DNA from: Buxus sempervirens
Lineage: Eukaryota; Streptophyta; Magnoliopsida; Buxales; Buxaceae
Reading direction: 5' to 3'
Assembly: GCA_947561395.2 (NCBI GenBank)
Contig: OX387193.1
Coordinates: 9,486,001 to 9,550,000 of the forward strand
Length of the DNA stretch: 64,000 nt
Shown here: piece after piece, positions 1-64,000 of the stretch
How positions within the stretch are numbered: the stretch's first letter is position 1
Layout of the letters: every line of letters begins with the position of its first letter
Made by a program: the position numbers and the translations under genes
Notes under the pieces: model-generated
Database searches by the model: none
What the model was told of the DNA's origin: nothing
Seen by the model: the letters and a program-made list of their open reading frames with translations, nothing else

Positions 1-903
1 TTCCACACCAAGACCTTCCTGGACTTCCCAATCTTCTTCCCCCATGTCTGCAAAACCTTGTCAAATTTTTCTGCCTGAACCCATTTCAGACCAAAGCTAG
101 ATAGTATTGGCAATATGATATGCATCATAAAAAGTATGAGCTGCATTCTTTCCAATAAACTGGCATTAAAAGGACCGTGACTCAATGTGAGCCCCACCAT
201 ACTGCAAGATTTTATGAGGGGAACTAATAACAAATCTAACTTTAGACATCTTTACACAAAATGGCTGCATTCAGATTAAACTGTGCTTTTACATTGTCAG
301 CCCAAGATTTTTACCATCACACTAAGTAATATTGCCTTCCAAACAATCACTTGTAAATAGATTACACCACAATTTTCTTGTTGCACCCGAAATTTTAAAA
401 AAATTTTTATTGTTACTAAGTTTTGTGGCACTTTGAAGGTTCCTCTCATACCAAAAGAAATGTAATGTCTACAAAATTTACACGTAACTTCTTCAAGTGA
501 TAAGATTGATGTCTAGCACTGCATTCTCTAAACAAGCATCCAATCAATAACAGAAGCCTAATAATTATTGCTAACTATAAACATAATAGTCCCATTTGCA
601 CTAATAAACCATCTGTCTGATGATTCTTTAAAGGCTTCCATACAACTTTTAATCAAATAAAGTACTGAACAATTATGTGCTTCTACATAATACCATTTAC
701 AGATCACAACTACTAGCATACAACCAATAAAGATGAAGTCCATAATCAATTGATAAGAAAGGAAAGTGAGATACTGACTCGTGGGAGTTTCTTTTTACAT
801 TTTTAATAGGTAAACAATGTGGTCCACATTAATAAAAATCTGGACAAGCCACCCTTCAGACTATGTGCATGAAACACGGGAGCAAGGGATGAAGAAAGCT
901 TAC

Positions 904-1787
904 AATGTCATTATAGGCATGAGAGCACAGATAATAGAACAGACCCGTGACACATATTGGGGAGGAGGTGTCATTCCGGTTGCAATTCCACGACTCCTTA
1001 CCAATTCAAAATACTCGCCTGTCCCTATGAAAACAGCAGCAGCCAGAGCCACTGTGAAAATCCATCCTCCAGTTAGCACAACAGCCCCAACAGAAATTCC
1101 AATTCCAAGTCCAAAAACAACCCGCTTCTGTAATTGGCTTCCTTTTTTTTCGTGTTCCCAAACGAAACTGTCATTCATTACTGAACCCTTACCTCCGTCA
1201 AGTTCCTACACCATACCCATATCAGCGGGTATCCATTGAATTATCCACAAAATGCTCAAATTTAAATTTAAAGAAAATTTCCAACATCAAACAGAATAGT
1301 AACGTAATACTTTGGCCTAAAAAAAGAGTTATAAAAATTATCTCCGTCGCCCAAGAGAGCAAAAAAAATAAAAATAAAATTATCGAATTAACATATAAAT
1401 AACTCCAAAATGGATTGACGAAAAGGAAAGGAGAGTCACAATAGTATGGACCTCTAAAATTCAATCGACAAAGCCCCATAACATGAAATGCAGAACAAAA
1501 CAATGGAGTAATTGAAATACCTTCGGGGCTTCTTCCTCGTCTATATGATCCGGTTCGGCTCTGCCTACAGCCGTGACCATCCGCCCATCCACAGAAACAA
1601 TAAAACTCCTATCCCGAAAACCCCAGATAAGACCACTAGATCCGTTTACAACAAAACTCAGCTTTAATTTGGAGGACGAACGACCGAAAAGCAGGGTTTT
1701 CGAGGACGGGCGAGAATGGCGAGTGCAAAGAGAAGTGAACGAGAGTGGAATGAGATTGCACCGACCCAATTCGATATAAGACGCCAT
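904..1787 (-). CDS. Phosphatidate cytidylyltransferase (CDP-DAG synthase), plastid type, 5' part only
   Basis: The product would convert phosphatidate and CTP to CDP-diacylglycerol in the plastid, feeding phosphatidylglycerol synthesis. Exon 1 is 1521-1787 (89 codons) and exon 2 is 904-1205, joined in phase to give residues 1-189 plus two bases of a codon. Donors are GTATTT at 1520 and GTAAGC at 903; the acceptor is TGTAG before 1205. The start is the first ATG after an in-frame TAA upstream. Residues 1-60 are rich in Ser, Arg and Leu like a chloroplast transit peptide. Exon 2 carries QKRVVFGLGIG, a hydrophobic stretch, then YFELVRSRGI, MTPPPQYVSRVCS and ICALMPIMTL, which match the Arabidopsis CDS4/CDS5 type as I recall it. 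The catalytic C-terminal half is not in the window. I found no further matching exon in 1-900, so the gene is cut by the window edge or by a long intron. It is not a tandem copy of the ER-type gene at 15620-32083. Confidence 0.88.
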
Positions 1788-2286
1788 TGATATCCCGCAA
1801 TTCCGAACTTAAACCACGCACATATTTAAAGGACCTAAATCGCAGTTTCAGTGGCTATTAATCCTCCGAATGGTTCGCCATTAAAGGAGAACTTGGAAGT
1901 GAAGACGATGATTAAAGCGAGGCGACCGAAATTGAAAGGCCTCGATTTCAAAATCCGCTTCGATCTCGACTCTCGAGGGCTGGAGCCAACGAACGCAGAG
2001 TACAAGAACAAAAGGCTGGGAGTTTATCTGCTTCCGATTTGTCTCATTTTTTCGCCGAAACGCAAAACTTCGTTGGGATTCGGGAATGTAAGCGGCAAAA
2101 CAAGGGAAAAAAAAAAAACAAAGGGAAAATTGATTTTTAGTGATATTTTTCAGCATAATTTAGATTTAGTCGGCCAATGCTTGAAAATTAAGAATTAGTG
2201 ATACTTTTACCAACGGAATGCGCAAGCGAAATGACGCTTTTACCCAAAATTTCCACGATCTTTACCAGATTTGTTTCCAACTTTCC
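1788..2286. other. Upstream flank of the plastid CDP-DAG synthase gene
   Basis: This stretch holds the probable promoter and 5' UTR of the minus-strand gene ending at 1787. Base composition is more even than in the AT-rich DNA to the right. I see no second gene and no convincing TATA box. Confidence 0.4.
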
Positions 2287-2288
2287 TC

Positions 2289-2428
2289 ATGAGATGCTAT
2301 CACATGGTAACATCTTTGGCGTGGTAGCATCTCACGGGCAATGTTTTCTCACATAGGCACCACTTAAAACATTTATATCAATAAAAAAAATATTGATCGT
2401 GAGATGCTCAACATAGAAGCATCTCAAG
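2289..2428. repeat. Hairpin MITE, AGATGCT family, copy 1
   Basis: The left arm reads GCATCTCACGGGCAATGTTTT and the right arm, reverse-complemented, reads GCATCTCACGATCAATATTTT. Each arm itself contains GAGATGCT facing AGCATCTC. It has no coding capacity. Members of the same family lie near 2.5, 5.7, 6.1, 38.8, 39.1, 45.3 and 62.2 kb. Confidence 0.6.
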
Positions 2429-2478
2429 GCCAAAGCAGGAGACAATTTAGGTAAACATAATTTTTACTGCAATGGAGG

Positions 2479-2571
2479 TGAGATGCCGACTTGTATTTTT
2501 TCAAGTGGGCACCTCACACAAAACAATGAATAAATACAAGCTGTGAGATACTCCACATAGCAACATCTCAA
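2479..2571. repeat. Hairpin MITE, AGATGCT family, copy 2 (degraded)
   Basis: GTGAGATGCC at the left faces GTGAGATACTCCACATAG and AACATCTCA at the right. The layout is as in copy 1, with more mismatches. It follows copy 1 within 60 bp, so the two may be one rearranged element. Confidence 0.45.
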
Positions 2572-2804
2572 AGTCATTGCAGCAGATGTCAACCCATTTG
2601 ATAAAAAGTTATATATGTTCACTCAATCAAATAAATACACATATATAAAAGGGTTCTTGTGGCATTATGCCATTTATACGAGATATTAAAGTAAACTACT
2701 TTGGGCTGACATAGCAGCCTCGATGTCCAAACCTCTAATAATCACTCCCCCTCTCTCTCCATCTCACAAAAAATTTTAAATCCCAAAAACATTATCTGGA
2801 ACAC

Positions 2805-3043
2805 CTCTAATCTTTTTTTCTCCTAAAACGATTAGAAAGTCGAATTTTTAGGGATTTTATCCTAAAACAGGAAAGTGGAATCATCAAAATTTTAAAATCC
2901 CTAAAACGTCATCTTTTGAAAATTTCTAAGGAAACTCTAATCGTTTTTTCTCCTAAAGCAATTAGAAAGTCGATTCATTGGATATATACAGAGCAAATTA
3001 ATCATATCTATTCCTAAAACGGAAAGTGGAATCATCAAAGATA
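2805..3043. repeat. Diverged direct duplication, two units
   Basis: Unit 1 (about 2805-2889) and unit 2 (about 2934-3043) share TTTTTTCTCCTAAA, AATTAGAAAGTCGA and GGAAAGTGGAATCATCAAA in the same order. Unit 2 has an insertion in the middle. No coding content is visible. Confidence 0.55.
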
Positions 3044-3091
3044 ACGCAAATCAAATTAGAACTTGCAACAAGCTACAATCGAAGTTAATTT

Positions 3092-3133
3092 AATTAAGAT
3101 ACTAATTCCATCAAAAAAATTAAGATACTAATT
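3092..3133 (+). repeat. Tail-only retroposon stub, copy 1
   Basis: Two identical 16-bp direct repeats, AATTAAGATACTAATT at 3092-3107 and 3118-3133, enclose only CCATCAAAAA. This is the footprint expected of a LINE-machinery insertion truncated to its 3' tail. A local duplication is the alternative. Three similar sites lie at 43291, 43744 and 59990. Confidence 0.5.
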
Positions 3134-4127
3134 AAATTTTAAATATACCTTTATTATATTATCAGTATAATGAAGTTATATTTAAAATTTAATATAATTA
3201 ATTGTAACATAATATTCTTAATTGTTTATAATTAATTAAAATATTAAATTTAAATAATATAATATAATTATTATAATTACTTTATTATAATGAATTTTAT
3301 TATATAATTAAATTCCTAATCTATCTTTTCATAATTATCTTACTAACTAATAAGTCCACTTTCCTATTCAGAAGATGGGATACTTAGCATATTGAATTCT
3401 ATATGCGATGTATGCTAGTAATAATTGAATGAAAAGTTAAATCTTTGTTCCTGTAAGAATTTTTTTTAAATTCTCAAAAAATTTGACCCACATGTATTTA
3501 GAAGTTGAAAATTTAGAGTTTTTTATTTTTATTTTATGACAAATATATATGTGTTCTTAAAGGGATTACCTTAAATTGAGAGTTTTTTTAGCATCTTACT
3601 TTCCCTTTAATTTGTATTTGTTTGCTTTTTGTTAGTTATATATTATCTTATAATATTGCATAAACCCGTACCACAAAAGATGTTGAACATTTAACGAAGT
3701 TCTTAAGAGACAAAAATAGCCTTTCTTGTTGTTGTTTTTCAAGGGTTTATTAAAGCTTTTTTTATATTATACATCTTCTTTCCCTTCCTATGCCACACCC
3801 AAAAAAAAAATTCATCCTTAATTTTAAGTCATATATTTTGGAGTTGGATTAGGTATAATTAAAACCCATTTATGGAAAACTCTAACCAAAACTTGTTTTG
3901 AGTTTGGGTAGTTCAGGCTAGAATAATGGGGTAATGGATTACCAGCCAATGTAATATTCCTAACCAAATTACAAAATATTGTGCATACAAAGAAGATTGT
4001 AGATTACCTCAGTGAACAATTTGAATCTGGATTTTAAAATTCTGAATAATAGTTCGTAGAATTCCAACAATATACTATTATAATTGAAAATGGAAAATAA
4101 ATTAATTATAAGAAGAGAAATTTACAC
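3134..4127. other. AT-rich intergenic DNA, no gene seen
   Basis: Long A/T runs cover 3130-3320, followed by ordinary AT-rich sequence. I see no reading frame, RNA gene or clear repeat pair. Confidence 0.5.
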
Positions 4128-4130
4128 TTA

Positions 4131-5349
4131 GGCCCCGATTGGTTCGTGGAATCAAGGGTTGGAATTGGAATTGGAATTGGGGTTCCCAATTCCAATTCTT
4201 TTGATTGGTTAAATATTTGGAATTTGGAATTGGAATTAAGGCCCAATTCCATAGAATTAGCTTATAGGCTATTTTTGAAGTTACCTAATTCCCTACTAAA
4301 TCGAGAAGAATTGGGGATATGAGGTAGAGAATTAGAAGCACGATATATGCCCGACAAACAGAGCTAGCAAAATGCGACCCGGCCCGGTCCGACCCGACCC
4401 GAGTTAAACGGGTTTGGGTTGACTAGTTTATTAATTGGGTTGGGGTTTCCCTAACCTACCAATAATCGGGTCAACCCGATTATGACCCCGCAACCCGACG
4501 AGTAACCTAATTTTTTTTAAAAAAATCGACAAAAGTGTCATATCCCGACCCAATTAACCCCCAACCCGACCCAAACACGGTACAACTTGATCCAATTAAC
4601 CCCCAACCCTATTTTAAAAATAAAAATAAAAAATAATAATAAACGGGTTGGGGGGTTTTCCAACCGGCCTTAATTTAGTTTAACTCAAACCCGACCCAAT
4701 TAACCCAACCCGATTATGACCCAACCCTGAACTCGACCCAAACCAACCCTTTGCCAGCTCTACCGATAAAGAAACTACCAAATCTCATTCTCCTCTTCCT
4801 CGCTAGTGTTGCGAAGCTACCAAATCTCGTTCTCCTCTTCCTCGCTGGTATTGCAGGGACTAGTACGTATCTTCTCCCTTCTTCTCTCCTCTCTCTCTCT
4901 CTCTCTCTCGTCTTTCTATCTCTTTTGTTTCCTCTCTCTCCTTCTATATTTCTCTCTCTCTTTTTTTCACTTGTTTTGACCTATCGAGTTGATCATAATC
5001 GTTTGGTCTTATATGGAGGACCTGATTAAGACAAAAATATTATTAAAACCCAGTAGTGTTGTTTTTGTTTTGGTTGCAGAGAATGGATTATTGGAATTCA
5101 TATGTCATGATAATCAGTCATTTGTATTATTATTAACATGGGAATGATAAAAATCAATTCTTCATAAGTTCATCCAATCAGTGGAATTGGATTTTAAATC
5201 AATTCTTCATGGAATTGTAATTCCAAATTTCAATTCTCTTGCTATCCAATCACAATAATTTCAATTCTACCCAATTCCAATTCTTGATGAATTAGAATTA
5301 GAATTAGAATTCTTAATTCCAATTCCAATTCATTGAACCAATCGGGGCC
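4131..5349. mobile_element. PIF/Harbinger-like non-autonomous element
   Basis: The ends are inverted: GGCCCCGATTGGTTC at the left, and the right end reverse-complements to the same 15 bases. TTA flanks both ends (4128-4130 and 5350-5352), the 3-bp target duplication typical of PIF/Harbinger. The subterminal DNA is full of GGAATTGGAATT-type motifs facing each other. No transposase is encoded. A 404-bp hAT-like element is nested inside, and about 45 bp containing CTACCAAATCTC and CTCCTCTTCCTCGCT is duplicated near 4778-4855. Confidence 0.85.
4359..4762. mobile_element. hAT-like MITE nested in the PIF element
   Basis: The left end CAGAGCTAGCAAA faces a right end that reverse-complements to TAGAGCTGGCAAA. 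The 8-bp flanks CCGACAAA (4351-4358) and CCGATAAA (4763-4770) differ at one base, the target-site signature of hAT elements. The interior is made of facing ACCCGACCC and GGGTTGGGTT motifs. It has no coding capacity and is younger than its host element. Confidence 0.82.
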
Positions 5350-5670
5350 TTACACGTATTCATATTTACGAAAAAAAAAGTCAAATCCTCTCACATTTGA
5401 AAATAGGCAAAGACCTTCTTTCACATTTGAAAAAAAAAACGTAATTATATTAAACTTAAAGATTCAGTCGGGATTTAAATACTTTCACATTTTCAAGGTT
5501 TTTAAAGAGTTATAGGTAGTTTATCTTATTAAGTTTTAGCTAAATTCTACCCACGAAGATAGGTGCACATTGTTCCAACTTCCAAACGTGGAGGGAGGTC
5601 TTTTGGGGTCTACCTCCTTGTTGTCCGTAAAAAGGAGTCGTTGTTGGGATGGTAATGGGGCAAGTTAAAT

Positions 5671-5845
5671 GGGGTTGAAATCATTTGCCACAGTTAAGTA
5701 GTTGCAGACTTTGTAGCATCTCACGGTTACTGTTCAAATCACATTTCCCAATGTGAAATGTTGTTTCAATTGACATTTCACATTGGGAAATATGAAATGC
5801 CAAAAACTATGGGATGCTGCACGTTGCGACAGACGATTCCATCCC
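5671..5845. repeat. Hairpin MITE, AGATGCT family, copy 3
   Basis: The inner arms contain a near-perfect palindrome: CATTTCCCAATGTGAAATGT faces its complement around 5780. Outside that are AGCATCTCACGG and, reverse-complemented from the right, AGCATCCCATAG. The outer ends GTTGAAATCATTTGCCAC and GATGGAATCGTCTGTCGC resemble the ends of copies 5 and 7. Confidence 0.65.
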
Positions 5846-6049
5846 AATTAAAGGGCCAACCCCGCCACAAACTCAATATTAATTAATTAAGATATTACTT
5901 TTATATGTTTGATATATAAAAAATACACATTTAATGAATAAATATATTATGTTTCAAAACATATTTTTTTCCCACTTATAATTCAATCGGGTCAGCACCA
6001 ATCCCTGGGTTACCAACCGGAATGGAATTGTTTGTAATTTGAGCCTGTT

Positions 6050-6191
6050 GCAATTGAAGTAGTATGCTTTCACATGGAGCATCCCATAGTTAGTGTTTTT
6101 CTACATAGGTCTCACGTTAAACATTTACGAAATATGAAAAAAAAACATTAACCTTCGGATGCTCCACGTGAAAGCATCCCACTTCAACTGC
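6050..6191. repeat. Hairpin MITE, AGATGCT family, copy 4
   Basis: The inverted arms run about 46 bp. The left starts GCAATTGAAGTAG and the right, reverse-complemented, starts GCAGTTGAAGTGG. Both continue with ATGCTTTCAC(A/G)TGGAGCATCC. It lies about 490 bp upstream of the STMP1-like start codon and contains one CACGTG G-box core. Confidence 0.7.
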
Positions 6192-6680
6192 AGTAGCCAA
6201 TTCAGCCTGAATTGCAGACAATTTCGTTCCTGTTTCGTTAGAGTTTGGTATAGGCTCATCTCTTATATGAGCGGGTTCGGATTTGCCAAAGTAACCAAAC
6301 ATACCCGAACCCCGACCCATTGCCATTTCTACTTCAATTAAAAATGAATTTGAACCTTCCAGGAACTGCAGTACCAGAGCTGTAGCCTGGGCTTAGCGCT
6401 GAATTGCTGCTCAAGAAATATTGTAAATCAAGAGAACTTAAACCTAAATTCTTCTCAAGTTCCTCTCAGTTCTCGTTCTTCAGATTCAATCTACACCGAT
6501 TCAGCGAAACTTCTGTCGCCGTTGAATCTCTTCTGTAAATTCAAAACCCTCAAAAAGGTTTATATCTGTGGGTCAAAAACCCCCTGCAAATTCAATCTAA
6601 GGTTGTCTCGATCTTGGCTTTTCGACTTCGACTTACCTGCTTAATCTCTGGAACGGTATTGGGGAGGAGGGTTTGAAGTG

Positions 6681-6854
6681 ATGGGGATAATCAAGGGCAG
6701 CTTCTCATTCGTGTTGGGGACCATATGCGGAGTATACGTTGCTCAGAACTACAATGTTCCCAACATAAAGAAGCTCGTCAACACGGGACTTTTGATGGCG
6801 AAGCACATCGAGGAGTCTTACAGGAAACCGAAGAAGAGAGGAGATGACGATTAG
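6681..6854 (+). CDS. Short transmembrane mitochondrial protein 1 (STMP1)-like micropeptide
   Basis: This 57-residue protein resembles animal STMP1 (also called Brawnin), a mitochondrial inner-membrane peptide linked to respiratory complex III assembly; that role is carried over from animals. Residues 5-20 form one hydrophobic segment with glycines (KGSFSFVLGTICGVYVAQNY). It is followed by AQNYNVPNIKKL, the motif most like the family (AQNYDIPN in animals), then a basic and acidic tail ending KKRGDDD. An in-frame TAA at 6642 lies upstream and ATG 6681 is the first start after it. The 5' leader from about 6400 is CT-rich, as in plant 5' UTRs. No intron is needed within the coding part. The product is intact and of normal family length. 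Confidence 0.85.
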   Translation: MGIIKGSFSFVLGTICGVYVAQNYNVPNIKKLVNTGLLMAKHIEESYRKPKKRGDDD

Positions 6855-7639
6855 TCGCAGAAGAACGGAGTAAGAAAACCAGGTTCTTGTAATGTTATTA
6901 TTCTTAATCTTGTTCTACTTAGGTCTATATTGTTCAAGGTTTCATATTGGTGGCGTTGGAAAACTATAACCCCACCCTCATTGGATATTGTTTTTGAAGA
7001 CCAGTGATTTTTGGGCTACAATGACACTTGGTTTGTTAATGGAGAAAAATAGGTTGTTTCTTTCTATTTATTTATTTTATTTTATTTTTATCAATAATTA
7101 AGGCAATTTTCTTTCTTTTTATTAGCTTGTAATTCCGATGACATGCTGTTAATTCTACTTTTTAACTTCATCTACTCTCGTTCTTACTGGCATTTTTCTG
7201 GTGGCAAAAGCTGCTGGATTCTGGTTATGATGGTACGTCTTTGAACGGGTATCCTGTTATATATCCCATGTGTGCAGTTCATGCAAGGTGTGCTACAGAT
7301 TAGAGAACATAAAAATAAACTAGCAATATGTTAAGGTCTGAAAGAAGATGGAAAACAGCTTTTGTAGCAGGTTTTTTTTTTTTTGGCAGAATGAGAAAAA
7401 GATGAGAAATTAAAGTCATGAAACTCCCTTGACCCTATCACAAGTTGAAGTAGAGAACTGAAGATCTTCCAAGTGACAAGGTCCATTGGGCTTTTCTTAT
7501 TGATAAAATCCCTTGGTTACGTTATTTCCAAATATTCATTCAAACAGCACGTAGAAGGGTTTTTCTTCCTCAATTCTTTTAATTCTCGTGCTTCAATATC
7601 CCATTTTCCATTCACTCAACTGTGGTCCTTGGCATTGCC
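6855..7639 (+). other. 3' flank of the STMP1-like gene
   Basis: This stretch holds the probable 3' UTR and downstream DNA. It includes T-rich runs (7370-7385) and no reading frame I can support. A clear AATAAA poly(A) signal is not evident close to the stop. Confidence 0.4.
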
Positions 7640-9147
7640 AAAGACTATCCAATATTTGGTTGAATAATTGCTACAGATCCCGGAAACAGCTTGAAAATGG
7701 ATAAGTAAGTGATGCACAGATTCTTCGTCTACTTTTCACATCACGCCCCAGTTAGGAGTGACCTGGCTTCAGTGAATGAAATGATCAGTGGTTAAAATAT
7801 TGTCAAGTGCAGCCGTCTAAGCAAGGTATGCAATTTTTGTAGGTATTGGCACCCTCAAAATAGGTTTAAGGGGAAAAAGGCTTCTGTGGATGACTGCAAA
7901 GCTGAAAGGTGTGAATTGAGGAGATACTATTTTCCGGAGTGATCCTTTGTTGTCAATAATTTTCATTGAGACTGAAAGTAGTAAAGAAGTTGTATAAGAA
8001 CTACAATTGATTTGATATCCGCATCATTTTGTTCCAGTTAAGTGCAATATCCTAAATAATTGATGGGCTTCTTCGGTGCAATCTTGCACCACTGTCTTTA
8101 TCTCCTGCAAGTTGTAAACTTATGGAAAGCTTGATTTTATGGCAGGGTTACCACAATGTAAGCTGTCCCAGAAAGAAGCAGTTTCACCAATTATCGTTTT
8201 GAATTCTTTCATCAAAGGTTCTATTGTGCTTGTGATTGGTAACGTATCCTGCCATTGGGGAGAGGAGTCATGCTTGGCTGCGATCCTTCATAAACACTCT
8301 GTTTTGGTTCCCAAACACAGCGGCCATTAGGCATGAGGGCTTCATTGGAGACCATAATAGGCCCGATACCAAAACCCACCTCCTTAGGCGTGCAATAATA
8401 ATCCCGCTACACAAACTAATTTAAATTCCTTCTCCACCCTCTCTCTAAAAAAGTCTCTTTTAATATTTTTCTTATCTTCCAGCCCTTGAATTTGGAATTT
8501 TAAACTTGAGAGGAAATAAGTTGAGAGATTGGTGTGTATGCTTTTTCAGAGCATTGTTCAACCCCTTCTTGAAGATAGCCCGATTCCCAACTAGTTAATC
8601 TTTCATCAAAATGTTTCCTCATCTGGTTGCAGATTCCAATAATTGTATAATTTGCACCCAAGATAGATAAGCTTGTAGGTAGACTTCCTACTTGACTTAC
8701 TAAAGAATCTGCAAGTCAATGAATTTGTAGCATTTCTCCCACTGAAAACTCTTTATTTTAGCAGGTTAATTCCTTGATTTGAAACAGCTTCATAAGTGAT
8801 AACATTGAAAATTCTGAACTTTTTGAAAATGTACTTTGAAAGTGTTTTAACTTTCTGTGGCTGGTATTGGAAACTACCAAGACATCCTCTGCAAATCGAA
8901 GATTTACCATATCAACCTCCAATTCTATGTTGAAACTAGAAATCAGATTTCTACTTGCTCCTTTGGAGACACTTGTTCCAAGTACTTCACTACTATAATA
9001 AACAAGGAAGGGAATGGTGAATTCCTTTGTTGGATGACCCTTGAGCCTCAAAAGAATTGTCACAATGCCTGATTTACCAATATCAAGGAGGCTATAGAAA
9101 TGCATCATTTGATTTATTTCTGTCATTTGGAACTCAAGCCCACTCAT
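7640..9147 (-). mobile_element. Decayed L1-type LINE (reverse transcriptase and zf-RVT remnants)
   Basis: On the minus strand, 9147-8758 is an open frame containing INxRFADD-like text, VNLRFAEDVLVVSNTS, where the reverse-transcriptase YADD box has become FAED, followed by KHFQSTFSKSSEFSMLSL. Further downstream, about 7740-7640, one frame reads DEESVHHLLIHFQAVSGIC, which resembles the LINE zf-RVT region although its cysteines and histidines are partly lost. The order and orientation fit one LINE. Stops and frameshifts are everywhere, so it is long dead. Boundaries are approximate. Confidence 0.55.
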
Positions 9148-9149
9148 CT

Positions 9150-11119
9150 AAGTGGCTAGAAATTTCATTTAAGGGGGACATGGTAAATATAGTGAGAATA
9201 GGATATCATTTGAGTTCCTTTTGGAATTCATGTATGTATAGTGGTAATAGACCTGTTATATTGATCAATTCTGAATTCGGTTGCAAGCAGTGTCGAGTCC
9301 AAAGTGGTTATTTAAATAATGTCTTCATCAAATATAGATATTTGTTTTTGACTCTGTAGAAATAAATTTTCGATGCTCATCATGAATGGTCTTGGAAATA
9401 AGAGTGGTACAGTCACATATTTTGATCATTTCAGGAATGTGGAATTTGAAAGCATAATTTGTAAGGGACAACTACTTGGAAAGGTGTAATAACAGGCTTT
9501 ACCCCCAAATTCTCTATCTGAGCATACATGTAATTGCATAGGTCTAGCCTCATTCTGGGATAACTATAATCTTGCGGCATTGTTTGAAACACTTCCATTG
9601 GGTTTGAGCTTCCTCTGCCACCTCTTGCAGCAGTGGCAGCAGAATGATAAAATCTGATTATCTGGTTCATGAAGAATATAGAAATAAGCAGCATGAATTT
9701 GATCACCAGAATTTCAGTGTCTAGAATACGAATTTTTGTTTCATTGAAATGCTTAATACATAAGTGACTGTGGCTGCTTACAGCCAAAGGTCACTTGTGC
9801 CACTTGACCATCCTGGCTCTTATTTACTTTTTGCTGCTTATATTCTGTCTACATGGATGCTTAATTTTAGAATGGTTGAACCATCGGTCAATATTACCTG
9901 CTGGCTACTGCAACTGTAAATAGGGGTGACAGGAACCAATGTGTTCGATTGCTTGTGATTGGCCCATCCTTAGAGAATTAAGGACCATGCTAGCATGTGT
10001 GATTGCATGGTTTCTACTACTATCAGAGCACTGAGGAGATAAAATTACCTGAATCACCACTTGTAATTGAATATGCACTCTTGGCAAGGAATACAGGAAT
10101 GAGCCATTGTTCAATATTTCTTCACTTCTCCTGTCACATTTTTAAGCCACGGGGCATCCTTCTTCTTGTGCTGCAGCTTTTTGGTGTTGCAACCCATACC
10201 TTGTTTTTTGTAAGAACTGTTGGGTTTTAAGAAAAGCACAGGATCCCATGATAACTAGCAGCACGAAGAGAAACATAAGTTATGCCAGTACCAATGCAGA
10301 CATCTGCAATTATGACTATATGATTATTGACATGCCGGTTTCTTGGTAATCCATGTTTTTGGATTGAAATTACTCATTTGAGTGCAGATCAAGACTGTCT
10401 TGTTTATCCTTAGCTAATCCTGATGTTTGGTGTGGGTTATTCAGTTCCATCAGCAATTTGGCTATTTTATTGCTACACGGACAAGGGCCAGGGGAGTGGC
10501 ATTAAGAGGGAAGGATTTGCATTGCAACCAGCGCTTTTGGTGGCTGAACCTTTGAAAGGCATCAAGGGCCATTGGAAACATGCAAGCTAGAGAAGCTGCA
10601 GCAACAGAGATGCTGGCATAGGTTCACTGAACTTAAGTCATTTGAAACCGAACTTATCAATGGATTCAATCTTCTTTTCTTTGTTTGCCAGCTTTTTTTC
10701 TCTAGTTTGGCTAGCAATATTCAAATGATTTAGTGATTCTTCAATTGTTTGTGAACTGTATGGTCTACAAAAAAGTTTGAGGCCGGTTATCATCGTGTTC
10801 TTTATGCTTGACTTTTGTTCTCACCTATTACTGTTCTCTGCAAAAATCATTGTCATTGATGAATGACTTTCAACTGTTTTTGCATGAATTCATTGATGAC
10901 TTGCTTGTTACCTTTTCCTGGAATGTGCCTGAAGGAGTTTAAATAGGCGTTCATAGTCTCAACCATGTAATAGTGTCGAAACAGCTTAAGTTACATTGCC
11001 CTATTCCTATTCCTAAAATGAAACAGTCATCTCATGACCCAACTAAACCCTTGAATGAAAATGCTCTACTTGGGTCGATATAGATTGGATTAAGTTGGCT
11101 CAAATTAAGTTTGGATAAC
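9150..11119. other. Intergenic DNA, no gene seen
   Basis: Only short frames without family resemblance are present. I see no repeat pair or RNA gene. Confidence 0.45.
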
Positions 11120-11122
11120 TAA

Positions 11123-12248
11123 GGTGGCGTTTGGGATGGCTTGTGCTTATGGATAAAAGGCTTAACAGATAAGTTAACTTATTTAAGTACTCATCCGCGA
11201 AAGAGTGCTTATTTTAAATTTTGGTGTTTGGTAAACACCACTTTTTCAATATATCCGCAAGATAGCATATCGCATCCTCTTCTTTTGGCATTCCTCTCTC
11301 TCTCTCTTCTTATTATCTTGTTATTTCCAGGCAACAATGGTGTTTGTGAACTGATCTCGCTCTATCCGTGGAGGGGGCAGAGACTGCCAGGCACCACCCG
11401 ACTGAACCCAGCTCTCTCCTTCTTCCTTGACGCAACGTCATCGTTCAAACACCCACAAAAATCCCCTGTTCATTCCTCAATTTTACATAATCTCTACAAA
11501 CACCATTTCATCTTTTTGCTCCCTCTCCCTGTTTTCCTACACATAAATGATACTTCACGGTAAATCAGTGGTGCCTTGTTGGACTTATCCATGTAATTTT
11601 CACCCTTCGCAGCTCTGTAAGAATTAGGAGGCATAATCCCAAATACAACAGACAAATTCATGCCGGCTTTCTCGACACTCCCACTATCTCTCTCTGTGCT
11701 TTATAGAACTTCTTCACCGTCACCTACTCTCACCGGAATCAATATTCTGTTTACCGTCATTGCTAGATCACTTGTGAGATTCTGAAATGGAGGCTTCTCA
11801 CTTATCTGTGAAGATAATAGAGCCGTTGGAGTTTCGAATAGGTTTGCCAGTAATGAGGTCATTGGAGGTTAGAGACTACCGGAAGGTGCGCCAGGGTGAT
11901 CGGATTAGTTGGAGTAACAAATCAATGGTAGGAATATACTTGACGCATGATGACGAGCTCCATTCGCCGTAGGTTAGAGACAGGTCGGAGAGCTTGCCAG
12001 TGACGAGACAAAAAGAAGAGAATGATAGAAGACAGAAGAAGAAATGGAAACGGGATAAGCAGCGGCTCCCTGCGGAAGTGGAAGGAAAAGCAGCTATCCA
12101 CAGCTTCTCCATATGATAGCCTACCTCTACTCCTTTTGGATGAGAACCTACCCATTTCACATTACCAAACGAGATTACAACTTAAATAAGTGTTTTATTA
12201 AGCTAAAAGCTAAACTAAGCATTTAATTAAGTAATCCCAAACACAACC
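11123..12248. mobile_element. PIF/Harbinger-like non-autonomous element
   Basis: The left end GGTGGCGTTTGGGATGGCTT and the reverse-complemented right end GGTTGTGTTTGGGATTACTT match at 16 of 20 bases. TAA flanks both sides (11120-11122 and 12249-12251). Inside, 11270-11960 is less AT-rich and contains CT-rich leader-like DNA followed by a 61-codon frame at 11787. It could be host DNA picked up by the element, but I do not recognise a parent gene. No transposase is seen. Confidence 0.8.
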
Positions 12249-12991
12249 TAAGTTATTTAGGTGATTAGGAGTAGGCTGATAATTCAACCATGTGAGACGA
12301 GAAGGCAAAAGGGCTAGAGTCAACCCAAAATGGGACTAGAGGGAGTTCGTCCGGGATGATATGCAAGCATGTAGGTTAATTTTGGATATGGTTTTTGACG
12401 GTTGAAATGGAGAAATATGATTCCTTTTCATGAGTTTTTTGTTGAGCCCTACTTTGCATAAAATGCTATTCACATTTAGATACCTTGTTTACGTATATCA
12501 GTATATCGTTTACCAGCATTGTCTTTGCTTGAAAAGTAATTTTTTCTATATTCATCTGTTGCTGCCTTAACTTCAATCTTCATTCCTTCTTTTTTTTTTT
12601 TCTGGGCAGTGGTTTAATTTTATCATAATGTTGTGGAGGCATTGAGTTCTGCAGCCTCTATTGTAACTAACTAATTAGTTGATTTGCATTGTATTTCTTG
12701 TGGTTGATTTGGCATTTTCAATAGAAAAATGCATCGGTGCAGTGCAAAATGCTGTATTTTGGATTTTATTGGAATTATCTTGTGAGATCTAGTAAAAGTT
12801 TTATGGTCACCTTTCTAATGCAATCCACTCCTTACCTGGCTTAGGACTGACAATGCCTGAACATACGAGGTTTTCCCGTTTCAAGTCTGGTTTTCACCAT
12901 TTTCAATGGCGATACTTATAATTTCATTGAAGAAATGGGGTTTTCAAGTTTCATGTTTGGTTTTCACTAAGTAAACATGGCCTTGAACAAT
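12249..12991. other. Spacer between two PIF-like elements
   Basis: No gene is seen. GGTTTTCACTAAG- and GGTTTTCACCATT-type phrases recur at about 12890 and 12960, a small local duplication. Confidence 0.4.
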
Positions 12992-12994
12992 TAA

Positions 12995-14557
12995 GAAGCC
13001 GTTTGGTAATGTTTTTTTTTTTTTAAACTAAAAACCTTTCAAACTGTTTTTTGGTTTTTGAAAACAGTTAACAAAAAACCCGTTTGGTAACAATTACTGT
13101 TTTTTAGGTTTTTAGAAACAGATGACAAAAAACCCATTTAGTAACAATTAATAAAAAAACAATTTAAGTTTTAAAATTACAAAAATGCGTTGCGATACAA
13201 AAAACAAGTTAAGTTCAATACGCTAAAACAATATCCTTTCACATTGAGTAATAAAGAATGAACATAATTAAATAATTTAATTTAATTAAGAATAGTAATT
13301 TTAAATTTAGTTTTGTTAACATTAATATGTTTAAGTAATTTTAGAATTAGTTTTGTGTATAAATAAAATGATTGATTGGTACAAAGCCGTCCAATCGAAT
13401 ATGAGGGGCTTGTCATAGTAAAATGTCACTATAATTTAATTATTTTGACAAATATTTCTTAAATGTTGGAACTTAGACTGGATTTTAATTATTTTCAAAA
13501 CATATCACTAAAATTTAATTTTCACTTTCTTCTTCCCTAAAACACTCGACTATTCAAATCCCTCTTGCTTTCGCACTCTCCTTCTTCCCTCCTCTCTCGC
13601 TATTTCTCTCCCTCACCCTCTCTGTCTCTCTCCAGATTCGCTCCTTGCGGCTCTCTCGGCTCGAGCACTCGACGATCAAAACTCGGCCTTCATAGATCGG
13701 GACCTGAAACCTTCTGCATTCTCCTCTTTCTCCTTCGTTCCAATCGACTTCCTTCTACAGCAGTGTCAGATCAGGAATTAAAAACCATCGCGATTTTATT
13801 TGGACGAAGATACCCTCCACAACTCTTTTATTTCCCTAATCTCTCTGTCAGCTCGATTCACCAGATAAGGGTCGGAGAGAAGAGAACAGAAGCGTGACTT
13901 AGGGATTTCCATGGATCTACTGAGACGAGAGTTGGAGAAGAAGAGGAAAAGATTGGCAGAGGATGTTGGAGGCAAGAGGGTCTTCAAACGCTCCGAGATC
14001 GAACAAAAGAAGATCCAAAAGCTTCAAGAAGAAGAGAAGAAAGAGTTAGAAGCCAAAGCCCTTCGCTAAAGGCAGCATAACCCCATCTCCACTTCTTCAA
14101 CCTTCACTTCCTCCGTCACCCCATCAATCGGACCTTTTTTCTTCTTCTTCCAAACCCTCTTCGAAAACCACAGAAACCCTAACGGAGGAACAGAAGATGG
14201 ACGAGCTCATGCTTCCTAAACAAGAAGTCCTACGTCGCCTAAGATTTCTGAAACAGCCTATCACGCTCTTCTGCGAAGACGATGAAGCTAATCCTTGATT
14301 TTGCTTCTTCTCTTTACCTGATGCATCGACGTGCTTGAGAGGAAGGAGTTTTGTGCGGAAGATAGATGAGAGGAAAAACTCTCGAAGAGAAAAGAAATCA
14401 GAATATTACAAAAATGCCATAGAATCGAAAAACGATTCGTCGTTTTTCAACCGTTTTTCTAAAAAACGAATTGAAAACTCTCACTACCAGACAAATTTTT
14501 GGTTTTTTGTTTTTAAAAACTGAAAAACGGTGTTCAAACACGTTGCCAAACACCCTC
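12995..14557. mobile_element. Pack-type PIF/Harbinger-like element carrying PRP18 sequence
   Basis: The left end GAAGCCGTTTGGTAATG and the reverse-complemented right end GAGGGTGTTTGGCAACG share the GTTTGG core, and TAA flanks both sides (12992-12994 and 14558-14560). Subterminal copies of GTTTGGTAACAATTA and runs of facing AAAACC/GGTTTTT follow. The interior from about 13560 to 14300 is not element-like: a CT-rich leader is followed by coding sequence from the splicing factor PRP18. This is the structure of a gene-capturing non-autonomous element. Confidence 0.8.
13911..14298 (+). pseudogene. Captured N-terminal fragment of pre-mRNA splicing factor PRP18, broken
   Basis: The parent protein is the second-step splicing factor PRP18. 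Starting at ATG 13911, 52 codons read without a break: the start MDLLRRELEKKRKRL, then GGKRVFKRSEIEQKKIQKL and EEEKKELEAKAL, the conserved PRP18 N-terminal text as I recall it. A TAA follows at 14067-14069. Coding similarity resumes in the +1 frame from about 14180 to 14295 with LTEEQKMDELMLPKQEVL and RRLRFLKQPITLF, then EDDEA, ending in TGA at 14296. The rest of PRP18 is absent. The upstream CT-rich 13560-13900 may be the parent's 5' UTR. It lies wholly inside the TIR element at 12995-14557. Confidence 0.85.
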
Positions 14558-14560
14558 TAA

Positions 14561-15619
14561 TACATCCAGCTGACGAACTAATGTGCCACTTCTGCCCACT
14601 ATCTGATCTACCTGGTAGTTCCGACCTTTGAAGGGCAGGTCAAACTTGTAATATATTTTTGGGAACTCCTTCCAAGGCTTGGATAGAATTTGGCCTTTCG
14701 AAGAGCTGCTCTCTTTGTCAGACAACCTGGGTAAAACATTAGCAACGAAAAGACAAAAAAGGAATGAGTTTTGTCCTTGTGGAAGCTCCAAATGTCGGAA
14801 TGAGTTTTGGTCGATACCTTTTTTTTGGCTATGCGAGGGAGAATAAAGCCTTGTTTGGCATTTATTCTCAGTCTAAGGAATGAGCTTGATGTTTGTAAAG
14901 AGCGTTCCATTCTTTCAAAGAAGAGAGACTGTACTTTTGCAAAATGAGTTTTCACAAACCAAAAACAGGTATAGGAACTCATTTCATTCTAATAATGGGT
15001 GGTATTGTATCTGGTCATTCTTTTGAAAGGAATGGTTTCTGCCTGTGAGAAGTTTAAAGAAAAAAAAATGGTCATTTTCTTCATGGGGCCTCAGACTACT
15101 ACATCTGAAACAAGCCTTTTTGGATCACTGGGAGGCTACATTGCAACTTGCACATGTAAATCACATTGGAAAACATGCCTACGGTGTCTTCTTCAACATT
15201 AACTAGTCTTCATGCCACTGATGCCCCCACTGCATCTTTATTGATTACTAATGCTTCAAATTGCCACATTTTAAGAAAAATAAAACTGTGATGAAGACCT
15301 CCAAGATCATGGCAGTGTTTTAGTGCATCATTATTGAACAATCAGGACTGTCTTGGAGGATCTGCAAACTGGTGTCTTCCTCACAGAAGATTTTTCATGT
15401 TATGCCATAAAAATATGTAGAACTAAAAGGAATACAGACTAAAAATCTTTTAAATTAAACCTACGAATGAAGGGGCAATAACCACTATACATTGCCTCTG
15501 CATCAAAGGAAGCCTGCATTGCTAAATAGTTAAATGAGACTAGACTTTGAAACACAACACCATGTGCATAACCTGTGGAAGAGAGATATACAAGGAGATA
15601 ACTAGCTTTGAGGTGGTTG
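14561..15619 (-). other. 3' flank of the ER CDP-DAG synthase gene
   Basis: This is downstream of the stop at 15620 on the minus strand. On that strand an AATAAA lies near 15235-15240 and could serve as poly(A) signal. A frame at 14534-14791 (minus) is not recognised and partly runs into the PIF-like element, so I do not call it. Confidence 0.35.
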
Positions 15620-18600
15620 TCAAAACTGTCTTTCCCGGAAAATCTGTCCAAGCTTCAAGTAAAGAGACAGTTGCTCCTCAAAAGTAAGGTTCCTCAATAT
15701 CTACAGCACGATTAACACAAACATCTCAAACAACTTATCTCGTATTCCATCTATAATCTAACTAGTGCTAGTAATATATGCATGTATCAATATGCAGCAG
15801 TTTACCTGGTCCAAGATCATCTCCACTGAATAGTTCTGAGGCACAATAAATGACTGATGATATATGTACGCGAACACAGCCATCACCATCTAGGGAGACA
15901 AGATAACATTTGAAGCATGAAGCATCCACATGAGAGTAGTTGCAGCAGTTTATTATTTATGACAAAAACCATGAATATACATAAAAACGCTATAAAATCA
16001 ACGTAAAAACATGGCATATAGTGCACGTACACAAAGATCATGAGCATCCAAGGACTAGCACATCCTTTTCAAAACATACCCATAACAGTGTAAGGCATTG
16101 CACATGCGCCTCCCCACCCACCCACCCACCCCCCAAAAAAAAAATCATATTCCGGGGTTTGATGGGGGGTGTACAACAGATTTTTTAATCTTTTCCTCAA
16201 AACCCTAAAAGCCCATTGAGACAAATCCTAAATTCCCTCCAAGAGAAATCTTCTCCTCACAATAATGTGAGGAGATTTGATGTCACACATCTGTATGTCA
16301 ACAGATGTTGAGATTTGATGATCTAAAATATTTAGTTGCCCATTTCAATCGAAAATTTCTTAATAATTTCTTTTTCAAACTATTTTGCATCTTTGTAAAG
16401 TGCCGACAAGTTGAGCCTAGTTGAAATTTGCACATGGGATACATGGATATAGTTTTCACCTCAGGTTGAATACGTGATCAGGGTGACAATACAACTACAA
16501 ATGTTAACAAGACTTAAGAACAGAATGGTTTATTTGAAAAATGTATATCAACATAGCTACATCTTTAGAAGCTCACCTGGCAATCCATTCTGTCAGTAAT
16601 TCCACCATGCCCAGGAATACTATCACCGAAATCCTGCAATAGTTTGGAAAGAGGGAAATAGCATAAACAATATTTAACCTCATTATTTTTATCTATATCA
16701 GTTTAATAGCGATGTTCAATAAACAGGGCTGAACCTTGATTTTAAAAGCTCTCTTGAAGCCACTCGCAAAAAAGCCTCCAAAAGGTGCTATAATTGATGC
16801 AAATAATCCAAGACTTAAAGCATGCCATTGCACTGGCAAAACTGAGATCTCTTTCCATGGAAACTGGAAACATAATAAGAGTTAAAATATTCAATAAATT
16901 GAAAGTTATTAATCTATACAAGCTCACAGATAAAAATAAATGAGTTTAAAAACAAACTGGAAGCCAAATGACACCCTAGCAATTCAAAAAGATTTAGAGA
17001 AATTTATAAATAAATATTATGAGCTAAAGTATGAACAAAAAAAAATGAATAGAGTTAAATAAAAAAGATAATCATATGGATATAATTGATTCTTGTTACA
17101 AGATTGCAGATTGATGATGATAAAGTATATCCAATGCACTCAAAAAGTTGAATGTTGGGATTGGTGATAGATTCTTTTTAATTTCTTCAACCTCCCACAA
17201 ATTGGTACAAGGTATCATCTATATTAAGAAGTATGGTGAAAATACCATGTATACAAAAAGGTCTACACCAGCCAGGAAAAAAAATGCTAGCCCATGGAAC
17301 CAACTTACAACTTCCAAATCCCCTCATAATCATGGAAAAATTAAGAACAGGAATCATTGCTAATTAAGGCAGTATTGACACCCCACCCAAAAAGTAAAGA
17401 AGTTGCATATTGATGATTAAAAATTGATGCCGAACTCCTTGTCATGGAAAATTCTGTAGTTTTATCAGTCCCAAACTAGCAGCAAACTGCAGCTGGGCAC
17501 AAAACCAAAATGAGACAGCCTTAATCATTCTTTTTCCTATCTTTCTAGAACCCCAAGACAATAACACATCATCCATGCTTAATTGTTTGCACCAGATTGT
17601 AGTTAAATCCGACAAGAAAGACAGACCACAGCAGGTGTAACAATGCATCATACAACCGGGCAAGATTTCTTTATTTTTTTTAGGCTTGTTTGACATAGCC
17701 TATCGATTTAGATGAGAAGCTGTTTAAATTGACAATAGCATGAATTCAACAGTTTGTTCCACCCAAAATAAATATAACATATTCTTGTCTTAGCGGTGCC
17801 CTTGCCTTTGGCACCATTTGTTTTTTACTTTTATCTTTGTATCTCCCCTTTTATTCAATATAATTTCATCACTTATCAAAAAATAAATAAATATAACATA
17901 ATTTGTAGTATACAACGCTTATGAACACAATATACAGAGTTACAAATTGATAAAAGGAATGGTAGGAGATTTTATAATTTGCTTTCAAATATTACAGGTT
18001 TTTTAAAATTACAAAGCCATCATATAAATTCTCTACGATTTACCATTTCACACAAGAATTTACTTCAAATTTAATTGCTTACCATTCAAGTTTCAAATCT
18101 TCCATCACATGGATGAGTACATAAATTACAAACAAGAGGGGCAAGCCTTGCTGCAACAGTAACGTTGCTCCATTGCGACCTAAAGGTCATGGGTTCGAGT
18201 CACATGAAGAAGCCTCCCAGCTTGTGGGGATTAAGGCTGTCAGACCCTCCCTAGACCCCGCGCAATGGCGAGAGCCTTGTGCATTGGGCTAGCCCTTTTA
18301 GTGAATTACAAAAGTTTAAATATACACGAGAACTCAACTAAAATAATCGTGAGTGCGAGTTGTCAAAATGAACCATCTATAGCTAATATAAAAAAAAACT
18401 GTGCAGAATCCATAACATATTCAAAAAAGTCTTATTTTGTTGGATCAACAATGCACTGCTTAAACTGCATCATGCCTAATGCCCTAGTGTCAAGGTCCAA
18501 AAATTTTCCCTTACAGTGCATAAACGGTGCAACGCTATGGCTCTCACGTCATCACAACCATACTTGCCATTCATGTGCTCTTGAACCATGTCCAAAGCGC

Positions 18601-21600
18601 CCACAAATGTATCAGTGGGCTACAAGCCTACAACTCGCCTTTGAGTCCCTCACACCCAGCATACCTTGGTCAGCCACAAAGCTTCACAGCAACCTACCAT
18701 GCACTTACTTTACTCACGAGGTTTCACACATCATTGAGGCCCTCAAGCACATCATACTGTCATAAGTCCCCCAATCAAGCAGAACATCCACATTTGCCCC
18801 ACACAGCGCTTCACATATGTCGGGTTGTTACCATGCACATTGAACAGCTAAGGAGCCCTAAGAGCTCCCCATGTCATGTATTGAGGGCAGGTAGTCGACC
18901 ACACCATCCTCAAGTCCCCTCGAGTAATCTAAGGCTAAAAGCATCTCATAGCATCACTATCATTTAGCATGGCACTCTGCACCTAACATCAGCACCCCAA
19001 GTCATCCTGGCAAGGTATCATCCCTTTACCTTGCTATCCGTTCCATGTGATACTCGTGAGGCATACCCAAACCCAAGAAATGCCACCACACAGGCCCATG
19101 CGAAGTGCTTATGGCCTAGTGATAGCCAATTTGCCAACTATACCCACCCAAGCGTGTATAGCGCACATGAGGGCCTTGTAGCATAATAGCCTCTTGCTTC
19201 AAGCCTATTCCAGTGCTAACAAATGCCTGGGCTCTATCATTATCCCAAGATGTGCCATCGATGTCCTAAGAGACCCTAGACATGCCCTACAACAAGCTAA
19301 GTTCACCCCCAACTCCCTTGGGGAGTGCTTGTCTCGTGCCTATGGTGGCACTAGGAAGGGCCAAGCACAACCATCCCTCCTTTAGGTGGATTCTAAGACT
19401 TTGACCCTTTGCCAAGAGGAAACAAAACCTTTTTTTAGTACAATCATACTGACCTTTTTTAGAGTTCTACATAGATTTTTCTCATGTCATTTGAATTAAT
19501 TTATTCATGCCGACCTCTAATTTCTCCTACACCTAACTATGACCCCAAACCATTCACCATTTACTCTTCAAGCCCTCTTAAAGTCATGGGGCCTGCTTAC
19601 TATAAGAGTACCTCCCAGCCTTAACCTGGACACCACGCCCACATTTAGGCACACTTGTGTCACGTACAAATACCACAGAGTCACGTCACTTCCCAAAAGC
19701 TCTCCATGGGTTGCCACACCTGGCCGAAGTTGCTGCCAAGCCCTTACATGTGCCCACTATGGCACAATCATGGTCTGCGTCAAGGCCCAATTCGTTGGAC
19801 CATGACAGACTCCCCTACTTGTTTGGTTGGCGCCCTCGTCGACATCCACACTAGTGATAGTCTGATTCTTCGTTGTGCTGTCACCCTTGCCATGAACATT
19901 GTGTTAACAATCTTTTGAACAAAACTTGACAGCCCTCGCTTCTGTGCAGTTAATATGAATTCACAATTTCATATCTTAGGCATAAAACTTTGCATTCGAT
20001 CCAAGTGTACACTTCCCAAAGTCCAACACAAAGCTTCATTGAGCCAACCATTTCATCACTTTTTTGATAGGGCATACCTTCTTATGCAGCCATGGTCGTC
20101 TATGACCCACACTTTTGCTACATGAGCACCCATGCTGCATTGATTCTCCAAGCAACCAATCCTTCTCACTTGGCCGTCAACCCAAGTCTTGGCATCTTTT
20201 GCTGTTAATGATGTAGCTTTCAGAGTTCTCACATGCAAGATGAAAGCTCTATCCATTCAACCCAATTCATTGCTCTCTTTTGTGTTTGCTCCATCGTATG
20301 CTTGTTGTCTTCCAATATTAACAAATGTCGCACAAGAAGCGGCTCTCAAGCCAAAGTCTCATATGCCTTAATATTGTCTCCAAGGACTTAGCCCTCAAGT
20401 CAAACAACATTTACAAGTGTTAATCAAGCTGTCCTAGGCCCTCATTCCCAAGGAACCCTTGCAATCACATTTCTATTTGGATTTCCCCTATTGAAACAAT
20501 ATCTAATAATTTTCATAAGAGATGTCTCCCTTATGACATGGCTTGCAAACAGCCTGTCCAACACCTCAAACTTCATTCCTTTATAATTTGCATATCTCAG
20601 TCCATCGAGTTTGAAGTTGTGATCCTCCAACTTCACTTGTTGGCACTAACCACTATCCTTTACACATTCACTTGATCATCTTGCTTCCGAACACATTCCC
20701 ATACAAGTTCTCCTCTTTCACCTTAATATGTTTGTGGCCACCAATTTTCATGCATTGATCAAAACCAACTTTTTGTATCTCACAACATGATCTTTCTGTC
20801 TATCTTTAAGATATTATCCCTTGGGACACAGCTCGCGAGCGGTTAAATGCCTCCCTATTGAGGCCCATCATGCATCTGGTCTTCCACCATACAGTCTTCA
20901 ATGTTGTCCCACACCAACACTGATACTTTCAGTTTGAACTCCAAACTTGCATTTCATTCCTCTTCCACATGTGACTGACAATTTATCTTCTTGTTCTAAA
21001 TTTTCTAATGTTCCATAATCACATCATGCCTCCTTTAAGGACTAAATCATTCTGTTGATACCCGTCGACCATTTTTCATTAGTTCAATTCATAGTAGCAT
21101 AACTGTGTTCCCTGACCATCCTAGACTTGATCTTCCCTTGCCTCAAAATGCAACTAGTCCCTCGAGCCAAACAACCTGTTGTTGTTGTGCAACTACTCTC
21201 ACACCTACCAGTATGTCCGCGGGATTCCAGTACACTCCAAGTTATTGCCTCATTTCATGCTTAAATTCTCTACTTCACTTAGGCTCACAATATTTTTTTC
21301 TTTTACATTTTTGTGTCTATGTGAAGGCTCCAACCATTGGACCATGACACCTAGTGATACTTAAAATACAGAAAGTCAAAGTTCAATTTAAAAAACCATT
21401 TCATTTCCCAACTTGATCAAAAGAAAATTTCAGCAAGGTAGCCGAATAATCTAGTATGCTAAATTACTCCAAAACTCTTCAAGGTTTACCAAGACTTACA
21501 ATTTGCTTAGGGTACAAGTTATGGGATATATGTAAACATGATAGGCACTCCACAATAGTAAACAATGATGTGCTACCACGAAATATTGAAATCAGTTTGA

Positions 21601-22020
21601 TAACATGCTATATTACGAAATTGTTGCTAAGTAGACATACATGCATATGACGTTTCCTATCTTTTAAATTTTAAAATTGATATTTATCTAATAAATATCA
21701 ATCAGCAAAGGTGTTCTGAGGTACGATGTATTGTGGAATTTGGCACCGGCTGCTATTCTTTGGGCGTTATGGAAAGAGAGGAACAAGAGAACTTTTAAAG
21801 ATTCGTCTAGTTCATTTTGGGGCTTATTAGAATCATCTCTCAACTAACTGTTGCATTGAGCATCGAGAAATGAATCTTGTAAAGGGATTGTTTGTCATGA
21901 GTTTCTTGAGTGTGGAAACTTTTGTGATTTGTAGAACTGATCATGTGCACTGATTGTGTACTGTTTAGTTCATGTACTCCTTGCTTTTCATGCTTTAATA
22001 CAATCCTTTTTATTACCGAT

Positions 22021-22098
<78 letters not shown>

Positions 22099-25000
22099 TA
22101 TCAATCAGCAATGCCTAGGCATTTTCCAAGACACATTTGTCCAGGTTCAGATAAGTGTTGCTGACTCACCCATTTAGGGGTCCATCCTGGTAGAGGGTAA
22201 TATTCTGGCTTAAAAAGTGGACCAGGATCACAGTGAAGCCAACCAGTTGACAGATCCTACACATGTTTTCCCACATAATCAGGAATTCGGGTACTTACAA
22301 TAAATGCAAAGATAATAGAAGTATAGAACTGTTTTCTGATATAAAGTGGTTTACCTTCCTTGGACATGTAAGCCACTGGAAGCGACCCATGATGTTTGCA
22401 AGCTGCATAAAAACATTGACCCCAACAAAAGTAAGAAAAAATGTAGATGTTACAGTTTATTTAAACCCAGTTTTGGTCAAGAATATAAATGCACATGCAG
22501 AAACTCAGGAAACTAAAAGAATGATCTATGAGCAAGTCAACCATATATGATAGCATTGTATTCCATGAAATCTCAATTACACAACTACGCAAGCTCTACT
22601 TGATACAGGAACAATCTATTTCCTGAATCCTTACTAGCTACCAAGAAGGAAATTTTGTTTTTGAATTTTGATGTGTCATTCAGATGATCAGCAGATATGG
22701 TACAGACACCAGATATAGGCCACCAACTACACGAGTGTATAGATGTCGACGTCGGAAGACAGCTCATCCAATGACGTTGTAGCTAGGTTTAGATAGGGAA
22801 TTATCATTGGGGTAGCTATTACTTGGGTTGTTTTGTAATTTCAGTTATTTTTGGGCTTTTATGTTAATTTATGTTTTATGAACTAGGTTTAATTCTTAGG
22901 CTATAAAAGCCTAAATTTTATATTAGAAAAGAAAAACTTGATGATATTGAATATGACGACTATTTTCTCTAGAAACTCTTCCTCTTCTTTGCTCTCCTTT
23001 GTTCTTGCCTTTTCCTCTTCCTTCTCTTCTTCCTTCTTCTCTACTTTTTGTTTCTGACTGAGTTTGCTTCTTATTGCTTTGCTACATCACTACTGAAATT
23101 TACTTGAGTTATTGAAATTTGCATCTAAAGTTCCTCTAGTTGTTTTGAATGGAAACACAAATATCATTTCATTAAGTGGGATATAGGGTGTAAACAAAAT
23201 TCAAAATGTGGGCTGAAGTTGATACCTCTAAGGGAGTTTAAGATGGATTTGGAATTTGGAGAATAAATCGAATTCTTTGAAGAAAGGTTGCTTTTGTCAC
23301 ATATGGCAGTAAACTAAGGGATTAAGACTGGAACTTAGAGGATGTACCTTTCAAAGGTTACAGCTATCATCTCTACCACATTCACCAAATGTCTCAGGTA
23401 CTTGGTGGGTTCTTGAAAAAAGGTTATAGTCTGGTAGGATTGTTGAATTGTTTATGTGCCACAAATATTTCATGAACTTCACTCAATATCTCCAAGGAGG
23501 CTAGGGTTGAATAGATGTTGACCAGAGATTCAGTGACACTGTTTTGGCACTTATTAGATTGAGAAGCACCAATGACTACAATGACAATAATTCTCCAGTT
23601 AATCTTTTAGTAATAGAGGGCCCTAACTCTAGTCAGTGGGCACCACAAAGCAATGGGTTCTTTGCATTACAATATTCTTCTTTCACCTCACACCAAGGTC
23701 CTTAGATTTTGCCTTGTCAAGTTGTTCTAGAGAACCAACATAACCTCGTAAGTAGCTATATATGTGTGGTTGGTGTCCTAGCACAAAATTCTACTGATTG
23801 ACAATTTATTTATTTATCTTTTTATGAATATGAATATGTGTATATATATATAGTATGAAATAACAAATTGATAATTTAATTTTGAGACAATGCTTTCTCT
23901 AAATCATTGGTACTTTATGCTGAACAAATTCTGAATAATCACATTTTTTACATTATAAAGTATGGTGTTATGCCAATATTGGTTTTTGGTGGGTTATTCC
24001 CAATGACATAAATACCACAATAAAGCCTCAAGTTTGGAAGTTGGAAAAGCCTAGAAGATCACGTCTTTATAAGATAAGCCTTTCAGCCATGTGGTGATTC
24101 AAACAAGGATGCTATCTTTGGTTTCACAGGTGTCAGTTCTACAGGATTTTTAGGAAGCCTTGTGGGATGTAAGCAAGAAAAAATTAATGATTCTTTCAGT
24201 TGCCTATTGCATTCTCTTGTGAGCAAAACACTGCATTTCTTTTACAATCATATTAATAAAGTAATGGGTATTGAAAAATAATAGAAGAGAATGAATTAAG
24301 CAATTAACAAAGAGAACAGCACTGCCAAATGTATACAAGAAGCAGTGAGAACACTATTATTTTCACAACACATATATACTTACGTGCAGGAAACAGATCT
24401 TGTTTTCAGCCATATAATGAGTTCAGAAATTTGCATGTCGCAAAACAGAAGGTCACTAGCATATTATTTCCATTTATTGTTCAGCAGGTTGAGAAGAAGA
24501 GGATTTTTTTTTTTTCCTTTTGGTTCTTTTTGTGGGTGGGTGGGTGGTAAGTGTTGTATAAAAAAGTACACAGAGGAAGCAAGAATATGACTGTTAAAGA
24601 AGAGAACAACAGCTGCTTACCACAAATGCAGAAATGATAGTTGTAACAGACGCTCCAATGAAACCCTCCCAAGTCTTCTTTGGCGATAACTTGATCAAAG
24701 GTGTTCTTCCAAAGAAGAAACCACAACAATAAGCAGCAATATCATTGACAACAATAAGTGATGCTGGGAGCAGAAACCTGCACTAATATCAAACATTTTC
24801 AGAAGAATAAAGTGATACCAAAGGAATATAATGGGAATAAGATGCGTAGTAACAAACCCATAATGGATGCCAACATAAATGATCGCAAAGCATAAAAAAA
24901 GGTTATTCAAGATTCAAATACAGCATCAATATGATAAGATAATAAACTAATATGGTCAGAAAATCAATCAAAAAAGGAGAAAAAAAAACTCAAGGTCTGA

Positions 25001-28000
25001 TCAATGCGGTCAATGGAGCCTTCCAGAATTAAATGATAAAAACAGCTGAAAACAACAGATGTGACACAATAATTTGGGAGACAAGCATCTAGATGAAACA
25101 TGCCTAAGAAAGACTAGTTATTTCATTAGGAAAAAGTAACCATATGTGACCAGAGAACCGATATATGGGACAAGGGGCAGAGATCAAGAATTTCAGACTT
25201 GCAAAGGGAAACCAATCCACTGAGATATCAAAGACGATAATGAAATCGAACAGCAACATAAAACGAAACAGAAAGCAGAGTAAACGAGAGACACGATTTA
25301 CGTGGTTCAGCAAGGATGCCTATATGCATGGATGATGGGGTTCCTTTCCTTGATATGTGAAAAATAGGGTTACAAAACACACAACCCTCTCCTAGTTGAA
25401 AACAATATAGTCTCTCAACACAACAACCAGAAACCCTAACTCTTGGGTTTTATACAAGAGACACCCAAGTATGGCCCGTATCTAAACATTGACTTAATTC
25501 AAGTCCATACACAACAACAGACAACTATGGAAGCATTCTTGAACACCAGTCACCTGTTTTGTTTAGCGCGATCTTTCACATAAGGAATAAAGGTCTCATA
25601 GTCCCATATGGCAAAACTGCAGGCAAATAGGAAGTCCAAGACACGTGTGAATGTGATGGTAATAAATTATTCCATCGCATCCTGAACATACACCTACTTT
25701 TGGCTTGGTTTTTGGTTTCTTTGGATCTTACTTTATTTTATTTCCTTTTTCTTTTCTTTTTCAATTTCAATTTTATTTTTATTTGTTCATAGGTTTTTGT
25801 TGGGGCAGGTTTTGTGGCGGGGTGGCAGGGATATGTTAACATGATTGATTTCCTTTCTTTTCACTGCTTCTTTAGAATGACTTCCTATGTGGAGTCCTAC
25901 AGAAATTGTACTGTCTTGCTAGGAGATTTGAATAGAATCTTTGTTAAAATTCCAGATATATCAAGATATTTAAGTTATTCTGATTTATTTTTTGGATCAG
26001 TAAACGAGCAAATATACTGTATCAATAAAGATGAAAAAGAATATAGATAGTATGTACAACATGAGGGCATAGAGAAACCCTTGACACAAATCAAAAGAAT
26101 ATAAAAGAAGTGTATAACTGATAATATAAGATACACCACCCCATAGTATCACGGCTGATGGTATCCAGAATCCCATTGGAAGATCTGCGCACACTCACGA
26201 ACAAAATATTCATGTTGTTAGCCATGGCTCTTGCCTTAAGAATCATAGTCATTATCAATACAAGCCAGTTCCCATCAAAGTAGTGTTGGTGACACAAATC
26301 TTCTCTTTCCAGCATGTTCTATCAAAAATCATATCTTCAGTTAATTTATGTTCATGTAAGTCTTGTTTTATTAACTCCTTTTTAGGACTTCTTGATTTCC
26401 TAGGCCCTTCAATATCCATCCCCTCACACCTTCTTATAGGTGCATTTCCAGAATTCTGCTTTACATATCCAAACCACCTTAATCTACTCTCTTCAATTTT
26501 ACCCTTAATGCTGTTAGACCTAACCACTTTCAAATATCTTCATTTCTTACTCTGTCTTTTCTAGTTTTGCCACATGTCCATCTTAGCATCCTTATCTCAG
26601 TAACCTCTTGCCTTAAGGATGAAATGCCATAAAGCGCATCCAAGATGAACAAGGATAAGGTTTCTTGCTATGCTCTTATTATTCACGGTGGTCCCATGAA
26701 AGATAGGCTGGACAAAACCCCAAGGAGCTGTCATTACCTTGATGTCTTCAATCAAGACTAATATCGAAGAGCTGTAATCCGATCCTCTTATTAATTTCTT
26801 TCCAAATAAGCCAGAAGATGCTTGGAAAAGAAAGGAATGAAGAGTTTTCCCTATTCTACCTAGATAATGAAAGCACAATTTTGAAGGAAGCAGCACCACT
26901 GTCTGTAGCATTACCCGTACACCATCAATGAGAGAGAGGAAATGACACCAAATCTTCCCTGGTACTGAACATTGTAGAAGTGGTCTATAGTCTCCCCAGC
27001 CACCCTACAGAGGAAATCAATTAGAAGGGGATACAGCCATGAGTATCCCTCACTTTAGAATATCAGTAGTATTCACCCTGTAGGGGAGCAATGTCCAGAT
27101 AAAAAACTTTATCTTCCACGAATTGCAGATTTCCACCGGAAATTACGAGGGAAATTATCAAATAGACCTTGGGCATCACTCCTGGACACCAAAAGAAGGA
27201 TTTATAAGAGAAAAAACCACATGGATCCCTTTTCCAAATTGGTCTATCCATCAAACTGGATTATAAGAACGCAGCTTAGTGATGGAGGAATAAGGAAGAG
27301 ACCTCAGAAATATCAGCTGGTCTCAAATTCTGTCTAAAAGGAAGGTTCCAAGAGATAATCAAGGGGGAAGGAGATAAAAACTTCTTTTGCACATGCAGAC
27401 GATATGGTCAAGGCAGAAAAGTCAGGGAAAACAGGAAGCAAGGGCAGCATCCACCCACCAAATATCACAACAAACTGGTCGAGGAACTCAATGTTACACA
27501 GAGCTGGCCATGTGGTAGAAGAGTGGTGCTAGAGCAGTCACCAGCTTCCACAGTCTAGCCAGGCCATACCTACATCTGGGGTTAATGTTTCATCCATTTG
27601 CTGCCATCCCATGTAAGCTAGCAATAGCTTTACGCTACAATGCATGTTTTTCAATGTTAAAATGCCACAACCATTTAGCGAAGCTAACATGGCTAAATCC
27701 TTGAAAAGGAATGAAGGTGTCTTTTTATTCTGATTGGACCAGAAATAGTATGAAGGTGTCTCTGTAATCCTCAAAAATACCACCAACCAACCACTGGCCC
27801 AAGATTTCTGACCCTGAAGGTGAGTTTTACCTTATCCAGTTATCCTGCCTTTGAGACTCTCAATGAGCTATGCCTGAAATAGATTGGGAATGAACCATGT
27901 GCAACCACAGCCCACTAGTGAAACATCAACAAATTGACACTCACAAAAAGAATAGGGATGAAAAAAATCGAAGATGCCACCAGATAAAAAATCAATATGC

Positions 28001-31000
28001 TTGGGATAATGCCTTAAGGAAAGATTCCATATTAACCCTTCAAATGATCAAGAAATGATATTTGCAATCTTCACATTCCTACTTTCAAAAAGCAATAATG
28101 AAAAGTGGGAACCTGACAAAAAGACACTCCTCCATTCACCACATGCAGGACCAAGAAATAATACGACCCGAACCAAAATTGCAGATACAACACAAAAGCA
28201 AGTAAATAGATTTACTTCTAAGAGTGGAATTCAAGAGGACCGACAGAAAATCAAAAAATTATAAAGCCAGAAATAGAATTAATAAGCCTGAGAATAAATT
28301 GTCGTGGTAAGGTATGAGAAATATCCATGTATATACATCATTGCCTCCCCCTCTCTAGACCTGAAAAACATCGGTGGGCTGAATTCTAAACAATATCTAT
28401 ATGCATTGCTCAGGATTTACATAAAGCTTTGAGGAAATTGCTTCATGCTTCTCTAGCAATATCATAATGAAAAGACACATAATATAGACTCCAGGACACA
28501 AAGCCAATACCTTTTCCTTCTCTAGAAGGTGTTATTAGTATTGATCTTTTCAAAACTCCAAATAAAAGCCTTGATCCTAAAAGGGGCACTAGGGTTCAAA
28601 CCAAAAATTATGGATGAGGACCATCTTTATCTGTGTGGATAAACTGATTGAACAATAAGTTGGAAAATATTTCTACCAGATCAGCAGCCCCCAAATGTAC
28701 AAGTATTGGATGGTGGGATCCCCAAAAATATCTGAAGAAATAAATATTTTCAAAAGTCTGGAGTCAGCACTGAAACTATAGATCAACAGCTGAGGCAATG
28801 CAATTTTATATTTTGGTCTTAAGAGTGGTATCTATGACTTAAAAGGCGTATCATATTGTACCAAAACACTTAAAACCAGCCACCTATTCCAGTATGTTTA
28901 CCCGCTAGAGTTGCCAGTTCGTAAATGGGGGAGCCTAGGATGAACCATATACCTAGATGTCCTGGGTTCAAACCTCCTCCTGGTGTTGCACACGAGCTTA
29001 TCTGATACATATGCCTCACGGTTGGGTTCATTTATCGGGGGGTTTGCTCCCCAGGGATGGGTCCAAGAGACCTGCCTAGGGTAGGTTCCATGTTTTGGGG
29101 GGGTGGGTGGGAGGCCGCAAAAAGAATGTTATTTCCTGCTGCCAACCACACTGGTAGGCCTTAAGAATGACCTGTAAACAACACAACATTTGTTATTCAT
29201 ATAATCCCATTCAACTCAATCTCAATATCCTCGTGGTATAGTGCCTACACATCAGAGGATGAAAATAACTTCAATAGCTACATCAGGTATAAATGAACAA
29301 ATCAATAGGTTATATGAAACTAAATGACATTACCACAGAGTCAAATTTTTCTTTATATGATATCGTTGAGCTGGAAGAACAACAAAGGACAATGCAATAC
29401 TATATGTCTGTCATTGGAAGCAGATTCAGTCATGTAATAACTAATAGCAGAAATAAATCACACAGCCAGAGGAAGGGCAAAATCACAAACATCACATGGA
29501 TAATGTCATAAATGGATTGAAAGGTAGAAATACTGCAAGTGAGAATTCCCGAGTCGTGTTACCAGAAAATCCCTTCAAAAATATTTGCCACAGTGAAAGA
29601 GGACTGTGCAAACACCACAATTAGAATCATGTGTGTCCATGCATACTGACTGAATTGATACTTGTACATCTTCTTCTTTAACGTAAGAATGAACCACATA
29701 AAACCTGGTCCCAAGATAAACAACAGTAATTTCAGCATAAAAGCTTTACGAAAGGAATATCCATCTGGCCAGCAATAACCCACCCAGAATATGAAGAAAA
29801 TCAAGCAGAAAAAGCAACAGAAATATATATATATAAAATGAATTTCATTTCATTTGGGATCTGGAGATTAAATAAGAATGCCAAACAGCATATTACTTGG
29901 CCATTTTCTATAATTGAAACATAGGTAGCTAAATATAACATCTAATAAAAAAGTTATTAAACCTATAAGGGCAATCAAAAAGAAATAACTAACCTGCAAT
30001 ATATAAGAAATAACAAATAAACATCTGATACTTGATAATGAAGCTCACAAACTGATGTAAGAATTGATCTGAAGTTACAGTGTTAACAAGCTGTTGACTG
30101 AGAATCCGACCATATACAAACAGCATTGCTGTGAAGAAAAAATGCCTGCAAAAAATAGGGAATAAATAAAGGAATGATGTAATAAATAAAATATAAATAT
30201 ATGCAAGCAAATCATTAATTTGATTGTTGTTTGTGAAGCACCAGCACGGGCTTAACATATAACATTAGAAAACTTGGTGAATCTATTGAAAAGGAAGTTT
30301 TTCACTTACCAATTCAAAAGCCTGAATCCTGGAAGATGCCGATCTTCATGAGCTTTTCTAAGAAGATTGAAGAGTTCCGTTGCCATAAATATTTGGATAA
30401 TAACAACCATGGCCCAAATATAGAGATGACCCATGTAGATAATAAAAGCAAAACCCCCAATCATCCATAAAGATGAATATGCACGGATCAACATCGACCT
30501 GTACTTGTTTCGATCATTAACAAGTAAATGGCCTCCATTTGCATTGCTTGCCTCAGGAGGTATCTGAACCGATGTTAAAACTAACATTAAGCTTTTCAAC
30601 TCTTCAAAAATAAATTACAGGACCATTTCAATATCATAAAAAATATCATTTCCCAAAAGTTAAGCAGTAACATATCCAAGAGAGGGAATTATTACTTGAA
30701 ATTTCAATTCACATTTACAGAGCAAAATAAGAAAAACAAAATCAGACCCAACTTGAATGAGATATGAAATCACTCCATCACCAAAAGGATTACCAAAATA
30801 AATATTGACTCCAAGATGTTTCAAATATTATTGCCAGATGATGTTCAAAACATCGACATGGGAAGGTATATGTAGAAAACTAATTTGGTAAAATTTGTAT
30901 CTTGTAGTTGCCCATTACCAAAAAATATGTATATAAATATAAATATGGACAAGAAAATACCCAAACAATTTGAAACTCACTGCATTGCATATTATTTCCT

Positions 31001-32083
31001 GCTAATAGAATTTGCAGTATTAATCAAAAAGTGAAAATTGATGCAAACCAAAAAGGGAAATTGACTGAAAGGCATGCATGGAAAAGTATTGACCAGTAAG
31101 GAACCTTAAAGATCCTTTTACAGAGCACTATGCCTTTCCACAAAACTTTAACCACCAGTTCCTTTTTCTAGCTCTTTTGTAACATGTTGATTATAATTGT
31201 ATTAGAATATTTGAAATACAATTATGTATGAGTAAGAAACCGTTTATTTTTCTATCATAAATATTTAAAAAAAAAAGAGAGGAAAAATTAGATTTTCTCT
31301 TATTCTTTCATTGTTGAATCTCTACAGTCAAGCTCTAGTTCAACTGCATTGCATGACATGATTTTTAGATAACTACCATCAAAAAAATCAATGACTAATC
31401 AAAGTTCATGAAGTAGTAAGGAACATCCCTTCTATTTTGTTAGATTTTGTTGTTTCTCATATCACTTTCCATTGTTTAAATTTATTTCCACAATGTCCTA
31501 TATCACGTTAAAGTCCAAATAACAAGAATTTGATCAAATCTTACTGTTCTTACGCATACCATTAGTAGTTCTTCTGGCTTCATGGGTTTCAACTGAATGA
31601 ACTGGAAAAGAATCAGTAAAGACGCAACTTTTATACCAGTCATTAAGTTGGTTACCTAATGTGATATTATCTTGATGTCCCGAAATACTTAATCCCATCT
31701 TCTTTTGACAATGAATGATTCGTGCAAATCAGAATCTTTTAACTATATTTTATAGATGGTAAAAGTTGACCTTATAATCATGTAATTAGAATTTCAACAG
31801 CATGTAGGACCTTGTAAGTTATAGCTTGAACATGGTGTCAGAATTTCCACGATGATACTACACAAACTTTGTACCACTAGATAGAAACCAGAAAGGAAGG
31901 AAGAATCTCAAAAGTCCCCCCATTTCTAAGAAAAGGTTGCAAGAAAGAAAATTTTCCAGGTTATGCCCACATTTTCACAATAAGAAATGTAAAAACAAAG
32001 TAACCAACCTCATTTGAGCGTCTACGATGGCGAAGCCGTCCACTAGGTGTTCCTGGGGCACTAGTGCCTTGATCCTTTTGCAT
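15620..32083 (-). CDS. CDS1: CDP-diacylglycerol synthase (phosphatidate cytidylyltransferase), ER type, complete
   Basis: This enzyme makes CDP-diacylglycerol from phosphatidate and CTP for phosphatidylinositol and related lipids at the ER. Coding exons are 32009-32083, 30310-30563, 29994-30145, 29563-29704, 24621-24777, 22355-22402, 22170-22256, 16735-16863, 16577-16633, 15806-15889 and 15620-15700. All junctions are GT-AG and in phase, giving 421 residues, the length I recall for Arabidopsis CDS1. The N-terminus ([20 protein letters not shown]) is basic and soluble. About seven to eight membrane segments follow. [13 protein letters not shown] lies in exon 5. The family signature spans residues 339-365 across exons 8 and 9: [10 protein letters not shown] then [17 protein letters not shown], with every signature residue present. 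An acceptor-like TTTGTAG just upstream of exon 1 implies a 5' UTR intron. The gene symbol is by family; CDS1, CDS2 and CDS3 cannot be told apart here. Confidence 0.96.
17782..17884 (+). mobile_element. Extremely 5'-truncated LINE with perfect target duplication
   Basis: Only 103 bp remain, ending TTTCATCACTTATCAAAAAA, a tail I associate with plant L1 elements. Identical 16-bp repeats AAATAAATATAACATA flank it at 17766-17781 and 17885-17900. It sits in intron 7 of the ER synthase gene, antisense to it. Confidence 0.8.
18133..18303 (+). mobile_element. Au-type tRNA-derived SINE
   Basis: The body contains a Pol III B box (GGGTTCGAGTC at 18191-18201), then TTAAGGCTGT, AGACCCTCCCTAGACCCCGC and GAGCCTTGTGCATTGGGCT, ending in CCCTTTT. 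This is the Au SINE layout as I recall it. AATTACAAA occurs on both sides (18124-18132 and 18304-18312), a likely target duplication. It lies in intron 7 of the ER synthase gene. Confidence 0.75.
18304..21689. other. Intron 7 core, possible old LTR-retroelement debris, unclassified
   Basis: This C/T-rich DNA on the plus strand has no recognisable domain. TTGGACCATGACA occurs at about 19794 and 21338 in similar context (GTCTxxGTxAAGGC before it), a short direct repeat 1.55 kb apart. That may be residue of a retroelement. I cannot assign a family. Confidence 0.3.
21709..22092 (+). mobile_element. 5'-truncated L1-type LINE ending in a TA microsatellite
   Basis: The first 125 bp read as the end of LINE ORF2: [19 protein letters not shown] then [17 protein letters not shown] and a stop. 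A 3' UTR follows, ending TTATTACCGATAAAA, and then a TA repeat. Perfect 19-bp target duplications (AATAAATATCAATCAGCAA) flank it at 21690-21708 and 22093-22111. It lies antisense in intron 7 of the ER synthase gene, 60 bp from exon 7. Confidence 0.9.
22024..22088. repeat. (TA)n microsatellite, about 32 units
   Basis: This is an uninterrupted TA tract forming the tail of the LINE at 21709-22092. It probably grew from the element's A-rich tail. Confidence 0.95.
22740..23110 (+). other. LTR-like fragment in intron 5
   Basis: The layout resembles an LTR U3/R region: GGCTATAAAAGCC at about 22901 as a TATA box, followed by CT-rich DNA (TTCCTCTTCTTTGCTCTCC). I found no partner LTR or termini, so the call is weak. 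Confidence 0.3.
25270..25560. other. Possible copia-type LTR fragment in intron 4
   Basis: GATTTACGTGGTTCAGCAA is a phrase I associate with copia-type LTRs of plants. It is followed by AAACCCTAACTCTTGGG and a TATAC-rich stretch. Ends and coding parts are not visible. Confidence 0.3.
26255..26615 (-). mobile_element. 3' fragment of an RTE-type LINE
   Basis: On the minus strand one frame reads [20 protein letters not shown], a stop, and then in the adjoining frame [24 protein letters not shown] and [17 protein letters not shown]. These are the hallmark words at the C-terminus of RTE-clade reverse transcriptases (MLRWMCG, RLRWFGHV). It is broken by a stop and a frameshift. It lies in sense orientation in intron 4 of the ER synthase gene. 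Confidence 0.75.
26620..27800 (-). mobile_element. Decayed L1-type LINE, C-terminal ORF2 region
   Basis: Minus-strand frames in order give MAWLDCGSW-like text, [18 protein letters not shown], then [20 protein letters not shown] (the usual W-x-SG-FSVKS word before zf-RVT), and [18 protein letters not shown] near the end. Stops separate them. This is an inactive element next to the RTE fragment, in intron 4. Confidence 0.6.
28905..29135 (+). mobile_element. Possible second tRNA-derived SINE
   Basis: A B-box-like GGGTTCAAACC lies at 28965, preceded by TACCTAGATGTCCT and followed by GGTTTGCTCCCCAGGGATGG. No target duplication was found. It lies in intron 4. Confidence 0.35.
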
Positions 32084-32104
32084 CGCTGCTACACTTGATT
32101 ACCT

Positions 32105-33409
32105 CTACAAATAAGAAAAAGGTACCTGATAAATCAACTAAGAGGGTATGCTCACAGAAGGAAAAAGAAAAGTTGCAATTTCAAATGTGTTACAGAGTAA
32201 CAAAAATATGAGAATTTGAAGCAAATTAACACCACAATTCTTCACTGAATCAAGCTGATTCGATTAGTTCTTGCTCAAAGGGCAGAATAACATTTTTAAT
32301 ATAATTTTCATATTAATTATATACTTGAAGGGGTGAGAGATGCAAAAAATTATTTATTTACATAAAAAAAGTATTTTGTACAAATGCATTCTTAATGGCA
32401 AAGACGATTATAGAGGTCATGCCTAAACAATCAAATTTTATATCACAAGAATGGAAGAGATAATAATAATAATATAAATTCATATCAACGTTTCAAATTT
32501 TCACAAAACTTTCCCATGTCATACCCTCGAGGTATTGTCACTAGAGGGATTCTCCCGTTTATAGGATACTGATGATATGCCAAAAATATCACTAATATTT
32601 TGAAAATGAAACATACAAACAATCCAAATTAGTGGCATTATTGAAATTTCGCTCCATGCTTTCACTAATGTTGAATGAAAGCTCTCCAAAGCGCATGAAT
32701 GTTCTAAAGCAAACTATAAACTGACATTCTTTTGATTTGCAAGAGATAAGTAGTTAACTCAAATCTAAAAACTCTGTTTCAAATATCCCGCAAGACTTAG
32801 ATAAAGTTTTGAAAATCCAAGCATCAAAATTCCAGATTTGTGAGGTATGTTCTACATTTTATTATAGTTTCGATTTCACGAAATTTTTTGGCAGAAATCT
32901 CATTTGTTTGGGTTAAAAGTGCGTAATGATGCTTACTTTAGGCATCAAGATGAATTTGAAATACAAGCTTAAGGAACCAAACAGGGATGAACGCTGAACA
33001 CTTTCTGGTTTCTAACATTTAAAAGTTAAAACATAATGAAATCAAATGCAAATTTTATGTGATAGAGCAACTTGATCTGTAGATGTTTGTTATTTTTTAT
33101 AAAAATTAAGTTGTAATTAATGGATAATTTGTTATTTTTTACCTAAATGATTGACCACCGGCTAAATATATAATAATTTTCAGTTACTAAGATATTGAAA
33201 TATATATGGATATATCAATATTAAAAAATAATAGTGAATTCATAAGTAATACTGCCAATGATATTCAGTTATTACTGATGTATATTGTGTTTATATAATA
33301 ATTTTTTAATTATTGAAATAATTAAAAACAATATTACAGTTACTGCTACCATTTATTATGCCCAATACTAACCCATTGGAATATTGATGATCATTAGTAA
33401 TGATGTGTA
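32105..33409. other. Probable 5' UTR intron of the ER synthase gene, no gene seen
   Basis: This is AT-rich DNA upstream of the first coding exon. No open frame or repeat pair is visible. If the 5' UTR exon lies near 37.2 kb, the whole 32.1-37.2 kb stretch is intron. Confidence 0.35.
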
Positions 33410-33417
33410 CAAAGGGG

Positions 33418-34264
33418 TAGGGATGCTTATTGGACCGGCCCGACACGGCCTGGACCCGTTTAGGGCGGGCGTGCCGCGGCCCACCTGGCCCATTTAGCAT
33501 ATATCCTGGCACAGCCTAGCCCGCGGCACACCTGATGGGCTAGGGTCCTTTTTTCCAAAAAAACAAAGAAAAATTGAAAAAAATAGTAAAAAATCATAAA
33601 AAATTTCTGAAAAATATGTTTATTATTCACAAAATTGTCATACGCATTATGGGATATATTTTGATCAAAAAAATGTAAATAAATTAATTATTACCAGTAC
33701 AAGTACAACTTTACAAATACAACAATAGTAACCTGATTTATAACTTTCTTAGACTCTTGTTAAAAGTTTGGCCAATGGTCGGCCTAGGGACCCCCCATGT
33801 GAGCACTCTGCCGAGTCCACCGGCCATTAGCCAAAACTCTTAACAAGACTCTAATAAAGTAAGAAGAGAAGAGTAAGAGATTGTACAAGAGGTGTGGTTT
33901 GGAGTGGGAAGGGTTAGGCCTATTTATAGAAAACCAAAAGTGACTTTTTACCACCTCTACCCTCCAATATGAATGTTATTTGGCAGTTGGAAGGGTGGAA
34001 ATAGTCACTTATAGTCAATTACAAGCATACCCCCCTAATGTGGTTGTTATACGGCTGTTGGGGGGTTAAATAGTCAAAAAAGTGGAAAAAACCACTTTTT
34101 GGAGGAGCCAAATGGCTAGCCGTTCGGTGGGGCAGGCACGCGGGCCGTGCTGCCCGCATGCCAAATGGGCCGCGGCCCCCTATAAATGGGCACGGCACGC
34201 CTATTTGAGTGGGCCGTGCCATGCCATGCAGGCTCGTGTCAGCACAGCCCAATAAGCACCCTTA
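33418..34264. mobile_element. hAT-like non-autonomous element with internal hairpin
   Basis: The left end TAGGGATGCTTATTGGAC faces a right end that reverse-complements to TAAGGGTGCTTATTGGGC. The 8-bp flanks CAAAGGGG (33410-33417) and CAAAAGGG (34265-34272) differ at one base. GC-rich subterminal motifs such as GGCCCGGC and GGGCACGGCACG fill the ends. About 33757-33847 is a hairpin: CTTGTTAAAAGTTTGGCCAA faces GGCCATTAGCCAAAACTCTT. Confidence 0.82.
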
Positions 34265-34554
34265 CAAAAGGGTGTGTGCCATTACCCTCAAGTTTTGACT
34301 TGGAACCAATATTGTAACCATATAGAGCACAACTATTACTTGAGGACAAGGGATAGAAACTTTCAACGGAACCAACCTTCTATGCTGATAGCATACACAC
34401 TATCATCATTTATGCATATCATGTCTTTTTATATCGCACTAACAGCTGTTTCCTTATTGTTATCATGACATTTAGATGTGTTATGATCTTATGTGGATGG
34501 CAAACATCTTTCATATAGTAGTCGGAATTGATAGCACATATATTAGATCACTAA

Positions 34555-36209
34555 GGTGGCGTTTGGTGGGTATTATAGAATTTGGATTAGGATTTTAATC
34601 CTAGATTTTATAACCCAAATTATATTTCCTCGATTTTAGAAAACAAAAATCCTATTTGGATAAGTTGGATTGTGAACTCAGATTTTTAAATTAGAATTTA
34701 GATTCTTGTTTGGTGCCAACGATTATTGAGATTAAATTTGGAGTTTTTTTTATTAAAAATTACATAAAAATAATATAATATATATATATAGAAAAATTAA
34801 AGTCGTATTTAAAATCATATATATTATTACGTAACATGTATATTTTTATATAATATATAAATTTATATATAATATTATAATAATAATATTATTTATATTA
34901 TGTACTACAACAACACTACTATTATTTTAATAATATTATAATAATATACATTATATTATAATATTATATATTATTATTATAATATCATATGATATTGTAA
35001 ATATTACAAAATATATATAATAGTTATAATAGTATTATAATTTATAATATAATATTATAATAATATAATAATAAAATATTATGTAGATTATAATATAAAC
35101 TATATTATAATTTATAATATAAATTATATTATAACTTATTATAATATATAATTTTATAATAATATAATTTATGTTTATTATAACTCAAACTTTATGTGTA
35201 TTATATAAAATATTATAATAAATTTATTGTAACACTAAATTTAATAAAATATAATATATTATAATATTAAATTTGTTAAATATATTAATATATATAATTA
35301 TGTTAATACTAATATAATATATTAAATTTGAATATTATCATATTAAATATATATGTATATAATATTATTATAATATGTTTATTGTAACAATATAATATTA
35401 TTAATATTAATATATTAATTTGTTTAAAATATGTAATATATTAATATGTTTCAGATTATTATATAATAATATAATATTATTATAATAATACTACAATATA
35501 ATTAATGTTTATTATAACATAAATTCTAATAAAAGTTATATTATAATTTATACAATATTATTATATTAAATATAATATATATATATATATATATATTATA
35601 ATATTAAGTTATTACAATATATTATAATATATTAAATTTATTATGATATTATAAACATAATATCATAATAAATTTATTGTATTATAATATTATTATATTT
35701 TATGATGTAATAATATGTTTATTATAATAATATAATATTATATAATAATAATAATATAATAAAATTTATAATGTAATATAAGTTATATTATAATTTGTTG
35801 TTATTAAAATAATATATTATAATAATAATAATAATTTATAATGTACATTATATTGAAATTTTAATTTATTATATATAATATAATAATGTATACTATTATT
35901 ATAATAATATTTATATAACATGTAATATAATTTAACATTGTATTATCAATTATATATCATATAACAGAATATATTATATTATAATGTTATTATTTATTAT
36001 AATATGTTATACATAATCTCTAGAATCACAGGTTTTGGAAATATAAGCACCAATGTCCATAATCCCTATAATCACCAAAAAAGTAGATTCTGATTCTGAG
36101 CTTGATTATACAACCGGATGGTAGAATCCAGACTTAAAATCCCAACCAAACACACTTTTTGGATTATGGAATCGGATTCTAGATTCTATAATGCTCACAA
36201 AACGCCCCC
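34555..36209. mobile_element. PIF/Harbinger-like element with an A/T-only core
   Basis: Inverted ends: GGTGGCGTTTGGTGGGTATT and, from the right, GGGGGCGTTTTGTGAGCATT, both followed by ATAGAAT, matching at 23 of 27 positions. TAA flanks both sides (34552-34554 and 36210-36212). Subterminal DNA at each end repeats GGATTTTAATCC and GATTCTAGATTCT motifs. Between 34740 and 36015 almost every base is A or T. No transposase is present. Confidence 0.85.
34740..36015. repeat. A/T-only low-complexity core, about 1.27 kb
   Basis: The DNA is built from TAATATTATAATA-type words on both strands with only scattered G and C. It includes TA runs near 34775 and 35575. It is enclosed by the PIF-like element at 34555-36209. 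Confidence 0.9.
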
Positions 36210-36589
36210 TAAGTGTTTGTTCATTGTTGTTCATAATTTTTAATCTTTTATTTTGAGTTATTCATGTGTTATGTGTGTTTCAATAGTCCTCAAGTTTCAT
36301 ACAGACACTTCTGAGCATGGTATGCAATGTAGGAGAAATTTCACAAATGCTGGAAAAACTTTTCCATCTCCACAAGATGGCGGTCCGTCCATGTTGGCCG
36401 GAATTTGGGGGTTTTAAGACCCCTGTCGAAATCTGGAAATTTCACCCAACAAGCAAATCATGCCCTCAAAATCAACAAATTCAGTATGGTAACCCATTGG
36501 AACGCAGAAAATGCCATGCGGAAATAGTTAAAAAGGAAAAAAAAAAAAAAGAAATGGGATAATAAGGGAGAGAAAGAGCTGAGAGATGG

Positions 36590-37290
36590 AAATGGAGAGA
36601 GAGAGAGAGAGGGGCGAATACCAGTTGCTTCTCATCCCGATCCTTCTTTGCGATCAGTCGACAGAGAGAAAGAGACTTCTTTGCAGCCAGCTGATAGAGA
36701 AACAGCAGGTCGGCCTCTTTTATCTTGGAACAAACACAAAACACACTTAATCCAAAGAGGGAAAGAAAAAAAGGAAATAAATAAAGGAACTTAATTTTTC
36801 AGACTTCAGCAGGATAGGTAACTTCCAGTGGTGACAAGGGAGAAATAGAATGGATCCTCAATCAAAATTCAACAAACCAAAATTCTAAGCTGCAAGAACT
36901 TGAATGATACCACACAACAAAACAAACTCAAACCGAAGATACAACAGAACAGCTAAAAAATCTACCCTATCTTTTCGCAAACAGGTTTATGGAAATTCGG
37001 TAAATCTACCGTATAGAACAAACAATTCCCAGATGAGATCAAACGAGAACTTCCCAGGAAAAAGAGTCGAAGAAGAATCATAAAAAGGAAGAAAGCGGTA
37101 ATAAGAAATGGAAAAATACATGCATATCTGAGTTGTAGAAAAAGAACAAAACGAGAAATAGAAAGCAAGAGTCCATACTAACGATGAGCTACTCGGCGTA
37201 CAGCAGGAGGTGGCTATTCGTCTGTCCGCTCACGCCCTGGGTGTAATAGAGAATAACGAAGAAGAAAAGGAGATGCTGTTAGGTTTTTGA
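36590..37290 (-). promoter_or_regulatory. Possible promoter and 5' UTR exon of the ER synthase gene
   Basis: On the minus strand a CT-rich leader (GAGATG to CTTCTTCG near 37270) is followed by a donor-like GTTAGTATGG near 37185. A second GA/CT-rich patch lies at 36590-36615. This is position-based inference; no transcript evidence is available in the sequence. Confidence 0.25.
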
Positions 37291-37322
37291 ACTAGGGTTT
37301 GGTCACTTTCCCGACCTGAATT

Positions 37323-37386
37323 AGCGTAAAAATTTTGCTTAAAATCTAATTCTAAGCGTAAAAATTTTGCTTAAAATCTAATTCTA
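37323..37386. repeat. 32-bp tandem duplication
   Basis: Two adjacent identical 32-bp units contain AGCGTAAAAATTTTGC and TTAAAATCTAATTCTA (37323-37354 and 37355-37386). Confidence 0.95.
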
Positions 37387-37770
37387 CTAATTCAACGGAA
37401 TTAGGCCTGACTTACAACTACATTCCTTCGTTTACTCTTATCAAACAAAAATTTGTTTACGTCCGATTCCTTGGAGAAGTTCTCACTCCAAATTCTGTGG
37501 AATCAATCGGAGCCTAAGACGATAAAGAAAGGAATACTTCTTTTAGAGGGTTTTGCAGAAACTTTTTCTGTCTTCTTGGCAAAGTCGATGCTTTCTGCCT
37601 GGACCACTAGTCTCGAATCCAATCATTAAAGTGACCTCGAACTCAAATCTCTTCTTGGTGAAACCAAATTCTTCCGAGGTTCAAACCCTAATAAGTGACT
37701 TAGGCCTCGTTTGCAACGAGTTTCCCCCCGGTTGGATATGAACAATTCGCAGAGGAGATGACTATGACCG

Positions 37771-38691
37771 TAGGGGTCGGTCCGAGTTGAGGTCAATCCA
37801 AGACTAAACCGAAAAAACCTTAAGACAATCCAGAACCGAACCAAACTGTAACCCGAAAATACAAAACCGAAAACCGGACCAAAAACAAATTAAAAACCGA
37901 AACACAAAGTCATTAAATAAGAAGCACAAGTAAGAAGAAAAATAAGCCCTACAGCAGAATGGGTTGAAGGACATCCACCAGCCTGAATGGAAGCCTTCAA
38001 AATCCAAATCCTCTCCGTAAAGAACCGCAGAAGTGAAAGGCTTTGAGAGCTGCCCAATTGCAGCAGAAACGAAGCTGCAACCAAAACCTAAAACTAAGGA
38101 CGGAAATATAATGAAAAGCAGAAAAGGAGCTTAACTCAAGCGTAGGGATATTACGTTCTTTTGAGCGATTTTTGCAATTTCATGAACTCCGACACCAAGA
38201 TAAATGCAGGAACAAGTTCTTGATCTTCTCAACGAAAAGGGTCTGTTGAGGAGAAGATCATTCTTCCCATGACAAGCGGAGAAGAATGACCGACATAAAG
38301 GGATTTGCTGCGGCGATCAATAACATGGCGCTCCCTCCTTGTGACTTAACTCATTCCGAGCAGTCGATCGGTAGTCCTGTGACTCGTGGGTTGACGCTTT
38401 GAGTAGTTAGGGTTGGGGTTGAGGCGTTGAGGGTTTGAGAAATGGGGATTGGGAGGAGGTTTGATCGATTTAGCAAAAGGTATCAGTTTGTAATATTCTC
38501 AAAGGTCAGAGGTAAACTTTAAAGTTATATACTAGGATCGGTTGGTTAGGAAATATACAAGTTCCATTCGGTTTTGGTTTAGTTTGGTTTAACCAAGTAC
38601 CAACCCAAAACCGAATTAAGTGATTTTGAAACTGAAACCAAACCGAAAAACTAAAAGCTGAATCAAACCGAAACGAAGTCGGTTTCCCCTA
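37771..38691. mobile_element. hAT-like non-autonomous element
   Basis: The left end TAGGGGTCGGTCCGAG and the reverse-complemented right end TAGGGGAAACCGACTTCG are followed by facing AAACCGAAAACC and GGTTTTGGTTTAGT motifs, a common plant hAT pattern. The flanks TATGACCG and GCTAACCG agree at only 5 of 8 bases. The interior (37900-38480) is less repetitive, but I recognise no gene in it. Confidence 0.6.
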
Positions 38692-38744
38692 GCTAACCGG
38701 AGGAAACTAAAGTAGACAAAAACATGAATTTACATGGTTTGAAA

Positions 38745-38961
38745 AAGGGGATGAAATAGTCTGTCGTTAGGTTGGTGCGTGCAACATCGTTGGATGTTGT
38801 TACGTGTAGCATCCAATGGCAGCTGCTCACTTAACATTTTTTAAGGTGAAATGACGTTTTACATTGAATGAGCAATTGTCATTGGATGCTACATATGGCA
38901 ACATCCAACAGTGGCTACATTGTTTGCCGCACCAACCCAGTAACAAACGATTTCAACCCTA
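38745..38961. repeat. Hairpin MITE, AGATGCT family, copy 5 (long arms)
   Basis: The arms are about 100 bp each. The outer ends are GATGAAATAGTCTGTCG and, from the right, GTTGAAATCGTTTGTTAC. GGTTGGTGCG is then in both arms, followed by TTGGATGTTG and GTAGCATCCAATG in both. The centre joins around 38845. Confidence 0.75.
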
Positions 38962-39070
38962 AAAAAGGTGCTTGCATTCAAAAATGATGGGAATTCTTTC
39001 ACTTAGAATTATGAAAATTAGTGTTACACCATACTTAATCCTCTCTTAGTCGAAGCTGTTGCACTTTTGT

Positions 39071-39240
39071 GTTACATTGGTTTCTGTTATTAGCGTAAGA
39101 CGTTGTCACATGGAGCATCTAACAGTTAGTTGTTTTTTAAGTAAAACTTATATGAAACATTTTCAAAAAGGAAAAATAATACCAACCATCAGATGCTCCA
39201 CGTGATAGCATTTTATTAACAATGTAGGAACCAATGCAAC
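39071..39240. repeat. Hairpin MITE, AGATGCT family, copy 6
   Basis: The left arm begins GTTACATTGGTTTCT and the right arm, reverse-complemented, begins GTTGCATTGGTTCCT. Both reach TCAC(A/G)TGGAGCATCT about 40 bp in. It lies 900 bp beyond the stop codon of the glycerol-3-phosphate permease gene. Confidence 0.7.
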
Positions 39241-40140
39241 AAATAAAGTGCTGAGGATCTCAACCAAAAAATAGCATTGGAAAAGTGGGAATCGGAAACT
39301 ATGCAAGAGCTTATGTTTTGGGCTGTTTGCTTGGACATGCACGAAGGCATGGGACACTTTTCATCTTTTGTTATTTTCATTACAAACACTTCAAATCATT
39401 TTTGGTCAAGTTCAAATCACTTGTGCGAAAGACTGTATCTTCTTCAACTACAAGAATAGATTTCAAAACTAAAGTAAGCTTAAACAAATGTTCAATCCGA
39501 CACCATAATGTATGTTTCCGCCGATGAATAAAGTTCATGGGCCGTCTAAGATGATGCTGCTAAAGTAACCCAAAACACCTCCTCAAGTGAAATACTCTGT
39601 CCATTTTCAGAAATCTTCTTCAAATTGCCATGAATTTTTCATTACCCTTCTCTGTGTTCCAGATCTTTATATTTCTCAAAGCATGCTCTTACATAGGTAA
39701 ATTGATCACTGGCTTAATTTTTAGTATCTTTCATATGTATTAGGATTCATAAACTCGAATCCCACTTAATAAATCAGCCCAATCTTGTATAATCTTTGGA
39801 GAAATGAGGAAGCAAACACCAAGGAGAAAGATGGATCACTCCATTATGCTCAATAAACTATACCCTTGGATGCCAATCTTTTGCTTATAAAAACTTCAAC
39901 AGACGAGTTACATATACATTCAAAGTGGAAAGGCTCAACATTCCCTCCTCACTTTCAAACCTCAAATCGTGTAGAATAGAAAGCATTCTCTCCCATCAAC
40001 AAACATATGGAGAGGATCAGCTCTATCTCATTCCACCCCTTCATCTCATCATCAGAGGTCATGAATGAGCTCAAAACTTTTCAATGACCAATATCAAATG
40101 AGTAATATCAGAATACACTTCTTTCCCATCCCAGAAGATA
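39241..40140 (-). other. 3' flank of the glycerol-3-phosphate permease gene
   Basis: This stretch holds probable 3' UTR and intergenic DNA. No other gene is seen. Confidence 0.4.
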
Positions 40141-42020
40141 TTATACTTCAAGTGTTGATGCTGGGGGCCCTGAGTTGGAATCACCTTGTGACCTTGAAGC
40201 CTCAATCTTTGCAGATACCTCAGCCACCACCAGTTTAGTTAGAAGCAAGCCTGCAATGAGGGCTGCAACCATCAGCATTGTGAATACTGCACTCCAGCTA
40301 CTTGCTGATATGTAACCAGTTAGCAATGGCCCAAGAGCAGCCCCAACAGAGCCAGTCCCATCTATAATTGCTGAAACTGTTGCCACTGCCCTCGAATTCC
40401 CATTCAATGAACTATGTGTTCCCAGGTCAGCCGATACAGCAGTTGTTATAAGAGCATAAGGGCCATTCACAAACATGCCGGCAATAAACATGAGTATGAC
40501 GTTAACAAATAAGGAGACATGTCCATAGCTCCGGTAGAAGAAGAGCGCAGGTATGGCACAGTACATGAAGCTTGCTGCAGTTATGGCTCTGGCATTAAGG
40601 CGATCGGAAATATGGCCAGCAAGAATCCCTCCGAGCACCCCTCCAACGTCGAACATTGTTGACAAGATTCCAGCCATCTCATCAGACAAATATCGGCCAT
40701 CAATTGCTGAAACATGACATGAAGCACAATTATAAGAGCTTCTCAAATAGAATAACGTTAACCAAGAGTCTACCAGAAAATTAAAAGAGCCTAGTGACTT
40801 GTCCAAGTTCTTCAAGTCACTAGCAGAGTTTTGAAGCCCTATAGGCCAACTAAGCTTTGCTTCCAGATATTGTCCAAGTTGATTTATTCAGGATTTCAGA
40901 CATTAAAATTTTGATTTCTGAAAGTAAACCGCACCCCAGATTGCAATTTTTATCACTTATGAAGCACTTCTAATAACTAAAATAAGCTTTCAACAGTTCA
41001 CAAGCAGTTACCTGTGTGGCTGACATAGAAAGGAAGCCAATATAGAAATGTGTAAGCAACTAGTTTGGAGAAGAAGAGGCACAGAGCAAAAGGGGTGACC
41101 CCAGGAATCTTCCATGCCTCAATGAACCCCACAGCTTTGTCCTTGCTTATCACTGAGCCAGATCCCAGTAGAGGTTCTGTTATTTCACTAGTTTTCACAG
41201 GAGAATCCAAATCATCTTCTTCTTTGTTTACTCCCACAGATTCAGGACTAACAGGCAACAACAGAAACACTAGTAACCCCACAAAAGCAATAAGCAGCCC
41301 AGGAACGGCGAAAGACCAACCCCAACCATACTTCAACAAAGCTGCAGCAATCAGAGATCCTGATATGTTCCCAACTGAAGTGTGGGCATTCCAAATTCCC
41401 AGAATAAGACCTCTCTTTCTCTTCCCAAACCAATTCCCAACCACTGCCACTACTGAAGGCCATCCTGTTGACTGGAAGAGACCCGCAAGCATCTGAATTA
41501 CCAAGAAGTAGTAAAAACTATGGATGTTTAACCAATAACCCACCCCAAACAGAGAAGTGAACACACCAGTTCCCACCATTCCAATTGTCAAAAAGATCCT
41601 TAAATCCAACCGATCGCCTAAATGCCCGGCAAAGTACATTCCCAAGGAATAAACTAAGAGGAAAGCCACATCAATTTGTCCTAACAACGCTGTGCCATTT
41701 GATTCATCAAATGGTGCCCAACCATTCCCAAGTACCCAATTCAGGCTTTCGTTTTGGTTTGATCTAAGGAAGTGGGATCTTGGCCATGGGGAGATCAAGC
41801 CTACTCTTGATGTCTGTGGATCAAGGGCACTCTTGACAACACTTGTGGTCTTTCGGGTAGCATGGTAGCTTGCATATGCCAAAAATGTCACAACCAAGAC
41901 AATGGCTTGATGGGTTTTGAAGGAGATGGTGGACTTCTTTGTGCACTCCAAGAGCCTAATTCCACAAGGCTTCCTATAATTTGTTTCAGGCTTTGGTTTC
42001 CTTTCTGCTAATGAATCCAT
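40141..42020 (-). CDS. Glycerol-3-phosphate permease (MFS, SLC37/G3Pp family), complete
   Basis: This is a major-facilitator antiporter of the organophosphate:phosphate type. Family members exchange glycerol-3-phosphate or sugar phosphates for phosphate, and several plant members are induced by phosphate starvation. Exon 1 is 41012-42020 and exon 2 is 40141-40706, joined GT-AG in phase (residues SHT, AIDG) to give 524 residues, close to Arabidopsis G3Pp1. The family word [12 protein letters not shown] is at residues 50-61. MFS motif [11 protein letters not shown], is at 132-141 and is repeated in the second half as [29 protein letters not shown] is at 181-199. An acidic loop (261-300) separates two six-helix halves. 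The last 30 residues are hydrophilic. No break or missing motif is seen. Substrate and membrane cannot be told from sequence alone. G3Pp1 is the nearest match by recall. Confidence 0.95.
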
Positions 42021-43135
42021 ATATGAGATGTTTCTATAGAAGAATTAAAGAGGAAGAAAGACTTTGTATTCTTGTATTCCTTTTACAGCACCAAATATCC
42101 CATCTGAAACAAGGACAATAAAGAATAAAAGCTGTGATCACAACTACAACCATAACATTTAATTGATCTTATTAATTTTACGCGAAAAAAGGGAAGAAGT
42201 AAATCAAAAAATAAATTTCAGATTGCTTTATGGTATTCATACTCAATTTCAATCATACACAACCAAGGAATTTCACAGGTGATATATACAGAACTGTAAC
42301 TCTATAGATTACAGATTGTCCAATGAGCAATTACCTCAAAATTGTCCAAAAATGAATGTGGGTTATCTCCAAAATGGCTAAACAAGAAATTAGAACTCGA
42401 TTTTCCGACTCCCTGTTATCTCTCCATTGACATTACTTTTACAGAGAGCATATTGTACCTGCAGATCGGATCAGAAAGTTATATCAGCGAACTGATCCTT
42501 CAATGACGGTGAAGAATGAAAGGAAAGTAAATAGTAACAATTGTCATTGAATAGTATAGAAAACTTGTTTCAATACTTGAAAGTCTGGAATTTCCCACTT
42601 AGTCAAACACGTAACAGTAGAATCCAAATTCAATCCATACAGATGTAACTTCAGATAAAAAAGGAACACAAAACACAAACAAAAACTGAAAATAAAAGAC
42701 GTTTTCGTTGGAGAAACAGCAAAGGAGCTCAGAAAGCACAATGAAAAGAACGAAAAATTTTACAGAAAAGAAGACAAATTTTACCGATAATAACAACAAT
42801 CATTCGAGAAAATAAGACGGACCCGAGAATTTTTAGCCCTCGAATGATCTTTCATAAATTACCCATAAAAAAATTATCAGCGAAGGATGTTTATTGATCG
42901 ACAAATCGTTTCTTCATTCAGAAAAAATCCCAGAAAAAAGAAAACACAAGCTCAGAGAAATAACTCTCCGAAACCCAGATAATATGGAAGGGAAGAAGAG
43001 ACATTATCAAGAGCAACAACAGCCAAATACCTAGCTTCGCTCAGAAAATCTCTAGATTCTCTCTTTTTTTCGCTTCTGCAGCTGGTCAAGCAACGATGAC
43101 AGGAGCAACGAGAGGATTCTTATGGCGGACGCTGA
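42021..43135 (-). promoter_or_regulatory. Probable 5' UTR and promoter of the permease gene
   Basis: On the minus strand, CT-rich leader sequence at about 43040-43100 (AGAGAATCTAGAGATTTTC nearby) suggests the transcript starts far upstream with a 5' UTR intron ending close to the ATG. No other gene is seen. Confidence 0.3.
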
Positions 43136-43290
43136 TAAATTTTCGTAATATTCAATTACTTAATTGCCCTCTACGTTTTCTTTGAATTAAATCTTTTTTA
43201 TCTTTGAAGTTAATACGATTATGCAGCTATATGTCAATCTATGGACGAAAATAGCCTTAATTAAAAAAACTAACACTAAAGACTAATCAC

Positions 43291-43346
43291 AGAGATGGAC
43301 GAAAGATCGTTACCAAAAAAAAAAAAAAGAGATGGAGGAAAGACTG
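43291..43346 (+). repeat. Tail-only retroposon stub, copy 2
   Basis: The 19-bp direct repeats AGAGATGGACGAAAGATCG (43291-43309) and AGAGATGGAGGAAAGACTG (43328-43346) match at 16 positions. They enclose only TTACC plus 13 A. Confidence 0.5.
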
Positions 43347-43743
43347 TAGTGGCCCCCTCACTAGGATCAGTTTCCTGGTGTGACACGATCTTTCCATAAA
43401 TGGAAAAATTATAAGACAAATTTAGACCATCCACTTCGAATAAAGTGACTTAAAGAGGAAAAAAAGAGAGAAAATGAGAAAATAGAAAAAATAAACTCTG
43501 GGAGCTTGCATTGAACCAGTGAGTGGTGTTTGATTGGTAATCAATGGTGAGTTTTAATTAGTTTTAAGTTAAGCAACAGAAAATCTTAAATTTAAGAGGA
43601 TATTGGAATGGACTTACGTCAAGATACAAGCCAAATAGTTGAGATGGTTTATCAATGCCGTGATTGGTTTGATTAGTGGGCCCAGTTGATTTAAAAACAA
43701 CAGGGTTGGTCTATGATTGCGTTTTTCAAATGAAATGGAATAT

Positions 43744-43792
43744 AACTACAAATAGACAGTCTTTTCAAAAAAAAAAAACTACAAATAGACAG
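43744..43792 (+). repeat. Tail-only retroposon stub, copy 3
   Basis: Identical 16-bp repeats AACTACAAATAGACAG (43744-43759 and 43777-43792) enclose only TCTTTTC plus 10 A. Confidence 0.55.
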
Positions 43793-43937
43793 GCATGAGA
43801 AGACATGATCTCAAGAAAATATTTGATATGTCCCAGCTATTTAAGGAGAGCACGTCTAAGAACCCTAATTTTGAACTTTTAGACCTTATGGGCAAATTTA
43901 AAAATTTTGATTTGGCGGACCTTTCACTGTGACTTAC

Positions 43938-43983
43938 ATATATCAAGTTTGATGTATTAGATATATCAAGTTTGATGTATTAG
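43938..43983. repeat. 23-bp tandem duplication
   Basis: Two identical adjacent units contain ATATATCAAGTTTGATG followed by TATTAG. Confidence 0.95.
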
Positions 43984-45260
43984 AGTGGAGATCTTCATCA
44001 CAAGTAACAACCCATTCAAGGGAGGTTCCTAGTGGTCCTTCAAGTGTAGCCGACAATCGTGTGGGAATCGACAATATCCGATGATGAGTTTCGGTATATC
44101 AATCTAGAGTGTTACAAACATCAAGTAATCTATGGTTTCACATGCCAACATGTAGGTCCTAAATTTTACCAATCAAAGAGCTCCATTTTTATCATATTTA
44201 GTCTTTGAAGAATAAATATTTTTATTTAATTTTTATAGTGAACCCATACAACTGTAAAATGAAATCATCAGGATAAACATGAGAATATCTCTATAAGTCT
44301 TAGACCATGAGAATCCTAACTGTATTTGTTCAGTAACGATGCATAAACTATTGCAGTTATCTATTCTATTAGTAAAGTCAACTGAGGGGAATAATCTTCC
44401 AGATTCTGGTCTTTCCTTTTTTTTCTTTAAAATTGCTTTACACAACCAAAAGAATCCTAAAATATACCCACCACATCCACCAATCTTTCCACTTTCGAAT
44501 TGAAACCTCACCCTTATTTCTATGTTATAGTTATTGGGTTGAGAATGTGCAGCATGCACGTGCCACCACTTGTACGGTTTAAGCCAACACGAGACATATC
44601 TTGACATTATGATATTAATGGGATAATATTAGACACGTGGACATGGATTCAAAATATCACACATAGCCTGTAAGCAAAAACATTTGGGGAAACTTCTTTA
44701 AGAGAAGATGTTCTATAGTCCACAAACTTGCGCTCGTGGATAACATGGGAGTAACACGAGTTCAGGTTTCATAATTGAAACGTGAATAACAAATTAATGT
44801 GAAAACGACAAAAACTAAAAATAAAAAGAAACAAAGAAAAAAGATCGATTTGTGGTTCTTTAAACTCAATTTCAAGACAATGCGTGGTCAAGAAAAATGT
44901 AGTTCAACACTTTCGCCATGTCAATCTCGTTGTATTGTGAAACCGCAACAACTTTTATCAAAAGAAGATGCTTTTCTCCGAAATTTTTTTCTTCCGCATG
45001 AGCCACAAATTCATTCCCAACCAAGCTTTGAGCATTTAATTCATCTACATTGATGGAGATGTGCTGCTTGTGAGGGTGAAACTTGACAAATGCAAAGGAT
45101 CACCTTATTTAGGGTTGAAAAATTCTTCTGCAGCCTCTCAGTTCAATTATCTGTGCAATTCAATTGAGACGCTGTTACGCGAAGCATAGCATAATTAGAA
45201 TTTTTGATTAATCAAAACCCTTTTATATAATTTTTTTTTAAAACAAGAATTCTACAAACA
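43984..45260. other. Intergenic DNA, no gene seen
   Basis: Only short unsupported frames are present. No repeat structure is recognised. Confidence 0.45.
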
Positions 45261-45455
45261 ATCGTCTATTGCTTTTCTTTGATTTTTTTCCTGATGTGAT
45301 TGTGAGATGTTATCATGTAAAGCATTTCACGATCAGTATTTTTTGGTTGTTTTAAATATTTTCAAATGGGACCCATATGAAAAAAATATTGACCGTGAGA
45401 TGCTCTATATGACAGCACCTCACTATCACATTAACAAAAGGCGACAACCGATGTC
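45261..45455. repeat. Hairpin MITE, AGATGCT family, copy 7
   Basis: The outer ends ATCGTCTATTGC and, from the right, GACATCGGTTGTCGC resemble those of copies 3 and 5. The inner arms TGTGATTGTGAGATGTTATC and TGTGATAGTGAGGTGCTGTC continue into GCAT(T/C)TCACG(A/G)TCA and a T run. Confidence 0.7.
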
Positions 45456-46805
45456 GTTACCTTTTGTTTATATTAATTTTAATTTCTTAATTTATTTGTT
45501 ATTATCTGCAAGTCATCTTTCAAGGTAAAAGGATTTATAATAAATGAGATTTGACTTGTGGAATGATAAGTGTAACCACCATCTACCTAAAAAAACCAAT
45601 GACCACACAAGTGTCATTACTACCCTAATTGCCTAGAAAAGAGTGTACCATGGTCAGGCAAGATTCAACCCCGAGTTGGGTTCACACATCTCAAGACTTC
45701 TCCACCTGCCCCAGTTATACCTTCAAGATTAAGAATGGAAATGGGGTTTCAATATCTGGTCTTCAGTTCACATCTCAAGTCTACCATTATCGAATCAAAA
45801 CAAGAAAAGATAAAGAAAAAAGGGGTCTTGAGTTCACATCTTCAAGACTATATATTTCACCTGTCCAAATGTCCAATGTTGCAGATTGCAAGGATTGAAG
45901 GCAGCCCATTTACATGACTTTATACAATTTCAATACGTCACAATGATCCATTCTTTTGGGTCCCTTGTTAGAAAACTTGTATATGAACTGTACAGATTCA
46001 GATTGAAATTGTGTCACACTACACGCAAACCCTTTCATCGATGTTTGTAACTAATTGGTGTAAACAGCATCTCTCGTTTTCAACTAAGAAACTTCTTGAA
46101 AACGTCTACGAGTCAACAACGCGATATGGCGTGCAATTTAATTTAACGAAATGGACCCACACATGTGACACATAATTTGGAGACAGTGTCATCAACTGTT
46201 GGCCATCACACGGCCAAAACCATTTCCATGTGTCGAATGGTAGCTAATGATGATTAATGAGATAATGTCAAGTGAATCGTGACAGGCGTAGATTTTTTTT
46301 TCTTTTTTATTTACTTATTAAAAGGACTAATAAAATTGGGGAATTGGATCATCATCACAATACTCTCGTGCATCTTCTTAGAGACAGAAATAATTACCCC
46401 AATATTTAGACTAAACTCCAAACCACTTGGGAGCAACTCACGGGACTCTTGAATCACTACTTCTTTGGTGAAAAGCTTTTTCTCTAACACTAAAATCTGG
46501 GAACGATCCGTGAAACCATTGGTTGAGATGGAGTTTGGATGTGTGGGGCCCCCTCCTGATATGTGCATTCATATGTGTGTTTCACACTGGCACCACTATA
46601 TTGCACCAGGTGAAACGTTCTCTCTGTGGTGACATGTAATAGATACTTGAGGTATTAACTGGGAACATGAAAATGTGAGCATGGGTGTGTTACTTGTCTA
46701 GCCTTTCTCAAAAGGCCACTTGACTTCTAGTTGTAGAGACTAGAGACTTGATGGGTTAAGCACTTAATATTTAGGATCATAATATTCTATCATGCTCTCA
46801 TAACC
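45456..46805. other. Intergenic DNA, no gene seen
   Basis: No supported frame is present. AAGACTTCTCCACCTG-type phrases around 45690-45850 repeat TTCACATCT and TCAAGACT loosely, a weak local duplication. Confidence 0.4.
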
Positions 46806-46821
46806 GATCTCCATGACGGCC

Positions 46822-47172
46822 TTAGCTTTGAACGTTACTCGACTACAGATTAAGAGCGACTGGCAAATAGTCGTTAGCTGCTTCCTAAAGAATGAAGATG
46901 TTCCATGGAGAATCGAATTTTTCTTGGAGGAAGCTCGGTACCTCTGCAATTTTTTCATTTCGGCTACAATCTCAAAGATTTATAGAGAGGCAAACGGTGC
47001 TGCTGATCAGCTTGCAAACTTTGCCCTTGACTCCTTCTCATGTTTTTGGTTTAAGTCACCTCCTGATCCTATTAAAAAGGCCATTCTAGATGATTTTTAT
47101 GGTAGATCTTATGTTAGGACTGCTACTAAAGATAATTAATAATATAAATGACTGTTTCGTAAAAAAAAAAAA
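46822..47172 (+). mobile_element. 5'-truncated L1-type LINE: RNase H end, poly(A) and target duplication
   Basis: The insertion starts inside the RNase H domain (LQIKSDWQIVVSC, with the catalytic SD), continues through YREANGAADQLANFAL, and stops at TAA near 47139. A tail of 12 or more A follows. The 16-bp flanks GATCTCCATGACGGCC (46806-46821) and GATTTCCACGACGGCC (47173-47188) match at 14 bases. It resembles the RNase H end of the large LINE at 50285-59800, on the opposite strand. Confidence 0.88.
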
Positions 47173-47310
47173 GATTTCCACGACGGCCTACTCTATCGAC
47201 ACTAATCTGGTAGTAATCCTTTTCCTTTGAGTGGCTTCACTCATTTATTAGTATTCAATGACTCAGCACCATGCCCATACATAAGAAGTTTAATAATAAT
47301 ATTATATATA

Positions 47311-47836
47311 GCCAAGGGGGGAGCTAGAAAATTAGCTCAGGAGGGGCAAACAATAAGTTAGAGTAAATTCAATTACATCAACATTTAAACTTAAATGTTT
47401 TAGAAAAAATTGGGTTTTAGTGATACTTTTTAAAAATAACCTAGAGTCAGTCATCTAATTCTTGGTAATTCAAAATTAGTGATACTTTTTTAAAATAGTT
47501 GAGAACAAGTGTTATTTTATTAGTCCACAAAGGGGTTTTCCCAAAAATATCCTTAAAAGAATTCTTAACCTCGTTAAAAAATATAATAAATAAATTTCTT
47601 ACAAGTCTTTTGAAGGAATTTTTGAAAGAAATCACAGTAAAATGATACTCATTATCAATTATTTTTTTAAAAATATCACTAGTTTCCAATTATGAAAAAT
47701 TAGATGATTGAATCTAGTTTACTTTTTGAAAACATAACTAAAAACCAAAAATTTGAGGAAACATTATCTCATAGCAAAATTATTTGTTTAAAAAAATTTT
47801 AGGGGGGTCAATTGCCCCCTCATGCCCCCCCTTGGC
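47311..47836. mobile_element. MITE with long inverted arms (GCCAAGGGGGG ends)
   Basis: Both ends read GCCAAGGGGGG inward. Further in, the arms share CTAGAGTCAGTCATCTAATT (left) and CTAGATTCAATCATCTAATT (right, reverse-complemented), then TTAGTGATACTTTTTTAAAA and CTAGTGATATTTTTAAAAAA. The inverted similarity extends about 200 bp per side. The target duplication is not clear. No coding capacity. Confidence 0.7.
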
Positions 47837-49119
47837 TCCACCCATGTATACAGCTGTTTTTATCCAGTTATGAGTGCTTTCTAATTTACTACTTATAAAG
47901 TTCTACAAAAAAAATTTAGATCGTTTGTAAAAAAAAAGTAATAATAATAATAAAATAATAAATTATATTTTCAATAAAAATGCATGAAAATGGATGTCCA
48001 CATAATTTATTTTAATTGTAAGCTAATATATGAATAAGTCCTTTCAAAATATATATATACAAACACACATGCACTATGCAGTCAAATTATTTGTTTGTAA
48101 AATTATGATAAAAATATTCAATCATTTATTAAAAATAAAATAATTTTCATTTTTCACTTTCTTTCCCATGCATGTGTCACCATTTAATAGTATATTAACA
48201 AAATTTTAACTTTAAAATAATGGCTATAGCCACCTTATTTTCGTGAGGTCAATGGAAAAGGATAATTAAAATTTCACTCTTGCGCTCACCATTAAAAATG
48301 GGAGATTTGCTTGATAGCAAACCTCTGCCCCAATTAAGGCAAGGCAGTTGTTCAAGTTGGCGTCCTATACGACTCATGTAGGTCCGTTGACGTCATGCTT
48401 CCCTATGGAGGTAACAAAAAAAGAAAAGAAGTTATTAGAAAATTTAAAAGACAAGGATAAAAAAGAAAAAGGAAAAAAAGAGAGGAGATGGTTGCTTAGC
48501 AGTAAAGAAAAGTCTATTTTTTCCCTTTTCCTTGGAAGAATTGTGACCATACTTTTGCCTTTGGATCCCTTCAATCCCTTCTTTTGAATCATCCTCTTCC
48601 CACAAAAGTATGGTTCTCTGTCCATGTAATTGCTTCCCTCGTAATTGTCGTATCACATAAAGAAGCCGTAAATTTAAATCTAATATTTTTTTCGGTAAAT
48701 TTGTTACCGGCATTGCTTTCTTAATACACACCCAATGCACATTCGTGTTGCTAATCCCACTTTGATAGAAATTGGTTTATAACGATAATGATGAATACAC
48801 TTAGTTCTTTAGGAAGCGCAGTTTCAACGAAGACTCATAACCTAGCACATGGCAAAAACTCAGACGATTTTACAATATCTCAACTAGAGGTAGGCTTTTG
48901 ATTTGATGAAGGCGGGTTTCCTCAATTTTACTCCAACTTAGCTCTTTACAAATTCTTGCCATAAAATTATCACTCCCATCTCCATTGAACCCCATCTGAA
49001 TTGCCATTTGAGGAATCAAGAATCCCAACCCACAAAAAGGCAAACGAGGATTTCCAATAGGATTCCACAAGGTCCAACCCAAGTAAACGACATTATAATA
49101 TAATCTCTCATCTAGAATT
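47837..49119. other. Intergenic DNA, no gene seen
   Basis: AT-rich DNA with no supported gene. Frames around 48350-48740 derive from AAAG-rich low-complexity sequence. Confidence 0.4.
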
Positions 49120-49727
49120 AGGAAACTTCGTTAAATCGCGTGGGCCCACATTGCCAAAAGCGCGATAACGCGTCCCATGACGTACCGTTTTTGTCTTCAA
49201 ATTAATGGGCCCTACTATTGACACCTATAGATGATCGTAGCCGTCAGATCTGTCAATGCGTTAGATCTGTTAATATGTTAATGACGTTTGTGGAATTAAG
49301 CAATCGAGACGTGGGCAATTTCGTGACGCTACAAAATGGGCATGTTAGAAAATGAAATGGCAATCTCGTAAATATTGTTAATAAGAGGGTGTATTGTTTT
49401 TAGTAGCTTCATTCTGTAATAGTTAGGCACGTCGGAAAGAAGAGGATATTCGCACCTAAATTATGCGGCTCCGAATATCCAAAAAGAATAATACCATCAG
49501 ATTTCCGCATATCCCTCCTCATGATTGGCTACGAAAAAGCCATGTGGTAAAAAGTACGGTCGGGGTAAGCCACGTGGCATTTATTGCGGCAGAACCCACC
49601 AATTGGCGCTATTTCAACCAAATTAGCTGGGTTCACATCGTCTGCCGCCTTAGCCTGCCGTTGGAACCTCCGTTTTATAGGATGCTGCCGCGTGGAGGTT
49701 TTTGTCACGTCATCCAGAGGCTTTAGT
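49120..49727 (+). promoter_or_regulatory. Promoter-like stretch without a recognisable downstream gene
   Basis: Dense ACGT-type motifs occur: GCCACGTGGCATT at 49568 (G-box), CCATGACGTACCG at 49174, GCCGCGTGGAGG near 49686 and TGTCACGTCATCC near 49703. GTAGCCGTCAGATCTG at 49238 is a phrase common in plant promoters. Where a transcript would be expected there is a MITE (from 49732) and then the LINE. A similar stretch lies inverted at 62004-62097. Confidence 0.4.
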
Positions 49728-49731
49728 TTTT

Positions 49732-50279
49732 GGAAAATTACTGTACACACTATCTTTTAAAATATTATTTTAAAATACATTACCTTCATAATTAAATGCC
49801 AAATTTACACTTATTTTATAAACAATATGATAGAATGCCCTACTGCATATATCAGAAGACAAAAAATACCTCTTTTACCCCCGGTTTACAACTCACAAAC
49901 CGGTCTAAACAATAGAACTGTCGAATCTTACTCCTTTATTTTGGTTTTTCCAAACCCAAAAAAAAAAAAGAAATTCAATCAAAACCTTTCGTCTACCTTC
50001 TTCTATGGCTAAAAGAATAACATAACATGGATTGGTGCTACTACTGCGATTGGTGCTTTTGTTGTGTCTGCTTCTTACTTGACATGCTGAACCACAAGTA
50101 TAAAAACTGGTTTATGAGTTGTAACTCGAGGGTAAAATGGGCAATTTTTGTCTCTTGACACATGCAGGAGGGCATTCCGTCATTTTGTTTATAAAACTAG
50201 TGTAAACTTGGCAATTAGTTGTAAAGGTAGTGCAGTTTGGAATAAAGTTTTAAAAGACAGGGTGTACAGTAATTTTCCC
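49732..50279. mobile_element. MULE-like MITE
   Basis: The left end GGAAAATTACTGTACACACT and the reverse-complemented right end GGAAAATTACTGTACACCCT are near identical, continuing into (A/G)TCTTTTAAAA. The 9-bp flanks TTTAGTTTT and TTAACTTTT agree at 7 bases, consistent with a Mutator-type target duplication. Its right edge meets the 3' end of the large LINE. No coding capacity. Confidence 0.65.
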
Positions 50280-50284
50280 TTAAC

Positions 50285-53200
50285 TTTTTCTTTTGGTGGA
50301 GAACACAGCAACATTATATTAAGATATTATGAGAAAAATTACATTTTGAGCATCCGCCAATAAAACCATACAGATAGCTTTGGGGGGTTTTTTAATCCAA
50401 ACACAAGGAACTGATCAATTGCAAAGCTTGCAAGCAGATCTGTTACTTGATTTCCTTCTCTAAGGCAGTGAGAGAAATGAAGAACCGGAATCCTATTGCA
50501 AACCTCTTTCAGACCAATTAGGATGCCACAAATTCGCCAAGGATACATCGAGCTTGAACCAGCAAGAAGTTGAATAATAGACTGGGAATCTCCCTCCAGA
50601 ACAACATGAGAAAGGTCGAGCACCACCGCTAGTTTAATTGCTTTGAAAGTAGCTGCAGCCTCCGCTTGTATAGCTGAATTTGCCACTATAGTAGACGCAA
50701 AGGCAGCCACAAATTTCCCACTAGAGTCACAACATACACCTCCAATAGCCGCCTTCTAGGTTGATTTTCGCCAAGCACCATCAAAATTTATTTTTGTGAA
50801 AGGATGTGAGGGGTGGGTCCAACTAACCAGTTTATGTGTTCTTCTTGCTTGAGCAACAAAATTCTTCTTGATGACCAACGAATTAGCTTGCCTTTGCACC
50901 ACCAAATTACAAGTTTCTTCTATAGACATGAATTTCTTCTCAAATAATGCCGCATTCCTCCTGTTCTAGATTGTCCAACCCACATTAACAGCATCTGTGA
51001 GAAAGTCAGTCAGTATGAAATCACTATTCTGAGTTCTAATTGAAGTCATATACTCAAACCACTTAAAAAAGGAGTTTTGAGGGCCATTCATTTGGGCATT
51101 CCCTCCAATAGATTTGAACCAAACAGCTCCAAAGTATGGACACTTTAACCAGATATGTTCAAGTGTCTCCTCTTGATCTTGACACAGACAACAAGTCGTG
51201 TTAATACCCCCAATTCTCGAGTTCAGAAATTCAGCAGTAGGGAGGCCGCCATGTAAACGCTTTCATAAAAAAAGCTTAATGTGACCTGGAACATTGAGGT
51301 GCCAATACTTAAGCCAAACGTGATTACTTTCCTCTAGTAGATGACCTAACTGAAATCTGTAACCCGAAGCTACAAAGAAGCTTCCTATTGTTGTACCCAT
51401 CCAATTAGGACTGTCTTCTGCACCTCCAACACACACTTTTGTATTAATGATTGCTTGTGCTGTTTGTAAGTTCCAAAAAGTTGAAAGAAGAGGAATGTTC
51501 CAATCTGTGGAATTTGGTTGCATTAGTTGACTGACCTTTGTGAAGTTGAATTGATCCTGGTTCTTATGAACTGTCAGCTGCTGGTTTGTACCTTGAATCC
51601 AAATGTCTTTAAGAATATGAATGTCACAGCCCTTGGCGATAGACCAAAAACAGCCCCTCCGAACTTGTTCTACCATGGACCTCAATTGCCTCCAGCCATA
51701 GGATCGGGACCGCCTGAACTCTGCATCGAGAAAGGACTTGTTTGGAAAATATGTGTCTTTCATAAGAGAAGTCCATATACTTGAATGTCCATATACTAAG
51801 TTCCATGCCAATTTCAAGATGAAGGCTTTATTCATGTGCGGCATACTTTTGATGTTCAATCCTCCATTTCTCCATGGTAATGTGATCGTGTCCCAACAAA
51901 TAGTGTGGATGGCCTGTCGATCATTTCTTTTCCTCCATAAGAACTCCTTGGCCAGCTTATCTAACTTATTTAATGACTCCTGTGGAAGTGAAAAACAGCT
52001 CATAAAGTGTGAGGGTTGGGCACTAATAACAACTTGAGATAGGAGCAAGGCCTTCTAGCCATTCAGACGAGTAGTGATCTTGGACAGCAGCTCATCACAG
52101 TCCTTTGCCTTGGGCTTCCTCCCCATAATTGGTAATCCAAGGTACTTGCCGTGTTCCTTAGGAGCCAAAATACCCAGAATTTGACACACCTGAATTCGAT
52201 CTTGATAGCCTGTGTAGTAACTGAAATGCAAAGAAGACTTCTCTTTGTTTACCGCTTGTCCTGACTCCATGCAGTACTTGTGTAAGAGTCTCGCAATGAC
52301 ATGAACTTCTCTTGCATGAGTGTGCCCATATATGTACACGTCATCCGCGTACATGAGATGAGAAATGGCCAATCCACCTTTTTTGATTGTTATTCCCCTC
52401 AACCTTCTATCACTTTCAGCACGAGTAATCGCTAGTGACAAAACTTGTTGGCATAAGATGAACAAATACGGAGATAAGGGGTCCCCCTGACGAATACCAC
52501 AAGAAGCAGAAAAATTTCCTACAGGCTTTCCATTGAAGAGCACACTATAAGATACTGTTTTGACACAAGTCAAAATCAGCTTGATCACACTTGGTTGGAA
52601 CCCATGACCACTTAGCACTGCCTCTAAAAACTACCAACTTAACTGATCATATGCCTTGGAGAAGTCCAGCTTTAATGCAAATAGTCCCTTTCCAGATTTT
52701 GCTTTAGATGTAGGATGCCTGGAACACCTTTTTTTCTTCTTCTGCAAACAGTGTGCACCTCATGGTTGATCAAGATGTTATCTCTAATTGACCGGTTTGG
52801 GACAAAAGCTATTTGGTAAGGTGATATAATCTGGGTTAAGAGAGGCCTAATTCTGTTAACAAGAATTTTTGATATGATTTTGTATAAGAAATTGCAAAGG
52901 CTTATAGGACGAAAATCTTTGATGGACCAGGGGTGAAGAGATTTAGGGATGAGAGTTATGAATGTGTGATTCAAACCTTCTGGCATTATACCATTTCTGA
53001 AAACATTCTGAACAGTTTGGACTACTTCCTCTCCAATTATAGACCAATCAGTTTTGTAAAAAATACCTTGGAACCCATCGGGTCCAGGCGCCTTCAATGG
53101 TTCCATTGACCGGACAACATTCCAAATTTCTAAGGAGGTAGGAGCTTGAGCAATGGTGGAATTGTGCTCAGGTGTGATCTTATTTGGAATTAGGCCAGGG

Positions 53201-54150
53201 AGCTCAAAATCAGACCATACGGGTTCAGTCACAAAGCTCTCTTGAAAGTGCCTCACCACCATTTTTTCCAGTTGTTGATTTTTTGTAATTTCCCTATTAT
53301 CCACATCCTTCAAGGAATAAATGAAATTTTTTTTGCCTTCTGATCAGCGTAGTCTTATGGAAAAAACTTGTGTTTTGGTCCCCTTCTTTCAACCAATGGA
53401 CTGGAGATTTTTTAGCCCAAAAACTTTCTTGCTGTTTAAGGATTTTTGCATATTCTAGTTGAAGCTTTGTTTCCTCAGCAAATAATGCAGCAGAAAATTG
53501 GTTCGACAATTCTTCTTGGATTATTGTAATCCTGTCCTTCAACTCCCATTTCTTCGTGTGAATATTTCCCATAGTATTTCTGTTCCACTGTTTCAAATCA
53601 TTCTTCACACACCTCAGTCTTTGTTGCATTGAGACAGTTGTACCTTGGTTTCGTGAATTTCTCCATGATTCTTCAATGGTCTGATAACATGACTCTTCTT
53701 GCACCCAAAAGGCTTCGAATCAGAATGGTCTTGCTCATCTTTTGTTATTGTGCAACAGATTTAGTATCACCGCGCAATGATCGGAAGCTATAATCAGTTG
53801 AGCAAAGACGGTAGGTTGAGGAAACATGTCAAAAATATCTGTAGAGGCAAAAACACGATCAAATTTTTCTGAGATGCGACGGAGACCTTGTTGGCCATTG
53901 GACCAGGTGAATTGAGCTCCTTTCATAGTAATCTCTGAAAGAAAACATGCACTGATCATATCCCGAAAGTTATTCACTTGTATGGGAATGAGGTGAGAGC
54001 CTCCACATTTTTCTGATGGGTGTAACAGGGCGTTAAAATCTCCAAGGAGAATCCAAGGAAGGAAAAACTATTGAGCCATATTCACGATAGTATCCCATTG
54101 CTCCTTCCGACGAGAGATATTGGAATTGGCATGAACAACTAGGATCAGTC
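50285..54150 (-). mobile_element. L1-type LINE ORF2 (endonuclease remnant, RT, zf-RVT, RNase H), broken
   Basis: Minus strand, in order. Endonuclease remnant at 54150-53735: LGDFNALLHP, GAQFTWSNGQ and ASDHCAVIL. A linker at 53704-53297 includes WLKEGDQNTSFFHK. Reverse transcriptase at 53313-52055 includes KAPGPDGFQGIFYK, DFRPISLCNFLYKIISK, GIRQGDPLSPYLFIL and the catalytic HLMYADDVYIYG. zf-RVT region at 52048-51150 includes WRNGGLNIKS, HIWLKCPYFGAVW and CCLCQ. RNase H at 50800-50339 includes NFDGA, AEAAATFKA, LEGDSQSI and REGNQVTDLLA. Frameshifts or stops near 54090, 53720, 53310, 52650 and 52050 make it inactive. The N-terminal half of the endonuclease is missing where it meets the Ogre-like piece at 54150. 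Its 3' end is at about 50285, next to the MULE-like MITE. Confidence 0.92.
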
Positions 54151-54154
54151 AAGG

Positions 54155-54820
54155 CATGATATAGTTGAGCAAGGATTAATGGTGCAATCCGGAATTTCAC
54201 TTGGAGTTGGTCCACAATTTCCATGAGGGCCAAATTAATGGTGTCTCCCCCAGTAGGAAAGAAGAGTTGTGACAGAACCACGAGGGTGAAGGTGTCCCAC
54301 CAAACACGGGTCTTTCCTGCTTCTTGTCCCTTATCTTTTCAGCAAGGAAGGTTTTAGAGACCCGCGTGAATGCTTGGTCACCTCCTAAAGTCTGGAATTC
54401 TCCTCTGGGTAGGCCAAAGAAAGTACAAGCTTCATTCTTGTAGCTATCTTTGAGACTTGGCCTAGCTGGTTCTCCATGGTCACGAAATCGGAGGAATAGT
54501 TCAAATTCCTCAATTGTGGGTGTCAACTCATTAGTTCCAAACCTAAAGAGTGAAAGTTGGGGATCCCAGAAAGGTAGGGCTGCCTGAATCATGTCCCAAT
54601 TAATGGGCACATTTAACAGGGACAGAGTCTGTCCCATATGGTATTTCTGTTTCCATTGAATTTGCTCATCTCCTTGCAATTGCCTTGTCCAAGAACGGAT
54701 CCAAGGGGTATCAAAGGCACACTTCTCTATCCTAGGGAAGCGAATTCTCTCAGTCGAGGATGAAGATGCCATGCCGACTATCCGATTGAAATTCCAAGTC
54801 AATTTAGGGTTTTCCACCAA
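54155..54820 (-). mobile_element. Ogre-like ORF1 with plant-mobile-domain-like sequence, truncated
   Basis: The reading frame opens at 54820. From residue 28 it reads RIRFPRIEKCAFDTPWIRSW, then LLNVPINWDMIQAALPFWDP and RFGTNELTPTIEEFELFLRF, the pattern of the plant mobile domain found in the extra ORF1 of Ogre/Tat Ty3-gypsy elements. Near 54260 the similarity shifts frame and continues as FFPTGGDTINLALMEIVDQL and IAPLILAQLYHALT. It stops where LINE endonuclease sequence begins at about 54150. Gag, protease, RT and integrase of this element are not in the window. Confidence 0.7.
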
Positions 54821-56076
54821 AAACTCTAAATTAGTCTAAGGCATGCAACAGGATATGAAAAAATTAAATCAATGCCTAAGCAGTTCATGCAATCAAAAAT
54901 CAAATCCAAGCATTCAAGTTATGGGGTTTTAAAGGTTATGTCCTTTAAATGTTTGGAAAACGCATTCAGGTCTTAGCCGGCCTTTTCTTTCATCTGTTCT
55001 TTCATCTGCTCTTTCATCTGCTCTTTCATCTGCCCCTAGTGTCGGACTGAAAACAATATTTACAACTTGCCTTCGAGGGCGAAATTTACAAAAAATAAAT
55101 CTGAAAAGAGAATCACCTTTAGGGTTGTTGAGAACCCAAAGGGAGGGTACAAATTTGTCATTCGGCAGGTGGGCTGAAATCCTATCTCTAGGGTTTTTCT
55201 GCCCCTGTTCTGACCCATTTTTGTCTGATCTGGCCGGCTTTCGACTGAACTAAGACCGATTTGAATGCACGGATTGAATCGGGTTAATTTCCTTAAATTA
55301 GGGTTAAGACCAACAAAGGTGGGGGTTAATGCCCCAGATTGATTTTACCCTTATTTGTTCATTCATGTTCATGCTCACATCAAAGTTTATCAGAAGTAAT
55401 AGATGGGGAAGGATACCCAGCCCAAGGCACCTGCCTTCAAGGGTCTGAGCCAAGTACTAGACCCTTCGCGTACCATGGCAAGAAACCAATGGCGCTTGAA
55501 GAATCTAGAAACCTGGGGAGATGGGTTTACCCTGCTTTTCCCCGGCAAGCCATGGGAGCGTAGGGCTAATACCATCCCAAAAGTAAGTTTCTCGATTGAA
55601 GAAGGGTGGCTGCTAGAGAGATCTAGGTTTTGGTTGAGAAGAGCATTCACATGTTGTATTCAGTTCAGATCATCCATGCAGACTCCCTCGTGCATGATCC
55701 CTGCAGTTAAAAAAATTCATTCACGGTGTAGTGAAGTGCTTGTATGTGCAATGGGGTCAAGTGCTGTGTCTATTCGGGTGATTCTCGGATAAGGGCCAAC
55801 AAAGGGTTCCTTAATGTCACATTTATAGTAAAAGTGCAGAACAGCATGTAATACAAGATCTGGGTGAATCCCCAGGTAAGTGGGCGGGTCACATTGGTCC
55901 CTGTTAAAAACCACTTGCCTTAGGCGATTATCATGTCCGTTTGACAGGATCCCCCAATATCATGTAATTACATGAGTTCCATACTTTACTAAGGTTGGAC
56001 AAGAAGTACTTCCTGCATTAGCCCTATATCCTCCTAAGTTGACTCATTTGATAACCAGGGTCCGACTGGGTTGAGG
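54821..56076 (-). other. Leader of the Ogre-like element, between PBS and ORF1
   Basis: This is untranslated internal DNA of the LTR element. A 12-bp motif, CTTTCATCTGCT, repeats about four times at 54984-55036. The open frames on the plus strand at 55339-55792 have no family resemblance and lie antisense to the element. Confidence 0.5.
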
Positions 56077-56097
56077 TGTCCCCAGTGGAGTCGCCAA
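56077..56097 (-). other. Primer-binding site of the Ogre-like element
   Basis: On the minus strand TTGGCGACTCCACTGGGGAC starts two bases after the LTR end. TGGCGACTC is the form I recall for tRNA-primed Ogre/Tat elements. The position relative to the LTR is exactly right for a PBS. Confidence 0.7.
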
Positions 56098-57715
56098 GCT
56101 GTGCGCACCTAAACCTGGCCTAGATCGCACACCGGGCGCACCTTTGGTGCGTGCCTCGGGACATTCAGAGTCGCCACTGCCTGAGAGTGCAGGCAGACAC
56201 GGATTTGCCCTATCCGGGTCTAAGTCTGGTCTGCGGCTTATTAGAGATCTAGCTAAGTCCTCGGTTACGGTTCGGGGAAGTCTTAAAGACACCCCGGTCC
56301 GCCCCGTCGGTCTGACGGGTCCCTCGGGTCTCCCTGGTTTTTGAGTCGATTTCACCCTTCCTATACCAGCATGCTACCTTGTTGAGTCTGGCGGGGCCCT
56401 CTGAAGGTGTGGGTCTCTTTTACTTTGATTTTATCTTTCTTATTTATATGAAGTGGGTCGGACCCGGGTCCCGTTGGAAGACCTGTGGGCTGCCATGGTT
56501 GGGCCTTGGGCCCAGTTGGGTTATTGGGTAACCCATTTGGTTATTTTATTAAGTTTTATATATTTACAATTTTAGTTTGGGCTTAGTGGGCTTGGAATGG
56601 GCCCATTAGCCAAGGGTCAAAGGGCCTGGGCCTGTTTACTGAAAACAGGCCTGGTATAGGCCGGTCAAAAGTGGGCCCATCTAGTGGGCCAAAGGGGTCT
56701 TGATGGGCCTATCTAGGCCCAAAGTCCAAGAATGGGCTTAAGAAAGCCCAAAATGGTTAAGGGGAGTGGTTCAGGCCGGTTTAGGCCGGAATTGGTCCAA
56801 CCAGGCCGAGAAATTACATTTTTTAAGATATATTACAATCGCCCGTATTTTCTTTACGGTCTCACTTGCCCGTGAATGGAATCCGGTCCCCTTTGTCCGT
56901 AAATTGGACACGGTCCAGGCTGGACCGGCCTGAGTTTACGGACACGACCTGTTTTGCATGTTTACTGCCGATTTCAATCTGGATCAGCTCCGTGGCTTTT
57001 CTGGGTCTTCTAGTAACTTCCACCGAGCTTCTGCTTTCATTCCAAGTTCCACATTTCCTTCATTTGGCTTATAAAGCCATTTCTTCTCTTTTCATGTTCT
57101 TTGTAATCTTGGGTTTACTTCTTCTCTTTTTTCTTCTTTCTCTTGGTCAATCACCGTTATTTTTCAGGAGGGAAAGGGGAGATTACAGGGGTGGATTAAT
57201 TCTAAAAGAAACCATCCATCATAGCAAAGTGAGTTAGTTTTAAAGTGGCTATGTTAATTGGTGGATAACCTCCTCTCTTTTAATGAAATAACCACTTTAA
57301 TTTAGCCCTTTCATGGCTTTAAACAAGCAACAAACCGGTTAGAAGTAGTGAGATAATAAAAATATATGAAGACATCAAAATTGATTATGTCATACTTTAT
57401 AAAATGAAGAAAATACTTACAATGAGGCTTTTGATTTTCTTGCACTTTGTGGTATCTCGAAAAATTGGGCAGCGCTTCCGCGTCCTCCGAGGAATTCTAG
57501 ATGGATTTCAGCAGAGGTTTAGTGGGTTGTTTATACTTACAAGATGAAAGAGGGAATTAGGACATAGTTCATGCAAGGTGAGGGTATTTTAGGAATAAAA
57601 CAAGTTTGGGCTAAGGGTGGTGGTGGTTGGGCAGCATGGGGTCGTGGAGTACACCAGGAGGGAGAGGGGGTAGGCCAAAGGGGAGAGGGCTTGTTCCAAA
57701 TGAGGGGGGTGGCCT

Positions 57716-57727
57716 CTCTATTTATAG
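57716..57727 (-). promoter_or_regulatory. TATA box of the Ogre-like LTR
   Basis: CTATAAATAGAG on the minus strand is a near-consensus plant TATA box. The start of R would be about 30 bp downstream, near 57690. Confidence 0.6.
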
Positions 57728-57738
57728 GCAAAAATCCC

Positions 57739-57951
57739 GTGCCCGTATTTGAAGTACGGGCATGCCTTGCCCGTACTTCAAGTACGGGCGTGCCTTGCCC
57801 GTAATTCAAATACGGGCGAAAAACGAATATTTGCAATTATCGCAGATTCGGCCGTACAGGACGCGTGTCTCGCCGTACAACGACGCGTGTTTCCTTCTGG
57901 AATCTTGCCCGTATTTCAAATACGGGCATGCCCTGCCCGTAATTAAAATAC
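57739..57951. repeat. Array of CCCGTATTT/AAATACGGG palindromes in the LTR
   Basis: GCCCGTATTTGAAGTACGGG, GCCCGTACTTCAAGTACGGG, GCCCGTAATTCAAATACGGG, GCCCGTATTTCAAATACGGG and GCCCGTAATTAAAATACGG occur, the first three spaced by GCATGCCTT or GCGTGCCTT. GACGCGTGT occurs twice between the third and fourth. The array sits in U3 just upstream of the TATA box. Confidence 0.85.
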
Positions 57952-58516
57952 GGTCCAGCACGTTTTTAAAATGTTTGGATTTTAAACCTTTATTCAATTT
58001 GGTTTTTTGCAAGATTCTTATCCGATTTTTTGATTATTTTATTAAAAAAGCGAGATTCTCTTTATTAAAATATTATTAAACACATTTATCTTATTTATTT
58101 TATTGGTTTATCCCATTTTTGCTGCCTTTTTGCCACATGGGCAGTTTTTCTGAAACTTCAACTGTTCATAACTTCTTCATCCGGTGTCCGATTTCAACAA
58201 ACTTAGTGTCGTTGGAATCAGCTCGGAACCACCTATCCACTGGGGTCAAGTTTGGCAGCTGAATTGGGGTTGAGCAAAAAGTCAACTTTTCGCCCCCCCA
58301 AAAGTTTGACCAGCTCATATATTTTTCATCTGGACTCTGATTCCAGCAAATCCAGTTGCGTTGGAACCGTGTCGAAATGCTCTTCTCAATGAGATGAAGT
58401 TTGATGGCCAAATTCACTTGAATCAAAAAGTCAATTTTTGACCCCGTCAGGGATTGACCAAAAGTTTGACTTTTGATTTTTTCTTTATTTTGGGGTGCAA
58501 AAATCAGGTGTCTACA

Positions 58517-59800
58517 GCAGGTTAAAGGATGGGCCATTAGAAGCTTGAGATGGGCAGCATGTGGCCGAGAAGGTAAAAGGGCCTTGCTTGAAACCAAGAG
58601 CAGGTCCAGATTGATTTGGGAGACTAGTCAGACCCTTCTGAGAATAAAACCGATTGCTTTGCTTGGACAGCCCAGGCCCACAAGAGAAAGCATGGCTCAA
58701 CCTGCTGCCCCCAGACAAAACTCCACTATGCTCCATACCCAAGTTTATACCCAGATTGGATATAGCAGCATCCGGACCCGACGCAGGAAGCACAGTCGAA
58801 GATGGAACACGATCAGCCTTCTTTCTAGCATCATCTGAGGAAAATTTTTGTAAGGCACTTCTTCGACAGCGGCATATTGTCGAATTGCTCGCTGAATACT
58901 TTGGCACAAAGATAGAGTCGAGACAATTAGGAATTTCTGCAGTGGAAGAATTTGAACAAGCTATGATAGAATGCCACAAGAATAGCATAACTCTGGAATC
59001 CCTTCAAACGCAAAGTGAACCTAGATATGAGTTGAATCCAGCGATTCAACAAAAATCCCTGTAGGAAGAGGGGTCTGAAGCAGGATTTCCATACGCAAAC
59101 ATGCATGCACGAAATCTGGAGTGGTTGGAAGATCAATCTTGAGTGTATTGCCAAATTCATTGCCAAGACGTTTCAGAAAGTGTTCATCTAGCAACGAACG
59201 GGGAAGATAATGGAGCTGCATCCAGATCGTGAAATGATTGAACATATGAGATTCAAACTCCTCCCGGCTGGTCACTTTATCCATAAAGCTCAATGACCCA
59301 TTCACAAACCACGATTGAGAGTCCAGAAGCACTTGCTGTTCAGCTTGAGATGACATTGCAATGAGGAACCTCGCCGAAGAGATTTGAGATAAAGATAAAA
59401 TGTGAATTGCTTTCCATGCTCTTTCAACAAAGTTCTTCACAGAGTTTAGAGAAAGGGAAGCGTTGAAAACCTCTAAAACCAGAATATACTGCCATTTGGA
59501 TAGCAGCCTATCCTTCTCATAGCCCAGAAGGTTGAATACCTTTCTTGATCTAGGAGGAAGGACTAGCTGTTGGAACCTCGATGCCATATCCTCCATTGGA
59601 CAAGGAAGAAACCGAATACCTGAGGGAAATGAAGGAACAGAAGAGGAACTAAGAAGGTGGGTGGGAGGAGGAAGATGGAGCACCAGAAGAGAGGAGAGCT
59701 GTACTTCACGGACAATAGATGATGAAACAGATGCAGGCAGAACCAGAGGAGAACGAGAGCAAAACCAGGTGCGGTACGGGGAGATACCATGAATCAGCTA
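58517..59800 (-). mobile_element. 5' part of the L1-type LINE: ORF1 with DUF4283-like and CCHC region
   Basis: The minus-strand frame from about 59683 (likely start MEDMASRFQQLVL at about 59593) reads SVKNFVERAWKAIHILSLSQ, ARFLIAM, SWFVNGSLSFMDKV and FTIWMQLHYLPRSLLDEHFL, the RNA-binding domain (DUF4283) of plant LINE ORF1. KIDLPTTPDFVHACLRMEIL follows, then after a stop EGIPELCYSCGIL, the start of a zinc knuckle. The rest is proline- and serine-rich and ends where the LTR begins at 58516. The true 5' end may reach 59960, past a duplicated GCAAAAAAGGGG phrase at 59890 and 59933. Confidence 0.8.
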
Positions 59801-59989
59801 AGCAGGAGAAAAACCGCAAGCAAGATACGATAGAAAACCACCGGTAAGACCCAAATCTTGGTGATTGCCTTGACCCTCACGCCAATCTGCAAAAAAGGGG
59901 CGATCGCACTCAAAGTCTCTCAAAATCTTGCAAAAAAGGGGTGGTCGCACTCAGAGGCTTTAATACCAATCCGTTAACTTCTCCATTAC

Positions 59990-60041
59990 ATTAAACAAAT
60001 TCAAATGACTACCAAAAAAAAAATTAAACAAATTCGAATGA
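59990..60041 (+). repeat. Tail-only retroposon stub, copy 4
   Basis: The 19-bp repeats ATTAAACAAATTCAAATGA (59990-60008) and ATTAAACAAATTCGAATGA (60023-60041) differ at one base. They enclose only CTACC plus 9 A. Confidence 0.55.
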
Positions 60042-60268
60042 GCAGGAGAGGCCAGTCGCACAAGCTTTGACAGAGTGGTAACCGACGCGGGACCTGTGTA
60101 ATTCGACGAGTGGATGGAGCAAGGGCCATTGTTGGGTTGTGCCAATCGCCGGCTATCGCCTACGATCAGCTTTCAGTAGGGGTTTATGGGTTCGTTGACG
60201 CCTCCATGGCGATGGGTTCATAAGTGGTCGGTGAAGGCTTGATGCTGCCCACTGAGGCGACCCTCAGG

Positions 60269-60349
60269 CACCTGTAATACTAATCTTAGTGTTGCTTTTG
60301 AATATGGCATAGGCATACAAAGCAATCACCTGTAATACTAATCTTGGTG
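60269..60349. repeat. 23-bp direct repeat, 58-bp period
   Basis: CACCTGTAATACTAATCTT followed by (A/G)GTG occurs at 60269-60291 and 60327-60349. Confidence 0.9.
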
Positions 60350-60388
60350 AAGATGAGAACGGGAATGCCGAAGGCAGTAGGACAATAC

Positions 60389-60390
<2 letters not shown>

Positions 60391-60476
<86 letters not shown>
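60391..60476. repeat. (GA)43 microsatellite
   Basis: An uninterrupted GA tract of 86 bp. Confidence 0.97.
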
Positions 60477-60479
<3 letters not shown>

Positions 60480-60732
60480 ACCGTGGAAAAAGGTAGAAAA
60501 AAAGGAACGTATTGGCCTCTTTATCAGAAGGTTCAGAACATATTTCAAGTCTAATAAGACTCTCTGCTCAACTCGACTCAAATAAAGTCAAATTTTAGGG
60601 TTCACTTAGTCATTTGGATTAAGGGAAAACAAGAAGCTTCCAGTGGGGTTTCAGCAAATTCTATCTTGATGAGTTCCTCGAAAGTAATCGGACACAATGG
60701 AGAGAATAGACTCAATGTTTTGATGTTGTGAT

Positions 60733-61773
60733 TAGGGCTGTAAATGCATCGGATCATGCTTGTTTACCATCCGTTTTCAATTAAATTATCCAACTTAATC
60801 GGATTTTTAACCGATTAAATGATCCGTTGGATTGGATTCAGACCAGGCCCATATCCGTCCATTAAGATCCGAATTTGATTAGTTATATATAATGTGCTTG
60901 TAAATTATATAAGATATTGAGGATAATTAAATAATTTATCCTCTTTGCATAAAACTAACATTTGCCTAATTCCTAAACACTCTCAACTCTCTCTCGTCTT
61001 CCTCTCAACTCTCTCTCGTCTTTCTCTCAATTCTCTCTCGTCTTCGGCGACGGCGGTGAACTGCACAATAGTCGAGGGTTCGGCGGACAACGGTCGAGGG
61101 TTCAAAGGACAACCCCATCTCTGAGGGTTAAGCACCGCCTTCTTTAGGCTTTTGGCAAGGATCTTGTAAAATGGCTCTGTCTACTACCTCTTTCCTTCTT
61201 CCCAAGTTGCCGGTGCCAACTGGAATGGCGAATCCATTGTTTATGCGCATAGATTTGGTGAGCAAGCTCACTGGGTTCATGGTCATATGTGTTCTCATCA
61301 ATAATCGTATTTGTTTGTGCAAATTGTTTTTCTCTTATTTGTTACATCTTATTCATAGTTGATGTCTGAATGTGTTTGTAAGAATTGGGTTGCTTGTCAT
61401 GTGAAATAGGAAAGTAATTGTAGAAAAATGAAGAAGGAAATTATGTGGTAAGAGAGCTTTGTGTACCAAATGGTGTGTAATTAATTAGTTCGAACATGAA
61501 ATGTAAACATGATCCTCCATCTTGGCTTCAATGGTGACACTTTAAATTAGATGAAATTTAATTGGATTTTCGGACTTATTAACAGATTTGAATACTTAAT
61601 CTAATTCGAATACAATCAAATACGAATACGGATTTAACAATATTTATCGGATTCGGACTTGGTAGGACATATGAAATATCCGTTAAATACTTAAACGAAT
61701 ACGGATATCCTATATCTTAAACGGATTCGGATTCAGAGAGATCCGCTCCATATTCACTCCGTTTACAGTCCAA
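60733..61773. mobile_element. hAT-like non-autonomous element
   Basis: The left end TAGGGCTGTAAATGCATC and the reverse-complemented right end TTGGACTGTAAACGGAGTG are flanked by GTTGTGAT (60725-60732) and GTTGCGAT (61774-61781), an 8-bp duplication with one change. Subterminal repeats of CGGATTCGGA and ATCCGT type face each other. The middle (61000-61370) is not element-like. It has CT-rich leader DNA with TCTCTCTCGTCTTC three times and a frame starting MALSTTSFLLPKLPVPTG, possibly captured host sequence of unknown origin. Confidence 0.85.
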
Positions 61774-61879
61774 GTTGCGATATTTCAAGCTTCCAAAAAG
61801 TTTGATGATCCACAATCTGGGAAGAGGGTTCTCTTATATCAACTAACTCAGGCGTTTCTTCCTTTAAAATCTTCTTCAC

Positions 61880-62103
61880 TATAAAATCTTCTTCACAGAA
61901 TAAAGACAAGCACAGACAACAGTTAGAGACAAGAAAGGGACAGAGAGAAACAGCGAAGGAGATAGGGCTTCGTTTAATGCAATGGAGCTGTTAACAGACA
62001 GGCGTCGATGACATGGCATTAACTTCCACGCGGCAGCGTCCCATTGGAACGGCAGGATCAACTGCAGGTTAAGGTGACAGACGATGTGAACCCAAATTAG
62101 CTA
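61880..62103 (-). promoter_or_regulatory. Promoter-like stretch similar to 49621-49712
   Basis: On the minus strand, TGGGTTCACATCGTCTGTCA, CCTTAACCTGCAGTTG, GCTGCCGCGTGGAAGTT and CATGTCATCG occur in the same order as in the plus-strand stretch at 49.63-49.71 kb. A CT-rich leader-like run (GCTGTTTCTCTCTGTCCC) follows. No gene is recognised downstream; a hAT element interrupts at 61773. Confidence 0.4.
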
Positions 62104-62190
62104 CCATGGTTCGAGATTGTCAGCCGCCGGCATCCCACGGATGCTTAGGGTCTGCCACAGGGTCATAAGATCTCGTCCCCTTCTCGTATG

Positions 62191-62293
62191 GCCGTGAGAT
62201 GCTGCCATGTTAAGCACCACAAGATCGGTGTTTTTTCAATGTTGTTAATATTAATTATAAGATACTACACATGACAGCATCTCCTGATCACAG
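62191..62293. repeat. Hairpin MITE, AGATGCT family, copy 8
   Basis: GTGAGATGCTGCCATGTTAAG at the left faces, from the right, AGGAGATGCTGTCATGTGTAG. The centre holds GGTGTTTTTTC and an AT-rich loop. A further partial arm (GAGATGCTCCACGTGATAG) lies at 62381-62399. Confidence 0.6.
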
Positions 62294-62643
62294 CAAGAGC
62301 CTATTTTGGTATACGTAGTAGAAAGTTTCATCTGGATTGATGATATGCCAACCATGACGTTTGCCTTGCAAACTGAATATGAGATGCTCCACGTGATAGA
62401 AATCATAGCATCTTACTTAAATTGCATATATCACAGCAACAAGGGGCAGAAAACAGCATCATCCTCTTTTCCTTGCCTTCTCTATCCTGTCCTTTTTACA
62501 TTAAATGTAATTAGCTGAGGTAGGATCTTACCATATGAAGCATCCTATGGATAGAATTCTTTGCCCCCCCCCCCCCAAAAAAGGAAAACCTTTTATATTT
62601 TTAGAATTAGAAAAAGCAAAAATTTTCATGTAGCAGCATCTCA

Positions 62644-62711
62644 AGCAAATTGCGTGGTCCACTACAATAAAAGGCAAAGCAAATTGCATGGTCCACTACA
62701 ATAAAAGGCAA
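62644..62711. repeat. 34-bp tandem duplication
   Basis: Two adjacent units differ at one base: AGCAAATTGC(G/A)TGGTCC then ACTACAATAAAAGGCAA. Confidence 0.95.
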
Positions 62712-64000
62712 CCTATAAATATATGTGGCTTGGGTAGTACCATTGGCATTTGTCCATTGTACAAGAGACCCTAGTTCTTATTCTATGTTTTAGAAGGGGT
62801 CCTCTGTCCTCTCCTTATATCATTCCCCATTGAGACAAATACATATACCCCTGAATTGGTAAGCTTAATTTTCCTTTAACATTTAAATTTCTTTTACCGA
62901 ACTCAGAGCAATATCTTCATGAGCTCAATGCATGGGCTATATTTCCAAACATGAACCAGAAGTAACCAAGTGCCTTAAGATGGTTCGATTTTCAGCAACA
63001 TCACCATACTGTGGAGTCCAATTGAGATCCCCATCAAGCAATAGAATATCATAATCCAGCATCTTTTAAAACCCCACCAAAGCAACAATGCAAAATTCCT
63101 TCTACAATTCAAGAGCACCATTAAAAAAGCATTCATCCACAGCCCCACTTATATTTTAACTAGTGGCCTGAATCTGTTCTAAGTTTTCAAAAGTCCATGC
63201 CATGCCAGATGCCACCCACTCCACTTGTTAACTGCGCTCAACCTCTGTTTGTGGCTTCAAGACCTTAAATTCCTCCTCGGTCACAATTAAAAACAGTGGG
63301 AATCAATGAATCAATGCGTAGCTTTATGCTGTGTAAGCTCTTATGTGTCTCTATCACCCCAAATGGACAAAAGTTTCAAATGGTTAAGCACCCTACCTTG
63401 CCTCTACCTTTAAATTAGGTTATTGTGATCCAAGTGATCAATACATTATAAAAGTATAAAATAGGGTTTTCAAATAAAATATATAAAAGCCTAGCATAGA
63501 GTATGTAACTAACAGATAATGGAATGATAATGACATGATTTAAGATTCATTAAATTATAACTTACCAAACCCAAGTTTTTCGTAACAGATGAAGACAGGT
63601 TGTGGATAACCCAATCAGCACCCATCTTATTCTCTTAATGTAAGAAAATACTGTTTGATCCGAGCCACCATTGCCACCCCAATCTCATCGTCTGGGCTTT
63701 AAATCTAGCCCAACCCATCTGAAGCCCAGCAGCCCATACCACTTTTTATCTATATTTAATAGCAAAGTGCACTGGCAATACTACACGTCGTGGAAGGGAA
63801 TAGTTGCATAACCGACTATTGAGTTTGAAGAAAATTGAGTTATTTTTTTTACCATTGTATCATTTTATTAATGTATCTTCACCATGGTGTGTATGAGCCG
63901 TTATGGAAAGTCTTGCACTTTTGTTGGCGTAAATCTCAAGGGAGTGCATCGCATTATATATATTATAGATATATAAACCCTATTTTGATATAATAAAGCA
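62712..64000. other. Right edge, no gene seen
   Basis: AT-rich DNA. A minus-strand frame near 63070-62990 reads LLLDGDLNWTPQYGDVAEN but has no family I recognise and no support beyond 30 codons. Confidence 0.4.

Follow-up and report, generated by a model that had tools for sequence, protein, structure and literature searches.

We have found that the genome of Buxus sempervirens carries near-empty insertions, here called stubs, that consist of a few nucleotides and an A run between target-site duplications, and that one of their tail words, GACTACC, recurs at many loci. We assign a probability of roughly 0.9 to the reading that each stub is a completed event of L1-type target-primed reverse transcription (TPRT) with a fixed short body.

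The window (the whole 64,000-nucleotide stretch analysed) holds four stubs, each with 5-8 nt and an A run between direct repeats of 16-19 bp. A sequence-only reading had pointed to four A-tailed inserts between repeats of this size, and all four were found where it placed them:

3092..3107, + strand: stub 1, left target-site duplication, AATTAAGATACTAATT
3108..3117, + strand: stub 1, insert CCATC-A5 (A run of 7 including the A's of the repeat)
3118..3133, + strand: stub 1, right target-site duplication, perfect copy, 16 bp
43291..43306, + strand: stub 2, left target-site duplication
43307..43327, + strand: stub 2, insert T+CGTTACC-A13
43328..43343, + strand: stub 2, right target-site duplication, 16 bp, 1 mismatch
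43744..43759, + strand: stub 3, left target-site duplication
43760..43776, + strand: stub 3, insert TCTTTTC-A10
43777..43792, + strand: stub 3, right target-site duplication, perfect, 16 bp
59990..60008, + strand: stub 4, left target-site duplication
60009..60022, + strand: stub 4, insert (GA)CTACC-A9
60023..60041, + strand: stub 4, right target-site duplication, 19 bp, 1 mismatch

At stub 2 the insertion stands; the boundary first drawn for it (19 bp, 3 mismatches) does not, as 16 bp with 1 mismatch around T+CGTTACC-A13 fits better. Its 7-mer, CGTTACC, recurs in a stub at L070 on contig C9, and the word of stub 4 is GACTACC when the GA common to the insert and the repeat end is counted. The four window sites were chosen by the earlier reading, a choice that had no bearing on the flanks, locus L067 or the genome samples. 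Three further stubs were present in 50 kb of extra flanks:

L045:2854, - strand: stub GCTTAC-A9, 19-bp repeat, 2 mismatches
L045:2347: stub TATTACC-A6CA7, 16-bp repeat, 1 mismatch
L067:3209: stub GACTACC-A18, 19-bp repeat, 1 mismatch

The window also contains L1 elements, the first of which was used as a yardstick:

17766..17900, + strand: severely 5'-truncated L1, 103-nt insert ending CACTTATC-A, perfect 16-bp duplication
49711..59962, - strand: old long L1 interrupted by other DNA, with DUF4283 and reverse transcriptase matches

The shorter element (17782-17884) was confirmed as a LINE with a perfect 16-bp duplication (17766-17781 and 17885-17900) and is, as recognised by eye from longer relatives that reach an RNase H frame, a plant L1 3' end. 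The old L1 has the 3' end TTCTCCACC-A and the duplication TAAAGCCTCTGNNTG and lies 27 bp away from stub 4; at the paralogous locus L068 both of its flanks adjoin each other. Locus L023 holds an L1 fragment of 738 nt, with RNase H recognised by eye and a duplication of 18 bp (1 mismatch); it ends GATTACCC-A17, and this end resembles the TACC of the stubs with one extra C. The stub inserts had been likened to the CTTATC end of the window's LINE; the better match is TACC, which ends four stubs (59990, 43291, L045:2347 and that of L067), and a likeness to TTATC (p = 0.0066 given the final C, from five stubs and post hoc) was superseded by this result. Most left junctions, of stubs and of L1 copies alike, read non-A|A, in part because of how they were defined, and no clear TT/AAAA consensus emerges.

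Stub frequency was assessed by a strict scan (repeat score ≥13, A≥7 preceded by a body of 2-12 nt) on both strands of the window and 40 kb of flanks (104 kb in all). Five A-tailed stubs versus none in the mirror control were returned, under settings fixed after the sites were known and after looser scans had given less asymmetry; at A≥5 the counts were 6 versus 1, and dinucleotide shuffles (n = 40) gave 0.05 per 104 kb. For comparison, 20 evenly spaced 10-kb stretches of contigs C1, C3 and C6 were used (14,036 of 200,000 bases being N), in which the strict scan found 0 versus 0 in the mirror at A≥7 and 1 versus 1 at A≥5. The asymmetry is small or absent under looser scans: with a score ≥10 and a body ≤30 nt, A-tailed and mirror counts were 10 versus 4 in the window and 10 versus 10 in the stretches, and with a body ≤800 nt they were 14 versus 9 (window set) and 33 versus 46 (stretches). 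Shuffled and mirror controls had been proposed by the sequence-only reading, and in the 104 kb they bear it out at strict settings, but little or not at all when these are loosened. It had also stated that non-A inserts between such repeats, if equally frequent, would count against it, and such inserts do occur. A repeat-only scan of the 104 kb on contig C19 gave 20 non-clustered repeats, of which 5 were A-tail(+), 1 A-tail(-), 1 mirror and 13 'other'; in the stretches it gave 43 (39 'other', none A-tail(+), 3 A-tail(-), 1 mirror). Two of the 13 C19 'other' repeats (L045:2347 and L045:2802) are A-tailed stubs missed by the labels, and two A-tail rows (13154 and L046:659) look weak.

Genome-wide, GACTACC-A12 occurs 156 times (89 + 67) and its reversed control once, GACTGAC-A12 is absent (reversed control, 1), and TACC-A12 occurs 1920 times versus 187 reversed, an approximately 10-fold difference. 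Twenty GACTACC-A12 places, sampled systematically among the 100 of the 156 that were listed and tested for GACTACC alone, were subjected to a fixed duplication test, by which 17 are stubs; the mirror gave 1/20. The same test gave 2/2 for A≥12 runs after TACC in C19 and 1/28 for A≥12 runs with other letters before them, where the single case was the stub at 43744. In the 17 sampled stubs, duplications of 14-19 bp, identical in 12, lie directly around GACTACC-A(12-18), and the body measures 7 nt in eight, 6 nt in four, 8 nt in three and 9 nt in two. L076 was counted among them at a gap of 7, a longer repeat with a gap of 28 having been set aside as wrong. At the eighteenth place, L071, a gap of 15 nt separates the copies of a 16-bp repeat, and it falls outside the 17; L077 and L078 have no duplication within reach, and the ~550 nt upstream of these two (read as L091 and L092) showed neither a longer element ending in GACTACC nor, by eye, an L1. 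Ahead of the tail, the 6-9-nt bodies of the 17 stubs contain no L1 sequence that can be recognised and have no room for pol III promoter boxes. Extrapolation from 17/20 suggests that ~130 of the 156 GACTACC-A12 sites are stubs. Among the 98 TACC matches listed, the 7-mers before A12 include CATTACC (~14), TATTACC (~9) and CACTACC (~6), as counted by eye; tail words other than GACTACC rest on single cases.

The stub at 59990 is absent from two paralogues. L068 has a single copy of the target and lacks exactly 33 nt (19 + 14), which is a clean empty site, and L069 has a single copy with a further 12-nt gap alongside. The predicted empty site of stub 3092 matches L037 at 32/32 positions and L004 at 31/32, and the insert is absent in all 20 related copies compared. 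At least 11 of these 20 have a native imperfect duplication at that spot, so the left repeat of 3092 may itself be partly native, and its putative empty site is ambiguous. No paralogous empty site was found by genome search for 43291 or 43744, the 311-bp locus of the latter matching itself alone.

The TPRT origin put forward by the sequence-only reading is upheld by the oriented A tail directly before the right repeat, by duplications within the ~7-20 bp expected of L1-type TPRT, by the clean single-copy empty site of 59990 and by the genome-wide copies. Its further idea, that TPRT stopped after copying just the poly(A) end, is incomplete: with bodies of 6-9 nt in 17 of the 20 GACTACC places, cDNA synthesis did not end at a random point beyond the A tail. 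An L1-type endonuclease would nick the target, on which the poly(A) of an RNA would prime; reverse transcriptase would copy the poly(A) and ~7 more bases and end at a fixed point, and a staggered second nick with repair would produce the 14-19-bp duplication. The enzymes were probably supplied by an L1. The fixed left end of GACTACC implies either that synthesis met a hard stop or that the template was very short, and we favour a copyable template that begins, or is blocked, ~7 nt before the poly(A). This could be an L1-like RNA ending TACC with a strong stop (a structure, bound protein or modified base) or a 3' cleavage fragment. The 3' ends of tRNAs (...ACCA) were weighed as a possible template and set aside.

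Random 5' truncation of an L1 ending GACTACC, with stubs as the short tail of a length distribution, is the likeliest of the alternatives. Local L1 copies are often very short (~9 of 21 family-A 3' ends have no shared upstream sequence, by eye), and L045:6926(-) is an insertion of 24 nt plus A13 with a 13-bp repeat. However, scattered truncation points were not seen for GACTACC, the places outside the 17 being one with a 15-nt gap and two without a repeat, and we consider this origin unlikely. Internal deletion of longer SINE or LINE insertions that left the tail alone is scarcely credible, since every such deletion would have had to end at the left duplication on one side and ~7 nt short of the A run on the other.

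Double-strand-break repair, with duplication of a short patch and addition of filler DNA, could account for the non-A spacers among the 'other' repeats, and stub 3092 could have arisen from the native double-arm state in a single repair step. Filler, however, gives no reason for an A run beside the right repeat rather than at the mirror position, nor for one 7-mer to turn up at 17 of 20 unrelated sites; we regard this route as improbable. Chance repeats or tandem duplications that happen to contain an A run do exist. The candidate fifth stub at 37331 (24-bp perfect repeat) is actually a 32-bp tandem duplication, and L067:3481(-) is likewise one. Against the near-zero shuffled count, the empty strict mirror and the empty sites, however, such an origin for the stubs is barely conceivable. 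L1-type TPRT with a fixed short body is the reading retained.

Plant SINEs are short, non-autonomous, often A-tailed and made by TPRT, whereas ~7 nt is too short to contain a body or promoter. The 5'-truncated plant L1 copies (here with CACTTATC-A, GATTACCC-A and CCACC-A ends) share with the stubs a poly(A) at the 3' end, similar junctions and duplications that mostly span 15-18 bp, but their L1 sequence can be identified and their 5' ends are scattered, and neither is true of the stubs. In the patch model of double-strand-break repair, patch-type repair with filler also leaves a short insert flanked by short direct repeats, but without an oriented A tail or recurrent word. Break repair predicts nearby or random filler and no oriented A run, a pattern that the stubs do not show. 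Filler DNA in such repair is described in PMC2686159. Human L1-mediated poly(A)-only ('pA') insertions likewise deposit poly(A) alone by an L1-dependent route. The account of NF1 exon 25 in PMC3219598 gives a poly(T) of ~120 with a 6-bp duplication, and interprets it as an Alu, L1 or processed pseudogene with severe truncation; of four human pA rows in a table of PMC4859970, three list a deletion and no duplication. In these two sources human pA insertions are single cases, whereas among the stubs one word recurs at many loci, with a short body of fixed length and duplications of 14-19 bp. Defined as poly(A) with no identifiable source, the human type accommodates single stub sites but not the recurrent GACTACC word. 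Human poly(A)-only insertions are thus already known, and the fixed-word, fixed-length class is what differs here; no fixed-word poly(A) insertion family was found in the literature, which was searched mostly before the fixed word emerged.

The odds are about even that the GACTACC sites form a 'nano-retroposon' family of more than 100 independent GACTACC plus poly(A) insertions, arising by TPRT on a discrete template with a copyable part of ~7 nt and a tail, with sister TACC words probable (the TACC-A12 excess over the reversed control is ~1,700 sites). A stub, rather than a longer element, would then be the normal outcome and the shortest defined retroposition product. Stubs have the look of short tandem duplications or of A-rich microsatellites, and repeat annotation will probably miss them; the earlier suggestion that near-empty insertions are easily overlooked is also supported. 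They would offer a natural read-out of the end of first-strand cDNA in TPRT, normally visible only as scattered 5' truncations, and a fixed end ~7 nt from the poly(A) poses the testable question of a polymerase stop or a short RNA template.

Listed GACTACC-A12 sites are confined to one contig part on C6 (6/6) and C9 (7/7) and spread more widely on other contigs, e.g. C1, so that explaining the lack of strict stubs in the stretches by the wrong compartment is only partly supported. Large open reading frames of the stretches (n = 10, one each for 10 of the 20) matched retroelement proteins in six cases, a plant mobile domain in two, a SWIM zinc finger in one and a cellular gene in one.

Re-reading of the window (C19 9486001-9550000) found, at their positions, all four direct-repeat and A-run structures that the sequence-only reading had described as tail-only stubs, in which a short body and an A run lie between target-site duplications: 3092 (CCATC-A5), 43291 (CGTTACC-A13), 43744 (TCTTTTC-A10) and 59990 (CTACC-A9, preceded by GA). 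We file the recurrent fixed-word class of stubs described below as a new form of target-primed reverse transcription (TPRT) insertion, outside LINE or SINE families. What remains of the severely truncated LINE at 17782-17884 is a plant L1 3' end. Of the 20 relatives fetched, most have CATCACTTATC-A as their 3' end, and the longer ones carry an upstream RNase H frame, recognised by eye. A second L1 is old and long:

49711-59962, minus strand: matches to DUF4283 and reverse transcriptase

Its 3' end is TTCTCCACC-A. Other DNA interrupts it, with a DUF7745 match at 54200-54835, and by eye a MITE-like inverted-repeat stretch lies between its tail and the right-hand duplication copy. Plant mobile domain matches were also obtained in this genome; with the DUF4283 L1 they give it a plant-like character. 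Stub 59990 lies 27 bp from the old L1 end at 59962.

Scans were anchored on A runs on both strands, and a repeat was sought between the DNA right after the run and the DNA right before the short body. For the mirror control, the reversed sequence was scanned in the identical way; reversal preserves composition and repeats and loses the TPRT order. Loose settings gave little asymmetry over the mirror: with score ≥10 and body ≤30 nt, 10 matches versus 4 in the window and 10 versus 10 in a sample of C1, C3 and C6 (20 stretches of 10 kb, evenly spaced); with body ≤800 nt, 14 versus 9 in C19 and 33 versus 46 in the stretches. In C19 (104 kb) the strict scan (score ≥13, A≥7, body 2-12 nt) found 5 versus 0, and strict stubs were absent from the 20 stretches (0 versus 0; 14,036 N). 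Relaxed to A≥5, it returned 6 versus 1 in C19 and 1 versus 1 in the stretches; dinucleotide shuffles gave 0.05. According to the list from the body-≤800-nt scan, the five strict matches are the four window sites and one on the minus strand in the C19 flanks, L045:2854(-). A repeat-only scan added L045:2347 (TATTACC-A6CA7), and one further 10-kb stretch holds GACTACC-A18 flanked by 19-bp repeats that differ at one position (L067:3209). The same repeat-only scan classed non-A spacers as 'other' in 13 of 20 repeats in C19 and 39 of 43 in the stretches; a real background of break-repair duplications or old tandem repeats therefore exists. The somewhat longer insertion L045:6926(-), 24 nt plus A13 between perfect 13-bp repeats, is a relative of the stubs.

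The word GACTACC stands at both 59990 and L067. Across the 676.5 Mb of genome searched, GACTACC-A12 occurred 156 times and the backwards pattern once, while the made-up word GACTGAC-A12 gave 0 occurrences and its own reversed control 1. One fixed duplication test was applied to every fifth of the first 100 GACTACC-A12 places listed (n=20; L071-L090), and 17 passed, versus 1/20 in the mirror test. A≥12 runs following TACC in C19 passed in 2/2 cases; among those not following TACC (17 in C19, 11 in the stretches), 1/28 passed, and that one is stub 43744. A 16-bp repeat is also present at an 18th sampled place, L071, but the gap there is 15 nt. Duplications at the 17 passing places were 14-19 bp long and identical along their full length in 12; the body was exactly GACTACC in eight; in four more the G of GACTACC fell within the aligned repeat, and in five the body was 1-2 nt longer. 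In L093 and (by eye) L080 there are two successive stubs, and the second insert lies in the target that the first had duplicated.

With a non-A required seven places ahead, TACC-A12 occurred 1920 times genome-wide versus 187 reversed. Among the TACC-A12 matches listed, CATTACC, TATTACC, CACTACC and CGTTACC recur by eye behind unrelated letters, and further stub families besides GACTACC are therefore likely from these words.

Two partial paralogues of the 59990 locus were found, L068 (C1) and L069 (C4). L068 has one copy of the ATTAAACGAATT... target, and the 33 nt that it is missing correspond exactly to the insert plus one repeat. L069 has a single target too, with an additional 12-nt gap immediately adjacent. 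The two flanks of the old L1 are also contiguous in L068, which is therefore empty for both events. The 3092 insert is absent from all 20 related copies (0/20), and its predicted empty site is identical to L037 at 32/32 positions and to L004 at 31/32. At least 11 of the 20 copies have a native imperfect duplication at that point, so the left repeat of 3092 may be partly old. Window 3040-3330, L002-L008 and L030-L042 form an AT-rich repeat family with this native duplication, one arm of which is missing from L004 and L037, perhaps via recurrent deletion. Genome searches returned only the locus itself for 43744 and no paralogue of 43291; the 43291 query matched a further stub with its word in common, L070, whose structure by eye is GAAAGAGCAAAGAT-CGTTACC-A14-GAAAGAGCAAAGAT.

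An A tail, its orientation, duplications and empty sites are what TPRT leaves. Unrelated targets share one left boundary of the GACTACC body, and that boundary is therefore fixed by the template or enzyme rather than the target. We infer that the cause is either a hard stop or a very short template RNA. A hard stop would fall in an L1-like RNA ending in TACC; compare the L1 fragment L023, whose 3' end is GATTACCC-A17 and whose 18-bp duplication has 1 mismatch. Alternatively, the template RNA itself would consist of a few bases and the tail only. No longer element ending in GACTACC was found, and no L1 was recognised within about 550 nt at the two sampled places without duplications. Poly(A)-only insertions are a known, rare class in humans. 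An NF1 poly(T) insertion had a 6-bp duplication, and its authors consider that it may be a heavily truncated copy of Alu, L1 or a processed pseudogene (PMC3219598); PMC4859970 has four pA rows, of which three lack a duplication. Searches of open-licence papers, mostly made before the word was recognised, returned no recurrent fixed-word class.

C19 stubs lie on both strands, six on plus and L045:2854 on minus. Among the six stubs of the 104 kb, two pairs are ≤520 bp apart (P about 0.007 by simulation, with the threshold picked post hoc):

window 43291 and 43744: clustered pair
L045 2347 and 2810: clustered pair

Among the GACTACC-A12 matches listed, all 6 on C6 fall within 38.5-51.5 of 55.9 Mb and all 7 on C9 within 31.7-44.8 of 48.9 Mb; those listed on other contigs, e.g. 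C1, are widely spread. Maize LINEs and SINEs are reported as kept in gene-rich DNA (PMC2774510), and a similar retention of retroposons would fit the C6 and C9 placement.
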